Source of the DNA: a virus
Reading direction: 5' to 3' (one strand)
Length of the DNA: 64,000 nucleotides
IMG/VR virus record: IMGVR_UViG_3300034072_001149
Location: 95,201-159,200 of that record
Part shown: positions 1 to 64,000 of the stretch, piece after piece
Layout of the letters: each line of letters starts with the position of its first letter
How positions within the stretch are numbered: position 1 is the first letter of the stretch
Translations under genes and position numbers: made by a program
The notes under the pieces: generated by a model
Told to the model about the DNA's origin: nothing
Database searches by the model: none
The model's input: the letters and a program-made list of their open reading frames with translations, nothing else

Positions 1-916
1 CCCATGAAAAATCCATGGGAGAACGATAATGTGTCCGCAGAAAGTAGTATCTTACGGTTTCCGCAGGGTAACGCTCAAAGAGATCCTTGAGCAAAATCAC
101 ATTTCCGCGACTCTTGGACATCTTTTCACCGCTTACGGTCAAGAGTCCATTATGGACCCAGTAGCGGGCAAGCGGCTTATCCATTGCGCAGTGACTCTGC
201 GCGCATTCTGCTTCATGATGGGGAAAGCGTAGATCTGCTCCACCACCGTGAATGTCAATGGTCTGTTCCTGAAACTCCTTGGCTATCATGGCCGAGCATT
301 CAATATGCCAACCGGGTCTGCCGTTGCCCCAAGGGCTATCCCACCAAGGCTCACCTGGCTTTGAGGGCTTCCAGAGAACAAAATCACGTGGATCTTTTTT
401 GCTCTTGTCAATTGCCACTCGACCACCGGATCTGAGATCGTTATGGTTGGCCAATCCAGGATGAGGATTGCTTGGCACATGAAAGAAAACCGTGCCCTTG
501 CGAACATATGCGTTCTTGGAAGTGATCAATCTCTTGATCACAGTCCGCATTGCCTGAATGGATTCAGTTGCCTTGGGTTCGATTGTTGGCAGGAGGCAAT
601 TCAATGCCTCAAGATCGGCATGATAAGCTGCAATAGCCGGCTCGGTTATCTGGCTAATATCCACATTCTTCTGCGAGGCAGCGTCGATGATCTTGTCATC
701 AATATCGGTTATGTTGCGAGCATAACGGACATGATCTTCACCATATAGATAACGCAACACTCGGAATAGCTGATCGAAAACGATAGCCGGTCTCGCATTA
801 CCAATATGCGCAGGACCATAAACAGTTGGACCACAGACATACATGGTAACCAGCCTTGAGGATCCAGGGCTGAATTTCTCGATTGTTCGAGATTGGCTAT
901 TGTAAAGTTCCAACAT
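1..916 (-). CDS. cysS: Cysteinyl-tRNA synthetase, 3' part beyond the window
   Basis: Charges tRNA-Cys with cysteine in the cytoplasm. I translated the minus strand directly: 305 codons are open from the ATG at 916 to the left edge, against about 460 residues for bacterial CysRS. Class I motifs are in place: YVCGPTVYGPAHIGN (HIGH-type) near residue 26, GWHIECSAM, DIHGGGADLRFPHHEAE and the KMSKSRGN loop. The zinc ligands of the family (Cys28, the Cys of HIECSAM, and His and Glu in PHHEAE) are all present, so the visible part looks catalytically intact. The C-terminal anticodon-binding region lies outside. No Shine-Dalgarno is obvious, and a sigma70-like promoter at 923-950 would start RNA almost at the AUG. 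Identification is very secure; a full-length, active enzyme is an inference. Confidence 0.96.
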   Translation of the reverse strand, partial: MLELYNSQSRTIEKFSPGSSRLVTMYVCGPTVYGPAHIGNARPAIVFDQLFRVLRYLYGEDHVRYARNITDIDDKIIDAASQKNVDISQITEPAIAAYHADLEALNCLLPTIEPKATESIQAMRTVIKRLITSKNAYVRKGTVFFHVPSNPHPGLANHNDLRSGGRVAIDKSKKDPRDFVLWKPSKPGEPWWDSPWGNGRPGWHIECSAMIAKEFQEQTIDIHGGGADLRFPHHEAECAQSHCAMDKPLARYWVHNGLLTVSGEKMSKSRGNVILLKDLFERYPAETVRYYFLRTHYRSPMDFSW

Positions 917-922
917 CTGACC

Positions 923-950
923 AATCTACAATAGATTGGCAGCAAGTCAA
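923..950 (-). promoter_or_regulatory. Sigma70-like promoter for cysS
   Basis: On the minus strand TTGACT (945-950) and TAGATT (923-928) are separated by 16 nt. A start site 6-7 nt downstream would fall at about 916, the A of the cysS ATG, implying a leaderless or nearly leaderless mRNA. The same TTGAC-N16 architecture recurs elsewhere in the window. Confidence 0.5.
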
Positions 951-1337
951 TCAGAAGTTGCCAAGAAACGATAGTTTGAACATAGTGGCATGTTTGGGAT
1001 CACCAAACTTGGCAGTGAGCTCTGTTTGTCTTTTTTTGGTGAAATAAAAGTTTAAACCTAGATCAACTTTGAATTCAAAACTGGCTTGATTTTCCGTTAT
1101 ACACTCTCGAGCCCATTCCATGATATTTCTATCACGGATGGCAAATGGTGCTCTTTGGAGAATACCACTTGTTCCTTCTGGATGCCACTCAGTAGTGACA
1201 TCAAAAGGAATAACAAATTTGACCCTATAAGGCGCCAGCAGATATTTTGGACTTGATCTAAAACGGTATTTGAACCGGAGGATGTTATCAAGGGGGTGGT
1301 CACCCCCTCCTCGCCTTGTGGAACTCATATTCCACAT
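951..1337 (-). CDS. FKL-motif small protein (paralogue family)
   Basis: 128 residues, function unknown. The C-terminus carries the window-wide signature (FGDPKHATMFKLSF): a beta-strand-like stretch, a short acidic turn, then A-x-x-FKL and an aromatic or hydrophobic end. A helix-like segment with Trp and Cys (MEWARECITENQ) precedes it, as in other members. The start overlaps the stop of the upstream ATP-grasp gene as TAATG, suggesting translational coupling. The first 20 residues are Arg/Gly-rich, and M4 is a possible alternative start. Confidence 0.8.
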   Translation of the reverse strand: MWNMSSTRRGGGDHPLDNILRFKYRFRSSPKYLLAPYRVKFVIPFDVTTEWHPEGTSGILQRAPFAIRDRNIMEWARECITENQASFEFKVDLGLNFYFTKKRQTELTAKFGDPKHATMFKLSFLGNF

Positions 1338-2170
1338 TATACGTCTTCACCAAGCCATTCGCGAGTAGCGGCTTTGCTGACCCCAATTACTACCTTTTCC
1401 AAATCACAGGCATATAAGCCAGCGCAGCTAAAACCATTGAGTTCAACGATCTTTGGACCATCTTCGGTTAGCGCGACGTCACAGGTGTATGCGATATCTA
1501 CCTGCCATTCATGATCTGCGACCTGCTGCGCCAAATTCCAACATTCTTGTGGCCAGTCTCGTCGCACGTCCAACTTGCCGTCCCAGCGATACTCTGAACC
1601 GGCAATAACCTGCTTGTCAGCTATCACGAAACGAAACTCACCTTGGATTTCCACTCCTGGATTCACCAGTATCAAGGTGTCTTCCATAACACCACTGATC
1701 TGCTCCAGAGTCGAGATGTCGTCATCTACCAGATCACGCTTGATGCGCTGGCCCGCGAACGTCTTGAATCCGCTATCAGGGCGGACAAAGAGTAGATTGG
1801 TGTTATGCTCAATGAAAAGTTCATGGGCTCGGTGTTTGAACATGGCCCAAGTCATGAATGTTGCTTTGCGATTGAGAAACCAATCCAAAGGAAGGTAGCT
1901 CATATACTGACTAGCAGAGGTTCGCCGGTTCACGCCAAGATGACCAGGTTGGAACCTACCATCTGGGTTTACCTTTTTGGTAAAATCATGTGACCCGTAG
2001 AGCACCACTGGTCCATCAATGCTGTCGATATGAGAATAAGTCCCGTCATCTTCTCGTTCAATCTCAATTACATCGTGACCAAGAGAGCGAATGACATCGG
2101 GCAAAGGACGCTGACCATAGATCATGCGTTCAAGAATGTAATCGTCGAGAATCCAAGTAACTTGAGCCAT
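1337..2170 (-). CDS. ATP-grasp domain protein (DUF4343-like)
   Basis: 277 residues. The features fit an ATP-grasp ligase: FVRPDSGFKTFAGQ and EFRFVIADKQVIAGSEYR resemble the lysine-bearing nucleotide-binding strands, and the C-terminal EDGPKIVELNGFSCAGLY supplies the Glu/Asn pair that binds Mg-ATP. ATP-grasp enzymes join a carboxylate to an amine or thiol; the substrate cannot be told. Related proteins are common in large T4-like phages. The start codon sits in the right arm of a 12-bp inverted repeat (2162-2198), and the stop is coupled to the next gene. Family call is firm; the role is unknown. Confidence 0.85.
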   Translation of the reverse strand: MAQVTWILDDYILERMIYGQRPLPDVIRSLGHDVIEIEREDDGTYSHIDSIDGPVVLYGSHDFTKKVNPDGRFQPGHLGVNRRTSASQYMSYLPLDWFLNRKATFMTWAMFKHRAHELFIEHNTNLLFVRPDSGFKTFAGQRIKRDLVDDDISTLEQISGVMEDTLILVNPGVEIQGEFRFVIADKQVIAGSEYRWDGKLDVRRDWPQECWNLAQQVADHEWQVDIAYTCDVALTEDGPKIVELNGFSCAGLYACDLEKVVIGVSKAATREWLGEDV

Positions 2171-2198
2171 CCTAAGTTGCTAAAACAGGATGGCTCAA
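2162..2198 (-). promoter_or_regulatory. 12-bp inverted repeat spanning the ATP-grasp start codon
   Basis: Perfect arms TTGAGCCATCCT (2162-2173) and AGGATGGCTCAA (2187-2198); the ATG (2170-2168) lies within one arm. No T-run follows on the minus strand, so it is unlike an intrinsic terminator. TTGACT just upstream (2199-2204) resembles a -35 box, so the repeat could be an operator or, if transcribed, a start-occluding hairpin. Confidence 0.55.
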
Positions 2199-2210
2199 AA
2201 GTCAATCAGC

Positions 2211-2558
2211 TTATGCCGCCTGTTGGATATCATCCTTGTAGTTCTGCTCAAAAGGCAGTTCAGTTAGGATCTCAACTTCATCACAAAGGCGTTCGACCTT
2301 GAGATTGGCTTCAGCCATTAAGGTTAGCATCATATTGCGAACCTGTTCTGACATCTGTATGACCTTGACATCAGCATCCAGATTTGGATCCCGACGTATC
2401 TGGTGCATACGATCTTTGGCCGCCTTACGAGCCTGCTGTAGAAGCATTTTGCTCACAGTTTGACTCACAGCCGCCAGCGAGATCTCGCCAGTTTCTTCCA
2501 CAGCTTCAGGCGCAATCTGAGTTAGGTCTAGATTAAACTCTACTTTGAACTTTGACAC
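2211..2558 (-). CDS. Conserved-looking phage protein, unknown function
   Basis: 115 residues, acidic and predicted largely helical after a short beta-like start (SKFKVEFNLDL). A central basic helix (KMLLQQARKAAKDRMHQIRRDP) is followed by an acidic C-terminal half. No motif was recognised. It stands alone between the 40-nt gap before the ATP-grasp gene and a 210-nt upstream gap (2559-2769). That gap holds only a short-loop GGGAC/GTCCC repeat and two copies of ATCTGCTAG. Confidence 0.75.
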   Translation of the reverse strand: MSKFKVEFNLDLTQIAPEAVEETGEISLAAVSQTVSKMLLQQARKAAKDRMHQIRRDPNLDADVKVIQMSEQVRNMMLTLMAEANLKVERLCDEVEILTELPFEQNYKDDIQQAA

Positions 2559-2769
2559 AGTCGATCTCCCAAACGGGTCTCTTATGCGGAAAAGGAAGAA
2601 TGCTCAGACCAAAAGGGACAAGTCCCAAGGGGCAAGTGGCCCTATTCCGATCTGTGTGCCTAAGCATGTCCTGTCCGCTAGCAGATTTTTCGCAAGAAGC
2701 CAAGAGCAAAAAATTATTCTTTGTCACGGCTTTGAAATACACCTACTAGCAGATTTCTAGAAACCAATT

Positions 2770-3087
2770 TTATTGATATAATCCAAAGCTTATGAAAAGC
2801 GGTAGGTCCGTTTCGTTATAAAGGCTATATGGACCAAGTTTGAAATATAACGCTTCTCTTACATCTTTGAAGATAATACGTATATAGGTATGAGGGATAT
2901 GATCAGGTGTAGGTGAGATTTCCTCAATCTGACTCAAGTCCCAAGGGCTTTTACAATTCTTATATAGCCAGATCTCCACAAAACTATAAAGAAGATCAAT
3001 GTTAATCTTCTTCAAATGGGTTACCTCTAAGGTAACTGTGAAACCATCAACCATAGACTGTGAATGAGACTCTCTTATCAAGTTCAT
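2770..3087 (-). CDS. FKL-motif small protein with C-terminal extension
   Basis: 105 residues of unknown function. The segment IRIIFKDVREALYFKLGPY matches the family signature (beta strand, acidic turn, A-x-x-FKL), but about 20 extra residues follow. A TAAATA core lies at 3092-3097, only 5 nt before this start. M12 (3054) would give more normal promoter spacing and is a plausible alternative start. The N-terminal half has an aromatic helix (LYSFVEIWLYKN) as in sister genes. Confidence 0.75.
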   Translation of the reverse strand: MNLIRESHSQSMVDGFTVTLEVTHLKKINIDLLYSFVEIWLYKNCKSPWDLSQIEEISPTPDHIPHTYIRIIFKDVREALYFKLGPYSLYNETDLPLFISFGLYQ

Positions 3088-3136
3088 CCCGTATTTATGA
3101 GTTGCGCCAATCTAATAGCGCAACTCACTCAGGCAC

Positions 3137-4339
3137 TCACTCACACAGATTAGTATCCCTGAAATCACTCCAAGAAGTGCCACCCCACAGATGGCGCATT
3201 GAATTGACCTTGGTCTGGCTACCAAGTTGTGATCCCACATACTTGATCAACAGCGCATAGACGCCTTCTTCGCCGTCTGCCAACCTGTCCCAAGTGGAGA
3301 ACTTGAAACCCTGCATTCCATCGTTGATCTTGGTGATCTTTTCAGCAAACTTTTTCTTGCTGCCGTTGAAGTTGTCAAAATCGGCCTGAACTTCCCAATA
3401 GAGATCGCTTGCCAACTTCTTCAATCCAACAAAGATGCTCTTCGCGAAATCATCAGCAGCTTGGACCAAGTCCTCGGGTAAAAAGGGCTTGGCATCATCA
3501 AGCTTTTCATCCACAATCAAGCGGATCACATCCTTTTCATGGTTGAGATGCTCAAGCGTCTTGTGGAGGAGAGAATACCATTCGCCCTTCAACTTGAGCA
3601 TGGTGCCATCGGCCCAGCGAAAAACGTCGCCTTCCTCGCCTTCAACGCCTCGGATCTCGGCAATGGTCTCGTCATCAATACCAGTGATCTCACCGGAGAA
3701 CGAACAGCAGGGAATACCATAGGACGCAGCCTCTTCCTTGAGGCAAGGAGCATCCATATACTCACCGGTTTCGTTATCACGAATAGCAGTCAGGACCAGC
3801 TGAGTCACGGGATAGTCGATAACGATGCGCTGGATACGCGAGCACCATTCAAAGATCGGTGTCTTGCCCTGGCTCATCCAATACTTACAGAACTCGTGGT
3901 ATTCAACACGATCCTTGGCCCACACATCAACCGGCGCGGCCACCCCCGTCAAACCCATCTTGGTACAGAAACGCACCTCACCCTTGATCAACAGAGGCGT
4001 GATCATGGATCCATCAAGCTTCTTGAAGCGGCGATAGGGCTTGGACCAGTCAACCGAACCGGGCATCGTTTCAGGACGCTCGCCCAAGTTGAAGAACTTG
4101 TGATACTTGCGAGAGATCACCTTACCCGTAGCGGTATCGAAAGTGATACCACGACATTCGCGCAGCAGAGCGGTCCGCCGATCGGTAACGGGCGGGAAGG
4201 TATCCTCGAAGTTGACCAGATAGTTGATCACGGTATAGCCGTGTTCCTCATCAACCTTGACTACGAATTCCTCACGGCCTTCAATGGCTTCAAGAACTTC
4301 CGACAAATGGGTAATCTTGGGAAATTGATATGAAGTCAT
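3137..4339 (-). CDS. rnlA: T4-type RNA ligase 1
   Basis: 400 residues from the ATG at 4339, chosen because AAGGTGA precedes it by 7 nt; the frame is open upstream but has no ribosome site. It seals 5'-phosphate to 3'-OH RNA ends using ATP, classically to repair host tRNA cut by anticodon nucleases. The nucleotidyltransferase motif FKKLDGSMI places the adenylated lysine at K107, and further ligase-like motifs follow (FEWCSR, DGTMLKLKGEWY). Size is close to T4 Rnl1 (374). A polynucleotide kinase partner was not found in this window. Upstream lies a TTGACA promoter overlapped by an inverted repeat (4383-4436). Confidence 0.93.
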   Translation of the reverse strand: MTSYQFPKITHLSEVLEAIEGREEFVVKVDEEHGYTVINYLVNFEDTFPPVTDRRTALLRECRGITFDTATGKVISRKYHKFFNLGERPETMPGSVDWSKPYRRFKKLDGSMITPLLIKGEVRFCTKMGLTGVAAPVDVWAKDRVEYHEFCKYWMSQGKTPIFEWCSRIQRIVIDYPVTQLVLTAIRDNETGEYMDAPCLKEEAASYGIPCCSFSGEITGIDDETIAEIRGVEGEEGDVFRWADGTMLKLKGEWYSLLHKTLEHLNHEKDVIRLIVDEKLDDAKPFLPEDLVQAADDFAKSIFVGLKKLASDLYWEVQADFDNFNGSKKKFAEKITKINDGMQGFKFSTWDRLADGEEGVYALLIKYVGSQLGSQTKVNSMRHLWGGTSWSDFRDTNLCE

Positions 4340-4382
4340 TGTTTTCACCTTATTGTTTGATCTAATGGTTTGCTGATAAGGA

Positions 4383-4436
4383 AATTTCCTGTCCAGCATC
4401 AATTTTGGACAATGACACTGAACAGGAAATTGTCAA
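4383..4436 (-). promoter_or_regulatory. Promoter with overlapping inverted repeat upstream of rnlA
   Basis: Minus-strand TTGACA lies at 4431-4436, with a weak -10 about 16 nt downstream (4409-4414). The 10-bp arms AATTTCCTGT (4383-4392) and ACAGGAAATT (4422-4431) bracket the -10 and touch the -35, an operator-like layout. The leader downstream shares CAGCAAACCxTTAG with the MoxR gene leader. Confidence 0.4.
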
Positions 4437-4463
4437 CCAGACTTTGGTGTCTATCACCCAAAA

Positions 4464-5084
4464 TTATGGGCGGTGTTCAATCACCTTGTCACCCAGGCCC
4501 ATCGCAACTGCTTCTTCTGCAGAAAGGAAGGTATCGAACTTCATGGTCTGGAAGAGCTCTTCATAAGTCTTACCAGCAGTATTGTGGCGGACATAAAGCT
4601 GGGTCAGACGCTCATTAATGCGTACCGATTCTTCAAAAGAACGCTTGGCGTCTTCGAACTGTAGATCCTGCACATGGACGGAACCCGAGGTTCCGCGAGT
4701 GCCGCTGCTGACCCGATGAATCATGGTACGCGATTCGGGAAGGAGATACCGCTTGCCAGCAGCGCCGGCCTGGGCCAGGAACGAACCCATTGAACAAGCC
4801 TGACCCATGACCAGCGTATTCACATCTGGCTTGATAAAGCGCATGGTATCATAAATCGCCAGCCCAGCAGTTACAGCACCACCGGGTGAGTTGATGTAAA
4901 GCCAAATATCCTTGGCGGGGTCTTCGCTTTCAAGGAAGAGAAGCTGGGCGCAGACAATCTGCGCCATCTGATCTTCAACCTGACCATTGAGAAACACGAT
5001 GCGCTCTTTGAGCAGGCGCGAATAGATATCATAGGCGCGCTCACCTCGACCGGTAGTCTCAATAACAGTTGGAACCAATGGCAT
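4464..5084 (-). CDS. clpP: ClpP serine peptidase subunit 1
   Basis: 206 residues, the length of bacterial ClpP. It forms the proteolytic chamber that degrades proteins threaded in by a Clp ATPase. The Ser98 (GQACSMGSF), His123 (RTMIHR) and Asp184 ([11 protein letters not shown]) triad aligns with the family, as does the INSPGG strand for substrate binding. It has its own ribosome site (AAGGAG before ATG) and sits alone between rnlA and a small gene. The window also encodes a second ClpP-like subunit (62384-63016) and ClpA with a docking loop (51218-53581). Confidence 0.95.
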
Positions 5085-5148
5085 TATAAAAACTCCTTGC
5101 GTTAGAACACCGTGTTAAAACCATAATCCATTGATAGCAATATTCAAA

Positions 5149-5460
5149 TTACTTTGATTCCCACGCCTGATGGCCACCTCGAAGCTTGAACATCAACGCA
5201 TCATTTTTGTCTTCAAACCGGACAACCATGGTATATTCGTCCGGTCTCCCTCTGACAGTTTTGTAGATAAAATAGGCCCATTTACCTGGAGTATTCTCCA
5301 CCAGCCAATCCTCTACAAGCTTGGCTGATTCAAAATTGTCAGGGACTTGGAATTGGGTACGTATCCATGATCTGTTCATAGGCCCCGTAAGAGATTTACG
5401 AAACAGCTTGTCGGTCTGGACTTCAAAATCAGTAAAAGTGAGATTTGTTGGCTTTTCCAT
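5149..5460 (-). CDS. FKL-motif small protein
   Basis: 103 residues. The C-terminal part reads VVRFEDKNDALMFKLRGG, a clear copy of the family signature, followed by a nine-residue tail. The middle contains VEDWLVENTPGKWAYFIYK, the Trp-containing helix, Gly and aromatic strand seen in paralogues. The gene is isolated, with an intrinsic terminator at 5508-5533 upstream. Function unknown. Confidence 0.82.
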   Translation of the reverse strand: MEKPTNLTFTDFEVQTDKLFRKSLTGPMNRSWIRTQFQVPDNFESAKLVEDWLVENTPGKWAYFIYKTVRGRPDEYTMVVRFEDKNDALMFKLRGGHQAWESK

Positions 5461-5507
5461 ACAACCTATTATGTAGGAAAATTGCGGTTCTCGTCTATAT
5501 TCTAGTC

Positions 5508-5533
5508 AAAAAAGAGCCCCACACTGCGGGGCT
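5508..5533 (-). terminator. Intrinsic terminator
   Basis: On the minus strand AGCCCC and GGGGCT (5515-5533) form a 6-bp GC stem followed by a run of six T residues. It would end the transcript of the secreted-protein gene and the small gene at 5557-5712. Confidence 0.8.
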
Positions 5534-5556
5534 TAGTTGACAGCAAATTCTTGTAG

Positions 5557-5712
5557 CTAGGGTCGTATTCCAGCCCCTGCGAGCAGCTTCTGAGGGTCTA
5601 GCGTCGGGTCTAGTGCTGCGAGCTTTGCTACGACGTGATTGATCACGTCGCCGCTTGTCTGCTCGTGATCCCTGAGAATACGAAGAACTTTGATAAGAGT
5701 TGGCTTGTGCAT
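5557..5712 (-). CDS. Small protein of 51 residues
   Basis: Reading from the ATG at 5712 gives 51 residues (MHKPTLIKVLRILRDHEQ...), helical and mildly amphipathic, ending in a Gly/Ala tail. The stop of the upstream gene abuts its ATG directly (TAAATG), suggesting coupling, and an intrinsic terminator follows. No family is recognised. Support is the coupling and terminator only. Confidence 0.5.
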   Translation of the reverse strand: MHKPTLIKVLRILRDHEQTSGDVINHVVAKLAALDPTLDPQKLLAGAGIRP

Positions 5713-6279
5713 TTACTTAAAAGGATCCTTGGGTATGGTCTTGAAACGATCACGCTTTGCTTGCTTGACCGCCTGATCCGCACGAACATATTGCCAGCAG
5801 CGTCCGAAGGCATCTACCGCGTTACTGCTGCCTGTAAGACTCAAATGATCGACAGTGGTATCTCCCTTTGTGATCATGATCGAGCCAGAACGAGCAAACG
5901 TTGGAAGGAAATCATCTGCAGGGAAAATCGCCAAGAGGCCTTTGCGATAAGAATCCACAGTACCTACCGCAGTTCGATCGTAGAAAAAGTCACCAAGAAG
6001 ATATCTGACTTCGTGCTGATCTCCCTTGGCAATGGACCAATTGAAGTTATCTACAACCACAGCCACTACGTCAGGATTCTCTAGATACCGGAAAAGTAAC
6101 AGACGAGAACTACCTGGGCCTTCATAATCATCTTTGATTATGCCACAGAAACCACCTTCAGCAGTTTCTTCATCGGCTTCACTAGCCGCTACAGTGAACC
6201 CATTGAAGGTTCCAAACTCTCGGCTTTGAGCAGGACTTGTCATCAGCAGGACACTGATGAAAAACGCGATCTTTTTCAT
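5713..6279 (-). CDS. Secreted protein, unknown function
   Basis: 188 residues with a classic signal peptide (MKKIAFFISVLLMTSPAQS, likely cut after AQS), so it probably enters the host periplasm or outer surface. The mature part has two cysteines (GGFCGII, GRCWQY) that could form a disulphide. A hydrophobic strand region (DVVAVVVDNFNW) and a basic C-terminus follow. It is preceded by a terminator hairpin (6297-6318), so it seems to have its own transcription start. No domain recognised. Confidence 0.82.
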   Translation of the reverse strand: MKKIAFFISVLLMTSPAQSREFGTFNGFTVAASEADEETAEGGFCGIIKDDYEGPGSSRLLLFRYLENPDVVAVVVDNFNWSIAKGDQHEVRYLLGDFFYDRTAVGTVDSYRKGLLAIFPADDFLPTFARSGSIMITKGDTTVDHLSLTGSSNAVDAFGRCWQYVRADQAVKQAKRDRFKTIPKDPFK

Positions 6280-6296
6280 AGGATTTCCGATCTTAT

Positions 6297-6318
6297 GGGG
6301 AGGGCCAAAGCCCTCCCC
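6297..6318 (-). terminator. Hairpin terminator after the VWA gene
   Basis: GGGGAGGGC/GCCCTCCCC, 9-bp perfect stem with a 4-nt loop, 8 nt beyond the stop of the VWA gene. It has no strong T-run. A near-identical hairpin occurs at 32579-32605. Confidence 0.65.
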
Positions 6319-6325
6319 AATTGAC

Positions 6326-7615
6326 TTACGCCGCGCGGCGCTCGTCTTCCTTGACGTAATAGGCCGTCATGCCCCAAGGAGCAACAATGCTCGTGTTGCC
6401 GTGAACAATGAAGAGGGTATCGCAATAGTCCTCTTCACCCCACGTGCCGCACGGATAACCATCCGTGAACATCACGAACTTCTTGGGCTCGATACTGTCG
6501 CCGATACCCTCGATATCGCCGAAACCATAGCCAGCCGGATCGCGCATGAATTCCCAGTTACACTCGAACATGGTGCCACCACCGCCCTTGGGCTCATAGT
6601 CCATGATCTCGTCAATGTTGTTCTGCGTGAACACCTTGGGGTTATAGACCTGCGTGTCAAACGTCCAAAGCGTCAGCTTGAAGTCGTCGAACGTTTCCAT
6701 GATGCCCTTGGTTTCCGAGAGGAAATCGCGCAGCATCTGGTCGGTCATCGAACCCGAGGTGTCAATACAGACCGCAACATCAACAGTGTCCTTGAAGTTG
6801 CTGCCAGGCAGGATAACGGAAGCACCGCCACCAATACCCCACGACCGCTTGCTGGGGCGGTTGAACGTATAGTCATCCTTGATGGAAGACTGGATATGCA
6901 TCTCGAGCAGGGTCCGCCAGTCCATGATCGGATTGGTAAACGCGTCAATGAGACGCTTGACACCTGCGGGGACCTTGCCGGCGCCAACTGCCTGAGCGGC
7001 GTTGATAACAGCAGCCTTGATCTCATTGCGGATCTTTTGCTTGTCCTCTTCGGTCAACTGGGGAGGACCATCGGGACCGCCCTGGACCGTGACCGTAATG
7101 GTCTTGCCACTACCGTTGCCATCACCGTCGCCGTCACCATCGCTGCCATCCATTTCCAGATGCTCATCGAGCGTCATCTGAATCTTGGTCTGGTTCTGCT
7201 CCAGCAGGCGATACACCTCTTCCGAGGTCATTTCGTCTGTATACTTGTCATCATACAGACCGCCCTTGGGCATATTGCCCAGCTTTTCCTTGACCAGGGA
7301 ATAGTTGACGATGTAATCGTTCGCCATGTTCCACAGCTTGTGCTCTCGCGAGCCCTTACGACCAAGGTGGTCATAAACACAGTGGAGGACCTCATGACCA
7401 ATGAGGAACAGCAGTTCATCGGGAGTCAGAGACTTGATGAACTCGCGATTGTAATACAGCTTGCGGCCATCGGTAGCTGCCGTCTTACACCACTTGGTAG
7501 CATCCACGAGCTCCATGCGGGTTGCGAGGTTGCCGAAAAACGGCTGGTTGAAGAGGAGCCCTACTCGGGCCTTGACGATCGCCTGGACGACCGGATCGGA
7601 CATATTTGCTGCCAT
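6326..7615 (-). CDS. VWA-like protein with metallopeptidase-type N-domain (DUF2201/CobT-like)
   Basis: 429 residues. The N-terminal domain carries HEVLHCVYDH (HExxH at 74-78), a zinc-metallopeptidase signature. An Asp/Gly linker follows (about 157-170). The C-terminal von Willebrand A domain has the MIDAS motif DTSGS (285-289) and a downstream FTDGYP. Such proteins pair with MoxR-type AAA+ ATPases, and one is encoded next door (7773-8990). Comparable CobS/CobT-like pairs occur in T4-like marine phages with unknown role; protein or complex remodelling is the likely class of activity. The gene has a strong promoter of its own at 7643-7670. Confidence 0.88.
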   Translation of the reverse strand: MAANMSDPVVQAIVKARVGLLFNQPFFGNLATRMELVDATKWCKTAATDGRKLYYNREFIKSLTPDELLFLIGHEVLHCVYDHLGRKGSREHKLWNMANDYIVNYSLVKEKLGNMPKGGLYDDKYTDEMTSEEVYRLLEQNQTKIQMTLDEHLEMDGSDGDGDGDGNGSGKTITVTVQGGPDGPPQLTEEDKQKIRNEIKAAVINAAQAVGAGKVPAGVKRLIDAFTNPIMDWRTLLEMHIQSSIKDDYTFNRPSKRSWGIGGGASVILPGSNFKDTVDVAVCIDTSGSMTDQMLRDFLSETKGIMETFDDFKLTLWTFDTQVYNPKVFTQNNIDEIMDYEPKGGGGTMFECNWEFMRDPAGYGFGDIEGIGDSIEPKKFVMFTDGYPCGTWGEEDYCDTLFIVHGNTSIVAPWGMTAYYVKEDERRAA

Positions 7616-7642
7616 GAGATCCTTCCTTTTGTTGTATCCGCT

Positions 7643-7670
7643 ATTATAACGGATAACATCATCGTGTCAA
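7643..7670 (-). promoter_or_regulatory. Strong sigma70 promoter for the VWA gene
   Basis: Minus-strand TTGACA (7665-7670), 16-nt spacer and TATAAT (7643-7648): both hexamers match consensus exactly. A TAAATA core (7672-7677) adjoins the -35 on its upstream side. Confidence 0.8.
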
Positions 7671-7712
7671 CTATTTAGGTGACAAGGTTCGTTGCGATTT
7701 TGGGATAAAATG

Positions 7713-7742
7713 AAAGGGTGGCCTGTTGCCAAGCCACCCTTT
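7713..7742 (-). terminator. Hairpin terminator after the MoxR gene
   Basis: Perfect 10-bp stem AAAGGGTGGC/GCCACCCTTT with a 10-nt loop, followed on the minus strand by CATTTTATCC. It lies 31 nt after the MoxR stop. Confidence 0.75.
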
Positions 7743-7772
7743 CCCCGTTAGGCCACGGGAAGCCGTTACGGA

Positions 7773-8990
7773 TTAAGCCGCCAGGATCAGATCCTGATAC
7801 TTGTCCGAGAACTCGTCCCAGTTCTTCATGCCCGACGGGTCGAACTGGATCCGGAAGATTGCCAGCGCCGTGCGCGAGCCCATGATGACCATTTCCGACT
7901 GGAAGTTCTTCATCATGAAGCCCAGGAAGTTGTCCACGTTGGTCGAGAACTTCTTCTTGTCCTCGGCCTTGGCGCCCTTGGCGATCGACGCGTCATACCG
8001 GTCCTTGAGCTCATAGCACAGAGCAGTGGTCAGAGCATACATCAGCGAGATGTCAGCACCCTTCTTCAGCTCAGTGATCTTGCCCTCGAGGATGTCGCCA
8101 GCTGCGGGCAGATTCGCCGCATTCTTGCGATATTCCAGGAACTTGACCGCAATGCCGTCACCGACCGAGCCGGCGATCAGCGACATCTGGACCGTTTCCG
8201 GAATGTTGGGATCACCGCGCAGAATGTCGGAGACCATTTCCCAGGAACGCGGGGTGGGGAAGCCGCGCGACGCGCTGGTAGCCTCGAACTGGAACAGTTC
8301 GTGCTTGAAAGCGGTCAGGTAGCCAACCACCGCCTGGTGGAAGCCGGTCTGAAGTGCGAAGGTCTGGAAATCCTCGAAGTCCACGCGCATTTCAATGTGC
8401 GTGAAGCGATTCTGCAGAGGCGTGGGCATCTTGAACGTCGCGCCCTTGTCAGTCTCGCGGTTACCCGCCGCCATCACGATCACGTTGTCGGGGACCACGT
8501 ATTCGCCCAGGGCGCCATCGAGAACCAGCTGGTAGGAGCCGGCCTGTACCGACGGAGCAGCGTTGGGCAGTTCGTCCAGCAGGATAATCGCACCATCGTA
8601 CTGATGACCCATGTCGTCAGTGATCTGAGCCTTGCGCAGCGGAGTGCCATCTTCGGCAACAGCGCGCTTGGGCAGCATCTGCGGGATAGCCCATTCGACA
8701 TATGCGCGACCGGTCTGGTCGTCCTTGAAAGGAACCGGAATACCGCGAAGGTCGGTGGGTTCCATCTGCGTCAGTCGGATATCGATGAGCTTGAAGTTCA
8801 GTTCGTCAGCGACCTGCTCGACGACCGAAGACTTGGCAATGCCAGGTGCGCCCCAGATAAACAGACCACGACGCTTCTTGCCGCGTTCTGCGTTCTCGAG
8901 GTTGACCTTCACCATATGCTTGATAGCAATCGCAGCCTCCGACGGCTTGACCGTCAGTGTGTCGATGCGCGTTGAACCCTTCTTGGACAT
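7773..8990 (-). CDS. MoxR/CobS-like AAA+ ATPase
   Basis: 405 residues from the ATG at 8990 (AGGAG seven bases upstream); upstream codons are in frame but lack a ribosome site. Walker A is GAPGIAKS (47-54), Walker B is AIILLDELPNA, sensor 1 is VIVMAAGNRET, and QNRFTHIEM supplies an arginine-finger region. MoxR ATPases act as chaperones that remodel a partner through a VWA protein; here the partner is most likely the adjacent 6326-7615 product. Its own promoter (9038-9065) and the two genes' separate terminators mean they are transcribed independently though adjacent. Confidence 0.9.
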   Translation of the reverse strand: MSKKGSTRIDTLTVKPSEAAIAIKHMVKVNLENAERGKKRRGLFIWGAPGIAKSSVVEQVADELNFKLIDIRLTQMEPTDLRGIPVPFKDDQTGRAYVEWAIPQMLPKRAVAEDGTPLRKAQITDDMGHQYDGAIILLDELPNAAPSVQAGSYQLVLDGALGEYVVPDNVIVMAAGNRETDKGATFKMPTPLQNRFTHIEMRVDFEDFQTFALQTGFHQAVVGYLTAFKHELFQFEATSASRGFPTPRSWEMVSDILRGDPNIPETVQMSLIAGSVGDGIAVKFLEYRKNAANLPAAGDILEGKITELKKGADISLMYALTTALCYELKDRYDASIAKGAKAEDKKKFSTNVDNFLGFMMKNFQSEMVIMGSRTALAIFRIQFDPSGMKNWDEFSDKYQDLILAA

Positions 8991-9037
8991 TTTAACTCCT
9001 GTTGTTTGGCCTAACGGTTTGCTGTAAACCTTCACCA

Positions 9038-9065
9038 TTACTAGCGTCAATGAAAGAGGTGTCAA
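9038..9065 (-). promoter_or_regulatory. Sigma70-like promoter for the MoxR gene
   Basis: TTGACA (9060-9065) and TAGTAA (9038-9043) with a 16-nt spacer on the minus strand. The leader downstream contains CAGCAAACCGTTAG and CAAACAACAGGAG, shared with the rnlA leader. Confidence 0.5.
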
Positions 9066-9173
9066 CCAACTTTTTTCCACTAGGTGAAGATTTCTGCCCT
9101 CCGCCGTGTTTCAGCTGTTAACTGACAGGTAAAGGTTACGCAATAAAGAATTTTATCAAAGGTGAATTTTTCT

Positions 9174-9572
9174 TCAGCCTGAAAACGCATCAAGGAGAAT
9201 ATCAAGATCTCCTACGAGTTTGGCTCGCATGGCCAGGTCGGCCTCAAAGAATGTGACGGTTATAGGAAGATAGTTGTTGGCATGCCATGGCATACTACAA
9301 TGGCGGTCTAGATAAAGAACGTGCCTGCTTGAGAATGTTTGTTGGTCAGGGAATACCACTTCAAACTTTTTGAAAAAGCTTGTCATAATAGCCAGTCCAC
9401 CCTGACTCAACCGAAGACCATGTTTGGAATCCTCGTTACCACCTCGTAAATTACTGAACATCATACGGATTAGTTCATCATCCGTCATGTTGGTAATTTC
9501 ACTAACGTGCTTGACCGGATTGACTTCATAAGCCTTTCGTATAGCACCTACTATGAGATAGTGGATACTCAT
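9174..9572 (-). CDS. Conserved phage-type protein, unknown function
   Basis: 132 residues. The central LRLSQGGLAIMTSFFKKFEV and LYLDRHCSMPWH look like a helix-turn segment followed by a strand with a Cys/His pair. I recall similar short proteins in T4-like phages but cannot name a function. Its ATG overlaps the stop of the upstream 95-residue gene (ATGA), so the two are probably co-translated. Confidence 0.75.
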   Translation of the reverse strand: MSIHYLIVGAIRKAYEVNPVKHVSEITNMTDDELIRMMFSNLRGGNEDSKHGLRLSQGGLAIMTSFFKKFEVVFPDQQTFSSRHVLYLDRHCSMPWHANNYLPITVTFFEADLAMRAKLVGDLDILLDAFSG

Positions 9573-9856
9573 TCAGAAATAGGCTTACCGCCAGTCAGTT
9601 CATAAACTTTGAATTTGTCAGTTTTGAAAAGCTTGTTGAGCTTTTCAGCGAGATTGAAAGCATGACCTGGATTGCTGAAACTGACCTTTTTGTATTTTGG
9701 ACCAGGGTAGTTTACTAAACTGTTGATCGATCTCAGATTGATCGGTTTCCCTTCATAGAACACGGCATAGATGGCTTCAGCCTCTAGAACCTGTTCGGCT
9801 TTGAAGGTCTTTGGATCAGTATAATCCAACAGAACTCTTGGTTTTGGCCTAGACAT
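9569..9856 (-). CDS. Small basic protein, unknown function
   Basis: 95 residues from the ATG at 9856, chosen because AGAGAGG precedes it and a late-promoter core lies about 28 nt upstream. The ATG at 9880 overlaps that promoter and is unlikely. The protein is Lys/Pro-rich at the start (MSRPKPRVLLDYTDP), then mixed alpha/beta; no family recognised. It is coupled to 9174-9572. Confidence 0.72.
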   Translation of the reverse strand: MSRPKPRVLLDYTDPKTFKAEQVLEAEAIYAVFYEGKPINLRSINSLVNYPGPKYKKVSFSNPGHAFNLAEKLNKLFKTDKFKVYELTGGKPISE

Positions 9857-9882
9857 TAGCGACCTCTCTATTAAGCACATGG

Positions 9883-9890
9883 TTATTTAT
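9883..9890 (-). promoter_or_regulatory. T4-type late promoter core
   Basis: Minus-strand ATAAATAA, containing TAAATA, 28 nt upstream of the 9569-9856 start. T4 late genes use TATAAATA recognised by gp55-programmed RNA polymerase; related cores recur across the window. Confidence 0.6.
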
Positions 9891-9895
9891 CCAAC

Positions 9896-9923
9896 TTGAC
9901 ACCTAGTGAATTGCTGTTAAATG
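9896..9923 (+). promoter_or_regulatory. Sigma70-like promoter for coaD
   Basis: Plus-strand TTGACA (9896-9901), 16-nt spacer and TAAATG (9918-9923), 26 nt before the coaD ATG. It is divergent from the late promoter core at 9883-9890. Confidence 0.6.
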
Positions 9924-9949
9924 GATACAAAAGCAGAGAGAATCCCCCT

Positions 9950-10483
9950 ATGAGCACAATTGGTCTTTATGCAGGTTCATTTGATCCAATGACTCGTGGG
10001 CATCTAGATATCCTGAGTAAAGCAATCCAGACTTTTGATACTGTCCATGTGGCAATTGGACGCAACGTCAATAAGTCTGGATTCCTGTCAGTTGATAAAC
10101 GGCTAGAGATCATGAAGCTCGCAGTTGATGAATGGGAAAATCCAATTCTCAAACTGGCGGCCCAGACCGGAAAATTGAAATTTGGCGAATATGCTGGAAT
10201 CAGCATAATAGCTTATGCCAAACTGATCGGCGCCACTCATATTGTTCGAGGCCTAAGACAGGCCGGCGACTTCAATGATGAATTTGCCCTAACGGGCATT
10301 GCCGCTTATCTGAATGACAATATCATCTTTACTCATTTCATTGGTAAAGAAAAATATCTCCACGTTTCAAGCAGTACTGCTAGAGAACTTGCTAGTCTGG
10401 GGGAAGATATCAGCTGGCTTGTCACTCCTAGTGTTGAAAAGGCTCTAGAAGATGAATTTGCTCGTCGACAAGCCAGGACCTGA
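9950..10483 (+). CDS. coaD: Phosphopantetheine adenylyltransferase
   Basis: 177 residues from the ATG at 9950, a bacterial-like length (about 160). It transfers AMP from ATP to 4'-phosphopantetheine, giving dephospho-CoA, the penultimate step of coenzyme A synthesis. GSFDPMTRGHLDI is the nucleotidyltransferase GxFDPxxxGH signature, with RGLR and VSSSTARELAS further along as in CoaD. It is one of few plus-strand genes in the left half and has its own promoter. Phage CoaD could relieve a CoA bottleneck during infection, which is an inference. Confidence 0.93.
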   Translation: MSTIGLYAGSFDPMTRGHLDILSKAIQTFDTVHVAIGRNVNKSGFLSVDKRLEIMKLAVDEWENPILKLAAQTGKLKFGEYAGISIIAYAKLIGATHIVRGLRQAGDFNDEFALTGIAAYLNDNIIFTHFIGKEKYLHVSSSTARELASLGEDISWLVTPSVEKALEDEFARRQART

Positions 10484-10486
10484 TAC

Positions 10487-10675
10487 GTGGAAAGATTAGC
10501 TCTCATCGTCGTTACGCTGTTTTTGCTTCTGACTATCTGTTCAGCTATCTATCTACAAATTAATCACCAGAATAATTTGAGTCCTGCTGCTAGGATCTCT
10601 CTTTTATTCATGACGGTTTTGATGTGTCTGATCTACTATAGCACTAGCAGCCGTCTGCTCACGCTGGTTGATTAA
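10487..10675 (+). CDS. Small two-helix membrane protein
   Basis: 62 residues from a GTG start just after coaD. Two hydrophobic segments (LIVVTLFLLLTICSAIYL and ISLLFMTVLMCLIYYS) suggest an inner-membrane hairpin. The last 72 nt overlap the convergent gene at 10604-10885, which weakens the case. It may be co-transcribed with coaD. Confidence 0.5.
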   Translation: MERLALIVVTLFLLLTICSAIYLQINHQNNLSPAARISLLFMTVLMCLIYYSTSSRLLTLVD

Positions 10676-10885
10676 TGACACTTGTTCCTGTCGGGTGATT
10701 TCACCAAACCACTTTCGTGGATTTCCGCAACAAAAGTTAGAACATGGACACGGCGTCGTTGCTGATTTTCGGATCCATTCCGTGGAATCAGCTTTATGTC
10801 CAGACCATCCCACAATACTCGAACGGCGTTTCGCACGAGCAATAGCGCGCTCACGTTGAGCACGTCTCCAAGACCTATTTCGCAT
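10604..10885 (-). CDS. Small basic Cys-rich phage protein
   Basis: 93 residues from the ATG at 10885, preceded by GGAGG. The very basic N-terminus (MRNRSWRRAQRERAIARAKR) and the motif CPCSNFCCGNPRKWFGE resemble a small protein found in many phages and bacteria. The cysteines could bind a metal. Function is unknown. The C-terminus overlaps the convergent small membrane gene. Confidence 0.75.
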   Translation of the reverse strand: MRNRSWRRAQRERAIARAKRRSSIVGWSGHKADSTEWIRKSATTPCPCSNFCCGNPRKWFGEITRQEQVSLINQREQTAASAIVDQTHQNRHE

Positions 10886-10972
10886 GTTAACCTCCACACG
10901 CCTAGGCCCCAGCGTTGATTCGCCGGGGTCAGAGCGTGTTGGGAGGTCGAAGTCTCTGGATCTTCATATTGA

Positions 10973-11845
10973 CTACTTAGTTGAAACTTCAAATTGAGTC
11001 AAGGTAAAGGGCGGATTTTCGCCTGGATACCCTCTGGCATTGTTGGCATACACCACCCCGTTGATTTCTCGCATCTGGCGATAGTGAGTATGTCCATAGA
11101 TCCATAAGCCAATTTTGCGGTTGGTATCAGCTTGGATTACCTGATCCAAGGCAGTGTTGACATAACTGGGTGTAAGGGTATTCCAAACGATATCTCCCAC
11201 TTTCCATTCCATGATATCAGCCCTAGGGCTCATATGCGTGGTGACTACAATGGATTGGATGGAGTCATCCTCACTGGCAATTTTTACTTGATCCGCAAGA
11301 TTTATAGCCTGGGAGGCGGCAAAGCTTTCAACAGTGGTGCCATTGAAGTCTAGAAAACGAGAATCATTGGAATATTGATTCCAAGCCCGTTTTGCGGTGA
11401 AATCACTGATACCTTGGTCTTCATAGGCCTTGAAGTCATACCAGCCAGTACCGCCAAAGAATGCGACGCCGTCAACAACCAGACTTGTGTTGGGTGTTAA
11501 ATGATAGACATTATCCAAATGACTCAAGAGACTGGTTAGTAGATCCATCCCTTTTTCAACCGGCATGTCATTGTCATAGTGATCGTGATTTCCCTCAACG
11601 ACGACCACATACTCATATTCAGCTGCCGCTGCTTCTACTACCTGGCTGGTGGTAATGAGATTGTTGGATATATCGCCAGCAATCACCAGAACACGACTGT
11701 CAGGGTTTTTGTATTCCTTCCAGTCAATATAAAGAAACAAAGATTTATGAGGTTCACCAGTCCACCGGCGGCGATTTGGATCGTGGAGTTGAGTTCTATT
11801 ATGCCAAGCATCCACATGGAGGTCTGAACAGAAATCGATTTTCAT
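10973..11845 (-). CDS. Calcineurin-like metallophosphoesterase
   Basis: 290 residues with the full dinuclear-metal motif set: SDLHVD (D-x-H) at the N-terminus, AGDIS, EGNHDHY, TTHMSP and YGHTHY near the C-terminus. Members hydrolyse phosphomonoesters or phosphodiesters; the substrate here is unknown. A roughly 90-nt gap on its 3' side (10886-10972) contains a GC-rich imperfect hairpin. The start overlaps the stop of the 72-residue coiled-coil gene (ATGA). Confidence 0.9.
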   Translation of the reverse strand: MKIDFCSDLHVDAWHNRTQLHDPNRRRWTGEPHKSLFLYIDWKEYKNPDSRVLVIAGDISNNLITTSQVVEAAAAEYEYVVVVEGNHDHYDNDMPVEKGMDLLTSLLSHLDNVYHLTPNTSLVVDGVAFFGGTGWYDFKAYEDQGISDFTAKRAWNQYSNDSRFLDFNGTTVESFAASQAINLADQVKIASEDDSIQSIVVTTHMSPRADIMEWKVGDIVWNTLTPSYVNTALDQVIQADTNRKIGLWIYGHTHYRQMREINGVVYANNARGYPGENPPFTLTQFEVSTK

Positions 11846-12060
11846 TTAAAGGAACCTCCTCCAATCACTATTTCGGTGACTGATTTGGCTTTTGTGAGTT
11901 CATTGATTTCATTCAGAAGTTCATTTTCTCGAACAATCATAAGAGATAGTTCGTTGGAAAGATCTTGTGCCTGTTCCATGGTCATAGAAAAAGCCACACT
12001 TCTTGAGCGGCTCTTCTGACGAACTGAATCAATAAAACGTCTGATTACCTGATAGTTCAT
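11842..12060 (-). CDS. Short coiled-coil protein
   Basis: 72 residues. A basic N-terminus (VIRRFIDSVRQKSRSR) is followed by a long heptad-like helix (MEQAQDLSNELSLMIVRENE...) and a glycine-rich end. It is coupled on both sides by ATGA overlaps with its neighbours. No function recognised. Confidence 0.7.
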   Translation of the reverse strand: MNYQVIRRFIDSVRQKSRSRSVAFSMTMEQAQDLSNELSLMIVRENELLNEINELTKAKSVTEIVIGGGSFK

Positions 12061-12524
12061 TGGTCTTGGCCCATTGACAGATTCGCCTGAGTGTTCAGCA
12101 TACTGATGTGGTTGCTGAGTTCCAGCTTGTTACGGAACGGACCAACTGACTCATATTGCTTAGTGGTGCTTTCCTTTGGACAATAGGCAATTGTCCAACC
12201 GTTTGGAAATTTGAGCCCCCAATAACCGGCAGCGAATATCATTCTACCGCCAGTCGTGTATAGAGGTGGCTTTTCGCTTTGGATTACGATATGTTCATGT
12301 TTGACAGGATAGCCATTGATCTGGCTAACTTCATTGTCCTCTTGTCGCTGCTCAATAGACAGCTTGCCGAACTTCTTTTCTACCGCCTGGTAGTCTTCAA
12401 ATTCAAGTCGATGGGCTGGACTCATAAAGAGATAGCCTTCATCAGTCTTGAACAACAGACCCGAGGTTCCAGAAGTCGTACGAATAATCCAGCTATTGCT
12501 GGTGAGTTGGAGCATTTTGCTCAT
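12057..12524 (-). CDS. Conserved-looking phage protein, unknown function
   Basis: 155 residues, mixed alpha/beta. Recognisable stretches include a beta-rich start (NSWIIRTTSGTSGLLF), a central GGRMIFAAGYWGLKFPNGW and a polar Gln/Asn-rich tail. There are no catalytic motifs. It forms an operon with the downstream coiled-coil and phosphoesterase genes through overlapping stop/start codons. Confidence 0.72.
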   Translation of the reverse strand: MSKMLQLTSNSWIIRTTSGTSGLLFKTDEGYLFMSPAHRLEFEDYQAVEKKFGKLSIEQRQEDNEVSQINGYPVKHEHIVIQSEKPPLYTTGGRMIFAAGYWGLKFPNGWTIAYCPKESTTKQYESVGPFRNKLELSNHISMLNTQANLSMGQDQ

Positions 12525-12582
12525 TGAGTCCTCCAGTTGTTATATCTACCCTAGCAGATACAGTAACCAGAGTTCAATAATT

Positions 12583-12909
12583 TCAACGGTTCAAAGTGGG
12601 AGGAATGTCTTGGCCAGTAGCAGCATACGCCGCATGGAATAGAGCTCTAGTTTGATCTCGTTCAGTCTTGGTATCAAGAACTCGCCGCACAATAAGAGCA
12701 CATTGTACAAAACCAATCCAGCGACCAGTCTTATCCACAGGGTTCAGATGATTGCGTTCTAACCCTGTTTCCATGAGCCACAAAATGTTATCGTAATCAG
12801 CCTCTTCAACTAATGGCATGTCCCTGATAACCTGCTCGTTAGCTAGGATTAGATCCCTCAGATTTACCATGACTTGTGCTTGGGCATCCCGCACCGGTTG
12901 AAGATTCAC
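12583..12909 (-). CDS. Helical protein, unknown function
   Basis: 108 residues, predicted almost wholly helical, with a Trp-rich middle (NILWLMETGLERN, GRWIGFVQCAL). Its start overlaps the stop of the upstream gene by 4 nt. No family recognised. Confidence 0.7.
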   Translation of the reverse strand: MNLQPVRDAQAQVMVNLRDLILANEQVIRDMPLVEEADYDNILWLMETGLERNHLNPVDKTGRWIGFVQCALIVRRVLDTKTERDQTRALFHAAYAATGQDIPPTLNR

Positions 12910-13337
12910 GGCATCTCACTGGGGTTCTGAGGGCGATAGTAGCGACCAGATGATTTGCTATCAAGGCGATGTTCGTCGTTTTTATCATTGGCCCAGGCGC
13001 TTACGATAAAACCTTCACGAGCCAAAACATACGAGTAATCGTATTCTTCACTCAAATTATGAACCCTGATGAGCATCTTCTGAATCTTGTTCAGAGACAC
13101 TCCGGACTCATTAATCTGCTCATAGATCTCAACGAGAGTATTGTTGGGATGAAAAATTTCTTCCCTTGAGGGAAGAGGGATGATGCCACGACGATCTTCC
13201 ATAAGCTGCTCAGCAGCATGGAAAGTAACATCTACCTCCTTGATTTGGCCGATAAATTCGGCACACATTTCACCAACGTTTTCAGGGAAGAAAATCTTAT
13301 TATGATAACAACGAAGATTTATGCGCGGCTTTGCCAT
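12906..13337 (-). CDS. Unknown phage protein
   Basis: 143 residues from the ATG at 13337; earlier in-frame codons lie inside the CYTH gene and are unlikely. The N-terminus is basic and beta-like (MAKPRINLRCYHNK), the middle helical, and the C-terminus polar with SSGRYYRPQNP. AAGGAG lies about 14 nt upstream within the end of the CYTH gene, which suggests coupled translation. Confidence 0.7.
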   Translation of the reverse strand: MAKPRINLRCYHNKIFFPENVGEMCAEFIGQIKEVDVTFHAAEQLMEDRRGIIPLPSREEIFHPNNTLVEIYEQINESGVSLNKIQKMLIRVHNLSEEYDYSYVLAREGFIVSAWANDKNDEHRLDSKSSGRYYRPQNPSEMP

Positions 13338-13341
13338 AGGA

Positions 13342-13908
13342 TTAGGCGATCTCCTTGAGCAGCTGAGTGACCTTTTGGCGTTCACAAAGCTTGCGATTTT
13401 TAAACCGACCGTCATCTTCTGGCACAGCGAATGTCAGATACTCTTTTACAAGCGGATGAAGTCGATCTGGAGGTCCTGCATCTGCAGGCACCTCGAACTC
13501 CGCCATTGCGAGGTAGATGCCTTTTTGGTCTCGGAAAAAGTCAATTTCCCAAACACCTGACGTATTATTACATGGTAGGAGAAATCTAGTCTTTATAATT
13601 TTGTGGTCAGCTTCAGCCCAAGCTAATTCAAAATCTTCCTTACTGATCTCACTTTCAATTTCCAAGCATCCCGGCTGGTTTGTCAAGTCATGCTTGTATG
13701 TGAATATGCGCTCAGATTTGGGTTCCGCTAGAAGTTTACCTTGGTAAATTTGCCAGACTTTTAAGCGGATTCGTCCACCTTTGCTGAGGTATCCTTGTTG
13801 GATTTCAGCACGACCAGTAATCAGACCAGGCGTATCAATAGGATTCAACCTGGCCCAAAGTTCTTCAGCATCTCGAAGGACATACTTAAATTCACGTTCA
13901 ATAGGCAT
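13342..13908 (-). CDS. CYTH-domain phosphohydrolase
   Basis: 188 residues. The N-terminal IEREFKYVL gives the ExExK signature of CYTH triphosphate-tunnel enzymes. IRLKV and CLEIESEIS supply further charged tunnel strands, and AMAEFEVP the late acidic strand. Members hydrolyse inorganic triphosphate or thiamine triphosphate, or make cAMP; the substrate here is open. A TTGACG box upstream (minus strand, near 13953-13958) may be its -35. Confidence 0.8.
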   Translation of the reverse strand: MPIEREFKYVLRDAEELWARLNPIDTPGLITGRAEIQQGYLSKGGRIRLKVWQIYQGKLLAEPKSERIFTYKHDLTNQPGCLEIESEISKEDFELAWAEADHKIIKTRFLLPCNNTSGVWEIDFFRDQKGIYLAMAEFEVPADAGPPDRLHPLVKEYLTFAVPEDDGRFKNRKLCERQKVTQLLKEIA

Positions 13909-13980
13909 TTGCGTCCTCCGTCCCTGTCACTGTCATATGGGACCTGTAAAATCTTACGTCAATCCCTGTAACAGCACCTT

Positions 13981-15027
13981 TTATGAATTTGTGTAGGGTG
14001 CTTGGAGAAGCGCCGCATAATCATTGGGGTTCTTAGAAAGATTAACTAAGGCCATTTCTTCACAGAATTTCAGGAACCAAATTCCAACGCCAGTTTTCTT
14101 TGGTTGCTGAACTGCTTCAAGGATAACAGAATCAAGCAACTGTTTGATCTCTTCAGGCTGCTGACGGAGATCGATAAGGGTCTGATTGCGGCGATAGGCA
14201 TCTTGGACCTTGACGATATTGCCTTCATGGTCCTCCCATTCGTCATTCATAAACAAAGTCCAGTCATAGCCGCGACCAGCACGGTCTTCATAGGCTTCTT
14301 TGATACCTGGCTTCTTGGAAGAGCCGTTTTCACGAACGCCTGGCTTAGCTGACATGATGTTATCTGAGGCATCACCACGAATACACTTCTTGAAAAGTTC
14401 ATATTCTGGATCAGGTGGGCTGATTGGTTCGGTTATCTTCTTCTTGACTTCCCGAACTTTGCCGTTCTTTCCAAGGACCTTTTCCGTGATGGTCTTTTCC
14501 TTGACAGCAGGCTGGTCCTTTTCATCAAAAACAAAATCTTTGGTAATAGTCCACTGCTTGACGCCGTCGTAGATCTTCACGTTGTCGGCAAGTAGTTGGT
14601 AGAAGTCGCTATCGCCGGAAAAGATAACATGCTGATCTTCAGGATGTAGATCAATCCATCGCGCAATAAAATCATCAGCCTCACAGCCCGCAGATTCAAG
14701 AACTGTGACATTCGTGCGCTTGCGAAGAAACTCAATTAGATGCTTCATAGCATCAAAATACAGTTCGTCCTCTTCACGCTCGCTCTTGGTCTTGAGCGCA
14801 TCCTGAACCCTGCGATGAGCCTTATATTCAGGGTAGATTTCTCGACGCCAGGAATTTTTATCCAAAGCCACCACAATGTGATCAGCCCCAAACTTTCGCC
14901 AGATTTGACGAAGGCTATTAAAACAGATATGTAGAGCCATGCCTGCCTTAGTGGCGGCGTCCCCGGTGGTTACATGCTTACAGCGATGGAAAAGGTTAGA
15001 AGCGTCTACAATTGCGTAGGTTGCCAT
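13981..15027 (-). CDS. rnh: T4-type RNase H / 5'-3' exonuclease (FEN family)
   Basis: 348 residues. It removes RNA primers and flaps during lagging-strand synthesis. Acidic metal-binding clusters are present: AIVDASNLFHR near the start, the AGCEADDFIARW motif, IFSGDSDFYQL and KCIRGDASDNI. An extended Lys/Glu-rich stretch near residues 195-215 is compatible with the DNA-contacting bridge. It belongs with the polymerase, clamp and ligase of this window though it is transcribed elsewhere. Confidence 0.92.
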   Translation of the reverse strand: MATYAIVDASNLFHRCKHVTTGDAATKAGMALHICFNSLRQIWRKFGADHIVVALDKNSWRREIYPEYKAHRRVQDALKTKSEREEDELYFDAMKHLIEFLRKRTNVTVLESAGCEADDFIARWIDLHPEDQHVIFSGDSDFYQLLADNVKIYDGVKQWTITKDFVFDEKDQPAVKEKTITEKVLGKNGKVREVKKKITEPISPPDPEYELFKKCIRGDASDNIMSAKPGVRENGSSKKPGIKEAYEDRAGRGYDWTLFMNDEWEDHEGNIVKVQDAYRRNQTLIDLRQQPEEIKQLLDSVILEAVQQPKKTGVGIWFLKFCEEMALVNLSKNPNDYAALLQAPYTNS

Positions 15028-15084
15028 GGTAATCTCCTGATTATCATGTATCCTAACACCAAGAACTTCTAAAAATCATTATTC

Positions 15085-15939
15085 TTAGCTGTATTCTGTC
15101 AACCCGTCATCACGCTTGGTTCGGCTAACTCCGGCCATTGGCATGGGATCAGAAGACCCATCATCAATATCTAGCGGATTGTCAATGTTGAGCATTTGAC
15201 GCATGGCCTCTTCAAACCACTTGTCTACGATTTCATCTGGTGTAACACCTGTCCAACCTTTGCTCTCTAGAAACTGAATAAAGTATTCGTTCCAATCTAG
15301 CTCAATGGCCATTTGGGTGTTTTCACCACGAATCATATGCTCAGCGCCAATGACATTGAACCATGGCTCACGAAGCAAAGTGGCAACTTCTTTGTCATGC
15401 TGATTTTCGGTAATATTACCGAATTTGAGTTCTAGACCCAACTGCGCTATCTTATAATCAATTGATGTCTTGTCATTGAACGACATATCCAGAAGCTCAT
15501 GCTCAGCTTCCTCTTCAGTCTTATGACCAAAACGTACGTCTAGTTTGAGCTTGTCACGTCTATATGATTCAGTATCCTTGACATCATATGAGAGTTCAAA
15601 AAGCTTGTATTCCAACTCCTCGGTTGAAATCTTACCGAACTTGTGGAGATATTTGGCCATCTCACGTTCGCGGTCAACTTCGGTTAGTTTCTCATCGTTT
15701 TCAATCAAACCTAGACCATAATCAAACTCACCAATCTTGTGATATCGATAATCTAGTTTGAGCTTTGCCGTGCGGTAAGATTTGGTTGATTTGTCTTCAT
15801 GGTCAATATCCAGGATACGATAAGCCAGATCTTCACCATCCCAATAGTATTCAGCTTCTGATACTGCCCTAATGGTCCCAGTGAGTCCCCAGTTGGCTGG
15901 CCACCAGCCAAAGGGAATGATGCGTTTGATCTTAGCCAT
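15085..15939 (-). CDS. Protein with three internal repeats, unknown function
   Basis: 284 residues. A module of about 40 residues is repeated: a variant of SYRTAKLKLDYRYHKIGE, then SYRRDKLKLDVRFGHKTEE, then DYKIAQLGLELKFGNITE, each preceded by an acidic segment with Leu/Asp. The flanks hold aromatic residues (PFGWWPANWGLTG) and an acidic tail. It is likely a helical repeat scaffold. A late-promoter core lies 24 nt before its start. No family named. Confidence 0.78.
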   Translation of the reverse strand: MAKIKRIIPFGWWPANWGLTGTIRAVSEAEYYWDGEDLAYRILDIDHEDKSTKSYRTAKLKLDYRYHKIGEFDYGLGLIENDEKLTEVDREREMAKYLHKFGKISTEELEYKLFELSYDVKDTESYRRDKLKLDVRFGHKTEEEAEHELLDMSFNDKTSIDYKIAQLGLELKFGNITENQHDKEVATLLREPWFNVIGAEHMIRGENTQMAIELDWNEYFIQFLESKGWTGVTPDEIVDKWFEEAMRQMLNIDNPLDIDDGSSDPMPMAGVSRTKRDDGLTEYS

Positions 15940-15948
15940 AATAACCTC

Positions 15949-16479
15949 TTACTTTACTGGATTATTTAACCCAATAGTATTTAGAATCTGAGTGATGCGA
16001 TCAACCTCTGGGTTGTTGGTAACTCGGTGATAATCAATGGATTTAGCATCCAGAAAGTTTTTGATGGCATCATCCACTTCAATCGCTTGCTCAGCTGTTT
16101 GGTTTCTGCCAGTTGGTTGATAGGCAAAATCTCTACCAATCAAAAAGTTGTGATTCTCATAGGAATTCCAGACTTCCATGAGAAACATATCAAAGGTAGT
16201 AAAGTAGTCATCGGACTTGTAGATTAGACCCAAAGGAAGGGGACTATCGGTGATCACATACTCGACCTGATCCGCAAGTCTCTGAATCCTACGATTTTGC
16301 TTTGCTAAAATATACAACTGGTCATTCAAAACATTCTGTCTCTTTTCCCATGTCATATCTTTGGCATACTCAGTTACAAGTTCAACCTCTATCTGCTGCT
16401 TTTTCATTTCAAAGAAAAGTCCAGCAGCGGTAGTAGATTTACCAGCGCCTGGTCCGCCCCATATATTGATGACTTTCAT
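15949..16479 (-). CDS. P-loop kinase-like protein (AAA_28 type)
   Basis: 176 residues. Walker A is WGGPGAGKSTTAAG at the N-terminus; TEYAKDMTW and VITDSPLPLGL follow as in the deoxynucleoside-kinase and NadR-like group, and YQPTGRNQT may be a lid. It probably phosphorylates a small molecule. NAD salvage or nucleotide metabolism are both plausible, and the substrate is unproven. A perfect palindrome (16500-16527) lies upstream. Confidence 0.82.
   Translation of the reverse strand: MKVINIWGGPGAGKSTTAAGLFFEMKKQQIEVELVTEYAKDMTWEKRQNVLNDQLYILAKQNRRIQRLADQVEYVITDSPLPLGLIYKSDDYFTTFDMFLMEVWNSYENHNFLIGRDFAYQPTGRNQTAEQAIEVDDAIKNFLDAKSIDYHRVTNNPEVDRITQILNTIGLNNPVK
15963..15968 (-). promoter_or_regulatory. 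Late promoter core (TAAATA)
   Basis: Minus-strand TTAAATAA context, 24 nt upstream of the start of the internal-repeat gene and inside the end of the kinase-like gene. Confidence 0.5.
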
Positions 16480-16499
16480 AGTATGCCTCTCTAAAAGAA

Positions 16500-16527
16500 T
16501 ATGGGAGGAGTGATCACTCCTCCCATA
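16500..16527 (-). terminator. 28-nt perfect palindrome, probable terminator
   Basis: TATGGGAGGAGTGA/TCACTCCTCCCATA, 14-bp arms with no spacer, just 3' of the 16535-16801 gene. It is symmetric, so it could act on either strand. Confidence 0.6.
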
Positions 16528-16534
16528 CTTTATA

Positions 16535-16801
16535 TCACTCAGGATCTGGAATTTCCGAAATCTCAGGAGTGAGATGGAACCAAGGCTGCTGAAGCCTGGT
16601 TTCCAGTGAGGCCATCTCGTCTAGAAAAACCTGCCTAGCAACCGGAGTTTCCGTCCCATAAACCTGGATTTCAAGACCTGCCTGCGAAGTCGCAAATAGT
16701 CTTCCAACCATGAGATCATTTGTCACATCCACTACGGTCGCATCCAGATAGTATCCGTCAATGAGATAAGACCTGATGCTTCTTCTGATTTCGCTAATCA
16801 T
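16535..16801 (-). CDS. Unknown phage protein
   Basis: 88 residues. A basic helix at the start (EIRRSIRSYLIDGYY), beta-rich middle and acidic Pro-rich tail (EISEIPDPE). The start is coupled to the stop of the upstream gene as TAATG. No motif recognised. Confidence 0.68.
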   Translation of the reverse strand: MISEIRRSIRSYLIDGYYLDATVVDVTNDLMVGRLFATSQAGLEIQVYGTETPVARQVFLDEMASLETRLQQPWFHLTPEISEIPDPE

Positions 16802-17055
16802 TACTTCACCTCACTAGGATCAAAGATCTGATGGCCAACGCCGGCCACGAAGATTCCAGTGGCTGTTGCGATTCGTTCTGCCTGGATGGCAGTAATCACT
16901 GGAGTCAACTCATATCGCTGACCCGACTTGGAAATAGCCACAACTCTCGCCGAAGAACGACGAATGTCAGGCAGGTTGATTACTCGGTCGGTAACAATGG
17001 CTTCTACCTCTTCTGCGAGGAGTTCGCCATTCATAGTCTTAATGGTGTTTGCCAT
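16801..17055 (-). CDS. Unknown phage protein
   Basis: 84 residues from the ATG at 17055; GGAAA lies five bases upstream, and an upstream in-frame TTG is less likely. Mixed alpha/beta, with ARVVAISKSGQRYELTP as a likely beta hairpin. It forms a two-gene unit with 16535-16801. Confidence 0.68.
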   Translation of the reverse strand: MANTIKTMNGELLAEEVEAIVTDRVINLPDIRRSSARVVAISKSGQRYELTPVITAIQAERIATATGIFVAGVGHQIFDPSEVK

Positions 17056-17067
17056 TTTATTTTCCAA

Positions 17068-17286
17068 TCATGCTAAGAATTTGGTATACGGCGCCGTTGC
17101 TAGTTCTTCAAGAAAAGCGAGATAGTCATTTTCAGAATCAAACTCGAATTCTATTAGACCATCATGTCCGGTGACCGGGTTACGATAGTGAACTTTTGCC
17201 TCTACCTTTTCAAATACATTGAAAGAATGAGTGATTCTATGAATTTGAGAAACTAGTATGGTAAAATCATTAGTAACTAGAAACAT
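17068..17286 (-). CDS. Small protein, possible remote FKL-family relative
   Basis: 72 residues. It ends IEFEFDSENDYLAFLEELA followed by nine residues. The layout (beta strand, acidic turn, hydrophobic helix at the C-terminus) resembles the FKL family, but the FKL-x-W core itself is absent, so I do not count it as a member. It diverges from the GIY-YIG gene on the other strand with 15 nt between starts. Confidence 0.6.
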   Translation of the reverse strand: MFLVTNDFTILVSQIHRITHSFNVFEKVEAKVHYRNPVTGHDGLIEFEFDSENDYLAFLEELATAPYTKFLA

Positions 17287-17301
17287 ATGCTGTATCCCAA
17301 T

Positions 17302-17916
17302 ATGATATACTCAATATACAGGATAACTCACCAGTTTCGCAATAAAGTTTATTTGGGTTACACCAGTTTAACAGCCGAACAGCGATTTGACCTGCATGTC
17401 ATGGATTCAAAGAGAGGCAGCAATAGCTACCTGCATCGCGCTATAGCCAAATATGGTCGAGAAGCATTTGTAATCGAGACGATCTATCAGTCCAAAGACC
17501 GAGATTTTACCCTAGAAGTCATGGAACCTTGGTTCATTTCTGAACATCGTAAAGCTGGAATTGAACTTTACAATATTCAGGACGGTGGAAGAGGCTACAA
17601 GAACAATCCTCGATCCAAATCGGTTGAGCTGTATGATGCTGACTTAGTTCTAGTCGAGACTTTACCAAGCCAGTCATCAGCCGCACGCCGTCTGTCCTGT
17701 AATCTTTCAACAGTTATACAAGCCTGTAGGAATGCAGATTCTGGAAAAGCATCGCGCCTAAAAGACTATTGGGTGTGCTTTGCTGGATCCAAACCAGTTA
17801 AAAAGGACACTTCTTACCTTCTGGAAAGAAACAATCGTATCAAACCATTTTTAGGCAAGAAGCGTCCTGATCAAAGCGTTAGGATGATGGGTAATCAATA
17901 CGCTCGGAAGAAATAA
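17302..17916 (+). CDS. GIY-YIG homing endonuclease
   Basis: 204 residues from the ATG at 17302. The GIY-YIG core is visible as YSIYRI and, twelve residues on, VYLGYTS. The family Arg/His/Glu positions follow (HVMDSKRGSNSYLHRAI, EPWFISEH). The C-terminal half has a helix-turn DNA-binding-like segment (QSSAARRLSCNLSTVIQ) typical of NUMOD modules. Such genes cut an intron- or gene-less allele and spread by repair. It is a lone plus-strand gene inserted between minus-strand genes beside queE, consistent with mobility. Confidence 0.88.
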   Translation: MIYSIYRITHQFRNKVYLGYTSLTAEQRFDLHVMDSKRGSNSYLHRAIAKYGREAFVIETIYQSKDRDFTLEVMEPWFISEHRKAGIELYNIQDGGRGYKNNPRSKSVELYDADLVLVETLPSQSSAARRLSCNLSTVIQACRNADSGKASRLKDYWVCFAGSKPVKKDTSYLLERNNRIKPFLGKKRPDQSVRMMGNQYARKK

Positions 17917-18792
17917 TCACTTACCGATACAGTTTCCGAATACCCATGTGTGAACCCTTGCTGCTACACTGTAACCACGTTCGACTGCCTGTTCAGCAAT
18001 CTTCGCCTGGTGGCTTTCCTGCATTTCACGATCAGCCCCAACGGGCATGATCCAAACGTCCCAATTGATACCGGCCTCACGATAAAGGTCAGTAGCTCTC
18101 GCGACTTCGTCCCAGTTGCGATCAGTGCCGTTACAGACATACTTTAGGTGACCAGCGTCGCTGATTGCCTTGTATTGTGCTAGAACCTCTGGCTTGATCG
18201 CTTTGTCCCACATCTCACCACTCAAGTAGAGCTTGGGAGATACAGACCAGAACAGCTCGCCTTCGTGATTCACGAAAGTGTTTTCAAAAGCGGGACGAGG
18301 CTTTTGAGTTCCGTTCGTCTCAATGGTAACAAACTTTGGAGTATTGTTACGGAGGGCAAAATTCTCCATTACATCCACGATAGCAGTCTGGCTCATCATA
18401 GGTTCACCGCCGGTGAATGCCATGTGGTGCCACTGCTTGGAGGTGGGATGAAGAAACTTACCACCTGGTAGAGTTGCTTCAATCTTATCACAGATCTCAG
18501 CAGCCGTGCTCTGGTGAGCTAGAGCACTGAACTTCTTGGCCCAGGAATAGCTGGAATCACAGCCACGATGGAAAACCGGGAGGGCTTCCATGGACTTGTA
18601 TTCCGATGGATCAATCTTTTCAAAATCTAGGTTCCATGTCTCTGGTTTGTCTGGGAACTCTTGACCAAAACCAGAACAAGAGAAGTTACAGCCCCATACC
18701 CTTAGCCAAACTGTAGGCCTACCCGTATAAGTCCCCTCTCCTTGAAAAGTCTGACCAAAGATCTCGGAATACCGATACTTCTTTTCTGTCAT
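17917..18792 (-). CDS. queE: 7-carboxy-7-deazaguanine synthase (radical SAM)
   Basis: 291 residues. It converts 6-carboxytetrahydropterin to 7-carboxy-7-deazaguanine in preQ0 synthesis. The GQTFQGEG substrate loop and WGCNFSC open the radical-SAM cluster motif, with Cys35 and Cys39. The third cysteine is displaced to Cys78 in RGCDSSYSW by an insertion of about 36 residues where ordinary QueE has two. The SAM-binding AFTGGEPM and a late VSPKLYLSG follow. FolE and a QueD-like protein lie within 7 kb. Products of such pathways feed guanine replacement in phage DNA or queuosine in tRNA; QueC and a transglycosylase are not in this window. Confidence 0.92.
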   Translation of the reverse strand: MTEKKYRYSEIFGQTFQGEGTYTGRPTVWLRVWGCNFSCSGFGQEFPDKPETWNLDFEKIDPSEYKSMEALPVFHRGCDSSYSWAKKFSALAHQSTAAEICDKIEATLPGGKFLHPTSKQWHHMAFTGGEPMMSQTAIVDVMENFALRNNTPKFVTIETNGTQKPRPAFENTFVNHEGELFWSVSPKLYLSGEMWDKAIKPEVLAQYKAISDAGHLKYVCNGTDRNWDEVARATDLYREAGINWDVWIMPVGADREMQESHQAKIAEQAVERGYSVAARVHTWVFGNCIGK

Positions 18793-19433
18793 TTCGTTAT
18801 CTCCTCGAACCTGGTACCGTTAAGATCAAGATTCTTTCGTAATCGGTAATTCAGGATATCATATGTTATACCAAATTTATAACAAACCTGGCGTTTAGAT
18901 TCAAAATCTTCCTGGTGACCATCTGAAAAGATTACTCGTATTGCCTTCATACTCTTTTCAGTTCTAAGTCTTTGAAAACGCTTTGCAGATTCGATTTGCT
19001 TTTCTGTAAAGGCAAATCTACGACTTGGATTATTGTCACCGGCCATCTTTGAAGCCACTCGATCGTAACCTGCTCTTGCAGCATTAGTGCTACGGTCACC
19101 GTTACCCTTCATGCGGGAAGTATCTTTGACCTTCCAAGTGCGCCCCACTTTGCCAGAACCACCTCCCATGCCATCTTCTTCTCGGAGGTTGGCCCAATCG
19201 TCGCTTTCAACTACGTTCCACAACTTAGAATAGAACAAGCCAGCAGCCCTCAGATCTTCAAGCGTTTCACACTTGCATACTACCCAAGTCACAATATGTG
19301 GTCGATGCAGTCTTAGATGGTTCAGCCATCGTTTACCGGATCCTTTATAGGAATACGGGTCTTTTAGGCTAGTTTGACATAGGTACATCAAACCTGTTGG
19401 ATAGGTCTTTTTAACCATTAGGAAATAAGTCAA
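18789..19433 (-). CDS. Putative homing endonuclease (GIY-YIG-like)
   Basis: 214 residues. GLMYLCQTSLKD and YKGSGKRWLNHLR resemble the degenerate GIY-YIG core of phage homing enzymes that carry a Y-x-GSGK stretch. WNVVESDDWANLREEDG is also typical. The C-terminal third (IRVIFSDGHQEDFESKRQVC...) looks like a NUMOD-type DNA-binding repeat. It overlaps queE by 4 nt, so it seems to have joined that operon. M7 is an alternative start. Confidence 0.72.
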   Translation of the reverse strand: MTYFLMVKKTYPTGLMYLCQTSLKDPYSYKGSGKRWLNHLRLHRPHIVTWVVCKCETLEDLRAAGLFYSKLWNVVESDDWANLREEDGMGGGSGKVGRTWKVKDTSRMKGNGDRSTNAARAGYDRVASKMAGDNNPSRRFAFTEKQIESAKRFQRLRTEKSMKAIRVIFSDGHQEDFESKRQVCYKFGITYDILNYRLRKNLDLNGTRFEEITK

Positions 19434-19816
19434 GGTAGTGGAGGAACCCCATAGTTGATAATATCATCTAAATATTGCGATTTTCTAAGAGTCGTTGGTC
19501 CAAATTTCGAAAGTTCCTTTAAAAGATCACCTAGCTCTTCCTCTAACTCATTAGATGCCCTAACATGATCAAAGCCGATCATCGCATATGATATTTTATC
19601 ATAGTTTGAAAAGAAAGGCTTATTCTTGATGGTATTATGCTGTGTTTGACAATAGTCAATCTTCTTTATCAACCTAGCTGTAGACTTGAAGCTAGGAAGA
19701 GACAGAGAAGTTTGGACGACTGCTTGGTTTACATTTCCTAGTTGTAAACAATTCAGATTAGATATGAGTTTTAGCTCATTTAGTAAAAAAACTTCAAAAA
19801 TATCCGGCTGGCTCAT
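19430..19816 (-). CDS. Unknown protein
   Basis: 128 residues from the ATG at 19816, which overlaps the phosphoribosyltransferase stop (ATGA) and has GGAAAG upstream. Helical and Leu/Ser-rich (FEVFLLNELKLISNLN), with an acidic Leu-rich helix later (ELEEELGDLLKELSK). No motif recognised; AT-rich compared with its neighbours. Confidence 0.65.
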   Translation of the reverse strand: MSQPDIFEVFLLNELKLISNLNCLQLGNVNQAVVQTSLSLPSFKSTARLIKKIDYCQTQHNTIKNKPFFSNYDKISYAMIGFDHVRASNELEEELGDLLKELSKFGPTTLRKSQYLDDIINYGVPPLP

Positions 19817-20322
19817 GCTTTCCACCATTCCTCGTAGGGGAAGCAGACCCAGCGCTCGTCTTCAGCACGGGAGATCTCTCGACCCACATAATCTGCTTCA
19901 AAAATGTCCTGGCTGACGTTGTTCCACAACACCGCTACCTTGAACCGGTCTTCCCAGTTTTCCAAAGGCAGATTGGACGGCCCACTCAGGTTCACCAAAT
20001 CAGCAACCTCATCAGCTACTTTACGCAGAGTCTCACCAGAATCGCAAATATCATCTACCAGAAGGACACTTTGTCCTTCCTTGATACGACGAGCGACATC
20101 TGAAATTTCACTTACGTGGCTAACCATGTTGTCACGCAGGCTATAGTTGATAGTCTGGAGAGGCTTGCCTAGATAGTGGCTCAGCATGGTCGCGGGAACC
20201 AGTCCCCCACGAGCGATGCCTACTACCACATCTGGTTTGAAATCACCAACATTCATCTGACGAATGATCTCCTGGAGATCACCACGCATCTGCTCATTGG
20301 TGTAAATGATCTTGTTGGGCAT
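19813..20322 (-). CDS. Purine-type phosphoribosyltransferase
   Basis: 169 residues from the ATG at 20322 (GAGGTG five bases upstream). The type I PRTase PRPP loop is VLLVDDICDSGETL; VVVGIARGGLVPA and the C-terminal ERWVCFPYEEWW resemble xanthine-guanine or hypoxanthine PRTases. It would attach ribose-5-phosphate to a purine-like base. Its position between queE and folE raises the possibility that a deazapurine base is the substrate, but that is speculation; guanine salvage is the simpler reading. Confidence 0.85.
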   Translation of the reverse strand: MPNKIIYTNEQMRGDLQEIIRQMNVGDFKPDVVVGIARGGLVPATMLSHYLGKPLQTINYSLRDNMVSHVSEISDVARRIKEGQSVLLVDDICDSGETLRKVADEVADLVNLSGPSNLPLENWEDRFKVAVLWNNVSQDIFEADYVGREISRAEDERWVCFPYEEWWKA

Positions 20323-20338
20323 AACGCACCTCGCTGAA

Positions 20339-20370
20339 AATACTGGTGTGGAACTAACCACACCAGTATT
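20339..20370 (-). terminator. Hairpin terminator after folE
   Basis: Perfect 13-bp stem AATACTGGTGTGG/CCACACCAGTATT with a 6-nt loop, between folE and the phosphoribosyltransferase gene. Confidence 0.7.
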
Positions 20371-20377
20371 CTATATC

Positions 20378-21112
20378 TTAGGAGTGGCCCTTCATGCTCA
20401 GCATGAGCTTGTAGAACTCGTCCTTGAGGTGCGGTTCATCACGGAACTTGCCGCGCATGATCGCAGTCGTCATGTCAGACTCATGTTCCTTAACACCACG
20501 ATGTGTCATACAGTGATGTTCTGCTTTTAGAACAACCGCAACATTCTCGGTCTCAGCATAACGAACCAGTTCGTCAGCAATCTGAGTTGTCATTTCTTCC
20601 TGGATTTGTGGACGTTCCGCAATCCAGTGAACAATGCGATTGAACTTCGAGAGTCCAATGACCTTGTCCTCAGGGAAGATACCAACCCAGCAGCGACCCA
20701 CAATGTTCTGGAAGTGATGAGCACAGGTCGAACGAATCGAGATCGGACCAGCAGTGTAGAGGTCCTGGTAGCCTACGTTGGGGAACGAAGTAATCTTTGG
20801 TGCCGCGACATAGCGACCACCATAGGTTTCGTTGACATACATCTTGGCAACTCGACGAGCGGTGCCATTAGTGTTGTGATCGTGGTCAGTGTCGATGACT
20901 AGGCTACGGAGAACTGCTTCCATCTTTTCGGTGACTTCGTCAACCAGTAGAGCGCGCTCTTCATCAGTGATGAACTTTGCGATATTGTCATTACAATGAA
21001 ACTGCTGACCGGCTTCAATGAGGCGCGCACGGATCTTCTCAGAAACGGGAACCTCTTGCCCATGGGCGCAATCGTTGGAACCACAGCCCGTGGTAAGTTT
21101 GGTATCGGACAT
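20378..21112 (-). CDS. folE: GTP cyclohydrolase I
   Basis: 244 residues. It converts GTP to 7,8-dihydroneopterin triphosphate, the first step of both folate and 7-deazaguanine synthesis. Zinc ligands are Cys130 and His133 in CAHHF and Cys201 in HHCMTHRG; the usual CEHHF Glu is Ala. IVGRCWVGIFPEDKVIGLSKF and the catalytic-region KEHESDMTT are well kept. The N-terminus has a Cys-rich lead (TTGCGSNDCAHG). With QueE and a QueD-like protein it makes up most of a preQ0 route. Promoter TTGACA at 21167-21172. Confidence 0.95.
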   Translation of the reverse strand: MSDTKLTTGCGSNDCAHGQEVPVSEKIRARLIEAGQQFHCNDNIAKFITDEERALLVDEVTEKMEAVLRSLVIDTDHDHNTNGTARRVAKMYVNETYGGRYVAAPKITSFPNVGYQDLYTAGPISIRSTCAHHFQNIVGRCWVGIFPEDKVIGLSKFNRIVHWIAERPQIQEEMTTQIADELVRYAETENVAVVLKAEHHCMTHRGVKEHESDMTTAIMRGKFRDEPHLKDEFYKLMLSMKGHS

Positions 21113-21143
21113 TAACTGTCTCTCCTTATTTTGTTTGTTCTAC

Positions 21144-21172
21144 ACTCTACTTAGAATTGGGTACAGTGTCAA
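21144..21172 (-). promoter_or_regulatory. Sigma70-like promoter for folE
   Basis: TTGACA (21167-21172), 17-nt spacer and TAGAGT (21144-21149) on the minus strand. The leader ACAAACAAAATAAGGAG resembles those before the polymerase and rnlA genes. Confidence 0.5.
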
Positions 21173-21183
21173 TTTATAGGGTT

Positions 21184-21609
21184 TTAATAACTACTCAATT
21201 TGAACATCACCGCTCTGGCTTTGAGAAACCGCGCGAAGTCTTCATGATCCTCAAAGCAAATGGACAAATGCCCTCTAGCCCAATCAATTTCTCTGGCTTT
21301 ATGACTTTGAAGAGCAGAAACAGGCGGACCTCCGGTGGCAGGCAAAGCATAGGTTGAGATAGCGTATAGACCCACGTTATTCTCATCACAAAACTTACGA
21401 ATATCCTTTGTGAAGTCTTCCCACATTCTGACTGTTAGAAGTTCTCTATTGTCAGTAACATGGGCTTCAAAAGAAGCGGAGGCATGAATTATCGCACGAT
21501 TTCTCATCATGTTGGCATACAGATCCGTCCCAGGAAGCACGCCAGACATAGGAATTTCTTTGGGAAGCTTGACATCAGTTATAGTCAATTCAATCAAAGT
21601 AGTTTTCAT
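21184..21609 (-). CDS. FKL-motif protein, cluster of three
   Basis: 141 residues. The C-terminus reads SICFEDHEDFARFLKARAVMFKLSSY, with a longer helix between the acidic turn and the A-V-M-FKL end than in most members. A mid-protein helix (DIRKFCDENNVGLYAIS) matches the W/F-C-D-x-N-x-x-G pattern of paralogues. Its start overlaps the stop of the next gene upstream. Function unknown. Confidence 0.8.
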   Translation of the reverse strand: MKTTLIELTITDVKLPKEIPMSGVLPGTDLYANMMRNRAIIHASASFEAHVTDNRELLTVRMWEDFTKDIRKFCDENNVGLYAISTYALPATGGPPVSALQSHKAREIDWARGHLSICFEDHEDFARFLKARAVMFKLSSY

Positions 21610-22016
21610 AGTGAAAGCCTCAGCATGGTGCCTTGTTCCTTGAGCCAGAGTTCAAGGTCTTCTCGGCGCTCAAACAACAGATCCATGTCATACAAATACC
21701 TGTCAGTTGGTCCTTTCATATGACCTTTGATCTTCCAAGACCAATAACCCTCTAATCGAGTATCACAGAAATTTTTGATACTTTCACGTATCTCTGCCCA
21801 CTCAGAAGTTTTCCTGGTTGAATTGCCACAGGAAAACCTAAGTTCAACTCTGTTGAGGTGGAAGGCAACACCTAGGTCTTTGAATTCCTTGCGAAGCTTG
21901 ACCGAGGTTTCTACCCGATTTAGCTTTCCAAAAGTCTCATCCAACGTGATATCAAAGACGATATCACGATCAATGAATTTACTATGTCGGATCGAATGAC
22001 AAATTACTGTAGTCAT
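21606..22016 (-). CDS. FKL-type protein, divergent ending
   Basis: 136 residues from the ATG at 22016, which overlaps the upstream stop (ATGA). The end DLLFERREDLELWLKEQGTMLRLSL aligns with 21184-21609, with LRL replacing FKL. The helix IKNFCDTRLEGYWSWKI also matches. Probably a product of tandem duplication. Function unknown. Confidence 0.78.
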   Translation of the reverse strand: MTTVICHSIRHSKFIDRDIVFDITLDETFGKLNRVETSVKLRKEFKDLGVAFHLNRVELRFSCGNSTRKTSEWAEIRESIKNFCDTRLEGYWSWKIKGHMKGPTDRYLYDMDLLFERREDLELWLKEQGTMLRLSL

Positions 22017-22420
22017 GGAACACTCAATTTGACAAGGACGGCACAATCGCGAATGAATAGAATGAGATCATCCTCATGCTCAAACATGAATTTTATCTTC
22101 AGTTCGTTACCAGGTAGATCGGCCTCTACCTCATCTTCATTGTCCCAGACTGTCCAAAATCCAGCGCAATTGTTATCACACCACTCTTCCATCTTACAGA
22201 AGATCTCGGTGTATTCGGCGGTGGCTTCCTCGATTGGCTTGCCGCCCTCTTTGACCTTGTTGACTGTGATAGTAATGAGGAACATATTCCGCTGAAACTT
22301 TAGGTAGAGGTCAGACCACTCTGATCTGACCTCCCCAGCGGAATTATTGCCTAAAAACATATCATTGTATCGGATCTGGCGGCAACGCCGCATCTGATTG
22401 ATTTTGATTTCAGCCAGCAT
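22013..22420 (-). CDS. FKL-type protein, divergent ending
   Basis: 135 residues from the ATG at 22420, inside the last codons of the glycosyltransferase gene (11-nt overlap). The C-terminus KIKFMFEHEDDLILFIRDCAVLVKLSVP and helix EEWCDNNCAGFWTVWD follow the family layout with VKL in place of FKL. First gene of the coupled trio 22420-21184. Confidence 0.78.
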   Translation of the reverse strand: MLAEIKINQMRRCRQIRYNDMFLGNNSAGEVRSEWSDLYLKFQRNMFLITITVNKVKEGGKPIEEATAEYTEIFCKMEEWCDNNCAGFWTVWDNEDEVEADLPGNELKIKFMFEHEDDLILFIRDCAVLVKLSVP

Positions 22421-23552
22421 AGCGATACTGCTCGCCTTGACCCAGAAGAATATCAATAGTGCGGTCAATAGTCTGATGCTGATCATCAGCAGCATACCAA
22501 ACTTCACTATCATCTAGGCTGGTAAGCAGATAATCCATCTTCTTGATAGCATCTTCAACTGACCAAGGCACGTATAGGTGCTTGGCCGAATTGTTGAGAG
22601 CCTGTGGGAAACTGCGGAAAGCAGGACATAGGCTCAGAGTGCCTAGTGCTGATGCTTCGTTCAAAGTGTTGCTCTGCCAATCCTGACGAGCACAATTGAA
22701 TTGAAGCTGCGAGTCGGCGAGGATGTCATAATACTCGGACTTCTTCAGCCCTTCCTTGATAACCAGTTTGCCATCAGCTTCAAGTTGACGAGCACGGTCG
22801 ATATACTGCTGATGAGTTGATCGCAGCGCCTTGGCACCGGTTAGGATCCAAAACTCGTATCCACGTTCCACAAAATCGCTATTCTCGATGAGATCCATGA
22901 AGAAATCAGGCTGTTTTTCGTGGTCAAAGCGGGAAGTATAGACAATACGCTTTTTACGCTCATTAAGGGGTCTGAGAGCTTCTAGGCCACCAACGCGACT
23001 ACGAACTTCCTCACGGTCAAATGGCAAGCCAGTGACGTAAAGAGGGGCTTCTAGAAGTGCGATTCTCATATGAGGGCCCATTTCAGTGTTGGCCATCAAG
23101 ATACCATCACAGGTCTTACTTACTAGCTGCTCGAAATCACGCATCCAATTACGCCATGGGAATACAAAGTCATCAGGGTCAATTGACTGTGCGAGATTGC
23201 GAGTAAAGACCTTGGGCTTCATATGAGCAGGAAGCTGCTCCATGATATACGGAAGACTCTCATAACCTGGCTGGAATAGATCTTCGCTGAAGATCACATC
23301 ATTGCCAGTAATTTCACCGGACTCCATGAGGCGAACCAGTTCAGCCATCTGAGTCATTGACCAATAGCAACGACCATGGGCATCTAGAACCTGGCCGGTC
23401 TTGATGTCCTTGTCCTCACGAAGAGTTCTTCCATGAACCGTGAGGAATGGAACGCCGCGCTCCTTGAACCTACTTTCGTTCCAGTCCTTTAGCTGAAGAG
23501 TGTAGCGCTCTTCATACATTTCTAGGGGTAGATAAATGATTCTTTTGGTCAT
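22410..23552 (-). CDS. Glycosyltransferase, GT-B type
   Basis: 380 residues from the ATG at 23552 (AAAGG upstream). The C-terminal half reads as a GT4/GT-B nucleotide-sugar domain: RIVYTSRFDHEKQPDFFMDL, FWILTGAKAL, and NTLNEASALGTLSLCPAFRS with the donor-binding Glu region. The acceptor is unknown; phage enzymes of this kind modify DNA bases or surface structures. It heads a coupled set with three FKL-type genes. A homing endonuclease gene diverges from it 12 nt away. Confidence 0.85.
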   Translation of the reverse strand: MTKRIIYLPLEMYEERYTLQLKDWNESRFKERGVPFLTVHGRTLREDKDIKTGQVLDAHGRCYWSMTQMAELVRLMESGEITGNDVIFSEDLFQPGYESLPYIMEQLPAHMKPKVFTRNLAQSIDPDDFVFPWRNWMRDFEQLVSKTCDGILMANTEMGPHMRIALLEAPLYVTGLPFDREEVRSRVGGLEALRPLNERKKRIVYTSRFDHEKQPDFFMDLIENSDFVERGYEFWILTGAKALRSTHQQYIDRARQLEADGKLVIKEGLKKSEYYDILADSQLQFNCARQDWQSNTLNEASALGTLSLCPAFRSFPQALNNSAKHLYVPWSVEDAIKKMDYLLTSLDDSEVWYAADDQHQTIDRTIDILLGQGEQYRYAG

Positions 23553-23564
23553 ATAGGCCTTTCT

Positions 23565-24110
23565 ATGTCCAAGAGATTTCCCAACACCGGCGTCAGGTCG
23601 TCTACGGACGAATTTGTAGCAAAAGCTATAACAGTTCACGGCACTAAATTCAATTATTCTGGTGTCTTATATGTGAATGCTAAAACTAAGGTAGAAATAG
23701 GCTGTTCTGTTCACGGACCATTCCTCCAACGTCCGAATGATCACCTGAGCGGAGTAGGTTGTGGTCGATGTGGCCAACAGGTGGCTAACGCTACTCGTCG
23801 ACAAAAAGGAATAATCAGTCTAGATCCCAAAGCAATCGATGTTTATCGCCGTCGTGTTAGGCATCTCAGTCTAAAGACCTACGAGAAACACTATCAGCTA
23901 ATCAATCCCCTGGGATTGCCTAGGGGGAATGATTTTCATCTTGATCACAAATTATCCATCGTAGATGGATTCAATGCTGGTATATCTGAGGGGATAATGA
24001 GTAGCTGGCAAAATCTTACAATCTTACCTGCTAATCAAAATCGTTCCAAATCAAGCAAATCTAGTATCTCTGTTGATGAGTTGGTGAAACTTATAACCAC
24101 GTCAACTTGA
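23565..24110 (+). CDS. HNH homing endonuclease
   Basis: 181 residues. The N-terminal module (DEFVAKAITVHGTKFNYS, then IGCSVHGPFLQRPNDHLSG and GCGRCG) is a zinc-knuckle-like DNA-binding repeat seen in phage HNH proteins. The C-terminal HNH core is FHLDHKLSIVDGF followed by WQNLTILPANQNRSK. It is a lone plus-strand gene between minus-strand genes, and its 3' end overlaps the convergent FKL gene by 20 nt. Probable mobile gene. Confidence 0.88.
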   Translation: MSKRFPNTGVRSSTDEFVAKAITVHGTKFNYSGVLYVNAKTKVEIGCSVHGPFLQRPNDHLSGVGCGRCGQQVANATRRQKGIISLDPKAIDVYRRRVRHLSLKTYEKHYQLINPLGLPRGNDFHLDHKLSIVDGFNAGISEGIMSSWQNLTILPANQNRSKSSKSSISVDELVKLITTST

Positions 24111-24348
24111 ATAGCGTGGCCTTTCTGATATCTTCAATATAGATGTAGCAAGCTAGTATCTTTACCTTGGTTTCAGGGGATTCATTCGTGCTGAAGAAAT
24201 CAGATATTTCTTCATATACAACCTGGAAATCGTATTCAATTTCCAGGTCGTTGAACCACTGAATTACATCATCTGTCAATCTTGGTTCAAAAAACTGATG
24301 GTCTTGGATCCAAGAACATGGCTTACTAAAATCCGCTTTGAAGATCAT
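24091..24348 (-). CDS. FKL-motif small protein
   Basis: 85 residues ending LACYIYIEDIRKATLFKLTWL, a near-consensus copy of the signature. The N-terminus (MIFKADFSKPCSW) and helix DVIQWFNDLEIEYDFQV also fit the family. It starts within the stop of the QueD-like gene (ATGA). Confidence 0.85.
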   Translation of the reverse strand: MIFKADFSKPCSWIQDHQFFEPRLTDDVIQWFNDLEIEYDFQVVYEEISDFFSTNESPETKVKILACYIYIEDIRKATLFKLTWL

Positions 24349-24716
24349 GCCTTGACAGGGTATTCCGCAAAGCTTCCATTTTCGCCATCTTCACTGACTT
24401 CAATTGTGATATGACGTCCTGGATATTTCGCGGCAATCTGCGCATACAGATCGTCACTTATCATTTCACAGCTCTTGTAATCAAGCTGTAGGGTTCCCTC
24501 GTTATAGAGTCCTTCAAGCCATCTCTTGAACTGGATAAACTCCAGATCACGATCATCATGAAAAACCTCAATCCACACTTTGAAGTGAAAGATATGGCGA
24601 TGTGGATAGCCCAAGAAACTAACATCAGCTAGGTTGGGATCCGTGAGGGCTGCGGGATATTTGTGGATTCCCTCTTTTTGAAAAGAGATCCAGATCATTT
24701 TGAAATTTTCGGTCAT
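24345..24716 (-). CDS. QueD / 6-pyruvoyl-tetrahydropterin-synthase-like protein
   Basis: 123 residues, close to QueD length. The pattern PHRHIFHFKVWIEVF resembles the HGHNY metal-binding strand, LEFIQFKRWLEGL the DF-x-x-LK helix, SCEMISDDLYAQI the T-x-E-x-x-A helix, and ITIEVSEDGENGSFAEY the final strand with catalytic Glu. QueD makes 6-carboxytetrahydropterin from the FolE product, the substrate of QueE; both are encoded nearby. Similar short phage proteins exist as hypotheticals, so activity is unproven. It sits inside a cluster of FKL genes. Confidence 0.6.
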   Translation of the reverse strand: MTENFKMIWISFQKEGIHKYPAALTDPNLADVSFLGYPHRHIFHFKVWIEVFHDDRDLEFIQFKRWLEGLYNEGTLQLDYKSCEMISDDLYAQIAAKYPGRHITIEVSEDGENGSFAEYPVKA

Positions 24717-24752
24717 ATCTTGTTCTAACAGAACTGGTGACCAGAAATCAAA

Positions 24753-25007
24753 TTACATCCATGTCAACTTGAACATCATAGCCAGGCGCGGATCATCAAT
24801 AACCAGATCGACTTTCCACTGACTGCGAATCCGCAGGCTGTATTCCATGCCATGTTGTCGCACCCAATCGTCAATATCATCATTCAGGAGAACGGCAATA
24901 TCTCGATGATCTTCGGGGTAAGAACGCCCATAGTGGATACGACAAAGGGGTTTAAGACCCACCTCTCTACCCATCTGAGTACCAATTATAAATCTTACTT
25001 TTTCCAA
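24753..25007 (-). CDS. FKL-motif small protein
   Basis: 84 residues ending KVDLVIDDPRLAMMFKLTWM. Helix DIDDWVRQHGMEYSLRI gives the family's W-helix followed by a Tyr strand. It overlaps the end of the upstream gene by 13 nt. Function unknown. Confidence 0.85.
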   Translation of the reverse strand: MEKVRFIIGTQMGREVGLKPLCRIHYGRSYPEDHRDIAVLLNDDIDDWVRQHGMEYSLRIRSQWKVDLVIDDPRLAMMFKLTWM

Positions 25008-25267
25008 ACTGACTTCCTTCTAGTCTTTTGATTTTTCAGCATGAGCTCATCAAACTCATTTCTACTGACTAGATCCAAGTCCCAAGCTAGAATAAAGGTC
25101 CTGGCTGCGACCTTATCCGGGATCACAAAATAGACATCGTTGGTATCTCTAGACCCTTTTGGTGCCTTGTTCAGAAGTATGTACCTTTTATAGGTGATGT
25201 TATTACCAAACAGCCAGGCCAATACCTCGCTATCTATCTCAACCTTCCATTTGTTGATATAATCCAT
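24995..25267 (-). CDS. FKL-family protein with altered core and basic tail
   Basis: 90 residues from the ATG at 25267; a GTG at 25324 would add 19 residues. The core KWKVEIDSEVLAWLFGNNITYKR aligns with the next gene's RWQLRLRKEVMDWLAENQIAY. The signature region is VYFVIPDKVAARTFILAWDLDL, where FKL has become FIL, and a 20-residue Lys-rich tail follows. The upstream reading frame (to 25612) is open but overlaps two real genes. Confidence 0.72.
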   Translation of the reverse strand: MDYINKWKVEIDSEVLAWLFGNNITYKRYILLNKAPKGSRDTNDVYFVIPDKVAARTFILAWDLDLVSRNEFDELMLKNQKTRRKSVWKK

Positions 25268-25314
25268 TCTGTCAATCTGCCATCTCCAGCACCGTCGACG
25301 AGCCAGCTTGACTA

Positions 25315-25545
25315 CTACATCCACCTTAGTTTGAACATCACGGCTTGCTTTCGATCCTTGATCACTAACAGAGCCAGTGAGTCCTTGGGTCTCCATCCCG
25401 GTGGGCAAAAGGTGTAAGCTATCTGATTCTCGGCTAGCCAGTCCATTACTTCTTTTCGAAGCCTGAGCTGCCAACGATCCAGATGTTTCACCATCACTAC
25501 GTGAGTGTGATTGAGCTTGAAGGTTTGATCTGACGTTATGACCAT
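25315..25545 (-). CDS. FKL-motif small protein, one of the shortest members
   Basis: 76 residues ending LALLVIKDRKQAVMFKLRWM. It is little more than the core: W-helix (RLRKEVMDWLAENQIAY), a Pro/Gly loop (CPPGWRP), strand, turn and FKL-x-W. It therefore helps define the minimal domain. It overlaps its upstream neighbour by 10 nt. Confidence 0.83.
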   Translation of the reverse strand: MVITSDQTFKLNHTHVVMVKHLDRWQLRLRKEVMDWLAENQIAYTFCPPGWRPKDSLALLVIKDRKQAVMFKLRWM

Positions 25546-25811
25546 GTGAGCTTGAACAACATTGCGTGGTCTTTTCGTTCGAATACAACTCGGCTACGTC
25601 CATTGCCTCCAAGCACCAATCTATGAGGGAAGTTCCGATCTAGTAGCCATTTTTCAATGTAATTCTTGAGTTTTCTGGAGCGTTTTTTACGTCCAGTTTT
25701 TGTTTTATCGTCGCAAAAATCCCAATGAATTTTATGATAGAGTTTGATGGTTCGGGTCTTCTCTTCCTCATAAAATTCCCGAGATTTCCATAAGTCAGGC
25801 TTTTCGAGCAT
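25536..25811 (-). CDS. FKL-motif small protein
   Basis: 91 residues ending SRVVFERKDHAMLFKLTWS. A strongly basic middle (KTKTGRKKRSRKLKNYIEKWL) suggests nucleic-acid contact, and a Gly-Asn loop precedes the last strand. The start lies inside the end of the glycosylase gene (17-nt overlap). Function unknown. Confidence 0.85.
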   Translation of the reverse strand: MLEKPDLWKSREFYEEEKTRTIKLYHKIHWDFCDDKTKTGRKKRSRKLKNYIEKWLLDRNFPHRLVLGGNGRSRVVFERKDHAMLFKLTWS

Positions 25812-26391
25812 ATTTGTTCCAAATCATCAGATCAAAATCAGCAACGCTCATTCCACTAGCATCAGCTAGCTTAAGAAATTCCTCCTCAAGCGCTCTATAC
25901 TTGGGTCCAGCAGGCGGTGTCACTTTCTGCGTCGTGAGTCCAAGATCTCTCATGTGACGAATCACATGAGTATCAAGGCACGCAATGCGCTGATCCTTTC
26001 GTGTATGAAGTAGGAAGTATCGAGATGTCTTGGCCCCAACGCCGTGAATCGTTTCCAGTTCAGAAGCTGTTACCTTGGTAAGATCCTTACCAAGGCTTTC
26101 ACGGAAAGCTCGTTCCAGTTTGGTAAACTGGCCCAGTCTAGACTCTTTGATCCGATCTAGAAGAACTCCGCTCGTATCCATGACGCTGACTATTTGGAAC
26201 GGAGTAACAAAGCCAGGAAATTCTTCGCGCCCCTTGCTGAGAAAGGCCTCTAGCGCCTTGGCCTGTTGAACCGCTGTTTTTCCCGCCACCGAGATACAGA
26301 ACAGCCAAAAAAGCTGAAGATCAAAAATGTCACGATCAAATCTTGTGACATCGGTTGGATCTACTAACACGGATCTATTTGAGTAATCCAA
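25795..26391 (-). CDS. HhH-GPD DNA glycosylase / endonuclease III-like
   Basis: 198 residues. A helix-hairpin-helix (ELETIHGVGAKTSRYFLLH) is followed by the catalytic-Asp segment ACLDTHVIRHMRDLG, as in base-excision glycosylases; the C-terminal four-cysteine iron-sulphur site is missing. The target lesion is unknown. The only nearby start is TTG at 26391 (GTG eight codons later), lying in the last codons of a homing endonuclease gene. An in-frame TGA precedes it. This raises the possibility that the original start was displaced by the insertion. Confidence 0.82.
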   Translation of the reverse strand: MDYSNRSVLVDPTDVTRFDRDIFDLQLFWLFCISVAGKTAVQQAKALEAFLSKGREEFPGFVTPFQIVSVMDTSGVLLDRIKESRLGQFTKLERAFRESLGKDLTKVTASELETIHGVGAKTSRYFLLHTRKDQRIACLDTHVIRHMRDLGLTTQKVTPPAGPKYRALEEEFLKLADASGMSVADFDLMIWNKYARKA

Positions 26392-27196
26392 GTCTCTTCA
26401 TCCTTTTAGTTTCTTGAGTTTTCCTTACAGCCTCGGGATCTCGTTTTCTACCTTTTAATGCAATAGAATTTGCTCTACCAATGGCGGCTTTAGCTTCCTC
26501 AGTTTGGGTCTTGCCCAACATTCCACTAGGTTTACCCTGTAATGCTTCTGATTTAGCTCTTCTTACCTCTGGTCGATTTTGAACTTCCGTCTGAACTTTA
26601 CTCATTAATTCAATAGTATTAGAGCTTCTTTTCTGTCCTCTTCTCTTTTCGGCTGCTTTAGCGACTCTAATATCAGTTTCAGCAGAAAGTCCTGAACACC
26701 AGGAAGGCGGTAGCGTTTTACCATAATTGGTATGTAATTCCCCAGCTTGCCACCTATGTTTTGATAGATTTGCCCGGATTTGTTCAGTCATTACTCGCTT
26801 ACCCTCTCGCCACGCTCTAAGGTTTCCTTTTCGTATATTTTCGGACCATGTCTTTTGTAACTCAGGGCTGACCAGTGAGTAATTGGGTGGTCTAGCATCA
26901 ATGCAAATATTTGTAAGGATTCCATCCCCTACTGAAGCTCTACCATATTTTGCAATAAGTTGGCTCTCAAGGAGGTATGCTTCATCCTCAGATAGATTCT
27001 CAGCTATTTTTGATATAGGAACGTCTAAACCTTGCTCTTTTATTAGATTGATGGTCCTAACTTTATGCGGATTTGAGGTCGTATCCAAAGTCTCAGATAG
27101 ATGAAACTCACAACGATTTCCTTTACCTTTTCCCACATAGAAAGGCTGATTATCCTTTAAAGGATTATGAAGCTGGTAAACATAATACACATTCAT
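26375..27196 (-). CDS. GIY-YIG homing endonuclease with NUMOD3 repeats
   Basis: 273 residues. The GIY-YIG core is YYVYQL and PFYVGKGKGNRCEFH, with Glu in LLESQLIAKYG as the metal ligand. The C-terminal half has Lys/Arg-rich repeats (GKPSGMLGKTQTEEAK, KGRKRDPEAVRK) of the NUMOD3 type that bind DNA. The start overlaps a preceding stop as ATGA, and the end overlaps the glycosylase start. It looks like a mobile gene wedged into an operon. Confidence 0.9.
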   Translation of the reverse strand: MNVYYVYQLHNPLKDNQPFYVGKGKGNRCEFHLSETLDTTSNPHKVRTINLIKEQGLDVPISKIAENLSEDEAYLLESQLIAKYGRASVGDGILTNICIDARPPNYSLVSPELQKTWSENIRKGNLRAWREGKRVMTEQIRANLSKHRWQAGELHTNYGKTLPPSWCSGLSAETDIRVAKAAEKRRGQKRSSNTIELMSKVQTEVQNRPEVRRAKSEALQGKPSGMLGKTQTEEAKAAIGRANSIALKGRKRDPEAVRKTQETKRMKRLGLLK

Positions 27197-27543
27197 CGAT
27201 CTTGGGGGTCCGCCGACCCCCGCCTTCTGCCCGCTCTCGAGACACGCGGTCCCTCGGTGCGCTGATCCGTAATCACCTCCTCAGGTATAAAGTATGGCAG
27301 GCTCCAGCAGAACACAATGTTCCAAGTTTGTCCGAAGACTTGTCCAGAATACAAGATATCTTCGGACACGTCATTATTCACCAACGTTCTTGTATTAACA
27401 TTCCTGAAAAGAATCTCCGCCAGATACGCTCGCTGATAAAGGACATAATGGGATGAATCATATGCAGAATTATTCGCAGACCTTCCAAGAGAGTCAAATC
27501 CTCTTCTGGGTGGTACCGTTGATCCTCCTGCCGGCGATAGCAT
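27193..27543 (-). CDS. Doubtful small ORF ahead of the homing endonuclease
   Basis: The frame stays open from an ATG at 27543 to a TGA that overlaps the endonuclease ATG (ATGA), about 116 residues, which argues for translation. The middle (SSHYVLYQRAYLAEILFRNV) looks protein-like. The last 25 residues are Arg/Gly/Pro-rich and lie in an unusually GC-rich stretch (27197-27260) containing the hairpin GGGGGTC/GACCCCC. The first 50 nt overlap the upstream gene. It could instead be a structured untranslated region. Confidence 0.35.
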   Translation of the reverse strand: MLSPAGGSTVPPRRGFDSLGRSANNSAYDSSHYVLYQRAYLAEILFRNVNTRTLVNNDVSEDILYSGQVFGQTWNIVFCWSLPYFIPEEVITDQRTEGPRVSRAGRRRGSADPQDR

Positions 27544-28054
27544 CTTCCAAAGTCTGGCAGCGGAATTTCTCCCATTTGCTTTTAGCCTTAGGAAAACCCT
27601 GGTCATCAAATCCTATGTTAATGCTCTTATTGAAGGATCCATCCTTCTTATAGCAGAAGCCAGTGGGGATAGACCAGTGATAAGAAAGACCATTAGTGGA
27701 AACGGCAGAAATAATGATCTCGTTTGAATCCTTTTTCGCCGGACTCAGGGGCACAAGAACTTCTAAGTTCTTGCGCGATCCCTTGGGGCCAACACTACCA
27801 GTCTTGCATTCAATCTTCCACCCGTTCTGAAGAAGGACATCAAATCCATCTGAAGGCAAATGTGTCGCTCCTAGCTTGAGCGCAGTCACCTTCTCATGCC
27901 ATGCGTCTACCTTTATCTCTCCTGCATCTAGATCGGATAGAAGATCGGCGCGCCCTTGTGCGTTCTGACGATGGGGTGACTTCGTAGTCAAGATAATATC
28001 CACCATCTCTCTGCCAAGGATTTTCTCCGTGGAGAGTCTACAGTTTTTTGTCAT
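27494..28054 (-). CDS. Unknown protein, possible nuclease-like fold
   Basis: 186 residues. The stretch DAGEIKVDAWHEKVTALKLGA, then GFDVLLQNGWKIECKTGSVGPKG, has a D...E-x-K arrangement (DVLLQNGWKIECK) reminiscent of PD-(D/E)xK nucleases. That reading is tentative. It follows the sliding clamp gene after a palindromic terminator. Its leader AAAACAAAAAATAAG is like other leaders here. Confidence 0.7.
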   Translation of the reverse strand: MTKNCRLSTEKILGREMVDIILTTKSPHRQNAQGRADLLSDLDAGEIKVDAWHEKVTALKLGATHLPSDGFDVLLQNGWKIECKTGSVGPKGSRKNLEVLVPLSPAKKDSNEIIISAVSTNGLSYHWSIPTGFCYKKDGSFNKSINIGFDDQGFPKAKSKWEKFRCQTLEDAIAGRRINGTTQKRI

Positions 28055-28087
28055 AATCGGCTTCTTATTTTTTGTTTTACCGATCTG

Positions 28088-28115
28088 CTGGGAAGGCCGA
28101 ATTCGGCCTTCCCAG
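28088..28115 (-). terminator. 28-nt perfect palindrome after the clamp gene
   Basis: CTGGGAAGGCCGAATTCGGCCTTCCCAG, 14-bp arms, 8 nt past the clamp stop. It is symmetric, with no T-run of note. Confidence 0.65.
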
Positions 28116-28123
28116 GGTAGTTC

Positions 28124-28876
28124 TTACTTTTTGCGCGCTGGCAGAATGAACTTGTATTCAGCCGACTTGCTGGCCATTGAAATCTGCAATGCGCCACGCG
28201 AAGAGAACTGAAGCTTGAGGTTCTCATCAGCGCCCAGCTTGAGGATTGCGAGCACAGGAGCAATTCCCCAGTGAAGGTCACCAGTCAGCGAACCCTCGAC
28301 GTCATCGGCAATGGTCAGGAATGCTCGGTGCATGGACGAACCTTCATCGCCAATATAGAAGCGCAGTTCGTTCTTGCCTTCGTTTTCCACAGTCTTGACC
28401 ATGAAGAAGTTTTCAAACTGGCCATAAAGCCCAGCCAGAGCCTGTAGTTCCTTGAGCTTGCTTGCCGAGGGATCGATTTCAACGTCCCAAGTGGTGCCCA
28501 GGAACTTTGCCTGTTCAGGAATCAGGTCCGATGCCATCAGACGATAGGCACCGCTGCTCTTGCCATCAGCTGACTTAAAAGAGATTTCCTCAGGGGTCAT
28601 CTTACCGTTACGCTCACGACGCTTGACTTCAATCTTGGCATCGTCAGTCTTGAACAGAGCATAGTTGACTAGACCCTGGAGTAGACCCAGATGGCTCATG
28701 CCAAATTCACCCTTGAGCTCAGGCTCAGGCTGAAGCAGCTGACCCTTGACGATCACTGTGCGCTCATTGTCCATTGCTTCAATGATGGTCTTTTCATCAT
28801 CACCGGTGATCTTGATGGTATCGATATTGTTGACACCAATAGCATGTCTCACAATATCCTGGATAGTTTCACGCAT
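28124..28876 (-). CDS. 45: Sliding clamp (gp45-like)
   Basis: 250 residues from the ATG at 28876 (AAGGAG upstream); a GTG 30 nt earlier overlaps the ribosome site. In T4 the trimeric gp45 ring tethers the polymerase and also activates late transcription. Length is near T4 gp45 (228). GLLQGLVNYALFK and the C-terminal LKLQFSSRGALQISM look like clamp-domain elements; identity rests partly on position beside the polymerase. The presence of late promoter cores fits its second role. Confidence 0.78.
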   Translation of the reverse strand: MRETIQDIVRHAIGVNNIDTIKITGDDEKTIIEAMDNERTVIVKGQLLQPEPELKGEFGMSHLGLLQGLVNYALFKTDDAKIEVKRRERNGKMTPEEISFKSADGKSSGAYRLMASDLIPEQAKFLGTTWDVEIDPSASKLKELQALAGLYGQFENFFMVKTVENEGKNELRFYIGDEGSSMHRAFLTIADDVEGSLTGDLHWGIAPVLAILKLGADENLKLQFSSRGALQISMASKSAEYKFILPARKK

Positions 28877-28944
28877 ATCAAAATGCTCCTTTTCGTTTCT
28901 TGTCACCAGTTTTACACGAATACTGGTAGGATATCAATAATTGG

Positions 28945-29241
28945 TTAGATAACGCGAACTTCGCACTGGCCATTGCCAACCGGTGACGAACCATTGGCAA
29001 AGACAGCAACTTCGTAGCCATCACACTCGACTGAGCGAGCAAAGGTGTGGAAGTCAGTTACCTTGTTTTCTGGAATAATCCAATTAGCGGCCTTTTTGCC
29101 ACTGTTCACGGCAATCACATAACCAGCATAAGTGAGCTCTGGAAACTGGACAAACAGGAGTTCTCCCGTTCGACGTTCACTCGTGGTGAGCTCTTCGCGG
29201 GTTGGGCCCTTGGTCTTGTTAATCAGGAGAACTCTGTTCAT
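28945..29241 (-). CDS. Unknown protein between clamp and polymerase
   Basis: 98 residues from the ATG at 29241 (GAGGAA five bases upstream). Starts with a beta strand and basic linker (MNRVLLINKTKGPTREEL) and is mainly beta after that (GYVIAVNSGKKAANWIIP). No family recognised. Its place between the polymerase and clamp genes suggests a replication role, but T4 RegA or RpbA identity could not be shown. Confidence 0.72.
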   Translation of the reverse strand: MNRVLLINKTKGPTREELTTSERRTGELLFVQFPELTYAGYVIAVNSGKKAANWIIPENKVTDFHTFARSVECDGYEVAVFANGSSPVGNGQCEVRVI

Positions 29242-29249
29242 TTTATTCC

Positions 29250-32240
29250 TCAAAAGCTGAATAGATCATTGAAAGTGGTGTCTTCTCGAGTAGCACTCAG
29301 ATCCCACTTCAACACACCTATAAGATTCGAGACCTTTTTATCAATAATTGTTTCTTCCATGGTCTCATTGTCAAAAGGCAATTCTTTATACCACTGTGGA
29401 AGGTGCGGTTCATCGAACGGATAGGCAACACTATCCATCTTCAGAGGATTGGGCTTGAGCTTACAGACGATAACTTTCTGTCCGTCCGTTATCTCCATGC
29501 TGAATCGGTCACCATACATTTCACGCAGAGTGTTCCAGTTCATAGCTGCTCTAACATGACCAGGCACCATTACCTTTTCCTTGGTCCCACTTTTCATGAT
29601 ATCTTTGCCGTCGCCTTCCTGTAGGCGAGACATATAACCCGTGATACCATTGACCTTCTTTGGTGTTCCCTTGAGCCAACCATCAAGAGCCCTGAATTCC
29701 ACACGGAAATCCTTGATCATCTGGATGATTGTTTCCTTGGTTCCACCATCCAGCAAAGTGGTGATGATCTTTTCCAAGAACTCCTGCATCATCTTAGGAG
29801 TATCAGCACGCTTGAGATCCAAACCAACCGCTTTGATTTTTCCAGGCTTGCCGTTGACGTCTAGACGAACATTATCTTTGTCGTACATCAATAGAGCATA
29901 ACGCTTCTTGGTGATGAACAACCCACGACTAGCAATTAGTTCTCGACCTGCTTTGATAATAGCACCTCGCTCAAGACCAGTATTGAACGCCATGTCCATA
30001 AAGGGAGGAAAACTTTCGTTTACCGCTTCACCGATGCCATCGTAAAGTTCAACCATTCGGTTTCGGTCTTCTAGCATTGGGGCCAGCTCAGGATCCGCCT
30101 CCAACATATCAACCGCAGTAAAATAAACCGAGTCAGTGTCATTATACAAGATGGCATCACCACGAACGTCATAAACACCAGTGATGATCTCGTTGGTTTT
30201 GCTGCTCATGTGCTTGGTAATTGAGCGCCCACTCAGGGTAACCGACTGACCGATGCGAGCATCGTAGAACCTGCAACCTTCATTCAGCAAAGCACCATAA
30301 AGCGAGTTCAGAAGAATCTTACGTGCCTGCTGACGCTGGTTCCAAAAGACCTCATGGGCCTTGGCTTCTTTGATGAACGCCTCGTTGATGAATACCTTGT
30401 TGTCAGTTATCCTGATAGCACCTTGCTCAAACAGGGAACGGAGCGCGTCTGAATTCTTAGTCCTGATGTAATCGGGAAGCTCAGCAAATACAGCCGTTTC
30501 AGTTGAATACCGGTTTGTGACCTCCTCGGCAAGATCAGGCTTGATGGTAAAACCCTTGGCTTGTGCCGAGGCTTCTGAAAACACAGTTTCTTTGAACTGC
30601 ATCTGCTTACGCTGTGAATACCATTTACCCAAAAGACCAGGAATAACCGCTTCTACGTCAGTTCGAAATATGGTTCCATTGGCTGTAATACAATACGGGT
30701 TACCCTGAAGGAAGATATACTCGTATAGCTGTTCTCCAGTTACCTGAATACTTTGACCCTCTTCGAAGTCAACAATCATTGACTCCTGGCTCTTGTTGGC
30801 CACCATATCATATTCAAGTGTGGAGAACAAACCTTCCCAACATTCTGGTCCTGGGATGCCTTTGGCCAGTCTAGAATCAATCAGAGCATTGGTGCGATCC
30901 AATCTAATCTGTCCTACTAGGGTCTCGGGGCCCATATTCAAAGCTCGTAGAGCCGAGGGATACAGAGAGTTGATGTCGCAACACGCAATTTCACGATGAA
31001 TACCAATTTTTGGTTTGGCGACATAGGCGCCAACTACTGGTCTTTTTTCACCGTTGTTTCTAAAGGGACGAGGACCATCATCTTCGTCGTTCCAATCATC
31101 ATCGTCATCATCCATGTTGACTTCTAGATCGGGACGCTTTCGGTTAGGAACACACATTCCTCTCTGGTGGGCTTCATTGATGATAGCTTGCTCAATCAGC
31201 GCAACAGAACCCATAGTGGTAGGCAGCAAAACAGTATTGGTGTGAGCAATCTGGTTCGCCAGTTCAATAAACCGCTTCTTGGCATCAATCTTTTGTAGAA
31301 GCGCAGTATCCTGGCGGTTGTATTCAAGGAACTTACGGAAATCACGCTTGTATAGGTTATCCAGAGTTCCACTATAGGGAGTCTTGTTTTCACCAACCTC
31401 GATTTCACCAACATAGTCTAGACGATAGCTATGGAGCTCTTGTGGATTATGCTTTTTGTATAACTCCAGATAATCCAAGTGAATACGACCAATTAGCTCG
31501 TAGGTTTGCTGTTCCTTTTTGAACTGGACATATTTTTTGATCTTGGGTCGCTGATTCCACAGGCAAAGTTTTTTGGTGTAATCCTTGCCCATGAGACGCT
31601 CAATACGATTCACCACATAGGGAATATCGAAACCTTTACTATTCCATCCTGACAGGACGTCGCAGTCCTCGATTAGGTCAAGGAATATCGTGAGCAGTTC
31701 TGTTTCATCGTTACACAGATAGGTATTGGGTAGGCTCTTACAGATTTCATCAGCGGCTTCCCAAGATAGGTGATCTTTGTCTACCACCGGCAGATTTGGC
31801 TTCAAGCAAACGGTATAGAGGGTATCATCGCTTGTGCGATGAACCGATATGGCAGTGATAGCACTAAACGGATCCCAAGGACTTGCGAAACCTCGCTGTG
31901 GATCAAAGTCCACCTCGATGTCGAAAAACCCAATATTCAGGACTGGTGATTCCGCACCAAGATAGTTTTCTTCCAAGCAGCGGAAAACTGGATTGATGTC
32001 GCTTTCATAAATGCGACGACCATTCTGAAGTTTTAGTTCACGCTGAAATGCTTTGTTGGAGGTAAAGCTACTCTTGGATACGGGGCGACCCCACATATCT
32101 TTGTAACGACCGCCACGAGCATCTTCATAGTAGAAAACATAGTTGGTCGGTAGGGATTTGAAAATCCGCTGACCATTCACACGTTCTACAATAAGAATCT
32201 CGTCCTTTTCTTTGTCATGCAGGGCATCAACGTAGGACAT
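29250..32240 (-). CDS. 43: Family B replicative DNA polymerase (gp43-like)
   Basis: 996 residues, slightly longer than T4 gp43 (898). The 3'-5' exonuclease has Exo I FFDIEVDF (Asp107, Glu109), Exo II SGWNSKGFDIPYVV and Exo III YNRQDTALL. Polymerase motif A is CDINSLYPSALRALN, motif B KILLNSLYGALLNEG, and motif C YNDTDSVYF with the catalytic Asp pair. An acidic insertion (DDDDDDWNDEDDG) lies near residue 380 between the domains. All catalytic residues are present, so it is presumably active. It stands in one cluster with the clamp gene. Confidence 0.98.
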   Translation of the reverse strand: MSYVDALHDKEKDEILIVERVNGQRIFKSLPTNYVFYYEDARGGRYKDMWGRPVSKSSFTSNKAFQRELKLQNGRRIYESDINPVFRCLEENYLGAESPVLNIGFFDIEVDFDPQRGFASPWDPFSAITAISVHRTSDDTLYTVCLKPNLPVVDKDHLSWEAADEICKSLPNTYLCNDETELLTIFLDLIEDCDVLSGWNSKGFDIPYVVNRIERLMGKDYTKKLCLWNQRPKIKKYVQFKKEQQTYELIGRIHLDYLELYKKHNPQELHSYRLDYVGEIEVGENKTPYSGTLDNLYKRDFRKFLEYNRQDTALLQKIDAKKRFIELANQIAHTNTVLLPTTMGSVALIEQAIINEAHQRGMCVPNRKRPDLEVNMDDDDDDWNDEDDGPRPFRNNGEKRPVVGAYVAKPKIGIHREIACCDINSLYPSALRALNMGPETLVGQIRLDRTNALIDSRLAKGIPGPECWEGLFSTLEYDMVANKSQESMIVDFEEGQSIQVTGEQLYEYIFLQGNPYCITANGTIFRTDVEAVIPGLLGKWYSQRKQMQFKETVFSEASAQAKGFTIKPDLAEEVTNRYSTETAVFAELPDYIRTKNSDALRSLFEQGAIRITDNKVFINEAFIKEAKAHEVFWNQRQQARKILLNSLYGALLNEGCRFYDARIGQSVTLSGRSITKHMSSKTNEIITGVYDVRGDAILYNDTDSVYFTAVDMLEADPELAPMLEDRNRMVELYDGIGEAVNESFPPFMDMAFNTGLERGAIIKAGRELIASRGLFITKKRYALLMYDKDNVRLDVNGKPGKIKAVGLDLKRADTPKMMQEFLEKIITTLLDGGTKETIIQMIKDFRVEFRALDGWLKGTPKKVNGITGYMSRLQEGDGKDIMKSGTKEKVMVPGHVRAAMNWNTLREMYGDRFSMEITDGQKVIVCKLKPNPLKMDSVAYPFDEPHLPQWYKELPFDNETMEETIIDKKVSNLIGVLKWDLSATREDTTFNDLFSF

Positions 32241-32278
32241 GGATTCTCCTTATTATTTTGTTTTATGGATATCTTTTA

Positions 32279-32563
32279 TCATAACACCAGAATAGAAAGA
32301 CCTACAATATTCAGGATGGTGTTAAAGGCCATCAGCACAAACATCCATGATGCCTGTCGCATATAAGCCCCGATCATGATCATTGAACTACCAATGAACC
32401 AAAGAGTATAACAGAGAAGCATTGGTGGCATTGCGGCACCAAAACTCATTATGGCAGTTGCCATGATGCTAAAGGCAGTGCCTAGGAATTCAAACCAGAA
32501 CATCCGACGATTGTTTTCCCAATCGTTTTTCCAGTGATTTATCACATCTTTTATGATTTTCAT
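32279..32563 (-). CDS. Small membrane protein, three predicted helices
   Basis: 94 residues from the ATG at 32563; an earlier in-frame start overlaps a terminator hairpin. After a charged N-terminus (HWKNDWENNRRMFWFEF) come three hydrophobic spans (FSIMATAIMSFGAAM, PMLLCYTLWFIGSSMIMIG, WMFVLMAFNTILNIVGLSI). Likely an inner-membrane protein of unknown function. Confidence 0.75.
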   Translation of the reverse strand: MKIIKDVINHWKNDWENNRRMFWFEFLGTAFSIMATAIMSFGAAMPPMLLCYTLWFIGSSMIMIGAYMRQASWMFVLMAFNTILNIVGLSILVL

Positions 32564-32578
32564 GGTTTGCTCACAATT

Positions 32579-32605
32579 ATGGGGAGGGTTAAAAACCCTC
32601 CCCAT
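32579..32605 (-). terminator. Hairpin terminator after the DsbA-like gene
   Basis: ATGGGGAGGGTT/AACCCTCCCCAT, perfect 12-bp stem with a 3-nt loop, 8 nt past the stop. Closely resembles the hairpin at 6297-6318. Confidence 0.75.
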
Positions 32606-32613
32606 ATTCCACG

Positions 32614-32871
32614 TTAGGCGCGGCCCACCGCAGCAAGGATCTCTTCAACTTCGTTGACAGCTTCCTTGTCAGCTTCCAGTGAAGCCTTGTATGCTGCCTT
32701 GATGGCCTTGTTGATGGCCGCAGGCTTCAGATTTAGCTCTTCCGCAACAGCCTTGACAACATCCTTGAAGCCGGCCTTGAGGTCGTCAACTTCCTGGGTG
32801 ATCTTGAGACCTTCGTCGATAACGCGCTTGAGCTTCTTGGTATCTTCAGTGGTCAGGTTGGTAGTGCTCAT
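32614..32871 (-). CDS. dsbA: DsbA-like transcription modulator
   Basis: 85 residues from the ATG at 32871 (GGAGAA upstream), near the size of T4 DsbA (89). All-helical, with a pattern like the Phage_DsbA family: KLKRVIDEGLKITQEVDDLK, then AVAEELNLKPAAINKAIKAA and an acidic end. T4 DsbA binds double-stranded DNA and enhances late promoters. Late promoter cores found across this window fit. Assigned by pattern memory, not alignment. Confidence 0.65.
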   Translation of the reverse strand: MSTTNLTTEDTKKLKRVIDEGLKITQEVDDLKAGFKDVVKAVAEELNLKPAAINKAIKAAYKASLEADKEAVNEVEEILAAVGRA

Positions 32872-32931
32872 ATTGTTCTCCATAATGAACTTTTGTGAGT
32901 TCACTATGAACAATCTGATACCAACTTGTCA

Positions 32932-33123
32932 TTATTCTGGTTTGACAATGACTCGATAAATGCCCTGAGAGTCTTGAACCACTGCTGGCTTTAGACCTTG
33001 CCTTTGGATCTCTCTTAGCTCTCTTTCAAGACGTATCAACTCATTATATCCACCAATTTGCTTGGCAAAGCCTGCGATTTTACTAGCCTTCTTCAGGTAT
33101 GCAGGGGAAGCTGACCAACTCAT
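32932..33123 (-). CDS. Small basic protein
   Basis: 63 residues from the ATG at 33123, overlapping the upstream stop (ATGA). A basic helical first part (LKKASKIAGFAKQIGG, then LIRLERELREIQRQGLK) is followed by a short beta hairpin. Function unknown. Confidence 0.65.
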   Translation of the reverse strand: MSWSASPAYLKKASKIAGFAKQIGGYNELIRLERELREIQRQGLKPAVVQDSQGIYRVIVKPE

Positions 33124-33866
33124 TTCCAACGCTTGACAATATGAACTGAACGGGCCGAGGTATCAGAGATTGGATCTAAGGACTTTAGATCCATCTGTGC
33201 GTCCTTGTGCAGGGCACGATAACTCATGTCATGAGAGAGCTTCTCTGGTGCTGGGAGACCCTCTTGCTTGGCTAACTTTGTGGCAGTCTTGTGATCAGCT
33301 TCGGCTTTGGCCAATTCAAGATCCAAGTCATCATCCAAAACTTCTTTTTCCGTCTTGGCAGGAATCACTGCCATGTTCTTAGAAGCTATGAAATCTAGAA
33401 CCTTGTTGTAATCTTCTAGATTATCAAACGCAATACAGGCTACCGTTCTGGTTTCGCGATTAATAAAATCCCAACGACGCTTCAAAGCATCATGTGCTTC
33501 TCGAACCTGGTCTGGTGTCATAAAAGTCACACTAGTTGGACCTCTAGACACCCAGGGAATACCCTTATACATCAGGACTCCCATAGCCGTTTCCAACTCT
33601 TCGTCAGTATCGAACTCAATAGTATTTTCAAGGCTGACTTCAGTATCTTCTACGTCGTCAACCTCTTCATCTTCAACCACTGGCTTAGCCTTGGGCTTTG
33701 GTGTCTTTTTGACCCTAGTGGTGAGCTCTGAAATTTCCGACGAATCCAATTCCATTTCAGCTGAAACTTCATTTATGGCTTCATCAAGGCTGATTCCAGT
33801 TATAGTCCTCTCTGCTACGCGGAACGAAGCCTCGGCGAGAAGAGTCTCGAAAATCAATTTGTTCAT
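33120..33866 (-). CDS. Acidic linker protein, unknown function
   Basis: 248 residues. An N-terminal helical segment (SLDEAINEVSAEMELDSSE) leads to a Lys/Pro linker (KKTPKPKAKP) and a very acidic run (EDEEVDDVEDTEVSLE). A folded middle (ELETAMGVLMYKGIPWVSRG) and a polar end follow. A late promoter core (33891-33896) and AGGAGG precede the start, so it may be a virion or assembly protein. Confidence 0.72.
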   Translation of the reverse strand: MNKLIFETLLAEASFRVAERTITGISLDEAINEVSAEMELDSSEISELTTRVKKTPKPKAKPVVEDEEVDDVEDTEVSLENTIEFDTDEELETAMGVLMYKGIPWVSRGPTSVTFMTPDQVREAHDALKRRWDFINRETRTVACIAFDNLEDYNKVLDFIASKNMAVIPAKTEKEVLDDDLDLELAKAEADHKTATKLAKQEGLPAPEKLSHDMSYRALHKDAQMDLKSLDPISDTSARSVHIVKRWK

Positions 33867-33890
33867 GGGGAACCTCCTATGGGTTTCCCC

Positions 33891-33896
33891 TATTTA
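33891..33896 (-). promoter_or_regulatory. Late promoter core (TAAATA)
   Basis: Minus-strand CAATAAATAG context, 24 nt before the start of 33120-33866 and overlapping the stop codon of the upstream FKL gene. Confidence 0.55.
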
Positions 33897-34151
33897 TTGA
33901 CGAATTGACACCTGGTCCGCGAATCTTAGCTTGAACAGGGCAGCGTCATATGGATCTTCAAACCAAACGCCGGTTTCATGTGGATTAAAGCGGTGTTTGA
34001 TCGCCACTGTCAGCCATGGTTCAACTTCTTCGTCCCACCAATCGGCCAGCATGTCACGCTGCGCATTACTCAGAATCCTAGGGAGGCCAATGTCAGACCA
34101 AAATATAGTGATGCTTCGTAGTGTTACGATTATAGGATCCACTATCCCCAA
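33894..34151 (-). CDS. FKL-motif small protein
   Basis: 85 residues. VWFEDPYDAALFKLRFADQ carries the signature with seven residues after it. The W-helix is DMLADWWDEEVEPWLTVAIK. It overlaps its upstream, membrane-anchored paralogue by 10 nt. Function unknown. Confidence 0.82.
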   Translation of the reverse strand: MGIVDPIIVTLRSITIFWSDIGLPRILSNAQRDMLADWWDEEVEPWLTVAIKHRFNPHETGVWFEDPYDAALFKLRFADQVSIRQ

Positions 34152-34591
34152 GCCAACTTAAAGAAGCTGGCATCTCCTTTTTTCATGAATCTATAGTGAT
34201 ATGGATTCACTATGACCCAAGAACCTCGGCAACAATTGTCCGCCCATTCGGCTATTTCTTTTCGAATACGGTCTGAACTTTCACCAACCGCTTCACGTTC
34301 AGCAATCTTCTGCCTGTTGACTTTGATATCATGACCAACAAATATTGACCACCAGTTGGTCATATGTCCATATCGGTTATGAAGAACCAACAAGGTAAAA
34401 AAGATAGCAGGGGATATTTGTATCATATGCCACCAATAACTGTTAGAGGTGGAAAAGTACAACAAAAGTGGCAATACGACACTAACAACCAAAGTTATAT
34501 TAACTGTCGTGATGATATCTCCAGAAGATAGTCCTGGATTGTTGATCCTTCTACGAGCCAGTGAATAGTCCAGTTGATATGGCTCGATCAT
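34142..34591 (-). CDS. Membrane-anchored FKL-motif protein
   Basis: 149 residues from the ATG at 34591 (40-nt overlap with the UV endonuclease gene). Two hydrophobic spans (ITLVVSVVLPLLLYF and ISPAIFFTLLVLHN) form a membrane hairpin, followed by YGHMTNWW and a soluble domain ending YRFMKKGDASFFKLAWG. The domain includes EWADNCCRGSWVIV. The HGH/NWW stretch is shared with the other membrane member at 59690-60082. Confidence 0.8.
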   Translation of the reverse strand: MIEPYQLDYSLARRRINNPGLSSGDIITTVNITLVVSVVLPLLLYFSTSNSYWWHMIQISPAIFFTLLVLHNRYGHMTNWWSIFVGHDIKVNRQKIAEREAVGESSDRIRKEIAEWADNCCRGSWVIVNPYHYRFMKKGDASFFKLAWG

Positions 34592-35591
34592 AAAGCTGTC
34601 GCGACGCAATTTGCTTCCCCTTTGCCTCAACTTCCAGATCAGTCCAGACTAGATGACTTAACGCCCAATCGTTTGACCCTTGATTCCAGCATCCAAAGCT
34701 ATGCGCTCTTAGCTTGCTGGGTTTAAATTCCTCACGGAGAACTGTATAGTCTGGGCGACTAGTAGAGCAAGCGTCTTTTAGTAGAAGTTCTGAACTTGTG
34801 CTAAAATGCCCAAGCGGACGAACCCCACGCCACGATTCTTTGACCTTGTCAATCCTAGGATCATTTGGCTTTATATATTGACCATCTGATTGGACCCAAT
34901 GATGATGGATATCTAGAACAATAGGGACAACCGAATGTAGGTCCGCTGCCAGCATAGCATCAAGTGAACAACCAAACTCGTCATTCTCAATAGTCAAAAG
35001 ATTACGAAGAGTGGGAGATAGTCGATTCTGTATTGTGCTTTTGAGCCTCTTGAGTTCTGGATCTAGATTGTTGTTGGCATGTATATTGATGGCAAATCCT
35101 TGCGTGTGCCAGTCTGCACCATATCCCATTGATTCGGCCAGATAGCCATGGTATTCTAGATCCACAATGCTATTGTCTACCACATCAGTTCTCTGGCTAC
35201 AAAGGGTAGTGAACTGGCCGGGATGAGTACAAAGCCTAATGCCATTGGCAGAAGCGAAAGAGCTGGTGTTTTTCAGTCCATCTGATATTAGACGTTTGAC
35301 ATCAGAATGATCATATACCCAAGCAAAATCAGAAACGGTAAAGGCAGGCAGGAAATCGCTGGTAATGCGAAAAAGACGCATCTGCTCTGGCTGTTTGGCG
35401 ATCCATTTCAGCTGGTTATCAAGAGCTTTGATATTATGCTCTACAAGCCCGTAGAGCTTTGTGTAGACCTGCTCTTTTGTCATCTTGCGCAGAGCTGTAA
35501 GCGTCGTGGACGCTTGATTCATAGAAGCTTTAAGGGCTTTGTCTTCGGTTTCAAACTTACAGCAGAAACCAATACGTGGGAAGGTGTTCAT
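34551..35591 (-). CDS. uvdE: UV damage endonuclease (UvdE/UVDE)
   Basis: 346 residues. It nicks DNA 5' of UV photoproducts, starting excision repair. The family fold is shown by RIGFCCKF at the start, LFRITSDFLPAF, THPGQFTTLCS, NIHANNN, LTIENDEFGCS and VLDIHHHW, which give most metal-binding His, Glu and Asp residues of the TIM barrel. T4 uses DenV instead, so this is a functional replacement. The start codon overlaps a small hairpin (35590-35609) and has no clear ribosome site. Confidence 0.9.
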   Translation of the reverse strand: MNTFPRIGFCCKFETEDKALKASMNQASTTLTALRKMTKEQVYTKLYGLVEHNIKALDNQLKWIAKQPEQMRLFRITSDFLPAFTVSDFAWVYDHSDVKRLISDGLKNTSSFASANGIRLCTHPGQFTTLCSQRTDVVDNSIVDLEYHGYLAESMGYGADWHTQGFAINIHANNNLDPELKRLKSTIQNRLSPTLRNLLTIENDEFGCSLDAMLAADLHSVVPIVLDIHHHWVQSDGQYIKPNDPRIDKVKESWRGVRPLGHFSTSSELLLKDACSTSRPDYTVLREEFKPSKLRAHSFGCWNQGSNDWALSHLVWTDLEVEAKGKQIASRQLYDRAISTGLFTGS

Positions 35592-35609
35592 ACCGCTACT
35601 TAGCGGTAT
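35590..35609 (-). promoter_or_regulatory. Hairpin overlapping the uvdE start codon
   Basis: ATACCGCT/AGCGGTAT, perfect 8-bp stem with a 4-nt loop; two bases of the ATG (35591-35589) lie in one arm. It could terminate the upstream transcript or block initiation. No T-run follows. Confidence 0.5.
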
Positions 35610-35635
35610 GACACTACCAAATCAACACCTAAAAG

Positions 35636-36031
35636 TCACCAACGGGCGACGACCTGGATATCGATGACTTCACCGAACTCCGTGGTGACAGTGCCGACCA
35701 TATGCTTGCGATTATCCATCCAGTAATCGTTTTCATATTCCCGAACCTCACGATTCGTGCCACCCAGGCTATTGCCCTCGGCATCGTGGGTTGGTCGGTG
35801 CGTTGACACGCGAGTCCAGTTGCTAGGATCCAGCAGGGCGGGCCAAAAGACCGTTGTCATTTCACCCGACTGTTCCTTATTCACAATATTGAACTGATTT
35901 TTGACTATCTCAGGTTCAGCCTGGATCTTATCAATCAGTGCCTGTAGGCAGTCGGCGCTCGAAAAACGCTTTTCGCCTGGGTCACGAAACATAGGCGTCA
36001 GTCCGATACCTGCGATGGGGTTGAACGTCAT
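35636..36031 (-). CDS. Unknown phage protein
   Basis: 131 residues. Helical N-terminal half (SADCLQALIDKIQAEPEIVK), then a polar, Asn/Arg-rich segment and a beta-rich end (HMVGTVTTEFGEVIDIQVV). The start overlaps the stop of the small secreted or membrane gene. No family recognised. Confidence 0.72.
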   Translation of the reverse strand: MTFNPIAGIGLTPMFRDPGEKRFSSADCLQALIDKIQAEPEIVKNQFNIVNKEQSGEMTTVFWPALLDPSNWTRVSTHRPTHDAEGNSLGGTNREVREYENDYWMDNRKHMVGTVTTEFGEVIDIQVVARW

Positions 36032-36207
36032 CTGAATGCCCTTTCCACAATAACATCACAATTTGTTTTGCCGGCCTTAAAGCAAGCAATCATTGCCTTG
36101 GCCTTGGCCTTGGCTTCATGTTCAGCAGCTTGGCTAAACCCCATACCCATGAAAAGAGCAATAAAGGCAAGGCCAAACATAATAGTGAATACCTTTACGT
36201 CACTCAT
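36028..36207 (-). CDS. Small exported or membrane-anchored protein
   Basis: 59 residues from the ATG at 36207, overlapping the ligase stop. A hydrophobic N-terminal span (FTIMFGLAFIALFMGMGFS) ending QAAE could be a signal peptide or anchor. The rest has Ala/Lys repeats and two cysteines (IACFKAGKTNC) that may pair. Function unknown. Confidence 0.62.
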   Translation of the reverse strand: MSDVKVFTIMFGLAFIALFMGMGFSQAAEHEAKAKAKAMIACFKAGKTNCDVIVERAFR

Positions 36208-38192
36208 TAGCCCCACCTATCCTTGGCGTCCATAATCGAAATCACATTGTCTTCACCGAGCAACTGGCGTGCCTTGACCAGCTTGCTGGAATTGCCCGAA
36301 GGGTCCTTGGCCACAAGGTAGGTCGTGTCCTTGTTGACCGAGGAGCCGATCCGACCCGAGCGGGCCTCAATCTTGGCTTCTAGATCCTTGTCACGAATAC
36401 CCGTGAAAACCACAGTAACACCCTCGAGGTCACCACCCGTGACCTTTTCCTTGGGAGCAACCAACGTGTAATAGCCGTCGATTTCCTTGAGGAAGTCCAG
36501 AAACTTGGGCAGGTTGTCCACGATAGTCTGTGCCGTCTTGGACTCAAAGCCCTCGAGCTTGGCAATATCCTGCACCGTGACCGTGCCGTTGAGAATAGGG
36601 TCGCTGCCCAGTGCCTCAACTACCTTGGTCATCTTGCGTCGACCAATACCTCGTCCCAACAGCGAAGTAGCACCGGCAAGGATACCAAGCTCTACGTTGT
36701 TGAGCTTGAGACGTAGACCTTCCCAGATCTTCTTGCCCGCGCTATCACCGGTGGCTTTCTGAAGTTCTGCCTGGGTGGCTCGGATGATTGAAATCGGACT
36801 CTTGAAGCCAGCATCGTAAAGCTTTTCAATGCTTCCCTCCCGGAGGTGGGGCACGTCAAGACCAGTAGTGCCAAACATTGCGTTGATGACCTCGAGCTGA
36901 ACCGCACGATTGTTATTCGTATCGGTCATGATGAGATCGACCTGACCATCGCTCCATTCCAGCGGACCAAAATCCGCTTCACTCGGTTCAGCCCACTTTG
37001 CCGCAGGTTCCACTACCTTCTGGATGAAGGGAATGACGTCACCCGACCGAGTGATTTGGATCTTAGCGCCAGGACCGATGATATTGTCGCGGATAAACTT
37101 GGCGTTGAACCCGGTGGCGTAGGTAATGGTCACACCGACCAGGTCAACGGGGTCGATTTCCACTCGCGGCTTCAAATAGCCGGCCTTGCTGGGGTTCCAG
37201 TGGACTTCCTTGACCGTTGCGATTGCGACATTGTCCTCACTGCCAACCTTGAACTTCTTGCTGCTGATCGGATTGATGCTGCTGGACTTACGAGTCAGCT
37301 TTTCCACAATCGCGATATTGTCCAGATCAATCACAATACCGTCAATAGCAGTTGGGCTCTTGGAACGACGCTCGTTGAGGTAAGCAATCAGAAACTCGTC
37401 AGTGAGTTCACGACCCTTTTTGGTAATATAAGGCGTGACTTCATAGCCGGCTTCGGCAAGAACTCGGAACTGTTCCGACTTGCTCATCAGCGGCTTGACC
37501 ACGCTGGTAGCGATCACCTTGACATTGTCATAAAACGTATCAGGGGATTCGCTAGCGTTCATGCGACCTGCCACATAATTGCGCGGATTTTTGTAAGTGC
37601 GGCCGCCTTCAGCTTCAGCATTTGCCTTCATGTTGTTGAAAACATCGTCGGCCATAATGACTTCAAGACGAACATCATGATTTTCGATATTCATCACATC
37701 AAGGCTGCGAGGAAGTGACTTGATGCGCTTCATATGACGTGTGATATCCGCTCCCTGGAAACCATTGCCGCGCGAATAAGAAATTCGGAGTTCGCCAGCT
37801 TTTCCGTGGCAGTTGAGAGCAGACGTGCCGTCCTGTTTGTCCGAGATCACGAAAGTCTCGTCCAACCAGCCGTTGGCTTCTATCCACTTGATGGTTTCGC
37901 CTTCATATACCTGATCCAGCGAGCCCATAGGATGTGGAAGGTCGATCTTGCCGCCGCGCACATCGCTACCGACAGAGACCAAAAACTTGTTGTTGGGGTC
38001 GATGCTACGGAGCATCTTTTCGAGTTCATCATACTGAGCGTCGGTAAGAAAGCTCTCTTCTTCTACACCATTGTGGAAGAGGTCCGATGCTTCGGTCAGG
38101 ATGTGGACGAGCATTTCGGGGGTCGGTTCGACCTCACCATTGATAATCTGCTGTGATGCTTCGACCGCATCGAAGAACGGCATCGTGGTCAT
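36207..38192 (-). CDS. ligA: NAD-dependent DNA ligase lacking the zinc finger
   Basis: 661 residues, LigA length. It seals nicks using NAD. The N-terminal Ia-like domain leads to the adenylated lysine K119 in DKQDGTSAL, then NPRNYVAGRMNA and IDGIVIDLD. An OB fold (VEIDPVDLVGVTITYATGFN) and helix-hairpin-helix repeats (GIGRRKMTKVVEALG) follow. A C-terminal BRCT domain (LEGVTVVFTGIRDKD) is kept. The four-cysteine zinc finger usually between OB and HhH is absent; the matching stretch (PSEADFGPLEWSDGQVDLI) has no cysteine. T4 itself uses an ATP-dependent ligase. Confidence 0.95.
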   Translation of the reverse strand: MTTMPFFDAVEASQQIINGEVEPTPEMLVHILTEASDLFHNGVEEESFLTDAQYDELEKMLRSIDPNNKFLVSVGSDVRGGKIDLPHPMGSLDQVYEGETIKWIEANGWLDETFVISDKQDGTSALNCHGKAGELRISYSRGNGFQGADITRHMKRIKSLPRSLDVMNIENHDVRLEVIMADDVFNNMKANAEAEGGRTYKNPRNYVAGRMNASESPDTFYDNVKVIATSVVKPLMSKSEQFRVLAEAGYEVTPYITKKGRELTDEFLIAYLNERRSKSPTAIDGIVIDLDNIAIVEKLTRKSSSINPISSKKFKVGSEDNVAIATVKEVHWNPSKAGYLKPRVEIDPVDLVGVTITYATGFNAKFIRDNIIGPGAKIQITRSGDVIPFIQKVVEPAAKWAEPSEADFGPLEWSDGQVDLIMTDTNNNRAVQLEVINAMFGTTGLDVPHLREGSIEKLYDAGFKSPISIIRATQAELQKATGDSAGKKIWEGLRLKLNNVELGILAGATSLLGRGIGRRKMTKVVEALGSDPILNGTVTVQDIAKLEGFESKTAQTIVDNLPKFLDFLKEIDGYYTLVAPKEKVTGGDLEGVTVVFTGIRDKDLEAKIEARSGRIGSSVNKDTTYLVAKDPSGNSSKLVKARQLLGEDNVISIMDAKDRWG

Positions 38193-38235
38193 CTGAACTC
38201 CTTGTGCTTGATCTATATTCGATCTTTAACACAGG

Positions 38236-38637
38236 CTACTCAGATGTCAAGCGGATAAGCTCTTCCTGGATTGTTTCCATGGGAAAATGTTTGGATAGGC
38301 TTTTCAAAAGGATTCTACGATACCATAGATTCCATTCTTTGGCATCGGCACTCAAAGCAGCTTGTTCAATAGCCTCTTGTGCGGCAATGCCAACAAGATC
38401 CTCATGATGTAGTTTCAAAGCCAAGTCATAAAACTCAGCAAAGGTCAATGTTCCAACTTCGTCATCATCTTCAGGTAAAGCTGGGACCTTATTGACCTTG
38501 AAATCATAATCTGGCGATGTTCCCAAACTAAGACCAATCCAAAACTCCTCAGAATCTTGGTCCCAGGCCTGTTCCAATGTAGTCCTATGGTTACTGTTGG
38601 GATCAAGAAGTGATTGAACAATCTCAATAGTTTTCAT
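38236..38637 (-). CDS. Unknown acidic phage protein
   Basis: 133 residues, acidic, helical at both ends (IVQSLLDPNSNHR, and ILLKSLSKHFPMETIQEEL) with an acidic linker (LPEDDDEVG). AKEWNLWYRRILLK is the most distinctive stretch. It lies 7 nt after the RyR-domain gene in the direction of transcription. Function unknown. Confidence 0.72.
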   Translation of the reverse strand: MKTIEIVQSLLDPNSNHRTTLEQAWDQDSEEFWIGLSLGTSPDYDFKVNKVPALPEDDDEVGTLTFAEFYDLALKLHHEDLVGIAAQEAIEQAALSADAKEWNLWYRRILLKSLSKHFPMETIQEELIRLTSE

Positions 38638-38644
38638 CGTTCAA

Positions 38645-39250
38645 TCACTTCTTGTTAAGCCAGCGATTTAACTCGTCTCTGGATACTACCACGTATCCTT
38701 GTTCAGCGAGCATATTCATGAATAGATGCGGTAGTTCGTAATCAACTTTGCGATATTGTTCTGGTAGTTGTTCCCAGGGGCGCATAAGTGGATGTTGTTT
38801 ACTTTTCTCATTTACCAATAGACCAAATGACCAACCGGATTTTGCTCTAGCATCATACCAGCGTTGGTGTTGGTGCTTAGCCAGCGTTTCACAAAGATTG
38901 TTGTAATCGTCTTCGTCCATTACAACGGCGTCAGCTGGTCCTTGACGCGCGGATTTCACTTCCTCAGAACTTGTTTCAATCTCGCCCTCGGGGTATGCTT
39001 CTTCAATAACTTCCGCTTCTTTTGGTGTTAAATCACGGGTTAGAGGAATTTCATAATAATGGGTGCCACCTCGGGTTTCCTTATGGACCATAAAGACCAC
39101 ATCTGGATCACCTTGGGGATTGGTAGTCTGAACACTGGAGAGAACTCCACTGGGCAGGTTGTTCTTAACACAATGATACCACGCAAGAGCCTCTTCTTTG
39201 CCAAGAGGCTCGTTCGTTTTTAATCTAATGAAGAGGGGAATCTCTGTCAT
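38645..39250 (-). CDS. RyR-domain protein
   Basis: 201 residues. The C-terminal third fits the RyR (ryanodine-receptor repeat) domain: HQRWYDARAKSGWSFG, then KQHPLMRPWEQLPEQYRKVD and a closing AEQGYVV. The N-terminal part is a separate small domain (IPLFIRLKTNEPLGKEEALAWY). RyR domains occur singly in bacteria and phages, where they probably bind a nucleotide-derived ligand; the role here is unknown. It sits directly after the putative holin gene. Confidence 0.75.
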   Translation of the reverse strand: MTEIPLFIRLKTNEPLGKEEALAWYHCVKNNLPSGVLSSVQTTNPQGDPDVVFMVHKETRGGTHYYEIPLTRDLTPKEAEVIEEAYPEGEIETSSEEVKSARQGPADAVVMDEDDYNNLCETLAKHQHQRWYDARAKSGWSFGLLVNEKSKQHPLMRPWEQLPEQYRKVDYELPHLFMNMLAEQGYVVVSRDELNRWLNKK

Positions 39251-39251
39251 A

Positions 39252-39785
39252 TTAATACTTATCTGGTTCTACGTCTGGATTATCTAGATTTGTTGAGTCA
39301 TCATACACTGGATCAACTGGACCAGTATTCAGATTAACTTGCGTAACTGGCATCTGAGTAGGTGGCGTCTGGGCCACTTGTGATGGCATAACATAAGTTG
39401 GCACCATTACTGGTGTATTGGGTGATCTATCACTTTCACCTGTTTGGCGGATTTGTTCAATCTGAGCATTACCTCGAGTCCACGCAGCAACACCTAGAAT
39501 AGCACCGAACGCAACATGGAATAGTCCACTTCCACTCATAGTCAGCGGGACCCAAGGCGTTCTATTCTGAACCAAGGCAATAGCAACCGAAGGATCAAGA
39601 TCCTTCAAACTAGCAGCCATTTGGGTTATATTAGATGTCTTAAATCCCATGAATGCCGGAGCAATGATGAAATCAAAAAGACAGATGGCAAGATAAACTA
39701 CCGCAGCAGCAGGACGCCAAGTCCTGTTGAGCCACGACTCTGTCTGATCTAGGTTTCCTAGACTTTTGACATTTTGATTCGTCAT
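39252..39785 (-). CDS. Putative holin (3-TM family)
   Basis: 177 residues. TWRPAAAVVYLAICLFDFIIAP resembles the start of the three-transmembrane holin family. Two further hydrophobic stretches follow (VAIALVQNRTPWVPLTM and FHVAFGAILGVAAW). A long Pro/Thr/Gln-rich hydrophilic tail ends in DNPDVEPDKY. Holins open the inner membrane for lysis enzymes. No endolysin is visible beside it. A late promoter core lies upstream at 39840-39845. Confidence 0.65.
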   Translation of the reverse strand: MTNQNVKSLGNLDQTESWLNRTWRPAAAVVYLAICLFDFIIAPAFMGFKTSNITQMAASLKDLDPSVAIALVQNRTPWVPLTMSGSGLFHVAFGAILGVAAWTRGNAQIEQIRQTGESDRSPNTPVMVPTYVMPSQVAQTPPTQMPVTQVNLNTGPVDPVYDDSTNLDNPDVEPDKY

Positions 39786-39805
39786 TGTCGATCTCCCTGT
39801 GAAGA

Positions 39806-39843
39806 ATAGGGCGTGAAAAGCTATTGCCTCTCACGCCCTATTT
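39806..39843 (-). terminator. 12-bp hairpin between fibre and holin genes
   Basis: Perfect stem AATAGGGCGTGA/TCACGCCCTATT with a 14-nt loop. It lies 3' of the structural gene 39862-40632. The upstream arm overlaps a late promoter core (39840-39845), so termination and re-initiation may be combined. Confidence 0.65.
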
Positions 39844-39845
39844 AC
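39840..39845 (-). promoter_or_regulatory. Late promoter core (TAAATA)
   Basis: Minus-strand GTAAATAG, 54 nt upstream of the putative holin start and inside the terminator stem. Confidence 0.4.
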
Positions 39846-39861
39846 CAAGATTTATGCCGAT

Positions 39862-40632
39862 TTATCGAGCAAAAGCATAACGTCCTGAAACCACATCACC
39901 TGTATCTAGATCATATGGAAGAGCATCAATATCAAGAATCAAGTTTCTGTCAGTGACCGAATATTGATTCGTTTGGATTCTCTGACCATTGACTTCGATG
40001 GTAATTGTTCCGACCTGTGGTGCGAACTCGAAGAAGTTCAGGAATGTATAGGTTCCTGACGTAATGGAGTTTCCGGTATATTCAACTGCGGTGTCACGTA
40101 GATTGACACCAGCGCCGCCTAGACCAGTGGCACCAATATAACGGTGACCAACAAGCCATAGGCTGGTAATACCGGCAGGAACTGTGTTGACAAAGCGCAG
40201 GACACCTGCGGTATAGTCAAAAACCCACTCCTGGTTGTTAACACCACCATTCAGCTTATTTGCTGGTACAGTGGGATCGTTGCGATAAACGTCAACTAGG
40301 TATCCAGGATCGACCGATGGAGCAATCCAGTTACCTAGCTTTGTGCCAAGATCATTGAATGTTTCAGTGGCAATCCAAGCAGCGTTGCCAGCAACAGTAA
40401 TGTCTGCTGTCATTCTAATTGCTTGGGCTGGACCATAGTAGCGAACAATGGTATCAGTAGCAAATGGAGCCGGTACTGGAATAGTTTCCGCAAAAATTGA
40501 GTTGCTGTAGACTGGAGCAGGAGAGCCAATAGTTTCTTCGAAACCTTGCTTTCCGGCGCCACCTGTGTTAGCAACACCAAAGATGGTCTTTTTCCAGAGG
40601 AAGTCGACCTTCTGTGTATCAGAAATAGGCAT
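39862..40632 (-). CDS. Virion structural protein, fibre-associated
   Basis: 256 residues. The first half is beta-rich without recognised domain (APFATDTIVRYYGPAQAIRM). The end, TITIEVNGQRIQTNQYSVTDRN...LDTGDVVSGRYAFAR, matches a small C-terminal domain also found at the ends of 42420-44660 and 44685-45764. It is part of the six-gene late structural block and probably belongs to tail fibre or baseplate. Confidence 0.78.
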   Translation of the reverse strand: MPISDTQKVDFLWKKTIFGVANTGGAGKQGFEETIGSPAPVYSNSIFAETIPVPAPFATDTIVRYYGPAQAIRMTADITVAGNAAWIATETFNDLGTKLGNWIAPSVDPGYLVDVYRNDPTVPANKLNGGVNNQEWVFDYTAGVLRFVNTVPAGITSLWLVGHRYIGATGLGGAGVNLRDTAVEYTGNSITSGTYTFLNFFEFAPQVGTITIEVNGQRIQTNQYSVTDRNLILDIDALPYDLDTGDVVSGRYAFAR

Positions 40633-40646
40633 AAGTCAATTCCTCC

Positions 40647-42359
40647 TTATGAAATGCTGATTGCCGAGATCGACTGACCTGCGTTCAGCTTAACACGGAC
40701 ATAGACGAAGTTTCCTGTAGCACTTGACGACGAGGTAGTACCAAATGTAATAACCGTCGAACCAGTTGTTCCCGAAGCAACAGAACCGTTTGCGCAACCT
40801 GCAGCCGTATCACCAGCCTTACCTGGAGCACCCGAACCGCTGTAAAGCGCACCTGCGTTCCACCATACGCCGTTGATAGCAGCAGGGCTCACCGCAGGAT
40901 TATCCGAGACGTTTGGCATCGCAATCCACATACCGGCATATGTACCAGTGATGTTGACTGTGATCGAGCTCAGAGCAGCCAGTGAGAACCTATAGGTAAC
41001 ATACTGAGTGGCTGGCTTCGAGGAGTAGTCTGGGTTACCAGCTGGTAGATAACCAGTGCTGTAGTTGGTCTGGTCACAAGAAACGACACCACCAACTGTA
41101 GCCGCTTCAAAGTTTGAAGCGCCTGCTAGCGAAGCTGTATTCGACCAAGCAGTATTAGCTAGAGAGTTTGGAGTGTCAACGTCGTTGGTTGTTAGAACAA
41201 CACGAGTTGCCGTTGTGGTTCTTGCTGTCATAGCAGTATCGGAAACACCAGTGTTTCCGGTCCATACTAGAAGGTTACCTGCACTCTGCGCGTTACCGGA
41301 ACCGTTAGGGTTCGTAGCGGTCAACGTCACCTTACCAGTCTTCGTAGCATGAGTTCCACCAACAGTGAAAGTCTGGCTAGTTAGATCAAAGGAGAGTGTG
41401 TTGGTGTTTAGAACCGAAGGCAGACCACCAGAACCAGCGGCAAAGTTTACTGTGGATCCAAATGGAGCCGACAGAGATAGGATTGTGCCGTTAGTGTAGG
41501 TTTGACCAGCTAGGTTTGTTGCGTTACCGCTGATCAGAAGAGTCGAAGCCGCATCATAGTGTTCAACACCCGATACGAAACGACCAACCTTGGATCCTTG
41601 TGCGGCGGTTACTACCGATACCACAGGGCTTGCGGTTAGGTCATCGCGAACAAATGCTAAGACGTTAGTGTTGCCACCAGCAGTGTGACGGAATTGTAGT
41701 TGGTTAAGACCAACCACAGCAGGTGCCGACACGATCTGGGAATCAAACGTTTGGAAGAACCCATCAGGAGCCGGACCACCACCTGTAGCAAAGCCGCCCC
41801 ACTTGTTGTCAGTGATACGTAGAAGACCTGACGTCTTGCTGTCGCCTACATTCTCTGTAAAGGTGAAAGTTTCACCAGCAACACCTTGGGAGAACAAAGT
41901 AATGGTTCCTTCATTACCTGGGCCCAAATCCTGTAGGATACTGGTTGTTGCTGTTGCTAGTGTGATACGCGAAACAAGTGAACCAGCAGCTGGCGCATTT
42001 GATAGTGAATTGGTGTTATAACCTTGTGCTGCTCTAGCGGTGGTATTGGCCGTTGAAAGAGCAAGAGTTCCAGTGCTCAGGTTAGCAGGAGCAGTAGGAA
42101 GAAGAAGACCGAGAATTTCGTTAATAGAATCGATCGCGGTCGAAACTTTAGTGGTTGGTTCTAGGAAAGCTGCGGGTGGTCGTCCACCATCATAACGAGA
42201 AGCAACATAGCTGCCGTCTTCAGCAATACCTAGGAGTGTTTCTGATCCCGAGGCAATTTCTGGAACAACCCAGGAATTTTCACCAGAACCGTTCGTTGTT
42301 AGAACAGCACCTGCTGGTTGACCCTCGGAGTGAATCTGTTTGATCTTAATCTTTGACAT
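40647..42359 (-). CDS. Tail fibre / adhesin-like protein
   Basis: 570 residues from the ATG at 42359. Ser/Thr/Gly/Asn-rich and predicted nearly all beta, with segments that look like immunoglobulin-type strands (GKVTLTATNPNGSGNAQSAG). The N-terminus KIKIKQIHSEGQPAGAVL resembles the start of the next fibre gene (LRAKQIKLAAAGDLLV), suggesting a common attachment module. A receptor-binding or fibre role is inferred from composition and position. Confidence 0.75.
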   Translation of the reverse strand: MSKIKIKQIHSEGQPAGAVLTTNGSGENSWVVPEIASGSETLLGIAEDGSYVASRYDGGRPPAAFLEPTTKVSTAIDSINEILGLLLPTAPANLSTGTLALSTANTTARAAQGYNTNSLSNAPAAGSLVSRITLATATTSILQDLGPGNEGTITLFSQGVAGETFTFTENVGDSKTSGLLRITDNKWGGFATGGGPAPDGFFQTFDSQIVSAPAVVGLNQLQFRHTAGGNTNVLAFVRDDLTASPVVSVVTAAQGSKVGRFVSGVEHYDAASTLLISGNATNLAGQTYTNGTILSLSAPFGSTVNFAAGSGGLPSVLNTNTLSFDLTSQTFTVGGTHATKTGKVTLTATNPNGSGNAQSAGNLLVWTGNTGVSDTAMTARTTTATRVVLTTNDVDTPNSLANTAWSNTASLAGASNFEAATVGGVVSCDQTNYSTGYLPAGNPDYSSKPATQYVTYRFSLAALSSITVNITGTYAGMWIAMPNVSDNPAVSPAAINGVWWNAGALYSGSGAPGKAGDTAAGCANGSVASGTTGSTVITFGTTSSSSATGNFVYVRVKLNAGQSISAISIS

Positions 42360-42380
42360 CAACTACTCCTTATGGATTAA

Positions 42381-42408
42381 GAGGAGGAGACCCTAGGATC
42401 TCCTCCTC
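42381..42408 (-). terminator. Hairpin terminator between fibre genes
   Basis: GAGGAGGAGA/TCTCCTCCTC, 10-bp stem with an 8-nt loop, 12 nt after the 42420-44660 stop. Confidence 0.7.
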
Positions 42409-42419
42409 TCATTAGTAAA

Positions 42420-44660
42420 TTAAGCAGCGCGGCTGTAGCTGACCGATAGAGTATCGCCAGTTTCAATACCGTAACCGTTGGCCGAGTCGACCAGGGTAAC
42501 AGTAGAACCGGAAATGCTGAAACCAGCCTTCTTCAGCTTAACACCGTTGATGAACACCTGGATGTCACCAACTGGAGCATTAGCTAGCGTAACTTCTGCG
42601 TTAGCTGCGGTAACTGGAGCAAAGTCCTCTTCAACGCGGACAGTCGCACCAAGCTGAGCAGCCGTAACATACTCGATAGTCTTGGTGGTGTTGTTCCAAC
42701 GTAGGAAGCGACCATCCTGGCCAGCGCCTGGAAGACCCGATTCTGCCAGAGTGGAGAACTTGACCTTCGAAGGATCTAGACCAATGGTAACGTCTGCGAT
42801 AACAGCACCTGTACCACCGGTGATCACAATGGCGTCAGCCGCATCACCTGTAGCAGCACCAACGATGTCAGACAGTTCGTCTACACCAGTACCACCATTA
42901 GCAACAGGAACAATACCATCTAGAGCAACAGTGAAACCAGTATCAGTGCTACCGGTAACAGCAATGTTAGCACCAGCTAGAACGTTGCTGTTGGTGTTGT
43001 CGATAACATCGAAACCACCTAGGGTGTTGAAAACGATACCGTCATTCTGCTTGACGAATACTGGAGTGCCAGCTTCGCCCATCTTGAAGTAACCGTCGCC
43101 ACCGACCTTGTAGTAGTCACCAGCATCCTTCTGACCAGCAGCCAGACCTTCAAGATCGGTCGCGTTAGCAGCATCAGCACCAGCAGCAAACGCAGTGAAC
43201 GATCCCGAACCTAGAACGCCAACATAGTTGAAAGCAGCACCGAGAGCGTCAATACGCAGGTTAGCAGCAACGATGTCATCTGCATTTTCCTTGACCTGGG
43301 TATCCAGCTTGTTAACTGCGGTAACAACCGTGTCAGTTGCTAGAACATAGTTGGTCGAGGTGAAAGCTGGCTTAACGCCATCAGCGCCGAAACCAAGACC
43401 AGTTTCAATGTTGTCAACTTCGGTCTGAAGAGCTGTAAGGTCTGCGCCCTGTGCTGTCTCTAGAGCAGCCAGATCATCAGCAAGATCCTTGATAGCAGAG
43501 TCCAGAAGGAGGTCTGCGCCCTTAAGGGTTGTAGCCGAGTTGATGTAGTTCGAGGTGGTGAATGCTTCATAAGCACCAGTCGATGCTAGACCAGCACCCG
43601 CCTGGGTTGCGTCCAGTTCTGCCTGGATGAAGGTATCAGCAGCGCCGCGGGCAATTTCTTCAGCCTTCAGAGCCGCGTCCAGCTTGCCAATAGCAGCATG
43701 GTGGGTATCTGGAGTTACTGCAGGAATAGCGTCGCCTGCACCCTCGGAGGTTTCTGGAACAGCAGCGGCACCCTGGATAATGTAATTACCGTTTGCGTAG
43801 AATACTGGAGCACCAGAAGTAGCAGTACCAACAGTAGCCTGGGTTAGATCCAGTTCTGCCTGCAGAGCCGAGTCAGCAGCAATACGAGCAGCTTCTTCGT
43901 CAGCTAGATCACCTTCAAGAGCAGTTACGTCTGCCTGTAGAGTGTCGATATCGCTTTCAGCAGTATCAAGTCTAGCATCCAGAGCATCGTCAGCGGCCGC
44001 ACGAGCAGTTTCTTCAGCGGTGAGTGCTGCGTCAACAGCTAGGATGGCACCCTTTACTGTGGTTGCGGCAGCAACAGCAGTGTGGGCAGAGCCAGCATAA
44101 CCAGTGTTATCAAAAGTACCGTCAGCGTTTAGACCAACAGCAGTCTGAATAGCGTCAACTTCAGTCTGGAGCGAAGCCAGCGAAGTTCCAGTGCCACCAC
44201 CAGCAAGTTCTGCCAGATCATCTGCCAGTTCCTTGATCTTGCCGTCCAGCAGGAAGTCTGCGTTCTTCAGCGAAGTAGCAGCATCCAGATAATTGGTTGC
44301 AGGATCCGCAACGTAAGCACCATCAGCACCAAGACCAGCACCGGTCTGAGTTGCGTCCAGTTCCGACTGTAGATCAGCAATGGTATCGTCTAGTGCTTCA
44401 GTAGCAGCGGTTAGGGCATCAGCAGCATCTGTTGCTACTTCAGCAATTGCTGCCTGAACAGTGGTTGCTTCAATGTCACCGGCTGGGGTGAAAGCAATGT
44501 CAGCAGCGGTGTTGTTAGCATAAGCCAGACCGCCAGCAACGATCTTGAGAATCTGCCCGTCTGTGCCTTTGGTGAGAATGGTACCATTACCATCCTGACC
44601 ACCGACCAATAGATCACCAGCTGCTGCCAACTTGATCTGTTTTGCGCGTAATTGTGCCAT
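42420..44660 (-). CDS. Long tail fibre protein with coiled-coil repeats
   Basis: 746 residues. Modules of about 80-100 residues repeat a pattern: coiled coil (LQTEVDAIQTAVGLNADG), a Tyr/Asn strand (SNYINSATTLKGADLLLD), then another helix (AIKDLADDLAALE). At least four copies are seen. A beta C-terminal part follows, ending in the shared domain (IQVFINGVKLKKAGFSIS... and ETGDTLSVSYSRAA). A trimeric rod-shaped fibre is likely. Confidence 0.82.
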   Translation of the reverse strand: MAQLRAKQIKLAAAGDLLVGGQDGNGTILTKGTDGQILKIVAGGLAYANNTAADIAFTPAGDIEATTVQAAIAEVATDAADALTAATEALDDTIADLQSELDATQTGAGLGADGAYVADPATNYLDAATSLKNADFLLDGKIKELADDLAELAGGGTGTSLASLQTEVDAIQTAVGLNADGTFDNTGYAGSAHTAVAAATTVKGAILAVDAALTAEETARAAADDALDARLDTAESDIDTLQADVTALEGDLADEEAARIAADSALQAELDLTQATVGTATSGAPVFYANGNYIIQGAAAVPETSEGAGDAIPAVTPDTHHAAIGKLDAALKAEEIARGAADTFIQAELDATQAGAGLASTGAYEAFTTSNYINSATTLKGADLLLDSAIKDLADDLAALETAQGADLTALQTEVDNIETGLGFGADGVKPAFTSTNYVLATDTVVTAVNKLDTQVKENADDIVAANLRIDALGAAFNYVGVLGSGSFTAFAAGADAANATDLEGLAAGQKDAGDYYKVGGDGYFKMGEAGTPVFVKQNDGIVFNTLGGFDVIDNTNSNVLAGANIAVTGSTDTGFTVALDGIVPVANGGTGVDELSDIVGAATGDAADAIVITGGTGAVIADVTIGLDPSKVKFSTLAESGLPGAGQDGRFLRWNNTTKTIEYVTAAQLGATVRVEEDFAPVTAANAEVTLANAPVGDIQVFINGVKLKKAGFSISGSTVTLVDSANGYGIETGDTLSVSYSRAA

Positions 44661-44684
44661 ATTTTATTCTCCTAGTTGATCAAC

Positions 44685-45764
44685 TTAGGTTTTGTAGATA
44701 AAGAATACTTCATCATCTACATCGACCCCATAACCGGTTTCTATAGGGTCGAATACTAGAACTTTCGTAACCTGGTCGAAAGTAAAGTTTTCGTTTTCAA
44801 TACCGTTGATTGCCATGTAGAGAACTTCGACAGTTTCTAACGGTAATGTGAATGTAGTTTGTCCGGAGACCACATTCTCGACGTCGTATTTATGCGTCTC
44901 GGAGTCTGTAGACTGTGAAGATTCTACACCTCTTGACAAAAGAATTGCCCTATTTGGCTCCAACTGGAGGTAAACAGGAAAAGCATTTGTTTCTGGCTTG
45001 ACATTGGTGAGACCGCCAGGTTCACTGGGATCTAGATAAAAGATATCCCCGTGCTCACCCCAAAGAGTAGGGCGAACATTTGTGATCAATTTACCCAGAG
45101 GACGATAACAAAAGTAATCCAACCCAGGAACATTAATCTCGGTTACAATACCAATTGCCCTACTGATGTTTGATGAATCGGTCTTTTTATAACCTGAATT
45201 GGATTCAAAATCAGCGTAGATCACATCGCCAGGAAACATTCCATGATCTTCCTGTTTAACCAAAACAAATTCAGTTATCATGTTGCGCGCAATAAAACGC
45301 GCCATTAAGTCATCAACAGTTTGCGAAGATAGATACAACTCGTCGATTGGTCCCAGGATAGGTAGACCGCTTTCAGATATTCTAAAGATAATTCCATTTG
45401 AGAACGGATCACACAGGCCGTTACCGGCTTGTGATTGGTCTGTGAACAGGTTGTATCTTTCGTAATCTTCAATTATACAGTTAACCGAAAACGCATCTTG
45501 TGATATGATTTCAGTTATCAAATTAGCTCTTCCACCAAGACCGGAAGCAAACCAATCACCTACTCTAACATCATTGCCAGTATAGAACATTGATTCCATC
45601 GTGGTGTGATTGCTATGTGGTTGGGCCTGAATATCAATTCTTACTGTCCAGCGATATGGACTACCGATGAACATATCACCGGTGTTATCGTCCTCAGTCC
45701 AATATTCAGTTTCTGCGAATTCAACTATAGATGCTTTGAGCTGCAGGTTAGGGGTTATTGGCAT
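44685..45764 (-). CDS. Virion structural protein
   Basis: 359 residues, mainly beta. The C-terminus (LYMAINGIENENFTFDQVTK... VDDEVFFIYKT) is the same small domain found in two neighbouring fibre genes. The middle mentions typical baseplate- or fibre-like strands (GDIFYLDPSEPGGLTNV) but no named family. It lies 11 nt after the collagen-like fibre gene. Confidence 0.75.
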   Translation of the reverse strand: MPITPNLQLKASIVEFAETEYWTEDDNTGDMFIGSPYRWTVRIDIQAQPHSNHTTMESMFYTGNDVRVGDWFASGLGGRANLITEIISQDAFSVNCIIEDYERYNLFTDQSQAGNGLCDPFSNGIIFRISESGLPILGPIDELYLSSQTVDDLMARFIARNMITEFVLVKQEDHGMFPGDVIYADFESNSGYKKTDSSNISRAIGIVTEINVPGLDYFCYRPLGKLITNVRPTLWGEHGDIFYLDPSEPGGLTNVKPETNAFPVYLQLEPNRAILLSRGVESSQSTDSETHKYDVENVVSGQTTFTLPLETVEVLYMAINGIENENFTFDQVTKVLVFDPIETGYGVDVDDEVFFIYKT

Positions 45765-45775
45765 TTATATACTCC

Positions 45776-48481
45776 TTAACCAAACATTACATTGAATAGC
45801 GCGGTTCCTGCTGCTCCTGATCCCGTGGCACTTGAAGAAGCGCCTACGATTTCAATGGCTCCTGGGTTGGTGTATCTTATATTGAAAGCACCTGTTGGAA
45901 TCCTCATGGTTCGGATACCTCCAATGGTCCCGTTATCTCCATAACAACCAAAGGAAATTGGATGACCGTAAGAGGCTGTATAGGTGATATTGATAGAAGT
46001 TCCGGAGAACGTTACCACAAAGTCAGCGTTTGAAACTCCCGAAATACTGGAAATAGCACCACCAGTATAGTTGGCGATAAACCTAACGGAGGTAACATTT
46101 CCAGTTCCACCACCACTACCACCGGAGCCACCTGGGATATTGACTTGGGCCACACCAGCTGGGCTCTCGGTAACAGTTACACCAGCACCGGTAAAATTAA
46201 TAGAGGTTGGGTTGGAAACAATAGTGGTTCCGTTATTCGCCACCGTTGTGATATTGCCATTGGTACCAGCTGGGCCTTGTGGACCAGTTTCGCCTCGAAC
46301 TAGACCAACATCTTCCGAAGTTGAGTCAGTATAAGTTAGGATTAGTCTACCGCTTTGGTTGACCGCAGCACTTGTGATACCACGACCATCTTCACCATCA
46401 ATACCATTGATACCAGCAGCGCCTGCAGGGCCTCGAGCATTGCCAGCATCAATCGTTGTGCTGTCGCTCATAGCTAGAGTCAGGACACCAGTAGTTTGGT
46501 TGATTGATGCCGAAGTAACGCTTCTACCGGCAGGACCAGTAAGTCCCTGTGGACCCTGTGGGCCGGTATCTCCACGAACTCTACCTGCATCTACAACCGA
46601 AGAATCAGTGTAGGATACGATCAAGTTGCCTTCGGCATTTATAGTCAGGCTGGTCACACCACGACCTGCGGGGCCAGTTTCACCTTGTGGACCAGTAGCA
46701 CCGGTCACACCCTGTGGTCCTTGAGGACCTGTAGCACCGGTCTCACCTTGAGGACCTGTTATATTACCAGCATTGATACTGGTGTTGTCGCTCATCTCGA
46801 GAACAAGCTCTTCATTGATCACACTAGCAGAAACGACATTTCGTCCTGCAGGACCGGCAGGACCAGCTGGACCGGCAGGACCAACGTCACCAGTGTCACC
46901 CTTTGGACCGAGAACAGAACCACCTACTACAATCGAGGTAGCATCGTTCATTACCAGTGTTAGAGTAGAACCCGTTACGCTAGCAGAAGCAATGCTAGTT
47001 CCCTGTGGACCAACTTCACCTTGTGGACCTTGAGGACCAGTAGCACCTGTGGCTCCGGGAATACCTTGAATACCCTGTGGGCCGGTATCGCCGGTGTCAC
47101 CTTTGGGTCCTTGAGGACCGGCAGGACCTGCTGGGCCGGCTGGACCCTGAGGACCTATCTCACCTTGTGGACCCTGAGGTCCAACAATACCGGTAGCGCC
47201 AGTGGAATTGATGACAACTTTATACTGCTGAGTTTCACCTGGAATGCCTGAAGGTTGGTAATCCAAGGTGATACCAGTTCCGGCTTGGAGTCTGATATTT
47301 GTCTGGCGACCATAGTCAATATAACCGCCTGCGCCTGCGTTAGCTGTTGGACTCCAATTAAGCAGTCCAATACCAGTGGTCTCGAGAACGGTTCTACCAG
47401 TGTTGACACCTTGTGTAAGAGTCCTGACATTGAGGCCATCACCAACAACAAGGTTGCCAATTGGAAACTGTTGATTTCCTACTTCAGTTGGCTTCAGAAG
47501 AACTACCTGCTGACCGCCGCCTGATGCTGGAGGAGTAAAATCAATAAAGGCTTCACCAGTAGTGCCGCCATACCCCACCGTGAAACCTTCACCAAACGAA
47601 AACTTGAAAATACCCTCAAGCGTTTCTTGTTCAGGAGTCGCCTGTGGATCAATAGGGGTTTCTCCCGCGCCATTGACTGTCATGCCAACTAGGATCTGAG
47701 CATTGGTCGCATCCTCGTCATTTTGGCGAACCAATACACCACCGGCAAAGGTGAAATTGACAACAGAAAACGGATCGCTAAATTCTGGAATCTCGTTACC
47801 GGAACCGTCATCAACAAACTGAACGCTATTGACTTCTACACCTGGGATATGAGCAATCGCAGTGGTAGGCGCCCCGTCTTCGGTTAGAATTTCAACGCCT
47901 GCTCCAGTAAAAGCTAGGCGAGCTGTTGGATCAATCGAAGGCGCATCAACATATCCGCCACCCACAGCGTCATATGTTCGTTCAGTAACAATGATGCTAC
48001 CACCGGCCCCAGCAGGACCCTGAGGACCAGTTAGACCCTGAGGGCCTTGTGGGCCTTGTGGTCCGGTTTCGCCTTGCGGACCAGCAGGGCCAGCGGGGCC
48101 TTGTGGACCAGCAGGTCCCTGTGGCCCTTGAGGACCCTGTGGTCCAATTGGGCCTTGTGGACCAGTATTACCGGTATCACCTTTGTCGCCCTTGTCCCCT
48201 TTGGGACCTTGTGGTCCAGGAATAGGCGAAGCACCAGCACCTTGGGCTCTCACCGGGCCTCCAGTAACAGGTTCTCCAGGATTCAGATATCGCTTACCGT
48301 CAGCAGCACCGGGTTGGACTCTAATTGAGTTAGAAGTCGTACCTGGTTCCGCGGCTGACGAATTCTGAGCTGCGATCTGAGCAGCGTTAGAAGCATCAGC
48401 ATTTGATGGATCGTTAGGAGCAGTGACTCCTGGAACGGGCAAATATGTTCCTGGGTTCTGCGGCGTTGGGACCTTGGCCAT
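45776..48481 (-). CDS. Collagen-like tail fibre protein
   Basis: 901 residues. Gly-X-Y blocks run from about residue 89 to 160 ([16 protein letters not shown]...) and recur from about 430 onward. There they alternate with about five 30-residue beta modules of the form V-x-SASIN...GxLxLxxSDST-x-IDAG. The N-terminus is Pro/Ala-rich; the end is a globular beta domain ([13 protein letters not shown]). Collagen triple helices are known in phage fibres. It has a late promoter core at 48512-48517 and GAGAGGAT as ribosome site. Confidence 0.9.
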
Positions 48482-48511
48482 GTTCGATCATCCTCTCAAA
48501 TGGGGTTCCGA

Positions 48512-48517
48512 TATTTA
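48512..48517 (-). promoter_or_regulatory. Late promoter core (TAAATA)
   Basis: Minus-strand CTAAATAT, 31 nt before the collagen-like fibre start. Confidence 0.6.
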
Positions 48518-48539
48518 GCCCATACATGAACTTAGGTTA

Positions 48540-48965
48540 TCAACGAGCGAGTGTGATTTTCACCACATTTCCAAGCTTCGCCAAAGTTAGCCTGTCCGCT
48601 TCATATAAGATATCAGAAATATACGTTCGATCTAGTTTTGCTCTCAACCAAAGCGCATTCACTTTGAAGGTGAAGCCAATAGTGGCTGAATCACCCCCAC
48701 TATCGTAATCGCCGGTTGGTTTATATGGGTTCAAAGGAAACTCGATAAAATCAGCACCATCCAGCTTGACTACAAACCAATCATTTTCGGAAGGATCTAG
48801 CTCAAGAGATGCCTCGATGGAAAGTCTGCCGGTGAAATTCACAACCTGCATCACTACTGTATGAAGACCACCAACATGGTTAAACCAACCATCTGCTTTA
48901 CAGGGTTCACCGATAAGATTTACTTCGCGTTGTGAGTTCCCCATCATCAAAACGGTCTTTGGCAT
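48540..48965 (-). CDS. Beta-rich structural protein
   Basis: 141 residues with a jelly-roll-like alternation of strands (LHTVVMQVVNFTGRLSIEAS, then DWFVVKLDGADFIEFPLN). The composition suggests a virion decoration or fibre-head protein. It is the first gene of the late structural block, with its own late promoter core (48987-48992) and CAGGAGAG ribosome site. Confidence 0.72.
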   Translation of the reverse strand: MPKTVLMMGNSQREVNLIGEPCKADGWFNHVGGLHTVVMQVVNFTGRLSIEASLELDPSENDWFVVKLDGADFIEFPLNPYKPTGDYDSGGDSATIGFTFKVNALWLRAKLDRTYISDILYEADRLTLAKLGNVVKITLAR

Positions 48966-48986
48966 CTGACTCTCCTGTTACCCGTA

Positions 48987-48992
48987 TATTTA
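48987..48992 (-). promoter_or_regulatory. Late promoter core (TAAATA)
   Basis: Minus-strand TTAAATAT, 22 nt before the 48540-48965 start, in the divergent gap facing the plus-strand nucleotidyltransferase gene. Confidence 0.6.
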
Positions 48993-49035
48993 ACGAATAA
49001 TGACGTAGAGACCACACACCAGTTAATAAGGTGTC

Positions 49036-49818
49036 ATGAGCATCTTATTCCCTCAAGGCAACTCAATCGTGCTTTCCTGTTCTAATGACGAATTTATCGT
49101 CCCAGCAAATGGTAAGCTGACCTATGAAGTGATTCCAATTCCGGCAGGTCCTGGCATTGATCAGCTAGAGAGAGTCATGTCTCATCTACCGCCTTTGGAT
49201 TTTGAAAGAGGTCCTTGGATCGCAGGGGGTTCAGTAAGACGATTGCTCCAAGGCGAAAGTTTGGATTCAGGTGATATTGATATCTTCTTTCCAGACCATA
49301 CTTCATGGAAGTTTTTCAGTGATGTATTGTCGTCTTATGAAATCGTCGTCAAAACCAAGAAGGCTACTACTTTCTTGGTTGAAGGTTTGAAGGTTCAGAT
49401 CATTCGGCGGGCATTTTACAAAACCCTGATAGATGTATTCAAGGATTTTGATTTCACAGTTTGCCAGATAGCATCAGATGGTAAGAATATTGCCTGTACC
49501 AAGCAAGCGCATCTTGATATCATGGATCAGGTTCTACGCCTTGCTACACAGGGCAAAATTTCCAAGCACACCTTGGTCCAGAGAATGTCAAAGTATGTGA
49601 ATTATGGCATCTTCCCAGAGCCTGGTCTTTTTGAAATTATCATAAAGAGTGGATTGGATTATACCAGCGCCTACTCCATCTTTAGCGAAAGCGATGTGGC
49701 AATCTACGATTGTTTCACTGGGGAAACATCAGAAGATAATATTCCTTCAGATTCCTTGAATGAAGGGGTCCTGCGAACTATTGCTCGTAAATTAGGCCTG
49801 GAGAAAGAAAATGACTGA
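49036..49818 (+). CDS. Nucleotidyltransferase, polymerase-beta-like
   Basis: 260 residues. WIAGGSVRRLLQGESLDSGDIDIFF gives the GGS-x-R and D-x-D pattern of CCA-adding-enzyme and poly(A)-polymerase heads. The rest (VEGLKVQIIRR, DFDFTVCQIA) carries the third carboxylate strand. It transfers a nucleotide to an unknown acceptor. It starts a two-gene plus-strand unit, overlapping the next gene by 8 nt. Confidence 0.82.
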   Translation: MSILFPQGNSIVLSCSNDEFIVPANGKLTYEVIPIPAGPGIDQLERVMSHLPPLDFERGPWIAGGSVRRLLQGESLDSGDIDIFFPDHTSWKFFSDVLSSYEIVVKTKKATTFLVEGLKVQIIRRAFYKTLIDVFKDFDFTVCQIASDGKNIACTKQAHLDIMDQVLRLATQGKISKHTLVQRMSKYVNYGIFPEPGLFEIIIKSGLDYTSAYSIFSESDVAIYDCFTGETSEDNIPSDSLNEGVLRTIARKLGLEKEND

Positions 49819-50245
49819 TCTGCAGGATTTCATCAGAAGACAGTGTGTTTACAGCAAGCTTGCTGAAAAGCCCGTAGTGGGTCAACACGGGTCATTACAG
49901 CTAGTCTTTATACACGGATACCCTATGACGCTTAGGGGGTTCTATGCCCTTACTACAAGGGCAGTCTTTGGATCCACTATTCCAATGTTTAAGAAGGTTT
50001 GGGATGAACTAAACGCAGAAACCGTTTTATTGTGCGCTGGTCTCAACCTAGAACTAAAAGAAGGACGCGAATCACAATCAATTATTGAAGGGATTCGCGC
50101 CGCTGCTGGATGGAATGAGGAAACTGCTAAACAGATAACCAACTATCAGTTTAATAGAGAGTTCCTGTTCAAATGGATAGAAACGGTTGAGGCACAAGTA
50201 GCAGAGTTGAGGGGTATCAGTCCCCTAGGTCAACCACCTCAATAA
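49811..50245 (+). CDS. Unknown protein, partner of the nucleotidyltransferase
   Basis: 144 residues, mostly helical after a beta start (SLQLVFIHGYPMTLRGF). Coupled to the nucleotidyltransferase gene by an 8-nt overlap, so a shared role is plausible. The last 29 nt overlap the convergent small gene at 50217-50396. Confidence 0.72.
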   Translation: MTDLQDFIRRQCVYSKLAEKPVVGQHGSLQLVFIHGYPMTLRGFYALTTRAVFGSTIPMFKKVWDELNAETVLLCAGLNLELKEGRESQSIIEGIRAAAGWNEETAKQITNYQFNREFLFKWIETVEAQVAELRGISPLGQPPQ

Positions 50246-50396
50246 GAAGTTTGGAACCATCCTCCCCAATCAACTGCTCAACCATCATGGTTAGAGCTTC
50301 CCTCATCTCAGAACTCATAATGATTTCCTGAGTCTCACCGTCCTTTAGAAGCTTGCTGAGCTTCAGTACGACGACTTCTTCATGTAGCTTTGCCAT
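50217..50396 (-). CDS. Small protein of 59 residues
   Basis: Read from the ATG at 50396: MAKLHEEVVVLKLSKLLKDG..., a short beta strand then helices, ending in a strand (KLLIEVVDLGD). A strong AGGAGG ribosome site lies 7 nt upstream and a late promoter core at 50424-50429, which supports expression despite the small size. Function unknown. Confidence 0.68.
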   Translation of the reverse strand: MAKLHEEVVVLKLSKLLKDGETQEIIMSSEMREALTMMVEQLIGEDGSKLLIEVVDLGD

Positions 50397-50422
50397 GGTT
50401 GGCCTCCTAATTAACTGACTAG

Positions 50423-50659
50423 TTATTTAGTCACTGGAGGCAGTTTACCCAGGAGGCGGTCCAAGTTGGTCTGGATTGCTTCCATTTGGAGGATGTTTTT
50501 GGAAACCTGTTCCTTGAGGTCCAGGATTTGAAGGGTGAGCATTTCACTCACCCCATTGACACTGGCTAGTTGGGAGCGCAAGTGACTACATTCAGCTTCC
50601 TTGGCGGCAAGCTCGTCACGAAGCTGGGCAGGGGTTTTGAAATCAATAACATTGGTCAT
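50423..50659 (-). CDS. Short coiled-coil protein
   Basis: 78 residues with a long heptad-rich helix (LRDELAAKEAECSHLRSQLA, then LTLQILDLKEQVSKNILQME). Probably a dimeric coiled coil. Its stop overlaps a late promoter core for the next gene. Function unknown. Confidence 0.7.
   Translation of the reverse strand: MTNVIDFKTPAQLRDELAAKEAECSHLRSQLASVNGVSEMLTLQILDLKEQVSKNILQMEAIQTNLDRLLGKLPPVTK
50424..50429 (-). promoter_or_regulatory. Late promoter core (TAAATA)
   Basis: Minus-strand CTAAATAA, 28 nt before the 59-residue gene start. Confidence 0.55.
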
Positions 50660-50680
50660 CTTCCGCTCCTAAATTCTAGA

Positions 50681-51031
50681 CTATTCTTCGATGACTCTAT
50701 TCTTGGGCTTGCGTCCGCGACGTTTTCCTAGAACCGCTTTGCCACCAGAGGCGGTAATATTGAACACATTGGCAAATCTGACCGGATCCATGCCGTCGAT
50801 TTCCTCAATATCCTCGGCAAAGACACTCGAGGGCGCACCACTTCTGAGATCAGCAAGTTTGAAAACAACTCGACCGTCTGCCCGAACAATCGCATTGGTT
50901 ACTGAAAAGTTATCTACAACCAATACATTATTGACAGATCCTAGACCCATGGCCTTGTGACGAGCCCTCACTTCAGTACCTGCAGGTAGAACACCCTTGA
51001 CCACAAGAGCTTCTGCTAGCTTATTATCCAT
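50681..51031 (-). CDS. Unknown protein with basic C-terminus
   Basis: 116 residues from the ATG at 51031; an earlier ATG at 51070 is possible and would add 13 residues. The body is beta-rich (NNVLVVDNFSVTNAIVRADG), and it ends in KRRGRKPKN, an AT-hook-like basic stretch. Function unknown. Confidence 0.7.
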   Translation of the reverse strand: MDNKLAEALVVKGVLPAGTEVRARHKAMGLGSVNNVLVVDNFSVTNAIVRADGRVVFKLADLRSGAPSSVFAEDIEEIDGMDPVRFANVFNITASGGKAVLGKRRGRKPKNRVIEE

Positions 51032-51175
51032 ATCGAAACGACTCCAAACAATGATCCGATCCAGGAACATCGCTTCGATCTATAGGCAGTCGTTCGATCT
51101 ATTAGATGACAGCTTGCTTAACAGCAGCCGCGTATTTTGTTTAGCATATCTATAGAGGTTTACAACACCAAAGGA

Positions 51176-51208
51176 ACACCTGGTACAACTTTTTCTTGTA
51201 CCAGGTGT
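51176..51208 (-). terminator. Hairpin terminator after clpA
   Basis: ACACCTGGTACA/TGTACCAGGTGT, perfect 12-bp stem with a 9-nt loop, 10 nt after the clpA stop; flanking AGG/CCT extends it after a small bulge. Confidence 0.75.
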
Positions 51209-51217
51209 CCTAGGATT

Positions 51218-53581
51218 TTAAGCAAACAGGTCGGGCTGATTTACTGTTTCTTCAGCGTGACTGATAACAAGCTTGTCATCATTCACTGTCACATTTGCCA
51301 GTCCTCCGTTTTTCAGAGCACCAAACAACATAACACGGCTCAGTGGCTTGCTGAGCTCATCCTGAATCAGCCGGCTCAGAGGACGAGCGCCCATCTTGGG
51401 ATCATATCCCTTCCGGGCCAGGTAGTTGCGGGCAGCTTCATCAACATTGATGGTAACTCCCTTTTCCTGGGCTTGCTTGTTCAACTGTGAGAGGAACTTT
51501 TCAACAATCATGAGCATATTCTCGCTCTTAAGAGCTTTGAATTTCACGATAGCGTCAAGCCGGTTGCGGAACTCGGGGGCAAACATCTTCTCAATGACCT
51601 TATCGTCATTACCAGCGGTGCTGTTGTCTCCAAAGCCCAGTGTATTCTTCTGGAGCTCACTGGCGCCGGCATTGCTGGTCATGATCAGGATCACATTGCG
51701 GAAGTTCACAGTCTTGCCTGCACTATTGGTCAACTGGCCGTTGTCCATGACCTGCAGGAAGATGTTGAAAATATCCGGGTGAGCCTTCTCGAGTTCGTCA
51801 ATAAGAAGCACACAATGCGGGCTGTTCTCAACCGCATTTGTCAGAAGACCTGACCCCGAGGCGCCATCACCAAAGCCCACATAGCCCGGAGGCGAACCAA
51901 TGAACTTGCTAACAGAGTGCTTTTCCATGTATTCCGACATATCGAAACGATGAAGCGGAATACCCAGCGTGGTAGCGAGTTGCTTGGCAAGCTCAGTTTT
52001 ACCCACACCAGTCGGACCAGCAAAGAGATAGTTACCCTGGGGCTTGTTGGGATCTCTCAACCCGGCACGGCTCAGGAATACCGCATCGACCACATTGTCA
52101 ATTGCGTCATCCTGTCCGAATACTGAATTGTGGAGATCCGCCTCAAGATGCGAAAGCTTCTGGGTCTCGTCTTCCTTGACCGTCCGTGCCGGGATACGAG
52201 CAATACGACTGACCTCGTCTTCAACCAGTTCAAGGGTGATTTCACTCTTGCGCTGATCCTTTGGAGCAATCTTCTGGCGAGCGCCAGCCGCGTCAATGAC
52301 GTCAATTGCCTTATCAGGCAACATACGATCAGTCACATAACGAGCAGTCAAGTCAACTGCCGCTTCCAGAGCTTCCTGTGTATATGAAATACCGTGATAT
52401 TCCGCATACACCTTGCTGATACCCTGCAGAATGCGCTTGGCATCTTCGATGCTCGGCTCATTCACGTCCAGCTTCTGGAATCGACGGAGGAGAGCGCGGT
52501 CCTTTTCAAAATGCTTACGATATTCTTCAAAGGTGGTGCCACCAATACAACGAAGCTTACCCTTGGCCAGTGCTGGCTTCAAGAGGTTCGCTACGTCAAG
52601 CCCGCCGCTACTTCCAGCACCTGCTCCCATGATAGTGTGGATTTCGTCAATGAAAAGCATTGGCATGATGCCCTTTTCTTCACCGACTTTTTCCACCGCA
52701 TCAATGATCTGCTTGACTCGTTCCTCCATATCACCACGGAACTTGGTTCCGGCCATGAGGGTGCCAATTTCAAGCGAGTAAACAATGCTACCCTTGATCG
52801 CATCAGGAACATTACCTTCGGCAATCATCTTGGCAAGCCCTTCGACGACTGCGGTCTTACCAACGCCAGGTTCGCCAACTACCACAGCATTGTTCTTGGT
52901 GCGACGGGCAGTAGTGAGGATAAGGGCATCTACCTCGGTTTCACGGCCAATGAGAGGATCAATCTTTCCGGCCAATGCCTGCTCGTTGAGATTGACGCAG
53001 AACTTCTCCAAGAGACGTTCACTTTTGCTCTTCTTGTTGCCAGTAACGGGTTCACCATCCTCGTCAACCTCAATAGTAGGAGACTCGTTGGAATCCTTGG
53101 CCTTGAGCTCACCCACAAGATCAGACTCATCGTCGCCTAGCAAATCATCATGCGCAACAGTCGTCTTGACATCAAAGGCATCAATATTCTGTTTGGCCAG
53201 AAAGTAAACCGCGTGGCTATCCTGATCCTGCTCAGCCAGCAATGAAATCAGAATGTCAACGGCCCGAATGGTATGACGACCACTGAACAATGCCTGCGTG
53301 ACTGTTCTTTGAACCACACGACTCAGAGGAAGTGTCTGGCGTGGAGGATTACCATTGGCCTTGCCGAGAGCACCACTGGCAAAATGTGCCACCAGATCAG
53401 CGGAAAGATCGGAAACATTTGCGCCGATTTCATGCAGGACTTCAATGACTCGCTGGTCTTGTAGGACGCTAGCGAGCAAATGTTCCAATGTGACATATTC
53501 ATGATCATGACGTTCGGCAATTTCCGCCGCACGATCGAAGATTTCTTGAGCCTTTGTTGGGTCAAATTGATCCAAGGACAT
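51218..53581 (-). CDS. clpA: ClpA-type AAA+ unfoldase
   Basis: 787 residues, as in bacterial ClpA (758). The N-terminal repeat domain (residues 1-140) is followed by an acidic linker (about 150-185). D1 has Walker A GEPGVGKT (236-243) and Walker B MLFIDEIHT; D2 has Walker A GPTGVGKT (522-529) and LLIDELEKAHPD. There is no long ClpB-type middle coiled coil. The loop NTLGFGDN (LGF at 648-650) sits where ClpA has IGL, the ClpP docking tripeptide, so it should work with a ClpP. Two ClpP-like subunits are encoded in the window. ATP-driven unfolding for proteolysis is the expected role; targets are unknown. Confidence 0.96.
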   Translation of the reverse strand: MSLDQFDPTKAQEIFDRAAEIAERHDHEYVTLEHLLASVLQDQRVIEVLHEIGANVSDLSADLVAHFASGALGKANGNPPRQTLPLSRVVQRTVTQALFSGRHTIRAVDILISLLAEQDQDSHAVYFLAKQNIDAFDVKTTVAHDDLLGDDESDLVGELKAKDSNESPTIEVDEDGEPVTGNKKSKSERLLEKFCVNLNEQALAGKIDPLIGRETEVDALILTTARRTKNNAVVVGEPGVGKTAVVEGLAKMIAEGNVPDAIKGSIVYSLEIGTLMAGTKFRGDMEERVKQIIDAVEKVGEEKGIMPMLFIDEIHTIMGAGAGSSGGLDVANLLKPALAKGKLRCIGGTTFEEYRKHFEKDRALLRRFQKLDVNEPSIEDAKRILQGISKVYAEYHGISYTQEALEAAVDLTARYVTDRMLPDKAIDVIDAAGARQKIAPKDQRKSEITLELVEDEVSRIARIPARTVKEDETQKLSHLEADLHNSVFGQDDAIDNVVDAVFLSRAGLRDPNKPQGNYLFAGPTGVGKTELAKQLATTLGIPLHRFDMSEYMEKHSVSKFIGSPPGYVGFGDGASGSGLLTNAVENSPHCVLLIDELEKAHPDIFNIFLQVMDNGQLTNSAGKTVNFRNVILIMTSNAGASELQKNTLGFGDNSTAGNDDKVIEKMFAPEFRNRLDAIVKFKALKSENMLMIVEKFLSQLNKQAQEKGVTINVDEAARNYLARKGYDPKMGARPLSRLIQDELSKPLSRVMLFGALKNGGLANVTVNDDKLVISHAEETVNQPDLFA

Positions 53582-54076
53582 TCACTTTTTCCTTTCGCTT
53601 TTAGCAAGCTTTTTTCTCGCGAGATCGAGCGTCAGCTTGCTAACACGATCTGTAAAACAAACCCCGTCTAGGTGGTCTAATTCGTGCTGAAAGCACCGGG
53701 AAGCAATACCAGAAAGCTCTTCAACAATGACATTACCGTCCCGATCTTGATAGCGAACAGTGATTTCATCTGGGCGCTTTACTTTGAGTCTTAGTTTTGG
53801 AAAACTCAAACATCCTTCAACAAAGGTGACGAGAGTCTCACCTTTGCTGATGATTTCTGGATTATAATAGAAACTTGTCTGTCCACCAATATTCATGGCG
53901 AACACCCTATAGAGGAACCCCATTTGGTTGGCGGAAAATCCTATCCCGCCTTCCTCAATCATCAAACGTTCGAGTTCCGCTTCGATATTCTTTGAATCGG
54001 CGGGTGTTTTCTTGAAGTCCCACACGGAACTCTTGGAGGAGAGACTCTCGTCCCCTTCGGTCTTTAGGGTGAACAT
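53582..54076 (-). CDS. def: Peptide deformylase
   Basis: 164 residues from the ATG at 54076. It removes the formyl group from new N-terminal Met. Motif 1 is GIGFSANQMG (GxGxAAxQ with Ala to Ser), motif 2 EGCLSFP with Cys89, and motif 3 QHELDHLDG with His131, Glu132 and His135; all metal and catalytic residues are present. It directly precedes clpA in the direction of transcription. The first 122 nt overlap the end of a secreted-protein gene in another frame, which is unusual here. Confidence 0.93.
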   Translation of the reverse strand: MFTLKTEGDESLSSKSSVWDFKKTPADSKNIEAELERLMIEEGGIGFSANQMGFLYRVFAMNIGGQTSFYYNPEIISKGETLVTFVEGCLSFPKLRLKVKRPDEITVRYQDRDGNVIVEELSGIASRCFQHELDHLDGVCFTDRVSKLTLDLARKKLAKSERKK

Positions 54077-54437
54077 CACGTAGTAAATGCCTCGCGTAAG
54101 TTTCGATCTGGTCGCGGGCAGTGAGAGTTATGTCCATACAGTCCTGTGTCGATGGCTCTTCGTCACGAAACTGAGCTGTTTGAACATACTTGATATTCGT
54201 ATGTACATATTCACCAGCACTTACAAGAGCAAAATTCAAATCTCTTATAAGAGATGCGTCCACTCGGCCGCCATAATCAGATGAATTACGCTCGAACATG
54301 CGACGAAAGTTGAGAGCCCAGATATTATATCCCTGGGCTTCCAATGTACACTCACGTATCGCCGGGTCTGGTCCGCGCGGAGGAGCGGCGTGTGCGACGC
54401 TGCTGAACATCAGTAACGTGATGGTAAAATATCGCAT
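53955..54437 (-). CDS. Secreted protein, unknown function
   Basis: 160 residues from the ATG at 54437 (AAGGAGGT four bases upstream). The signal peptide MRYFTITLLMFSSVAHA is clear, so the product is exported. The mature protein has two cysteines (RECTLEA, TQDCMDI) and a helical, basic C-terminus. That C-terminus shares 122 nt with the deformylase gene in a different frame; a shorter real product or a recent read-through extension are both possible. Confidence 0.75.
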   Translation of the reverse strand: MRYFTITLLMFSSVAHAAPPRGPDPAIRECTLEAQGYNIWALNFRRMFERNSSDYGGRVDASLIRDLNFALVSAGEYVHTNIKYVQTAQFRDEEPSTQDCMDITLTARDQIETYARHLLRDVHPKDRRGRESLLQEFRVGLQENTRRFKEYRSGTRTFDD

Positions 54438-54456
54438 TGGACCTCCTTCGACCACC

Positions 54457-54484
54457 TAGATAGCAAAGAGAGGTTTTATGTCAA
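54457..54484 (-). promoter_or_regulatory. Sigma70-like promoter for the secreted-protein/def/clpA unit
   Basis: TTGACA (54479-54484) and TATCTA (54457-54462) with a 16-nt spacer on the minus strand. The -35 overlaps the dnaJ stop region, so this unit is transcribed apart from dnaJ. Confidence 0.55.
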
Positions 54485-55338
54485 CCGTTATTCAGACTGC
54501 GTGCCTTTTCAATGAGCTCACGTTGTTCATCAGAAAGCTTGGATGGCGAAAATACAACTTCAACCATCATATCGCCTCGTTGCCCATTGCCCATAGGCAT
54601 TCCTTTACCTGCTGCTCTCAGACTTTGACCTGGTTGAATACCGGCTGGCACCCGCATATTAATTTTGGTACCTTCAATAGTAGGGATCTCACGCTCGGCT
54701 CCCAGCATAGCATCCATATAATCAATTGTTGTGCTGGTTACCAAATGGTAGCCCATTCTGACGAATACATTATGCGGAACAATGTTTATTCTAATATACA
54801 GGTCACCAGGTGGAATATCGCTGATTGCGTTGTCCCCTTTGCCTTGGAATCTTAGACGAATACCATCCTGAATACCTGCTGGGATCTTAAACTGAATTGA
54901 CTGGGCTTCTTTGCCGGGTAAATTGTATTTGACGTCAGCATCTTTACCTTGAAATGCTTCTTCCAGGGTAATGGCATAGGTGATCATGATGTCACGATTT
55001 ACCACGGCGTCATATTGATAATGACGAGCTCTACGATTCTGAATGTCTCGTAGAATATCGTCTAGATTTACAGATCCTTCAAAGCCACCAGGCTGGTTGC
55101 TCCAATATGATTGAGATTTAGTTCGGAATCCACCAGTCCTCTCTAAATCATACTGGGCTCTTTTGTTGGCATCCTTGAGGGTGTCGTAGGCCTCGTTGAT
55201 TTCCTTGAACTTGGCCTCCGCGTTGGGATCTTTGTTGGTATCCGGATGATACTCTTTAGCCAGTTTTCGATAGGCTGATTTCAAAGTAGCGTCATCAGCA
55301 GTGGTGGCGACGCCGAGGATCTGGTAAAAATCTTTCAT
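54481..55338 (-). CDS. dnaJ: DnaJ co-chaperone, type II (CbpA-like)
   Basis: 285 residues. The J domain (1-70) has the HPD motif in YRKLAKEYHPDTNKD, which stimulates Hsp70 ATPase. There is no cysteine-rich zinc domain. Two C-terminal substrate-binding domains follow (ITYAITLEEAFQGKDADVKY, VPAGIQPGQSLRAAGKGMP), as in CbpA. No phage DnaK is visible, so it would work with host DnaK. It lies upstream of the deformylase and ClpA genes in a proteostasis cluster. It has its own promoter (55345-55373). Confidence 0.94.
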   Translation of the reverse strand: MKDFYQILGVATTADDATLKSAYRKLAKEYHPDTNKDPNAEAKFKEINEAYDTLKDANKRAQYDLERTGGFRTKSQSYWSNQPGGFEGSVNLDDILRDIQNRRARHYQYDAVVNRDIMITYAITLEEAFQGKDADVKYNLPGKEAQSIQFKIPAGIQDGIRLRFQGKGDNAISDIPPGDLYIRINIVPHNVFVRMGYHLVTSTTIDYMDAMLGAEREIPTIEGTKINMRVPAGIQPGQSLRAAGKGMPMGNGQRGDMMVEVVFSPSKLSDEQRELIEKARSLNNG

Positions 55339-55344
55339 AAGTCT

Positions 55345-55381
55345 GTTCTACACCTTATTGGTGATAATGTCAAAATTGACG
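55345..55381. promoter_or_regulatory. Back-to-back sigma70-like promoters between dnaJ and mazG-like genes
   Basis: Minus strand: TTGACA (55368-55373), 17-nt spacer, TAGAAC (55345-55350) for dnaJ. Plus strand: TTGACG (55376-55381) facing the MazG-like gene, with only a weak -10 further on. The two -35 boxes are 2 nt apart. Confidence 0.5.
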
Positions 55382-55424
55382 CGGAGGTAACCAGCTAATT
55401 AGTCATACGACACAAGGAGCAATT

Positions 55425-55763
55425 ATGACAGACATTATCAGAAAAGTTCACGCTGCCAATCGAGATCGTCGAATGGAAATCTTCGCCCGCAGAATGCTGA
55501 AGCTAGGAGAAGAATACGGCGAAGCCAGCCAGGCCTATCTGAGTGTGTCAAGTGAGAAGAATGGCAAGAACAAGACTTGGGAAGATGTCCGGGAAGAGCT
55601 TGTTGATGTCCTGGTAGTTACCCTTGATCTTCTCTGTCATGAGTTTCCGGATGAAAAAGACTCCTCGATAGAAACCAAACTGGCCAGCATTGAGCGTGAG
55701 CTTGACCGTAAGCTCAAGAAATGGGCGAAGAAGCAGGTTGGTGGGACGGATCAAAGCGTATGA
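55425..55763 (+). CDS. MazG-like nucleotide pyrophosphohydrolase
   Basis: 112 residues. KLGEEYGEASQAYL and REELVDVLVVTLDLLC supply the E-x-x-E and E-x-x-D helices that bind Mg in the all-alpha NTP-PPase superfamily. Such enzymes hydrolyse (d)NTPs or ppGpp-like alarmones; phages often carry them. The next gene starts inside its stop (ATGA). Confidence 0.82.
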   Translation: MTDIIRKVHAANRDRRMEIFARRMLKLGEEYGEASQAYLSVSSEKNGKNKTWEDVREELVDVLVVTLDLLCHEFPDEKDSSIETKLASIERELDRKLKKWAKKQVGGTDQSV

Positions 55764-55927
55764 TTATAGTCCATGCCTATCGTAGTGGTTGGTGGGACGG
55801 CGACGAAGGATACGGGATAGCTGGAGGTTCTGAAACTATCCTTCGTCAGCAGCGTGGCAAAGCTTACGCTGATTCATATATGAAAGGGTGGCGCGACGGC
55901 AAAAATAATCGCCCACAACGTTTTTAA
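55760..55927 (+). CDS. Small Gly/Trp-rich protein
   Basis: 55 residues from the ATG at 55760, overlapping the upstream stop. Contains SGWWDGDEGYGIAGG and KGWRDGKNNRP, which look like two related W-x-D-G motifs. Function unknown. Confidence 0.6.
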   Translation: MIIVHAYRSGWWDGDEGYGIAGGSETILRQQRGKAYADSYMKGWRDGKNNRPQRF

Positions 55928-55939
55928 GTTATTGCTCTA

Positions 55940-56659
55940 TTGAGCCATTGGTGTTTTACCACCTACATGGAATACAAATACGTAGCCCCACCAGAGGAAG
56001 CCGCCGATGACTGGATGGCTCACCACATATCAATTTTTGTGAAGGTGGATAACCGAGACTCCTTTTGGGAGTTCTTGGAGAGATACTGCGGACCTAAGGG
56101 CCAAAATTGGAAAATCTCTGATAATCAGGAAAGATGGATCTGGGGAGATGAAGAAATTGATCTCCGCTTTCGTTTCAAAAAGCACGCCATGGTCGTCAAG
56201 CTTCAATGGGATGAAGACGTTCGTCCAAACAATAGGCCCTGGGAATATCTAAAGAAGTTGATTCTAACGTCACACCCTTTGCGGCCTGTAGGTAATCCTT
56301 TGATTGGTCAAAGCTCGTCAAATGGTCTTGGCCGCAATATACAGACCATCACCTGGGACCCTATCTTTCGTCCAAGCAACTGGAATAGCCCAATAGGTGG
56401 AATTTATAGCCCAACAACGAACCTCGAGCCGTTGTCAGAAAAAGCTTATAAGAAAAAGGGAAGCCCCATAGTTCTAGACCTAGAATCCCGAATTGAAACC
56501 TACTGGACTGAAGGAAGTTCAGAAGAGACAGAACATCGACGTTCTATGAAAATTCAATACCTCAAAGGCAGAACAAATGGACCTAGATCACAGTCGGCCA
56601 AGATATCAGGGGCGCAAGCAACATTATCTATATGGGATGAAATTCCTCCTGAATCCTAA
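55940..56659 (+). CDS. FKL-type protein with long C-terminal extension
   Basis: 239 residues from a TTG; the ATG at 55967 (M10) is an equally good start. The N-terminal third is the family domain, with DSFWEFLERYCGPKGQNWKI and then LRFRFKKHAMVVKLQWDED. The remaining 145 residues are a polar, Ser/Asn/Pro-rich extension (NRPWEYLKK, IGGIYSPTTNLEP) not seen in short members. Its end overlaps the next family member by 83 nt. Function unknown. Confidence 0.72.
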   Translation: MSHWCFTTYMEYKYVAPPEEAADDWMAHHISIFVKVDNRDSFWEFLERYCGPKGQNWKISDNQERWIWGDEEIDLRFRFKKHAMVVKLQWDEDVRPNNRPWEYLKKLILTSHPLRPVGNPLIGQSSSNGLGRNIQTITWDPIFRPSNWNSPIGGIYSPTTNLEPLSEKAYKKKGSPIVLDLESRIETYWTEGSSEETEHRRSMKIQYLKGRTNGPRSQSAKISGAQATLSIWDEIPPES

Positions 56660-57047
56660 CAGACAATCGGACCTAGAGGAAACCCTGAAATCTTTTGAAA
56701 TCACAAAATATAGGCTATCTGCCAATAATATGTATGGCGGTATGATGGCTGAAGAAGCTTTCATAAGTTTCCGTATAAAGAAACAAGCCCTATTGTTCAA
56801 ATTGGCATGGGTTCCGTGTGAAGATGTATCACTAGAAACCAAGGGTATGATTATCAGGCAAATCGTTCCCAACCGCATTGCCCAGGAGATCTTAAGCGTC
56901 CAGCCTTTGGGAGATCTCGTAAAGCCCTTGGTCCAGGCGCGCGATGATCTCCGCCCCGCCTCGTCGACTACTTCTCCAAATTCGTACGAAGTCCGTCCTG
57001 GAGAACGAAGTGAAACAGGCTCGGACCGCACCTCTGGTGGATTTTAA
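56577..57047 (+). CDS. FKL-motif protein with C-terminal extension
   Basis: 156 residues from the ATG at 56577 (AAAGGC upstream). The domain is FEITKYRLSA..., then FISFRIKKQALLFKLAWVP, followed by a 70-residue Arg/Ser-rich tail (SVQPLGDLVKPLVQ...). It starts 83 nt inside the previous gene in another frame; M21 (56637) is an alternative that would shorten the overlap. Confidence 0.72.
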   Translation: MDLDHSRPRYQGRKQHYLYGMKFLLNPNRQSDLEETLKSFEITKYRLSANNMYGGMMAEEAFISFRIKKQALLFKLAWVPCEDVSLETKGMIIRQIVPNRIAQEILSVQPLGDLVKPLVQARDDLRPASSTTSPNSYEVRPGERSETGSDRTSGGF

Positions 57048-57081
57048 ATTGAGTTATGGTGATATTCATGTTATTCAGGGT

Positions 57082-57099
57082 CTACCCGCTGGCGGGTAG
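57082..57099 (+). terminator. Hairpin terminator
   Basis: CTACCCG/CGGGTAG, 7-bp stem with a 4-nt loop, 34 nt after the FKL gene stop and before the HAD gene. No strong T-run follows. Confidence 0.55.
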
Positions 57100-57162
57100 C
57101 ATCTAAATCACACGCATAACACTATAATTCAGCTTAAAGTCTACCGGAGTGGCGATTATATT

Positions 57163-57654
57163 ATGAATGAAATCACGGACAGAACATATATGCCACACAT
57201 CTTTTGTGACTTCGATGGTGTTCTCGTAGACTTTGAACGAGGATTCGAGATCCAGTACGGCAAAAAGCACAATGAAGTTCCTGAGTTCGTGATGTGGAAG
57301 ATCATCAAGAACAACATGACACACTGGGAACAATTGCCCGCAATGCCAGGAGCCCTACAGCTATGGGCCTTTATCGCTCCTCACAATCCTACGATCCTTA
57401 CTGGTTGCCCGACCAGTGGAAAGCAGCAAGCTGAAGAAGGCAAGACGATTTGGAAGAATCGTGAACTAGGAGAGCATGTTCCGATTATTACCTGCCTAAG
57501 CCGCTATAAGCCCAAATACATGCAGACCCCTGGCGATATTCTCATTGACGACATGGAAAAGAACATTATACGTTGGACTGAAGCCGGCGGTGTGGGTATT
57601 CTACACACTTCAGCAGCAGACACGATTGAGCAGCTAAAAGCCAGGGGATTCTGA
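57163..57654 (+). CDS. HAD-like 5'-nucleotidase
   Basis: 163 residues. FCDFDGVLVDF is the catalytic D-x-D-G-V/T motif I of HAD phosphatases. PTILTGCPT supplies motif II Thr, and ILIDDMEKNI motif III/IV Asp pair. The size fits the small nucleotidases that dephosphorylate (deoxy)nucleotides. Substrate not known. A TATAAT at 57123-57128 may be its -10. The next gene starts within its stop. Confidence 0.85.
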   Translation: MNEITDRTYMPHIFCDFDGVLVDFERGFEIQYGKKHNEVPEFVMWKIIKNNMTHWEQLPAMPGALQLWAFIAPHNPTILTGCPTSGKQQAEEGKTIWKNRELGEHVPIITCLSRYKPKYMQTPGDILIDDMEKNIIRWTEAGGVGILHTSAADTIEQLKARGF

Positions 57655-58133
57655 TGTTAGAGATTTTTGGAATCATCGCTGGAATTATTTTCTGCATCGT
57701 AGTTGGGGGCGTTGTCGCAAAAATGATTAGCGACATCATCCAAACCCCAAAGAGCGCAATCATTCTGCGTTCGATGTTAGAAGATACAAAACACAGCAGA
57801 GGAAACATGGCAACTTTTAACATTAGCGGACGCAGCTTTCGCGGACAGAATATCACGATCACAAACGATCGAATCGTCATTGACGGCAAGGATGTCACTG
57901 ATGAATACGACATCAAACCCGCAGGTATCTTGGAAATCAAGATTACTGAAGGGGTGATCGGCAATCTGACCACCGATGCCAACGTGAGCGCAGGCGATAT
58001 CTCGGGCAATGTCGATGCTGGTGGTAATGTTAGTTGTGGCAGTGTTGGTGGTAGCGTGGACGCTGGTGGCAATGTCAGTTGCGGAATCGTTGGTGGTGAC
58101 GTTGATGCAGGAGGTAATGTTCGACATGGCTAA
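57654..58133 (+). CDS. Membrane-anchored protein with repeat beta-solenoid-like tail
   Basis: 159 residues. An N-terminal hydrophobic helix (IFGIIAGIIFCIVVGGVVA) is followed by a domain starting MATFNISGRSF. The C-terminal repeats (SVDAGGNVSCGIVGG and variants) have a six- to eight-residue Gly/Val/Asp period typical of short beta-solenoids. Related repeats occur in phage proteins of unknown role. M52 (MATFNIS) could be a second start producing a soluble form. Confidence 0.72.
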   Translation: MLEIFGIIAGIIFCIVVGGVVAKMISDIIQTPKSAIILRSMLEDTKHSRGNMATFNISGRSFRGQNITITNDRIVIDGKDVTDEYDIKPAGILEIKITEGVIGNLTTDANVSAGDISGNVDAGGNVSCGSVGGSVDAGGNVSCGIVGGDVDAGGNVRHG

Positions 58134-58350
58134 TATTGGATATACATTGAATCCCATTCGCAACTCCAGCGATGGTGGTATGGTTACCGCAGCCATAATG
58201 ACCTGCATGGTCACGGGAAAGATGCTTTCTTCTTCAGGAGGCGGCGCCTATGCCATCTGCCCTGAGGTGTTTGAGCTACTGGATCATGACGAGGACGTTC
58301 GTGAAATGATCAAACGCAAAGTTTCAGAAATGGGTAATCTTTCTGATTGA
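58126..58350 (+). CDS. Unknown small protein
   Basis: 74 residues from the ATG at 58126, with GGAGGT upstream; it overlaps the previous gene by 8 nt. Contains a Gly/Ser-rich stretch (LSSSGGGAYAIC) and an acidic-basic helix (DHDEDVREMIKRKVSEMG). Function unknown. The gap after it (58351-58476) holds no gene that I can support. Confidence 0.65.
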   Translation: MANIGYTLNPIRNSSDGGMVTAAIMTCMVTGKMLSSSGGGAYAICPEVFELLDHDEDVREMIKRKVSEMGNLSD

Positions 58351-58476
58351 CAGTTGGTCCTAATGTGCTTATAGACGCAGCACCAACAATGGAAGTATGT
58401 GTCATGATTATATGGTGTTCTATTTGAGATCGGCAGGGTCCTAGATACGCACCATCTTTGATGTGACGATATGTAG

Positions 58477-58513
58477 CCACCCTGCGAGTTGAACCTCGTT
58501 TAAGGGTGGTTTT
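58477..58513 (+). promoter_or_regulatory. Hairpin holding the ribosome site of the next gene, or terminator
   Basis: CCACCCT-GCGAG (58477-58488) pairs with CTCGT-AGGGTGG (58495-58509), then TTTT. The right arm contains AAGGGTGG, which is also the only Shine-Dalgarno for the ATG at 58516. It may be an intrinsic terminator, a translation-blocking hairpin, or both. Confidence 0.55.
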
Positions 58514-58515
58514 CC

Positions 58516-59406
58516 ATGGGCGGAAATGCGTTTCCGGGCCTGCCGATGGTGCGGGTCCGAAGGGAGGATGTAGCCTCCACAGTAGATCATGTTGTCACGG
58601 TTATGAACATGCCAGGCTTCACTCGTGAGTATGCGATGGATAACCTCATGGGTAGTGCGGGCAAGCAAGATGATAGCGGAGACCTTGACTTTGCGCTCAA
58701 CGATCGAGCAGCTAGGTTTTATGGTGAGCCTGATCTTCCGGTTTTCAGCCTCAAAGCTTTCGCAGCCAGGGCTAGAGAAGTCCTACCACCGGGTCATGTT
58801 CAGACAAAAACTCTCAAGGGTGGACAGTTCCAGACCGCCTTCCCCGTTGCTGGTGATCCCAGCAAGGGTTACGTTCAGGTTGACTTCGTTGCTGGTAACC
58901 CTGAATGGTTGAAGTTTAGCCATTTCTCTCCAGGTAAGGATTTCAGTCCTTATAAGGGTGTTATGGTTTCTACCATGCTAGGCGTTTTGGCTAAAATGCG
59001 AAAGGACTTTGAACTCTATGAAGGGGAGGAACGGGTTGCTCGAGTTGGCCTCAGGTTTGACTTGGAGAAGGGGCTTTATCGTCAGTGGAAGCTTCGCAAA
59101 CTAGAGAACCAAGGCATGAGTGTTGTTACGGCTGACGAATTTGAGACTGCTGTTGCAACTTGCCCACGCTTTGCGCGTTTGAGTCATGTCACAGCACCTT
59201 GTGAGGTGCTGAGGCTGCTGTTCGGGGAGCCCGTCAGCTTGGAGGAGGTAAACACCTTTGAGAAACTGGTTTCCTCGGTTCGCCGGTATCTTCCTGAACG
59301 TTTTGAGGAAGCCCGAGAACGATTCCTCGAAGCGTTCATGCGAAGCGCCGGAAAGAATGACTACACGCTGGAAGAAGTTGCCTCCGACAGCGTTTGGTCA
59401 CAGTGA
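58516..59406 (+). CDS. Nucleotidyltransferase-fold protein
   Basis: 296 residues. GGNAFPG at the start and MGSAGKQDDSGDLDFALN match phage nucleotidyltransferases with a GGN motif, GS-x-G-K and D-x-D. YVQVDFVAGN gives the third Asp strand. It transfers a nucleotide to an unknown target. Its GC content is higher than that of its neighbours, and it is flanked by hairpins on both sides, hinting at separate acquisition. Confidence 0.8.
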   Translation: MGGNAFPGLPMVRVRREDVASTVDHVVTVMNMPGFTREYAMDNLMGSAGKQDDSGDLDFALNDRAARFYGEPDLPVFSLKAFAARAREVLPPGHVQTKTLKGGQFQTAFPVAGDPSKGYVQVDFVAGNPEWLKFSHFSPGKDFSPYKGVMVSTMLGVLAKMRKDFELYEGEERVARVGLRFDLEKGLYRQWKLRKLENQGMSVVTADEFETAVATCPRFARLSHVTAPCEVLRLLFGEPVSLEEVNTFEKLVSSVRRYLPERFEEARERFLEAFMRSAGKNDYTLEEVASDSVWSQ

Positions 59407-59408
59407 AG

Positions 59409-59462
59409 TAACCGCGCCGTTGAGATACCGACAACCCCTTCTCTCGGTCTCCGGCGCGGTTA
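59409..59462 (+). terminator. Long-loop hairpin terminator
   Basis: TAACCGCGCCG/CGGCGCGGTTA, perfect 11-bp GC-rich stem, with its own weaker inner pairing in a 32-nt loop, starting 3 nt after the stop. Confidence 0.65.
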
Positions 59463-59464
59463 TT

Positions 59465-59680
59465 ATCGCAATAGCAGGTGATGTTGAACCAAGAAGTTGG
59501 TGTGATGATTGTTGCGTAGGTGACTGGTATTGTGAAACATCAGACCTGGGCCCAGTCCAGCTTGGTTCCTTGAATCTCCCACTCCATTGCTTTCATTTTT
59601 CCAATGCCGCCGATTTGAAAATGTTCAGTTTTGTTTTCTCCACCAATATGAAGCTTGCTCTTGAAGTCGTTATGGACTAA
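59465..59680 (+). pseudogene. FKL-family gene without a proper start
   Basis: The frame encodes SWCDDCCVGDWYCETSD, then FHFSNAADLKMFSFVFS, matching family features (compare EWADNCCRGSW at 34142-34591). No ATG, GTG or TTG start with a ribosome site lies nearby in frame; the ATG at 59481 with AGGTG is in another frame and stops after 12 codons. Likely a decayed or frameshifted copy, or one with an unusual start. The final core reads FSFVF rather than FKL. Confidence 0.5.
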
Positions 59681-59689
59681 AAGAGTGGA

Positions 59690-60082
59690 ATGGAAGAAGA
59701 CGAACTCCTTCGCTACCTAACCAATACCGCCAAATCTATTCAGCGCAGTCTGAGGTTTTCTGTCAGTGCCTCTATGATTTTTCCGGTATTCTCTGTTATC
59801 TTCTACTTCTTCGGTCCCGGTTATATCAGTTTAACCACCGTATTGGCTTCTATCACTTCATTGATTGTGGTTTACTGTATTCATTATAGCTCACATGGAC
59901 ACATACAAAACTGGTGGTGGCTCAAGCCAGGATTCTTTGTAACTATTCCAACAACGTCAGACGTTGATCAGGCCAGGAAATGGTGTAAGGATCAGTCTTA
60001 TGAATTTGTCGAAGTAACCACCGGTGTATTCAAATTCTTCAAATCTAGGGATGCCGTCCACTTCAAGCTTTCTTGCTTCTGA
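59690..60082 (+). CDS. Membrane-anchored FKL-motif protein
   Basis: 130 residues. Two hydrophobic spans (ASMIFPVFSVIFYFF and LASITSLIVVYCIHY) form a hairpin, followed by HGHIQNWW, nearly the same junction as YGHMTNWW in 34142-34591. The soluble part ends VFKFFKSRDAVHFKLSCF. First intact member of the seven-gene cluster. Function unknown. Confidence 0.82.
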   Translation: MEEDELLRYLTNTAKSIQRSLRFSVSASMIFPVFSVIFYFFGPGYISLTTVLASITSLIVVYCIHYSSHGHIQNWWWLKPGFFVTIPTTSDVDQARKWCKDQSYEFVEVTTGVFKFFKSRDAVHFKLSCF

Positions 60083-60224
60083 ATAATTGAAATTTAATCC
60101 GCAAGGTGTTAATCTAAATTACCTCACGAATAGATCGAATAACTTTGTGAGGAAAAGAGTGGATATTCAATCCAAACTGACTACTGGTTCCTTCGGTTTC
60201 TTGATGCGATACTTGGAGGGAATC

Positions 60225-60560
60225 ATGGACGACTATGATTACACGCCTTATTTTCGGTCAAAGCGAAAGGATTGGGAGAGCAACTATGATCCCAAGTTCC
60301 AAAGCCCTAGTCGCGCCAAAGAGCTTCATACAGCAGCTTCTAGTCTTTCGTCCTTGCCTAGTAACCGCTGGGTTAGACCACGTCTTCCTGAGGGCTCTGA
60401 GACGCTAGGAAAAGAGTTCCTAGCAGATTTGAAGAGATGGTTTAGCGAGCATAAGATCAAGCATCGATCCTGTTTGATTACAGAAAATAGTGAAACCTTT
60501 TGGGTCTACATTTTCAAGAAGCCAAGCGACGCCGTATTGTTCAAATTAGCCTGGGGCTGA
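60225..60560 (+). CDS. FKL-motif protein
   Basis: 111 residues from the ATG at 60225 (GGAGGG five bases upstream); the frame is open further upstream but without a ribosome site. Ends FWVYIFKKPSDAVLFKLAWG, a consensus signature. Helix DLKRWFSEHKIKHRSCLIT is the W-helix plus strand. Followed 1 nt later by the next member. Confidence 0.83.
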   Translation: MDDYDYTPYFRSKRKDWESNYDPKFQSPSRAKELHTAASSLSSLPSNRWVRPRLPEGSETLGKEFLADLKRWFSEHKIKHRSCLITENSETFWVYIFKKPSDAVLFKLAWG

Positions 60561-60561
60561 T

Positions 60562-60909
60562 ATGAAGCATAGAAAAAAGCCAAAGCGTCGAGCATTCCGT
60601 AGAAGGTTTGTTTTACAGTCTTTTAGAGGTTCTCCCAATCTCAGAAGATGCGACCTGATCACTAGTGGTTGGCGCATCATTTCTGAACTTGAATTCGCCA
60701 AACCAATAATGCGAGATGTTGAAAGAATATGGCTCAACCTCTTTGCTCCTGATGCGAAAATCACTTATCGTTTCGTTGAGAACTATAAGAATATGCCGCT
60801 CTATCGAAAAGGCAAGTGGAACGGCAAAGCATATTTTGTCACATTCGAGGAAAAAGATGTTCTAAAAGCTATGAACTTCAGGGTTTCCTGGTGGGACTTT
60901 AATGAGTAA
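60562..60909 (+). CDS. FKL-family protein, divergent
   Basis: 115 residues. Very basic start (MKHRKKPKRRAFRRRFVLQ). The end YFVTFEEKDVLKAMNFRVSWWDFNE keeps the strand, acidic turn, hydrophobic triplet and W but has FRV for FKL. It overlaps the next gene by 8 nt. Nucleic-acid binding is possible from charge alone. Confidence 0.75.
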   Translation: MKHRKKPKRRAFRRRFVLQSFRGSPNLRRCDLITSGWRIISELEFAKPIMRDVERIWLNLFAPDAKITYRFVENYKNMPLYRKGKWNGKAYFVTFEEKDVLKAMNFRVSWWDFNE

Positions 60910-61207
60910 GAAGTGCTATGTTGTCGAATGTGATTATCGACAGCTTTCAGCAGAAGCAATTCACTGGATTGAAAACTATAGCAGCGATCTAGCTTGGATT
61001 ACACGTCGCTGGAGAATATGGTCTGAACCAGCCAGAGAGGATGAACTTACTCTGGACGAATACTTCAATATGGTCTATTCCAAACACGAACCTAAAATAC
61101 CTCTTAGGAGAAGACAGATTGACGCCGTTCAATTTGTAAGTAAAAGAGATGCTTTGTATTTCACATTGGTGTTGCTAGATGACTCACAAGGAACCAGTTC
61201 GCTCTGA
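60902..61207 (+). CDS. FKL-family protein, divergent
   Basis: 101 residues. The end AVQFVSKRDALYFTLVLLDD has the strand, K-R-D-A turn and F-x-L but not the Lys or Trp. The front half is Trp-rich (ITRRWRIWSEPARED). Overlaps the next gene by 29 nt. Function unknown. Confidence 0.72.
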   Translation: MSKKCYVVECDYRQLSAEAIHWIENYSSDLAWITRRWRIWSEPAREDELTLDEYFNMVYSKHEPKIPLRRRQIDAVQFVSKRDALYFTLVLLDDSQGTSSL

Positions 61208-61424
61208 TCTTATCATTCCCAAGATGCGGAATGGCAAACCCATGGGTATTCTTGTGAGAAAGCGCAAGGGCACCACCCAGACTGTCCTCCCTGAAGTCAG
61301 GGAATGGTTGCGGACCTATACAAAAGGTCATTGGTATTTCTTTACCAATTCACAGACCAATCAACTATCCATTGCCTTCCATAACAAGCAAGATGCTTTG
61401 CTTTGGAAACTCGCATGGCATTGA
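61179..61424 (+). CDS. FKL-motif small protein
   Basis: 81 residues ending LSIAFHNKQDALLWKLAWH; the Phe of FKL is Trp. W-helix and strand: VREWLRTYTKGHWYFF. The next gene begins inside its last codons. Confidence 0.82.
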   Translation: MTHKEPVRSDLIIPKMRNGKPMGILVRKRKGTTQTVLPEVREWLRTYTKGHWYFFTNSQTNQLSIAFHNKQDALLWKLAWH

Positions 61425-61726
61425 AGCCTTTGTTCTATATGCTGTCAAAGCACGGACCATGGGATCATCATGTCCGGGTTAACAGTATTCTGACTATGTT
61501 GGAGGTTGAGAACTGGCTCAACAGCACAGGAAAAGTGCTCAATGTGGATTATGAATGCTTAATTGAAAACATCGAGAACAAAGCCACCAAGAAGACTTTT
61601 GTTCCGAATCTTCATTCAAATCGCAACAAAACAATGGGTCGAGCAGTCCAGACGGTTGAGCCAATTATATTTTTCAATGACTCAACCATCGCGACCTATG
61701 TAAAACTTACATGGGGTGGCCGATAA
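61415..61726 (+). CDS. FKL-family protein
   Basis: 103 residues from the ATG at 61415 within the end of the previous gene. Ends PIIFFNDSTIATYVKLTWGGR, with VKL-T-W and a short tail. The helix VENWLNSTGKVLNVDYECL fits. Last gene of the cluster; convergent with infA, whose stop lies directly beyond. Confidence 0.8.
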   Translation: MALKPLFYMLSKHGPWDHHVRVNSILTMLEVENWLNSTGKVLNVDYECLIENIENKATKKTFVPNLHSNRNKTMGRAVQTVEPIIFFNDSTIATYVKLTWGGR

Positions 61727-61945
61727 TCACTTGTATCTGAATGTGATACGACCCTTGGATAGATCATAAGGCGTCATTTCAAGTTCTACGGCATCGCCTA
61801 CTAGAACCTTGATATTGTTTTTGCGCATCTTTCCTGAGATATGACCAATAATCATAGCGTCATTCTCTAGCTTCACGCGAAACAATGCGTTGGGAAGAAC
61901 CTCGGTGACTTGGCCCTTCATCTTCAGTGTATTTTCTTTGCTCAT
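61727..61945 (-). CDS. infA: Translation initiation factor IF-1
   Basis: 72 residues, exactly the length of bacterial IF-1. IF-1 binds the 30S A site with IF-2 and IF-3. The S1/OB fold is near-consensus: [38 protein letters not shown] and the closing [15 protein letters not shown] late promoter core (61973-61978) lies 28 nt upstream, so it is probably made late in infection, perhaps to favour late phage messages. IF-1 in a phage is very unusual to my knowledge. Confidence 0.96.
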
Positions 61946-61972
61946 ATAACTCTTCGTTAAGGAATCCCAGAG

Positions 61973-61978
61973 TATTTA
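61973..61978 (-). promoter_or_regulatory. Late promoter core (TAAATA)
   Basis: Minus-strand CTAAATAC, 28 nt before the infA start; it lies just past the Nudix stop. Confidence 0.55.
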
Positions 61979-61979
61979 G

Positions 61980-62387
61980 TTACCCTGAGACCTTGATGGT
62001 TTGACCTTCTACGCTATGATCATTCAACATAGGTATGATCCACCGTAAGTTGGGTATGATGTTTTGTGGTAGATCATAAGTGTCAAATACATCAATCACT
62101 TCATCAGTGCAAGTCCTAATTTCCGACAACGCCTCACTATCGTGGTGTGAAAAGAAGTGGACCTTAAAGCCTGGGCCCACTAGGGTGATCCTCAGGTCCC
62201 AGTCAAGTTCCACTCCTGCCTCTTCGATAAATTCCCTCGTCATGGCACCAAAGGAAAGTTCACCAGGCTCTATCTTACCACCAATGGCGTTGTAGAGACC
62301 AGCCTGCCAAGCCGGTCGATTCTTGAGAATCAAAGCTACTTTCGACCCGTCGTCGTTATACAGGAGACCAGCAACGTATTCCATCAT
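61980..62387 (-). CDS. Nudix hydrolase
   Basis: 135 residues. The Nudix box is complete: GGKIEPGELSFGAMTREFIEEAGVEL (G-x5-E-x7-REUxEExGU). It would cleave a nucleoside diphosphate linked to X; the substrate is not evident. It starts within the stop of the second clpP gene (ATGATG), so the two are translated together. Confidence 0.9.
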   Translation of the reverse strand: MMEYVAGLLYNDDGSKVALILKNRPAWQAGLYNAIGGKIEPGELSFGAMTREFIEEAGVELDWDLRITLVGPGFKVHFFSHHDSEALSEIRTCTDEVIDVFDTYDLPQNIIPNLRWIIPMLNDHSVEGQTIKVSG

Positions 62388-63016
62388 CTTTTATTACCTG
62401 TTCCCATGATTTTGATCTGGTCACAAACACCAAGGTCAAGAGCTTCTTCAGCAGACAGCCAAACGTCGTGAGCTGGCAGCAGCTTTTCATCAATCTGTGC
62501 CTTTGTCATACCAGTATGCTTCATATAATGATTCATCATACGCTGCTGGGTGAGCTCATATTCACGAACGGTAGCAAAAAGTTCATGGGCTTTACCACGA
62601 TCACCCCATGACCACTGATGGCTCAGGATCGAGGTATTAGGAGTCAAGATACGATGTCCTTTGGCGCCGGCGATAAAAGTCAAGAAACCACAGCTACCAA
62701 TCATACCCAATCCAATAGTATGAACTGGAATGGCCGAACCCTCCATCGCATCAATGATTGCGAAGGCGCTGTTGACTTCACCGCCTGGACTATTGATGAT
62801 GAGAGTAAGATGATCAAAATCATTCTGCGGGGTTAGATTGGCTTCTAGGATCCAAGTCACAATCTTAGCCGCATTTTCGCTATTAAAACCACCACTCAGA
62901 AAATAGATCCCCTTGTCCCGTAAAGTGGGCTGGGGATTAACTGGCGGTGATGTCATCAGGGTGGTAGCGTCGGGTCCAACTGCGACCGCCCGATCAGCTA
63001 CGGATTTCTTTTTCAT
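62384..63016 (-). CDS. clpP: ClpP-like serine peptidase subunit 2
   Basis: 210 residues. Distinct from the first ClpP: INSPGG is kept, with Ser108 in GMIGSCGF, His133 in SILSHQW and Asp184 in AHDVWLSAEEA, so the triad is intact. A 35-residue N-terminal extension (MKKKSVADRAVAVGPDATTL...) precedes the core and may be a propeptide or replace the axial loop. The two phage subunits could form mixed or separate rings, as in bacteria with two ClpP genes. Confidence 0.92.
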   Translation of the reverse strand: MKKKSVADRAVAVGPDATTLMTSPPVNPQPTLRDKGIYFLSGGFNSENAAKIVTWILEANLTPQNDFDHLTLIINSPGGEVNSAFAIIDAMEGSAIPVHTIGLGMIGSCGFLTFIAGAKGHRILTPNTSILSHQWSWGDRGKAHELFATVREYELTQQRMMNHYMKHTGMTKAQIDEKLLPAHDVWLSAEEALDLGVCDQIKIMGTGNKR

Positions 63017-63127
63017 GTCAACTCCTCAAACCCAACATTGGGTAACAAGGCCAATATATTAGAAAAATATCCTGTTTGTCAGTAATCAAATTTTGCGTGA
63101 TACAGCCTGCGACGCTAGAGCAACCGT

Positions 63128-63511
63128 ATGAAGAGTAAGAAGATTAAAAAGACTATCATGATTCTACAGAGTTCATCAACTGGGAGAATTCTATTAAAGA
63201 AGAGAAAAGAGACTTGGGGTTTTACCTCTGATAAAATTTGGAATGAAGACACTGCTGATGTCTTCAACGGAATAAATGAAGTCAAGACTGTTGCCCAGTT
63301 TACAGAGTCCGATGAACTGACGTTGGATTATCTCGGCTGTATAGGACAGATGAACGTTTGGCATTGCGTCTGTGATACCGAGACATCGCTTTTATCTGAC
63401 AATGTGGGTTGGTTCCCTCTTTTCAACTTCCCAGACAACTTTGATGAGATGTCAGACCGACTTTTCGAGGATGAGCTCTTTATACGAAAATTAATTTCAC
63501 CTGATAGTTGA
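63128..63511 (+). CDS. Degenerate Nudix-like protein
   Basis: 127 residues. Start IMILQSSSTGRILLKKRKETWGF and late DNVGWFPLFNFPDNF resemble the first strands and C-terminal region of Nudix enzymes. The Glu-rich catalytic box is missing, with INEVKTVAQFTESDEL in its place. It may be a ligand-binding relic. Convergent with nothing; followed by the tRNA gene. Confidence 0.6.
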   Translation: MKSKKIKKTIMILQSSSTGRILLKKRKETWGFTSDKIWNEDTADVFNGINEVKTVAQFTESDELTLDYLGCIGQMNVWHCVCDTETSLLSDNVGWFPLFNFPDNFDEMSDRLFEDELFIRKLISPDS

Positions 63512-63550
63512 CATCTCTTATCAAAGAAAGCATAAAGAAAGAGTAGCAAA

Positions 63551-63556
63551 TAAATA
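63551..63556 (+). promoter_or_regulatory. Late promoter core (TAAATA) before the tRNA
   Basis: Plus-strand CAAATAAATAG context, 10-15 nt before the mature tRNA 5' end. The spacing would start RNA close to the tRNA. Confidence 0.4.
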
Positions 63557-63565
63557 GCTTCGTAT

Positions 63566-63648
63566 GCGCTCGTGGCGAAATTGGTAGACGCACTTGGTTT
63601 AGGTCCAAGCGAGCAATCGTGGGGGTTCGAGTCCCTCCGGGCGCACCA
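63566..63648 (+). tRNA. tRNA-Leu (anticodon UAG)
   Basis: 83 nt including an encoded CCA (63646-63648). The acceptor stem GCGCTCG pairs with CGGGCGC with one U-G pair. The anticodon stem CTTGG/CCAAG encloses loop TTTAGGT, giving anticodon UAG for CUA leucine codons. The T arm is GGGGGTTCGAGTCCCTCC, and there is a class II-type variable arm. It looks functional. CUA is decoded by a minor tRNA in many bacteria, so the phage may compensate for codon usage. Confidence 0.96.
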
Positions 63649-63756
63649 AACAAATGGATGGACACCAAGCCTAGAACCATTTGTTTTCAACCTACAGGCT
63701 GGGGTTCGGCCCCAATGTAAAAAGCCTAGCAGTCGCTTAAGCGGGCGGAGGTTGGG

Positions 63757-63966
63757 ATGAACGTGATCCCTTCCGAGTGTTGCGACTCCCTTCTGGGGAC
63801 CTGTAGGAAGATCGAACAATGGAGAATTGTTGTGATCGTTGAAATTCTGATTAAATCCTTTTTTGCCCTAATGATGCTCGCTATGATCTATGGCGGGTGG
63901 AAACAGATTCCACCGGAAAGCCCTGAAATCCTAGAAGCTCGCAAGCGTTACGGGAAGTCCAAGTAA
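63757..63966 (+). CDS. Small membrane protein
   Basis: 69 residues from an ATG with GGAGG five bases upstream. One hydrophobic helix (VVIVEILIKSFFALMMLAMIYGG) with a Cys-containing N-terminus and a charged C-terminal tail. Function unknown. The 108 nt between the tRNA and this gene hold a GGGG-TTCG-CCCC-type hairpin and no other gene. Confidence 0.65.
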   Translation: MNVIPSECCDSLLGTCRKIEQWRIVVIVEILIKSFFALMMLAMIYGGWKQIPPESPEILEARKRYGKSK

Positions 63967-64000
63967 ACACTGACTCCTTAGGCTAACTGGAAAAACCGGA

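What the first reader, a model, noticed from the sequence alone, without database searches (positions are those of the whole stretch)
951..61726. A large family of small proteins sharing a C-terminal FKL-x-W signature
About 22 genes, in six clusters (951-5460, 21184-22420, 24091-25811, 33894-34591, 55940-57047, 59465-61726), end in a pattern of beta strand, short acidic or basic turn, DA-x-x-FKL-x-W/F. A Trp/Cys helix usually lies 25-40 residues before. N-termini differ in length, charge and even membrane anchoring, and the genes are tandem and overlapping (ATGA). The shortest member (25315-25545, 76 residues) defines the core. Seen directly: motif, clustering, coupling. Inference: one fold diversified by duplication, perhaps a host-takeover, inhibitor or decoy repertoire. 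The expansion within one genome, with no function that I recognise, makes it the leading candidate for an undescribed system.
Basis: partly seen in the sequence, partly recalled or inferred. Interest (0 to 1): 0.88.

Follow-up and report, generated by a model that had tools for sequence, protein, structure and literature searches.

The report
Giant phage gene family ending FKL-x-W
Some giant bacterial viruses carry dozens to hundreds of copies of one small, undescribed protein family, perhaps a toolkit for manipulating the host cell, which in the most extreme case makes up about a quarter of the genes.

Summary
The family is real. The window is the last 64 kb of a 159-kb jumbo-phage fragment related to Sinorhizobium phage Phosso. 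Nine other phages, among them RaK2, T4, phiKZ and phage G, have no match. Pfam, PHROGs, NCBIfam and PADLOC do not recognise it. AlphaFold2 gives a ferredoxin-like beta-alpha-beta-beta-alpha core with FKL-x-W in the last helix. Members are under purifying selection but diverge faster than other genes (dN 0.29 against 0.12 for genes of similar size). Best explanation: a repertoire of single-domain binding proteins, encoded by overlapping tandem genes, acting on host or rival targets. Family and expansion are shown; function is inferred (about 0.4). The paper searches made found no description of it.

The parts
951..1337 (-). family member, 128 aa, ends FKLSFLGNF
   Evidence: E 1.4e-6 with the profile free of this genome; ortholog 68% in G002
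2770..3087 (-). family member with a 21-aa tail after the domain, 105 aa
   Evidence: E 5.8e-10; orthologs 98% G002, 50% G003, 47% G005
5149..5460 (-). family member, 103 aa, ortholog also in Phosso; second AlphaFold2 model
   Evidence: E 4.5e-13; orthologs 79-40%; model
21184..21609 (-). family member, 141 aa, with an insertion before MFKLSSY
   Evidence: E 8.4e-5
21606..22046 (-). weak family member, 146 aa, ends MLRLSL; overlaps the next gene by 4 nt
   Evidence: E 0.0081; weak BLAST similarity to 22013-22513
22013..22513 (-). family member, 166 aa, hydrophobic N-terminal segment, ends LVKLSVP
   Evidence: E 4e-7; hydropathy
24091..24348 (-). family member, 85 aa, ends FKLTWL
   Evidence: E 2.2e-9
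24753..25007 (-). family member, 84 aa, ends FKLTWM
   Evidence: E 4.1e-12
24995..25612 (-). family member; ORF as listed 205 aa, true start probably downstream; 28-aa tail
   Evidence: E 6.9e-5, 0.089 with the G021/G012 profile; overlaps 25315-25545 in another frame
25315..25545 (-). family member, 76 aa, ends FKLRWM
   Evidence: E 4.6e-12
25536..25811 (-). family member, 91 aa, ends FKLTWS; overlaps the next gene by 10 nt
   Evidence: E 3.7e-12
33894..34151 (-). family member, 85 aa
   Evidence: E 7.9e-9; orthologs 69-40%
34142..34630 (-). family member, 162 aa, with predicted membrane segment, ends FKLAWG; overlaps the next gene by 10 nt
   Evidence: E 1.3e-8; hydropathy
55940..56659 (+). 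family member with internal domain (FKKHAMVVKLQW) and 149-aa tail
   Evidence: E 1.3e-6
56577..57047 (+). family member with internal domain (ALLFKLAW) and 78-aa tail
   Evidence: E 1.5e-4, 0.27 with the G021/G012 profile; ortholog in G005 matches at 2.4e-4
59258..59680 (+). divergent member, 140 aa
   Evidence: E 9.7e-4 and 0.0012 with the two outside profiles, but 0.29 with the earlier profile: uncertain
59690..60082 (+). family member, 130 aa, ends FKLSCF; hydrophobic segment by eye
   Evidence: E 7.3e-4, 0.023 with the G021/G012 profile; its G002 ortholog scores as membrane-like
60087..60560 (+). family member, 157 aa, ends FKLAWG
   Evidence: E 1.9e-10
60902..61207 (+). weak family member, 101 aa (DALYFTLVLL); ortholog in G002 reads DALYFKLVF
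   Evidence: E 0.0047, 0.3 with the G021/G012 profile
61179..61424 (+). family member, 81 aa, ends WKLAWH; first AlphaFold2 model
   Evidence: E 5.9e-15; model
61403..61726 (+). family member, 107 aa, ends VKLTWGGR
   Evidence: E 2.9e-5, 0.13 with the G021/G012 profile

Best explanation
A previously undescribed protein family, hyper-expanded in jumbo phages related to Phosso. Each member is a small protein with, in nearly all cases, one copy of a ferredoxin-like beta-alpha-beta-beta-alpha core (predicted). The conserved C-terminal half (helix with Trp, two strands, helix with DA-x-x-FKL-x-W) is the scaffold; the N-terminal strand, loops and extensions vary. Genes lie in tandem, overlapping arrays (10-nt and 4-nt overlaps are commonest), so they are probably translated together as sets. 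I think most members are non-virion binding proteins that act on different host (or competing-element) targets, that is, a host-takeover and counter-defence repertoire, extended by tandem duplication and then kept as individual genes. Shown: homology, expansion, tandem arrangement, purifying selection, faster divergence than other genes, predicted fold of two members. Inferred: binding rather than catalysis, host targets, expression as sets.
For: Family and scale. Distribution. The 30 Phosso members in the stretches checked (of 53 in all) are annotated CDS of an isolate, 30 of 30. Tandem growth: 61 observed vs 3.6 expected in G021, 24 vs 10.7 summed over four other phages, each alone P 0.05-0.10. 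Real coding under constraint: dN/dS 0.03-0.47 in the 14 of 19 ortholog pairs where dS could be computed. Faster divergence, same rules for all: pooled dN 0.29 (19 family pairs, median identity 68%) against 0.12 (65 other genes of 70-169 aa, 88%) and 0.08 (152 other genes, 90%); ratio to dS 0.17, 0.10, 0.07. Best-conserved columns are W, F, A, F, L, W/F, as in a core and helix cap, plus one Lys (92%); no conserved set that looks catalytic. Fold. In the two Phosso stretches read, members lie among tRNAs, small unknown genes and nucleotide, chaperone and translation genes, with no annotated head or tail gene.
Against: No expression, toxicity or binding data. dS is near saturation and also higher in the family (1.70) than in other genes (1.13-1.17), so the excess of dN over dS is modest. 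Many members are stable orthologs (45 of 82 reciprocal best hits between G002 and G005), which fits fixed roles as well as an arms race. The conserved Lys and the mostly C-terminal position are not explained by a passive scaffold. Atu_ph07, close by DNA polymerase (53%), has only seven matches (E 7e-6 to 0.14), so a large repertoire is not essential. No promoter enrichment upstream.
Confidence: 0.4

Rival explanations
1. Adaptor repertoire with a common dock. The conserved C-terminal helix (DA-x-x-FKL-x-W plus one to three residues) binds one shared phage machine, for instance a phage Clp or Lon-type protease, while the variable N-terminal part picks the client, so that one machine is aimed at many host proteins.
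For: 230 of 319 members end within 3 aa of the profile match, and so do 80 of 124 that have no closely following gene on the same strand. Lys is 92% conserved inside an otherwise hydrophobic motif. N-termini vary in length and net charge. Members in PA5oct lie in a stretch with ClpX, ClpS, FtsH and ClpP genes; the window has ClpP at 4464-5084 beside members and an ATP-dependent protease at 51218-53581.
Against: The motif is predicted as part of the folded core, so its conservation may be structural. Some Atu_ph07 and PA5oct members lack the Lys or Trp. Jumbo phages carry many protease genes; nearness was not tested statistically.
Confidence: 0.2
2. Nucleic-acid-binding regulators. The core resembles RRM-like and ferredoxin-like domains, and members tune phage or host RNA, like a large set of small post-transcriptional regulators.
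For: Many RRM chains among the structural matches of model 1; a conserved Lys; one member outside the window with orthologs in Phosso and Atu_ph07 has a strongly basic tail.
Against: Z at most 3.6 for model 1 and 7.7 for model 2, both inside the range expected without kinship. Net charges run from -14 to +7 or more. No RRM match in Pfam among 94 members.
Confidence: 0.15
3. Mostly neutral array growth. Repeated, similar gene junctions promote recombination that adds and removes copies; most copies have little or no function, and a few conserved orthologs do the work.
For: Similar junction DNA in 121 members of G021 ending FKL-x-W-x; strong neighbour similarity in G021; very different copy numbers between relatives.
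Against: dN/dS well below 1 in the computable pairs; best paralogs in G021 are only about 35% identical (median), so copies are old and retained; orthologs in corresponding order across phages.
Confidence: 0.13
4. Virion-associated or injected internal proteins: the shared C-terminus is a packaging signal and the N-termini are cargo delivered into the host.
For: Shared C-terminal signature with variable N-termini.
Against: None of the three PA5oct members carries the ESI-MS/MS note that other proteins of that stretch carry; the four Atu_ph07 members with an annotated CDS that I looked at are 'hypothetical protein'. The supplementary proteome tables were not read.
Confidence: 0.07

Closest known systems
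Bacillus phage G zinc-ribbon expansion (about 35 copies; Iyer et al. 2021, PMC7824862, passages seen)
   Same: Lineage-specific expansion of one small protein in a jumbo phage
   Different: Our family has no conserved Cys or His column, reaches 261 copies and has no match in phage G
Ferredoxin-like superfold: ACT domains (TyrA, AcuB and others), PII, microcompartment shell proteins, RRM
   Same: Predicted beta-alpha-beta-beta-alpha order; best VIA row is V-ATPase subunit a (Z 7.7, rmsd 2.7, 68 residues), ACT-type rows follow at Z 7.0-7.7
   Different: No clear last strand predicted; Z inside the background range; no sequence match; no ligand or RNP motif shown
Small unknown proteins of Pseudomonas phage PA5oct (EST35_0247, EST35_0274, EST35_0275)
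   Same: Match the profile at E 4e-7 to 5e-6; PA5oct protein A0A4Y5JU60 is a fold match of model 2 (probability 1.00, rmsd 2.2; not shown to be one of these three)
   Different: Three copies, no array
Phage early host-takeover proteins as a kind (recalled, no call)
   Same: Small, clustered, fast-evolving, unknown function
   Different: Those are usually unrelated to one another; here one family supplies dozens to hundreds

Membership tests
FKL-x-W family (this work) | Match to a profile built without this genome, E<0.01, with reversed sequences as control | tested here: met
   21 of 427 window ORFs; next 0.22; best reversed 0.75; the more distant profile finds 16
FKL-x-W family (this work) | Domain at the C-terminus | tested here: met
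   230 of 319 members end within 3 aa of the match; 89 do not
Ferredoxin-like fold | beta-alpha-beta-beta-alpha-beta order with a four-stranded sheet | tested here: inconclusive
   Model 2 gives beta-alpha-beta-beta-alpha, mean pLDDT 77, no clear last strand; model 1 alpha-beta-beta-alpha with an unresolved N-terminus
RRM | Pfam RRM profile match | tested here: not met
   No RRM model among the matches of 94 members at E 0.1 in Pfam; RNP motifs were not examined separately
RRM | RRM fold | tested here: inconclusive
   RRM rows at Z 3.6 or less for model 1, one at 6.1 for model 2
ACT domain | Pfam ACT profile match | tested here: not met
   No ACT model among the matches of 94 members at E 0.1
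ACT domain | Ligand-binding regulatory role | not testable with these tools
   Needs biochemistry
Phage G zinc-ribbon family | Conserved zinc-binding Cys/His | tested here: not met
   No column with conserved Cys or His; the commonest Cys is 21% at column 12
Known anti-phage defence or phage protein families | Match in PADLOC, PHROGs or NCBIfam | tested here: not met
   Only single-member matches, best E 0.01, among 94 members
Host-takeover effector repertoire | Early expression and effect on the host | not testable with these tools
   No expression data for these phages were found

The most novel reading that the evidence does not exclude
A phage-encoded adaptor library: one constant C-terminal module docks to a single phage machine and up to a few hundred paralogs supply variable recognition parts, so that a jumbo phage redirects its machinery to many host proteins at once, a protein-level counterpart of a guide repertoire.
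Probability: 0.15. Interest if true: 0.95.

Novelty: new variant of a known kind. Interest (0 to 1): 0.76.

Why it matters
One unnamed protein family takes up about 8-27% of the genes in the six jumbo-phage records counted (approximate gene), so it accounts for a good part of their size and of their unannotated genes. The present family libraries tested do not see it, and it offers a natural set of hundreds of variants of one scaffold for finding host targets of phages. An isolate that carries it (Phosso, on Sinorhizobium meliloti) makes it directly testable.

Tried and rejected
Chance motif: rejected (reversed controls, profiles without this genome, nine other phages without a match at E<=1). 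Known family: no match better than E 0.01 in Pfam, PHROGs, NCBIfam or PADLOC, and none better than 0.034 among PDB sequences. Non-coding artefact: rejected (30 of 30 Phosso members checked are annotated CDS; purifying selection). Common promoter in front of arrays: no enrichment, 9 of 79 family heads against 96 of 1136 others. Enzyme domains in long members: ten scanned (nine of the twelve longest plus one), only one weak match, E 0.046. tblastn with single members in the phage collection was of little use: no match or Phosso at E 1; only one conserved member outside the window found orthologs. The search for related loci with one member found nothing. Structural libraries returned only superfold-level matches; absence of a family there excludes nothing. 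Conserved DNA at gene junctions ends at the stop codon and follows the protein motif (this script failed after printing that part, so the codon-usage comparison was not made). My first divergence comparison took other genes only above 50% identity and may have held antisense ORFs; it was redone with equal rules, which gave the same direction with a smaller gap. No tree was built. ORFs under 40 aa were not searched.
Full report
Setting. The window is bases 95201-159200 of a 159,200-base virus record. Its NAD-dependent DNA ligase is closest to Sinorhizobium phage Phosso (469 kb, 47%), then Xanthomonas phage XacN1 (43%) and Agrobacterium phage Atu_ph07 (40%). Its DNA polymerase is closest to Phosso (57%) and Atu_ph07 (52%), then GAP32, Kaldavass and RaK2 (41-42%). 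Its close relatives are 417-465 kb long. So this is most likely a piece of a jumbo phage akin to Phosso.

The observation. A seed of 15 cores was extended over all ORFs of 40 aa or more in this record, three related contigs and Phosso. At E<1e-3 there are 20 members here, 82 in G002 (436 kb), 100 in G005 (417 kb), 64 in G003 (183 kb) and 53 in Phosso, 319 in all; over four rounds the best reversed ORF had E 0.27 to 1.3. The family consensus ends in YFKDKKDAMLFKLTWG. Column identities: Trp of the first helix 97%, Phe of the last strand 84%, Ala 92%, Phe 91%, Lys 92%, Leu 94%, Trp 70% or Phe 24%. 230 of 319 members end within three residues of the match, also 80 of 124 members without a closely following gene on the same strand.

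Scale. The same seed finds 47-83 matches (E<=0.01) in each of six contigs whose DNA polymerase is 79-92% identical. A DNA pattern scan returned 24 stretches; of 16 records behind them that were searched whole, 12 have a match at E<=0.01. The most extreme, G021 (561 kb), has 261 members at E<1e-3 (315 at E<1; best reversed ORF 0.24 to 0.77 over three rounds), about 27% of roughly 949 genes and 83 kb of ORF, with a 78-gene array of 21 genes on one strand followed by 57 on the other. Gene totals are my own approximate calls. Shares in the other records counted are 8.2% (Phosso) to 20.4% (G003). Assembly artefact is unlikely: best paralogs in G021 are about 35% identical (median), and Phosso is an isolate whose 30 members in the stretches checked (of 53) are all annotated CDS.

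Spread. Of 24 records searched with the DNA polymerase, 16 match. Of the 13 with 50% identity or more, 12 carry 12 or more members; the exception is Atu_ph07 with seven matches (E 7e-6 to 0.14). Against a strict clade rule: G008 (266 kb, 69 matches at E<=0.001) and G012 (75 kb, 49 members) show no match to this polymerase, so either these fragments lack that part or other phages carry the expansion too. XacN1, RAS14, T4, P-SSM2, phiM12, phage G, RaK2, CcrColossus and phiKZ have no match at E<=1; the uncultured LR756502 has two weak ones (0.05). PA5oct has three, BcepSauron none. A pattern scan of one genome per prokaryote species returned 30 stretches, about what I calculate for chance; three of them (Methylobacterium terricola, Microvirga aerophila, Pseudoroseomonas deserti) hold members at E<1e-4. 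In the Pseudoroseomonas contig the neighbour is an integrase gene; the viral contig with the Methylobacterium protein also holds an integrase, an HNH endonuclease and a Holliday resolvase.

Arrangement and evolution. The commonest overlaps between neighbours are 10 and 4 bases. With a 10-base overlap the last codons (x-TGG-NNA-TGA) read in the next frame as ATG-GNN-ATG, so two start codons are possible. The largest arrays of G002 (18 and 17 genes), G005 (21 and 27) and G021 (21 and 57) are each two convergent blocks. In G021 the best paralog lies within two ranks for 61 members against 3.6 expected (maximum 15 in 2000 shuffles); in four other phages 24 against 10.7 in sum, each alone only P 0.05-0.10. 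So duplication is tandem, but in most phages old. 17 of 20 members here have reciprocal best hits in G002, and 45 of 82 between G002 and G005. For 19 ortholog pairs of this record with G002, pooled dN is 0.29 against 0.12 for 65 other genes of 70-169 aa and 0.08 for 152 other genes, with ratios to dS of 0.17, 0.10 and 0.07; dS is high, not computable in 5 of 19 pairs, and also raised in the family. I claim constraint with faster divergence, not positive selection.

Structure. AlphaFold2 on 61179-61421 with 94 rows: confident from about residue 36, helix 38-47, strands 52-57 and 62-67, helix 70-80; the N-terminus is not resolved; mean pLDDT 74.5. On 5152-5460 with 73 rows: strand 33-40, helix 43-56, strands 61-67 and 75-82, helix 85-93, mean pLDDT 77. 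Together these give a ferredoxin-like beta-alpha-beta-beta-alpha core without a clear last strand. The best PDB row is V-ATPase subunit a (Z 7.7), with ACT-type domains at Z 7.0-7.7, within the range seen without kinship. No viral match reaches E 0.001; the closer ones include short unknown proteins of PA5oct and of uncultured phages.

Function. Conserved residues look like core and cap positions plus one Lys; there is no conserved set that looks catalytic. Ten of 319 have a strong hydrophobic segment. Pfam sees nothing convincing in nine of the twelve longest members. From this I infer binding proteins with different targets, most likely in the host. The adaptor reading, with a common dock at the C-terminus, is the strongest rival and is the bold case.

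Literature. Nine searches gave no description of this family; the library lacks most subscription journals and preprints. Passages read: Iyer et al. 2021 (PMC7824862), which reports about 35 copies of a zinc ribbon in phage G; the Atu_ph07 paper (PMC6102473), with no occurrence of 'paralog' or 'duplicat'; and the AP-J-162 Sinorhizobium jumbo phage paper (PMC11242549), which reports 304 unique ORFs and no such family in the passages seen. No supplementary file was read.

Noticed in passing
window 6326-9080: DUF2201 metallopeptidase/VWA-like protein next to an AAA ATPase of MoxR-like type; a 473-aa ORF lies antisense to the first.
   Followed up: no
window 1337-2170 and 3137-4402: R2K-clade ATP-grasp enzyme and T4-type RNA ligase between family members.
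   Followed up: no
window 20378-21112: GTP cyclohydrolase I; may belong to a modified-base pathway (recalled).
   Followed up: no
window 57654-58133: Repetitive Gly-rich VDAGGNVSCG segments, bactofilin-like by eye; Phosso has an annotated polymer-forming cytoskeletal protein at 121158-121571, near family members.
   Followed up: no
L010 13181-13552 (G000 32181-32552, outside the window): A member with tblastn orthologs in both Phosso (57.5%) and Atu_ph07 (48.6%) and a strongly basic C-terminal tail; a possible founder.
   Followed up: partly
G021 362250-386480; G002 183514-195775; G005 194581-210864: The largest arrays are two convergent blocks, one on each strand.
   Followed up: partly
L258 1576-2112 and L178 711-1247: Methylobacterium protein with two copies of the domain in one chain, in a contig (L178) with integrase and Holliday resolvase genes.
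   Followed up: partly
window 51218-53581 and 62384-63016: ATP-dependent protease (phrog_4871) and a head maturation protease-like protein, besides ClpP at 4464-5084.
   Followed up: no
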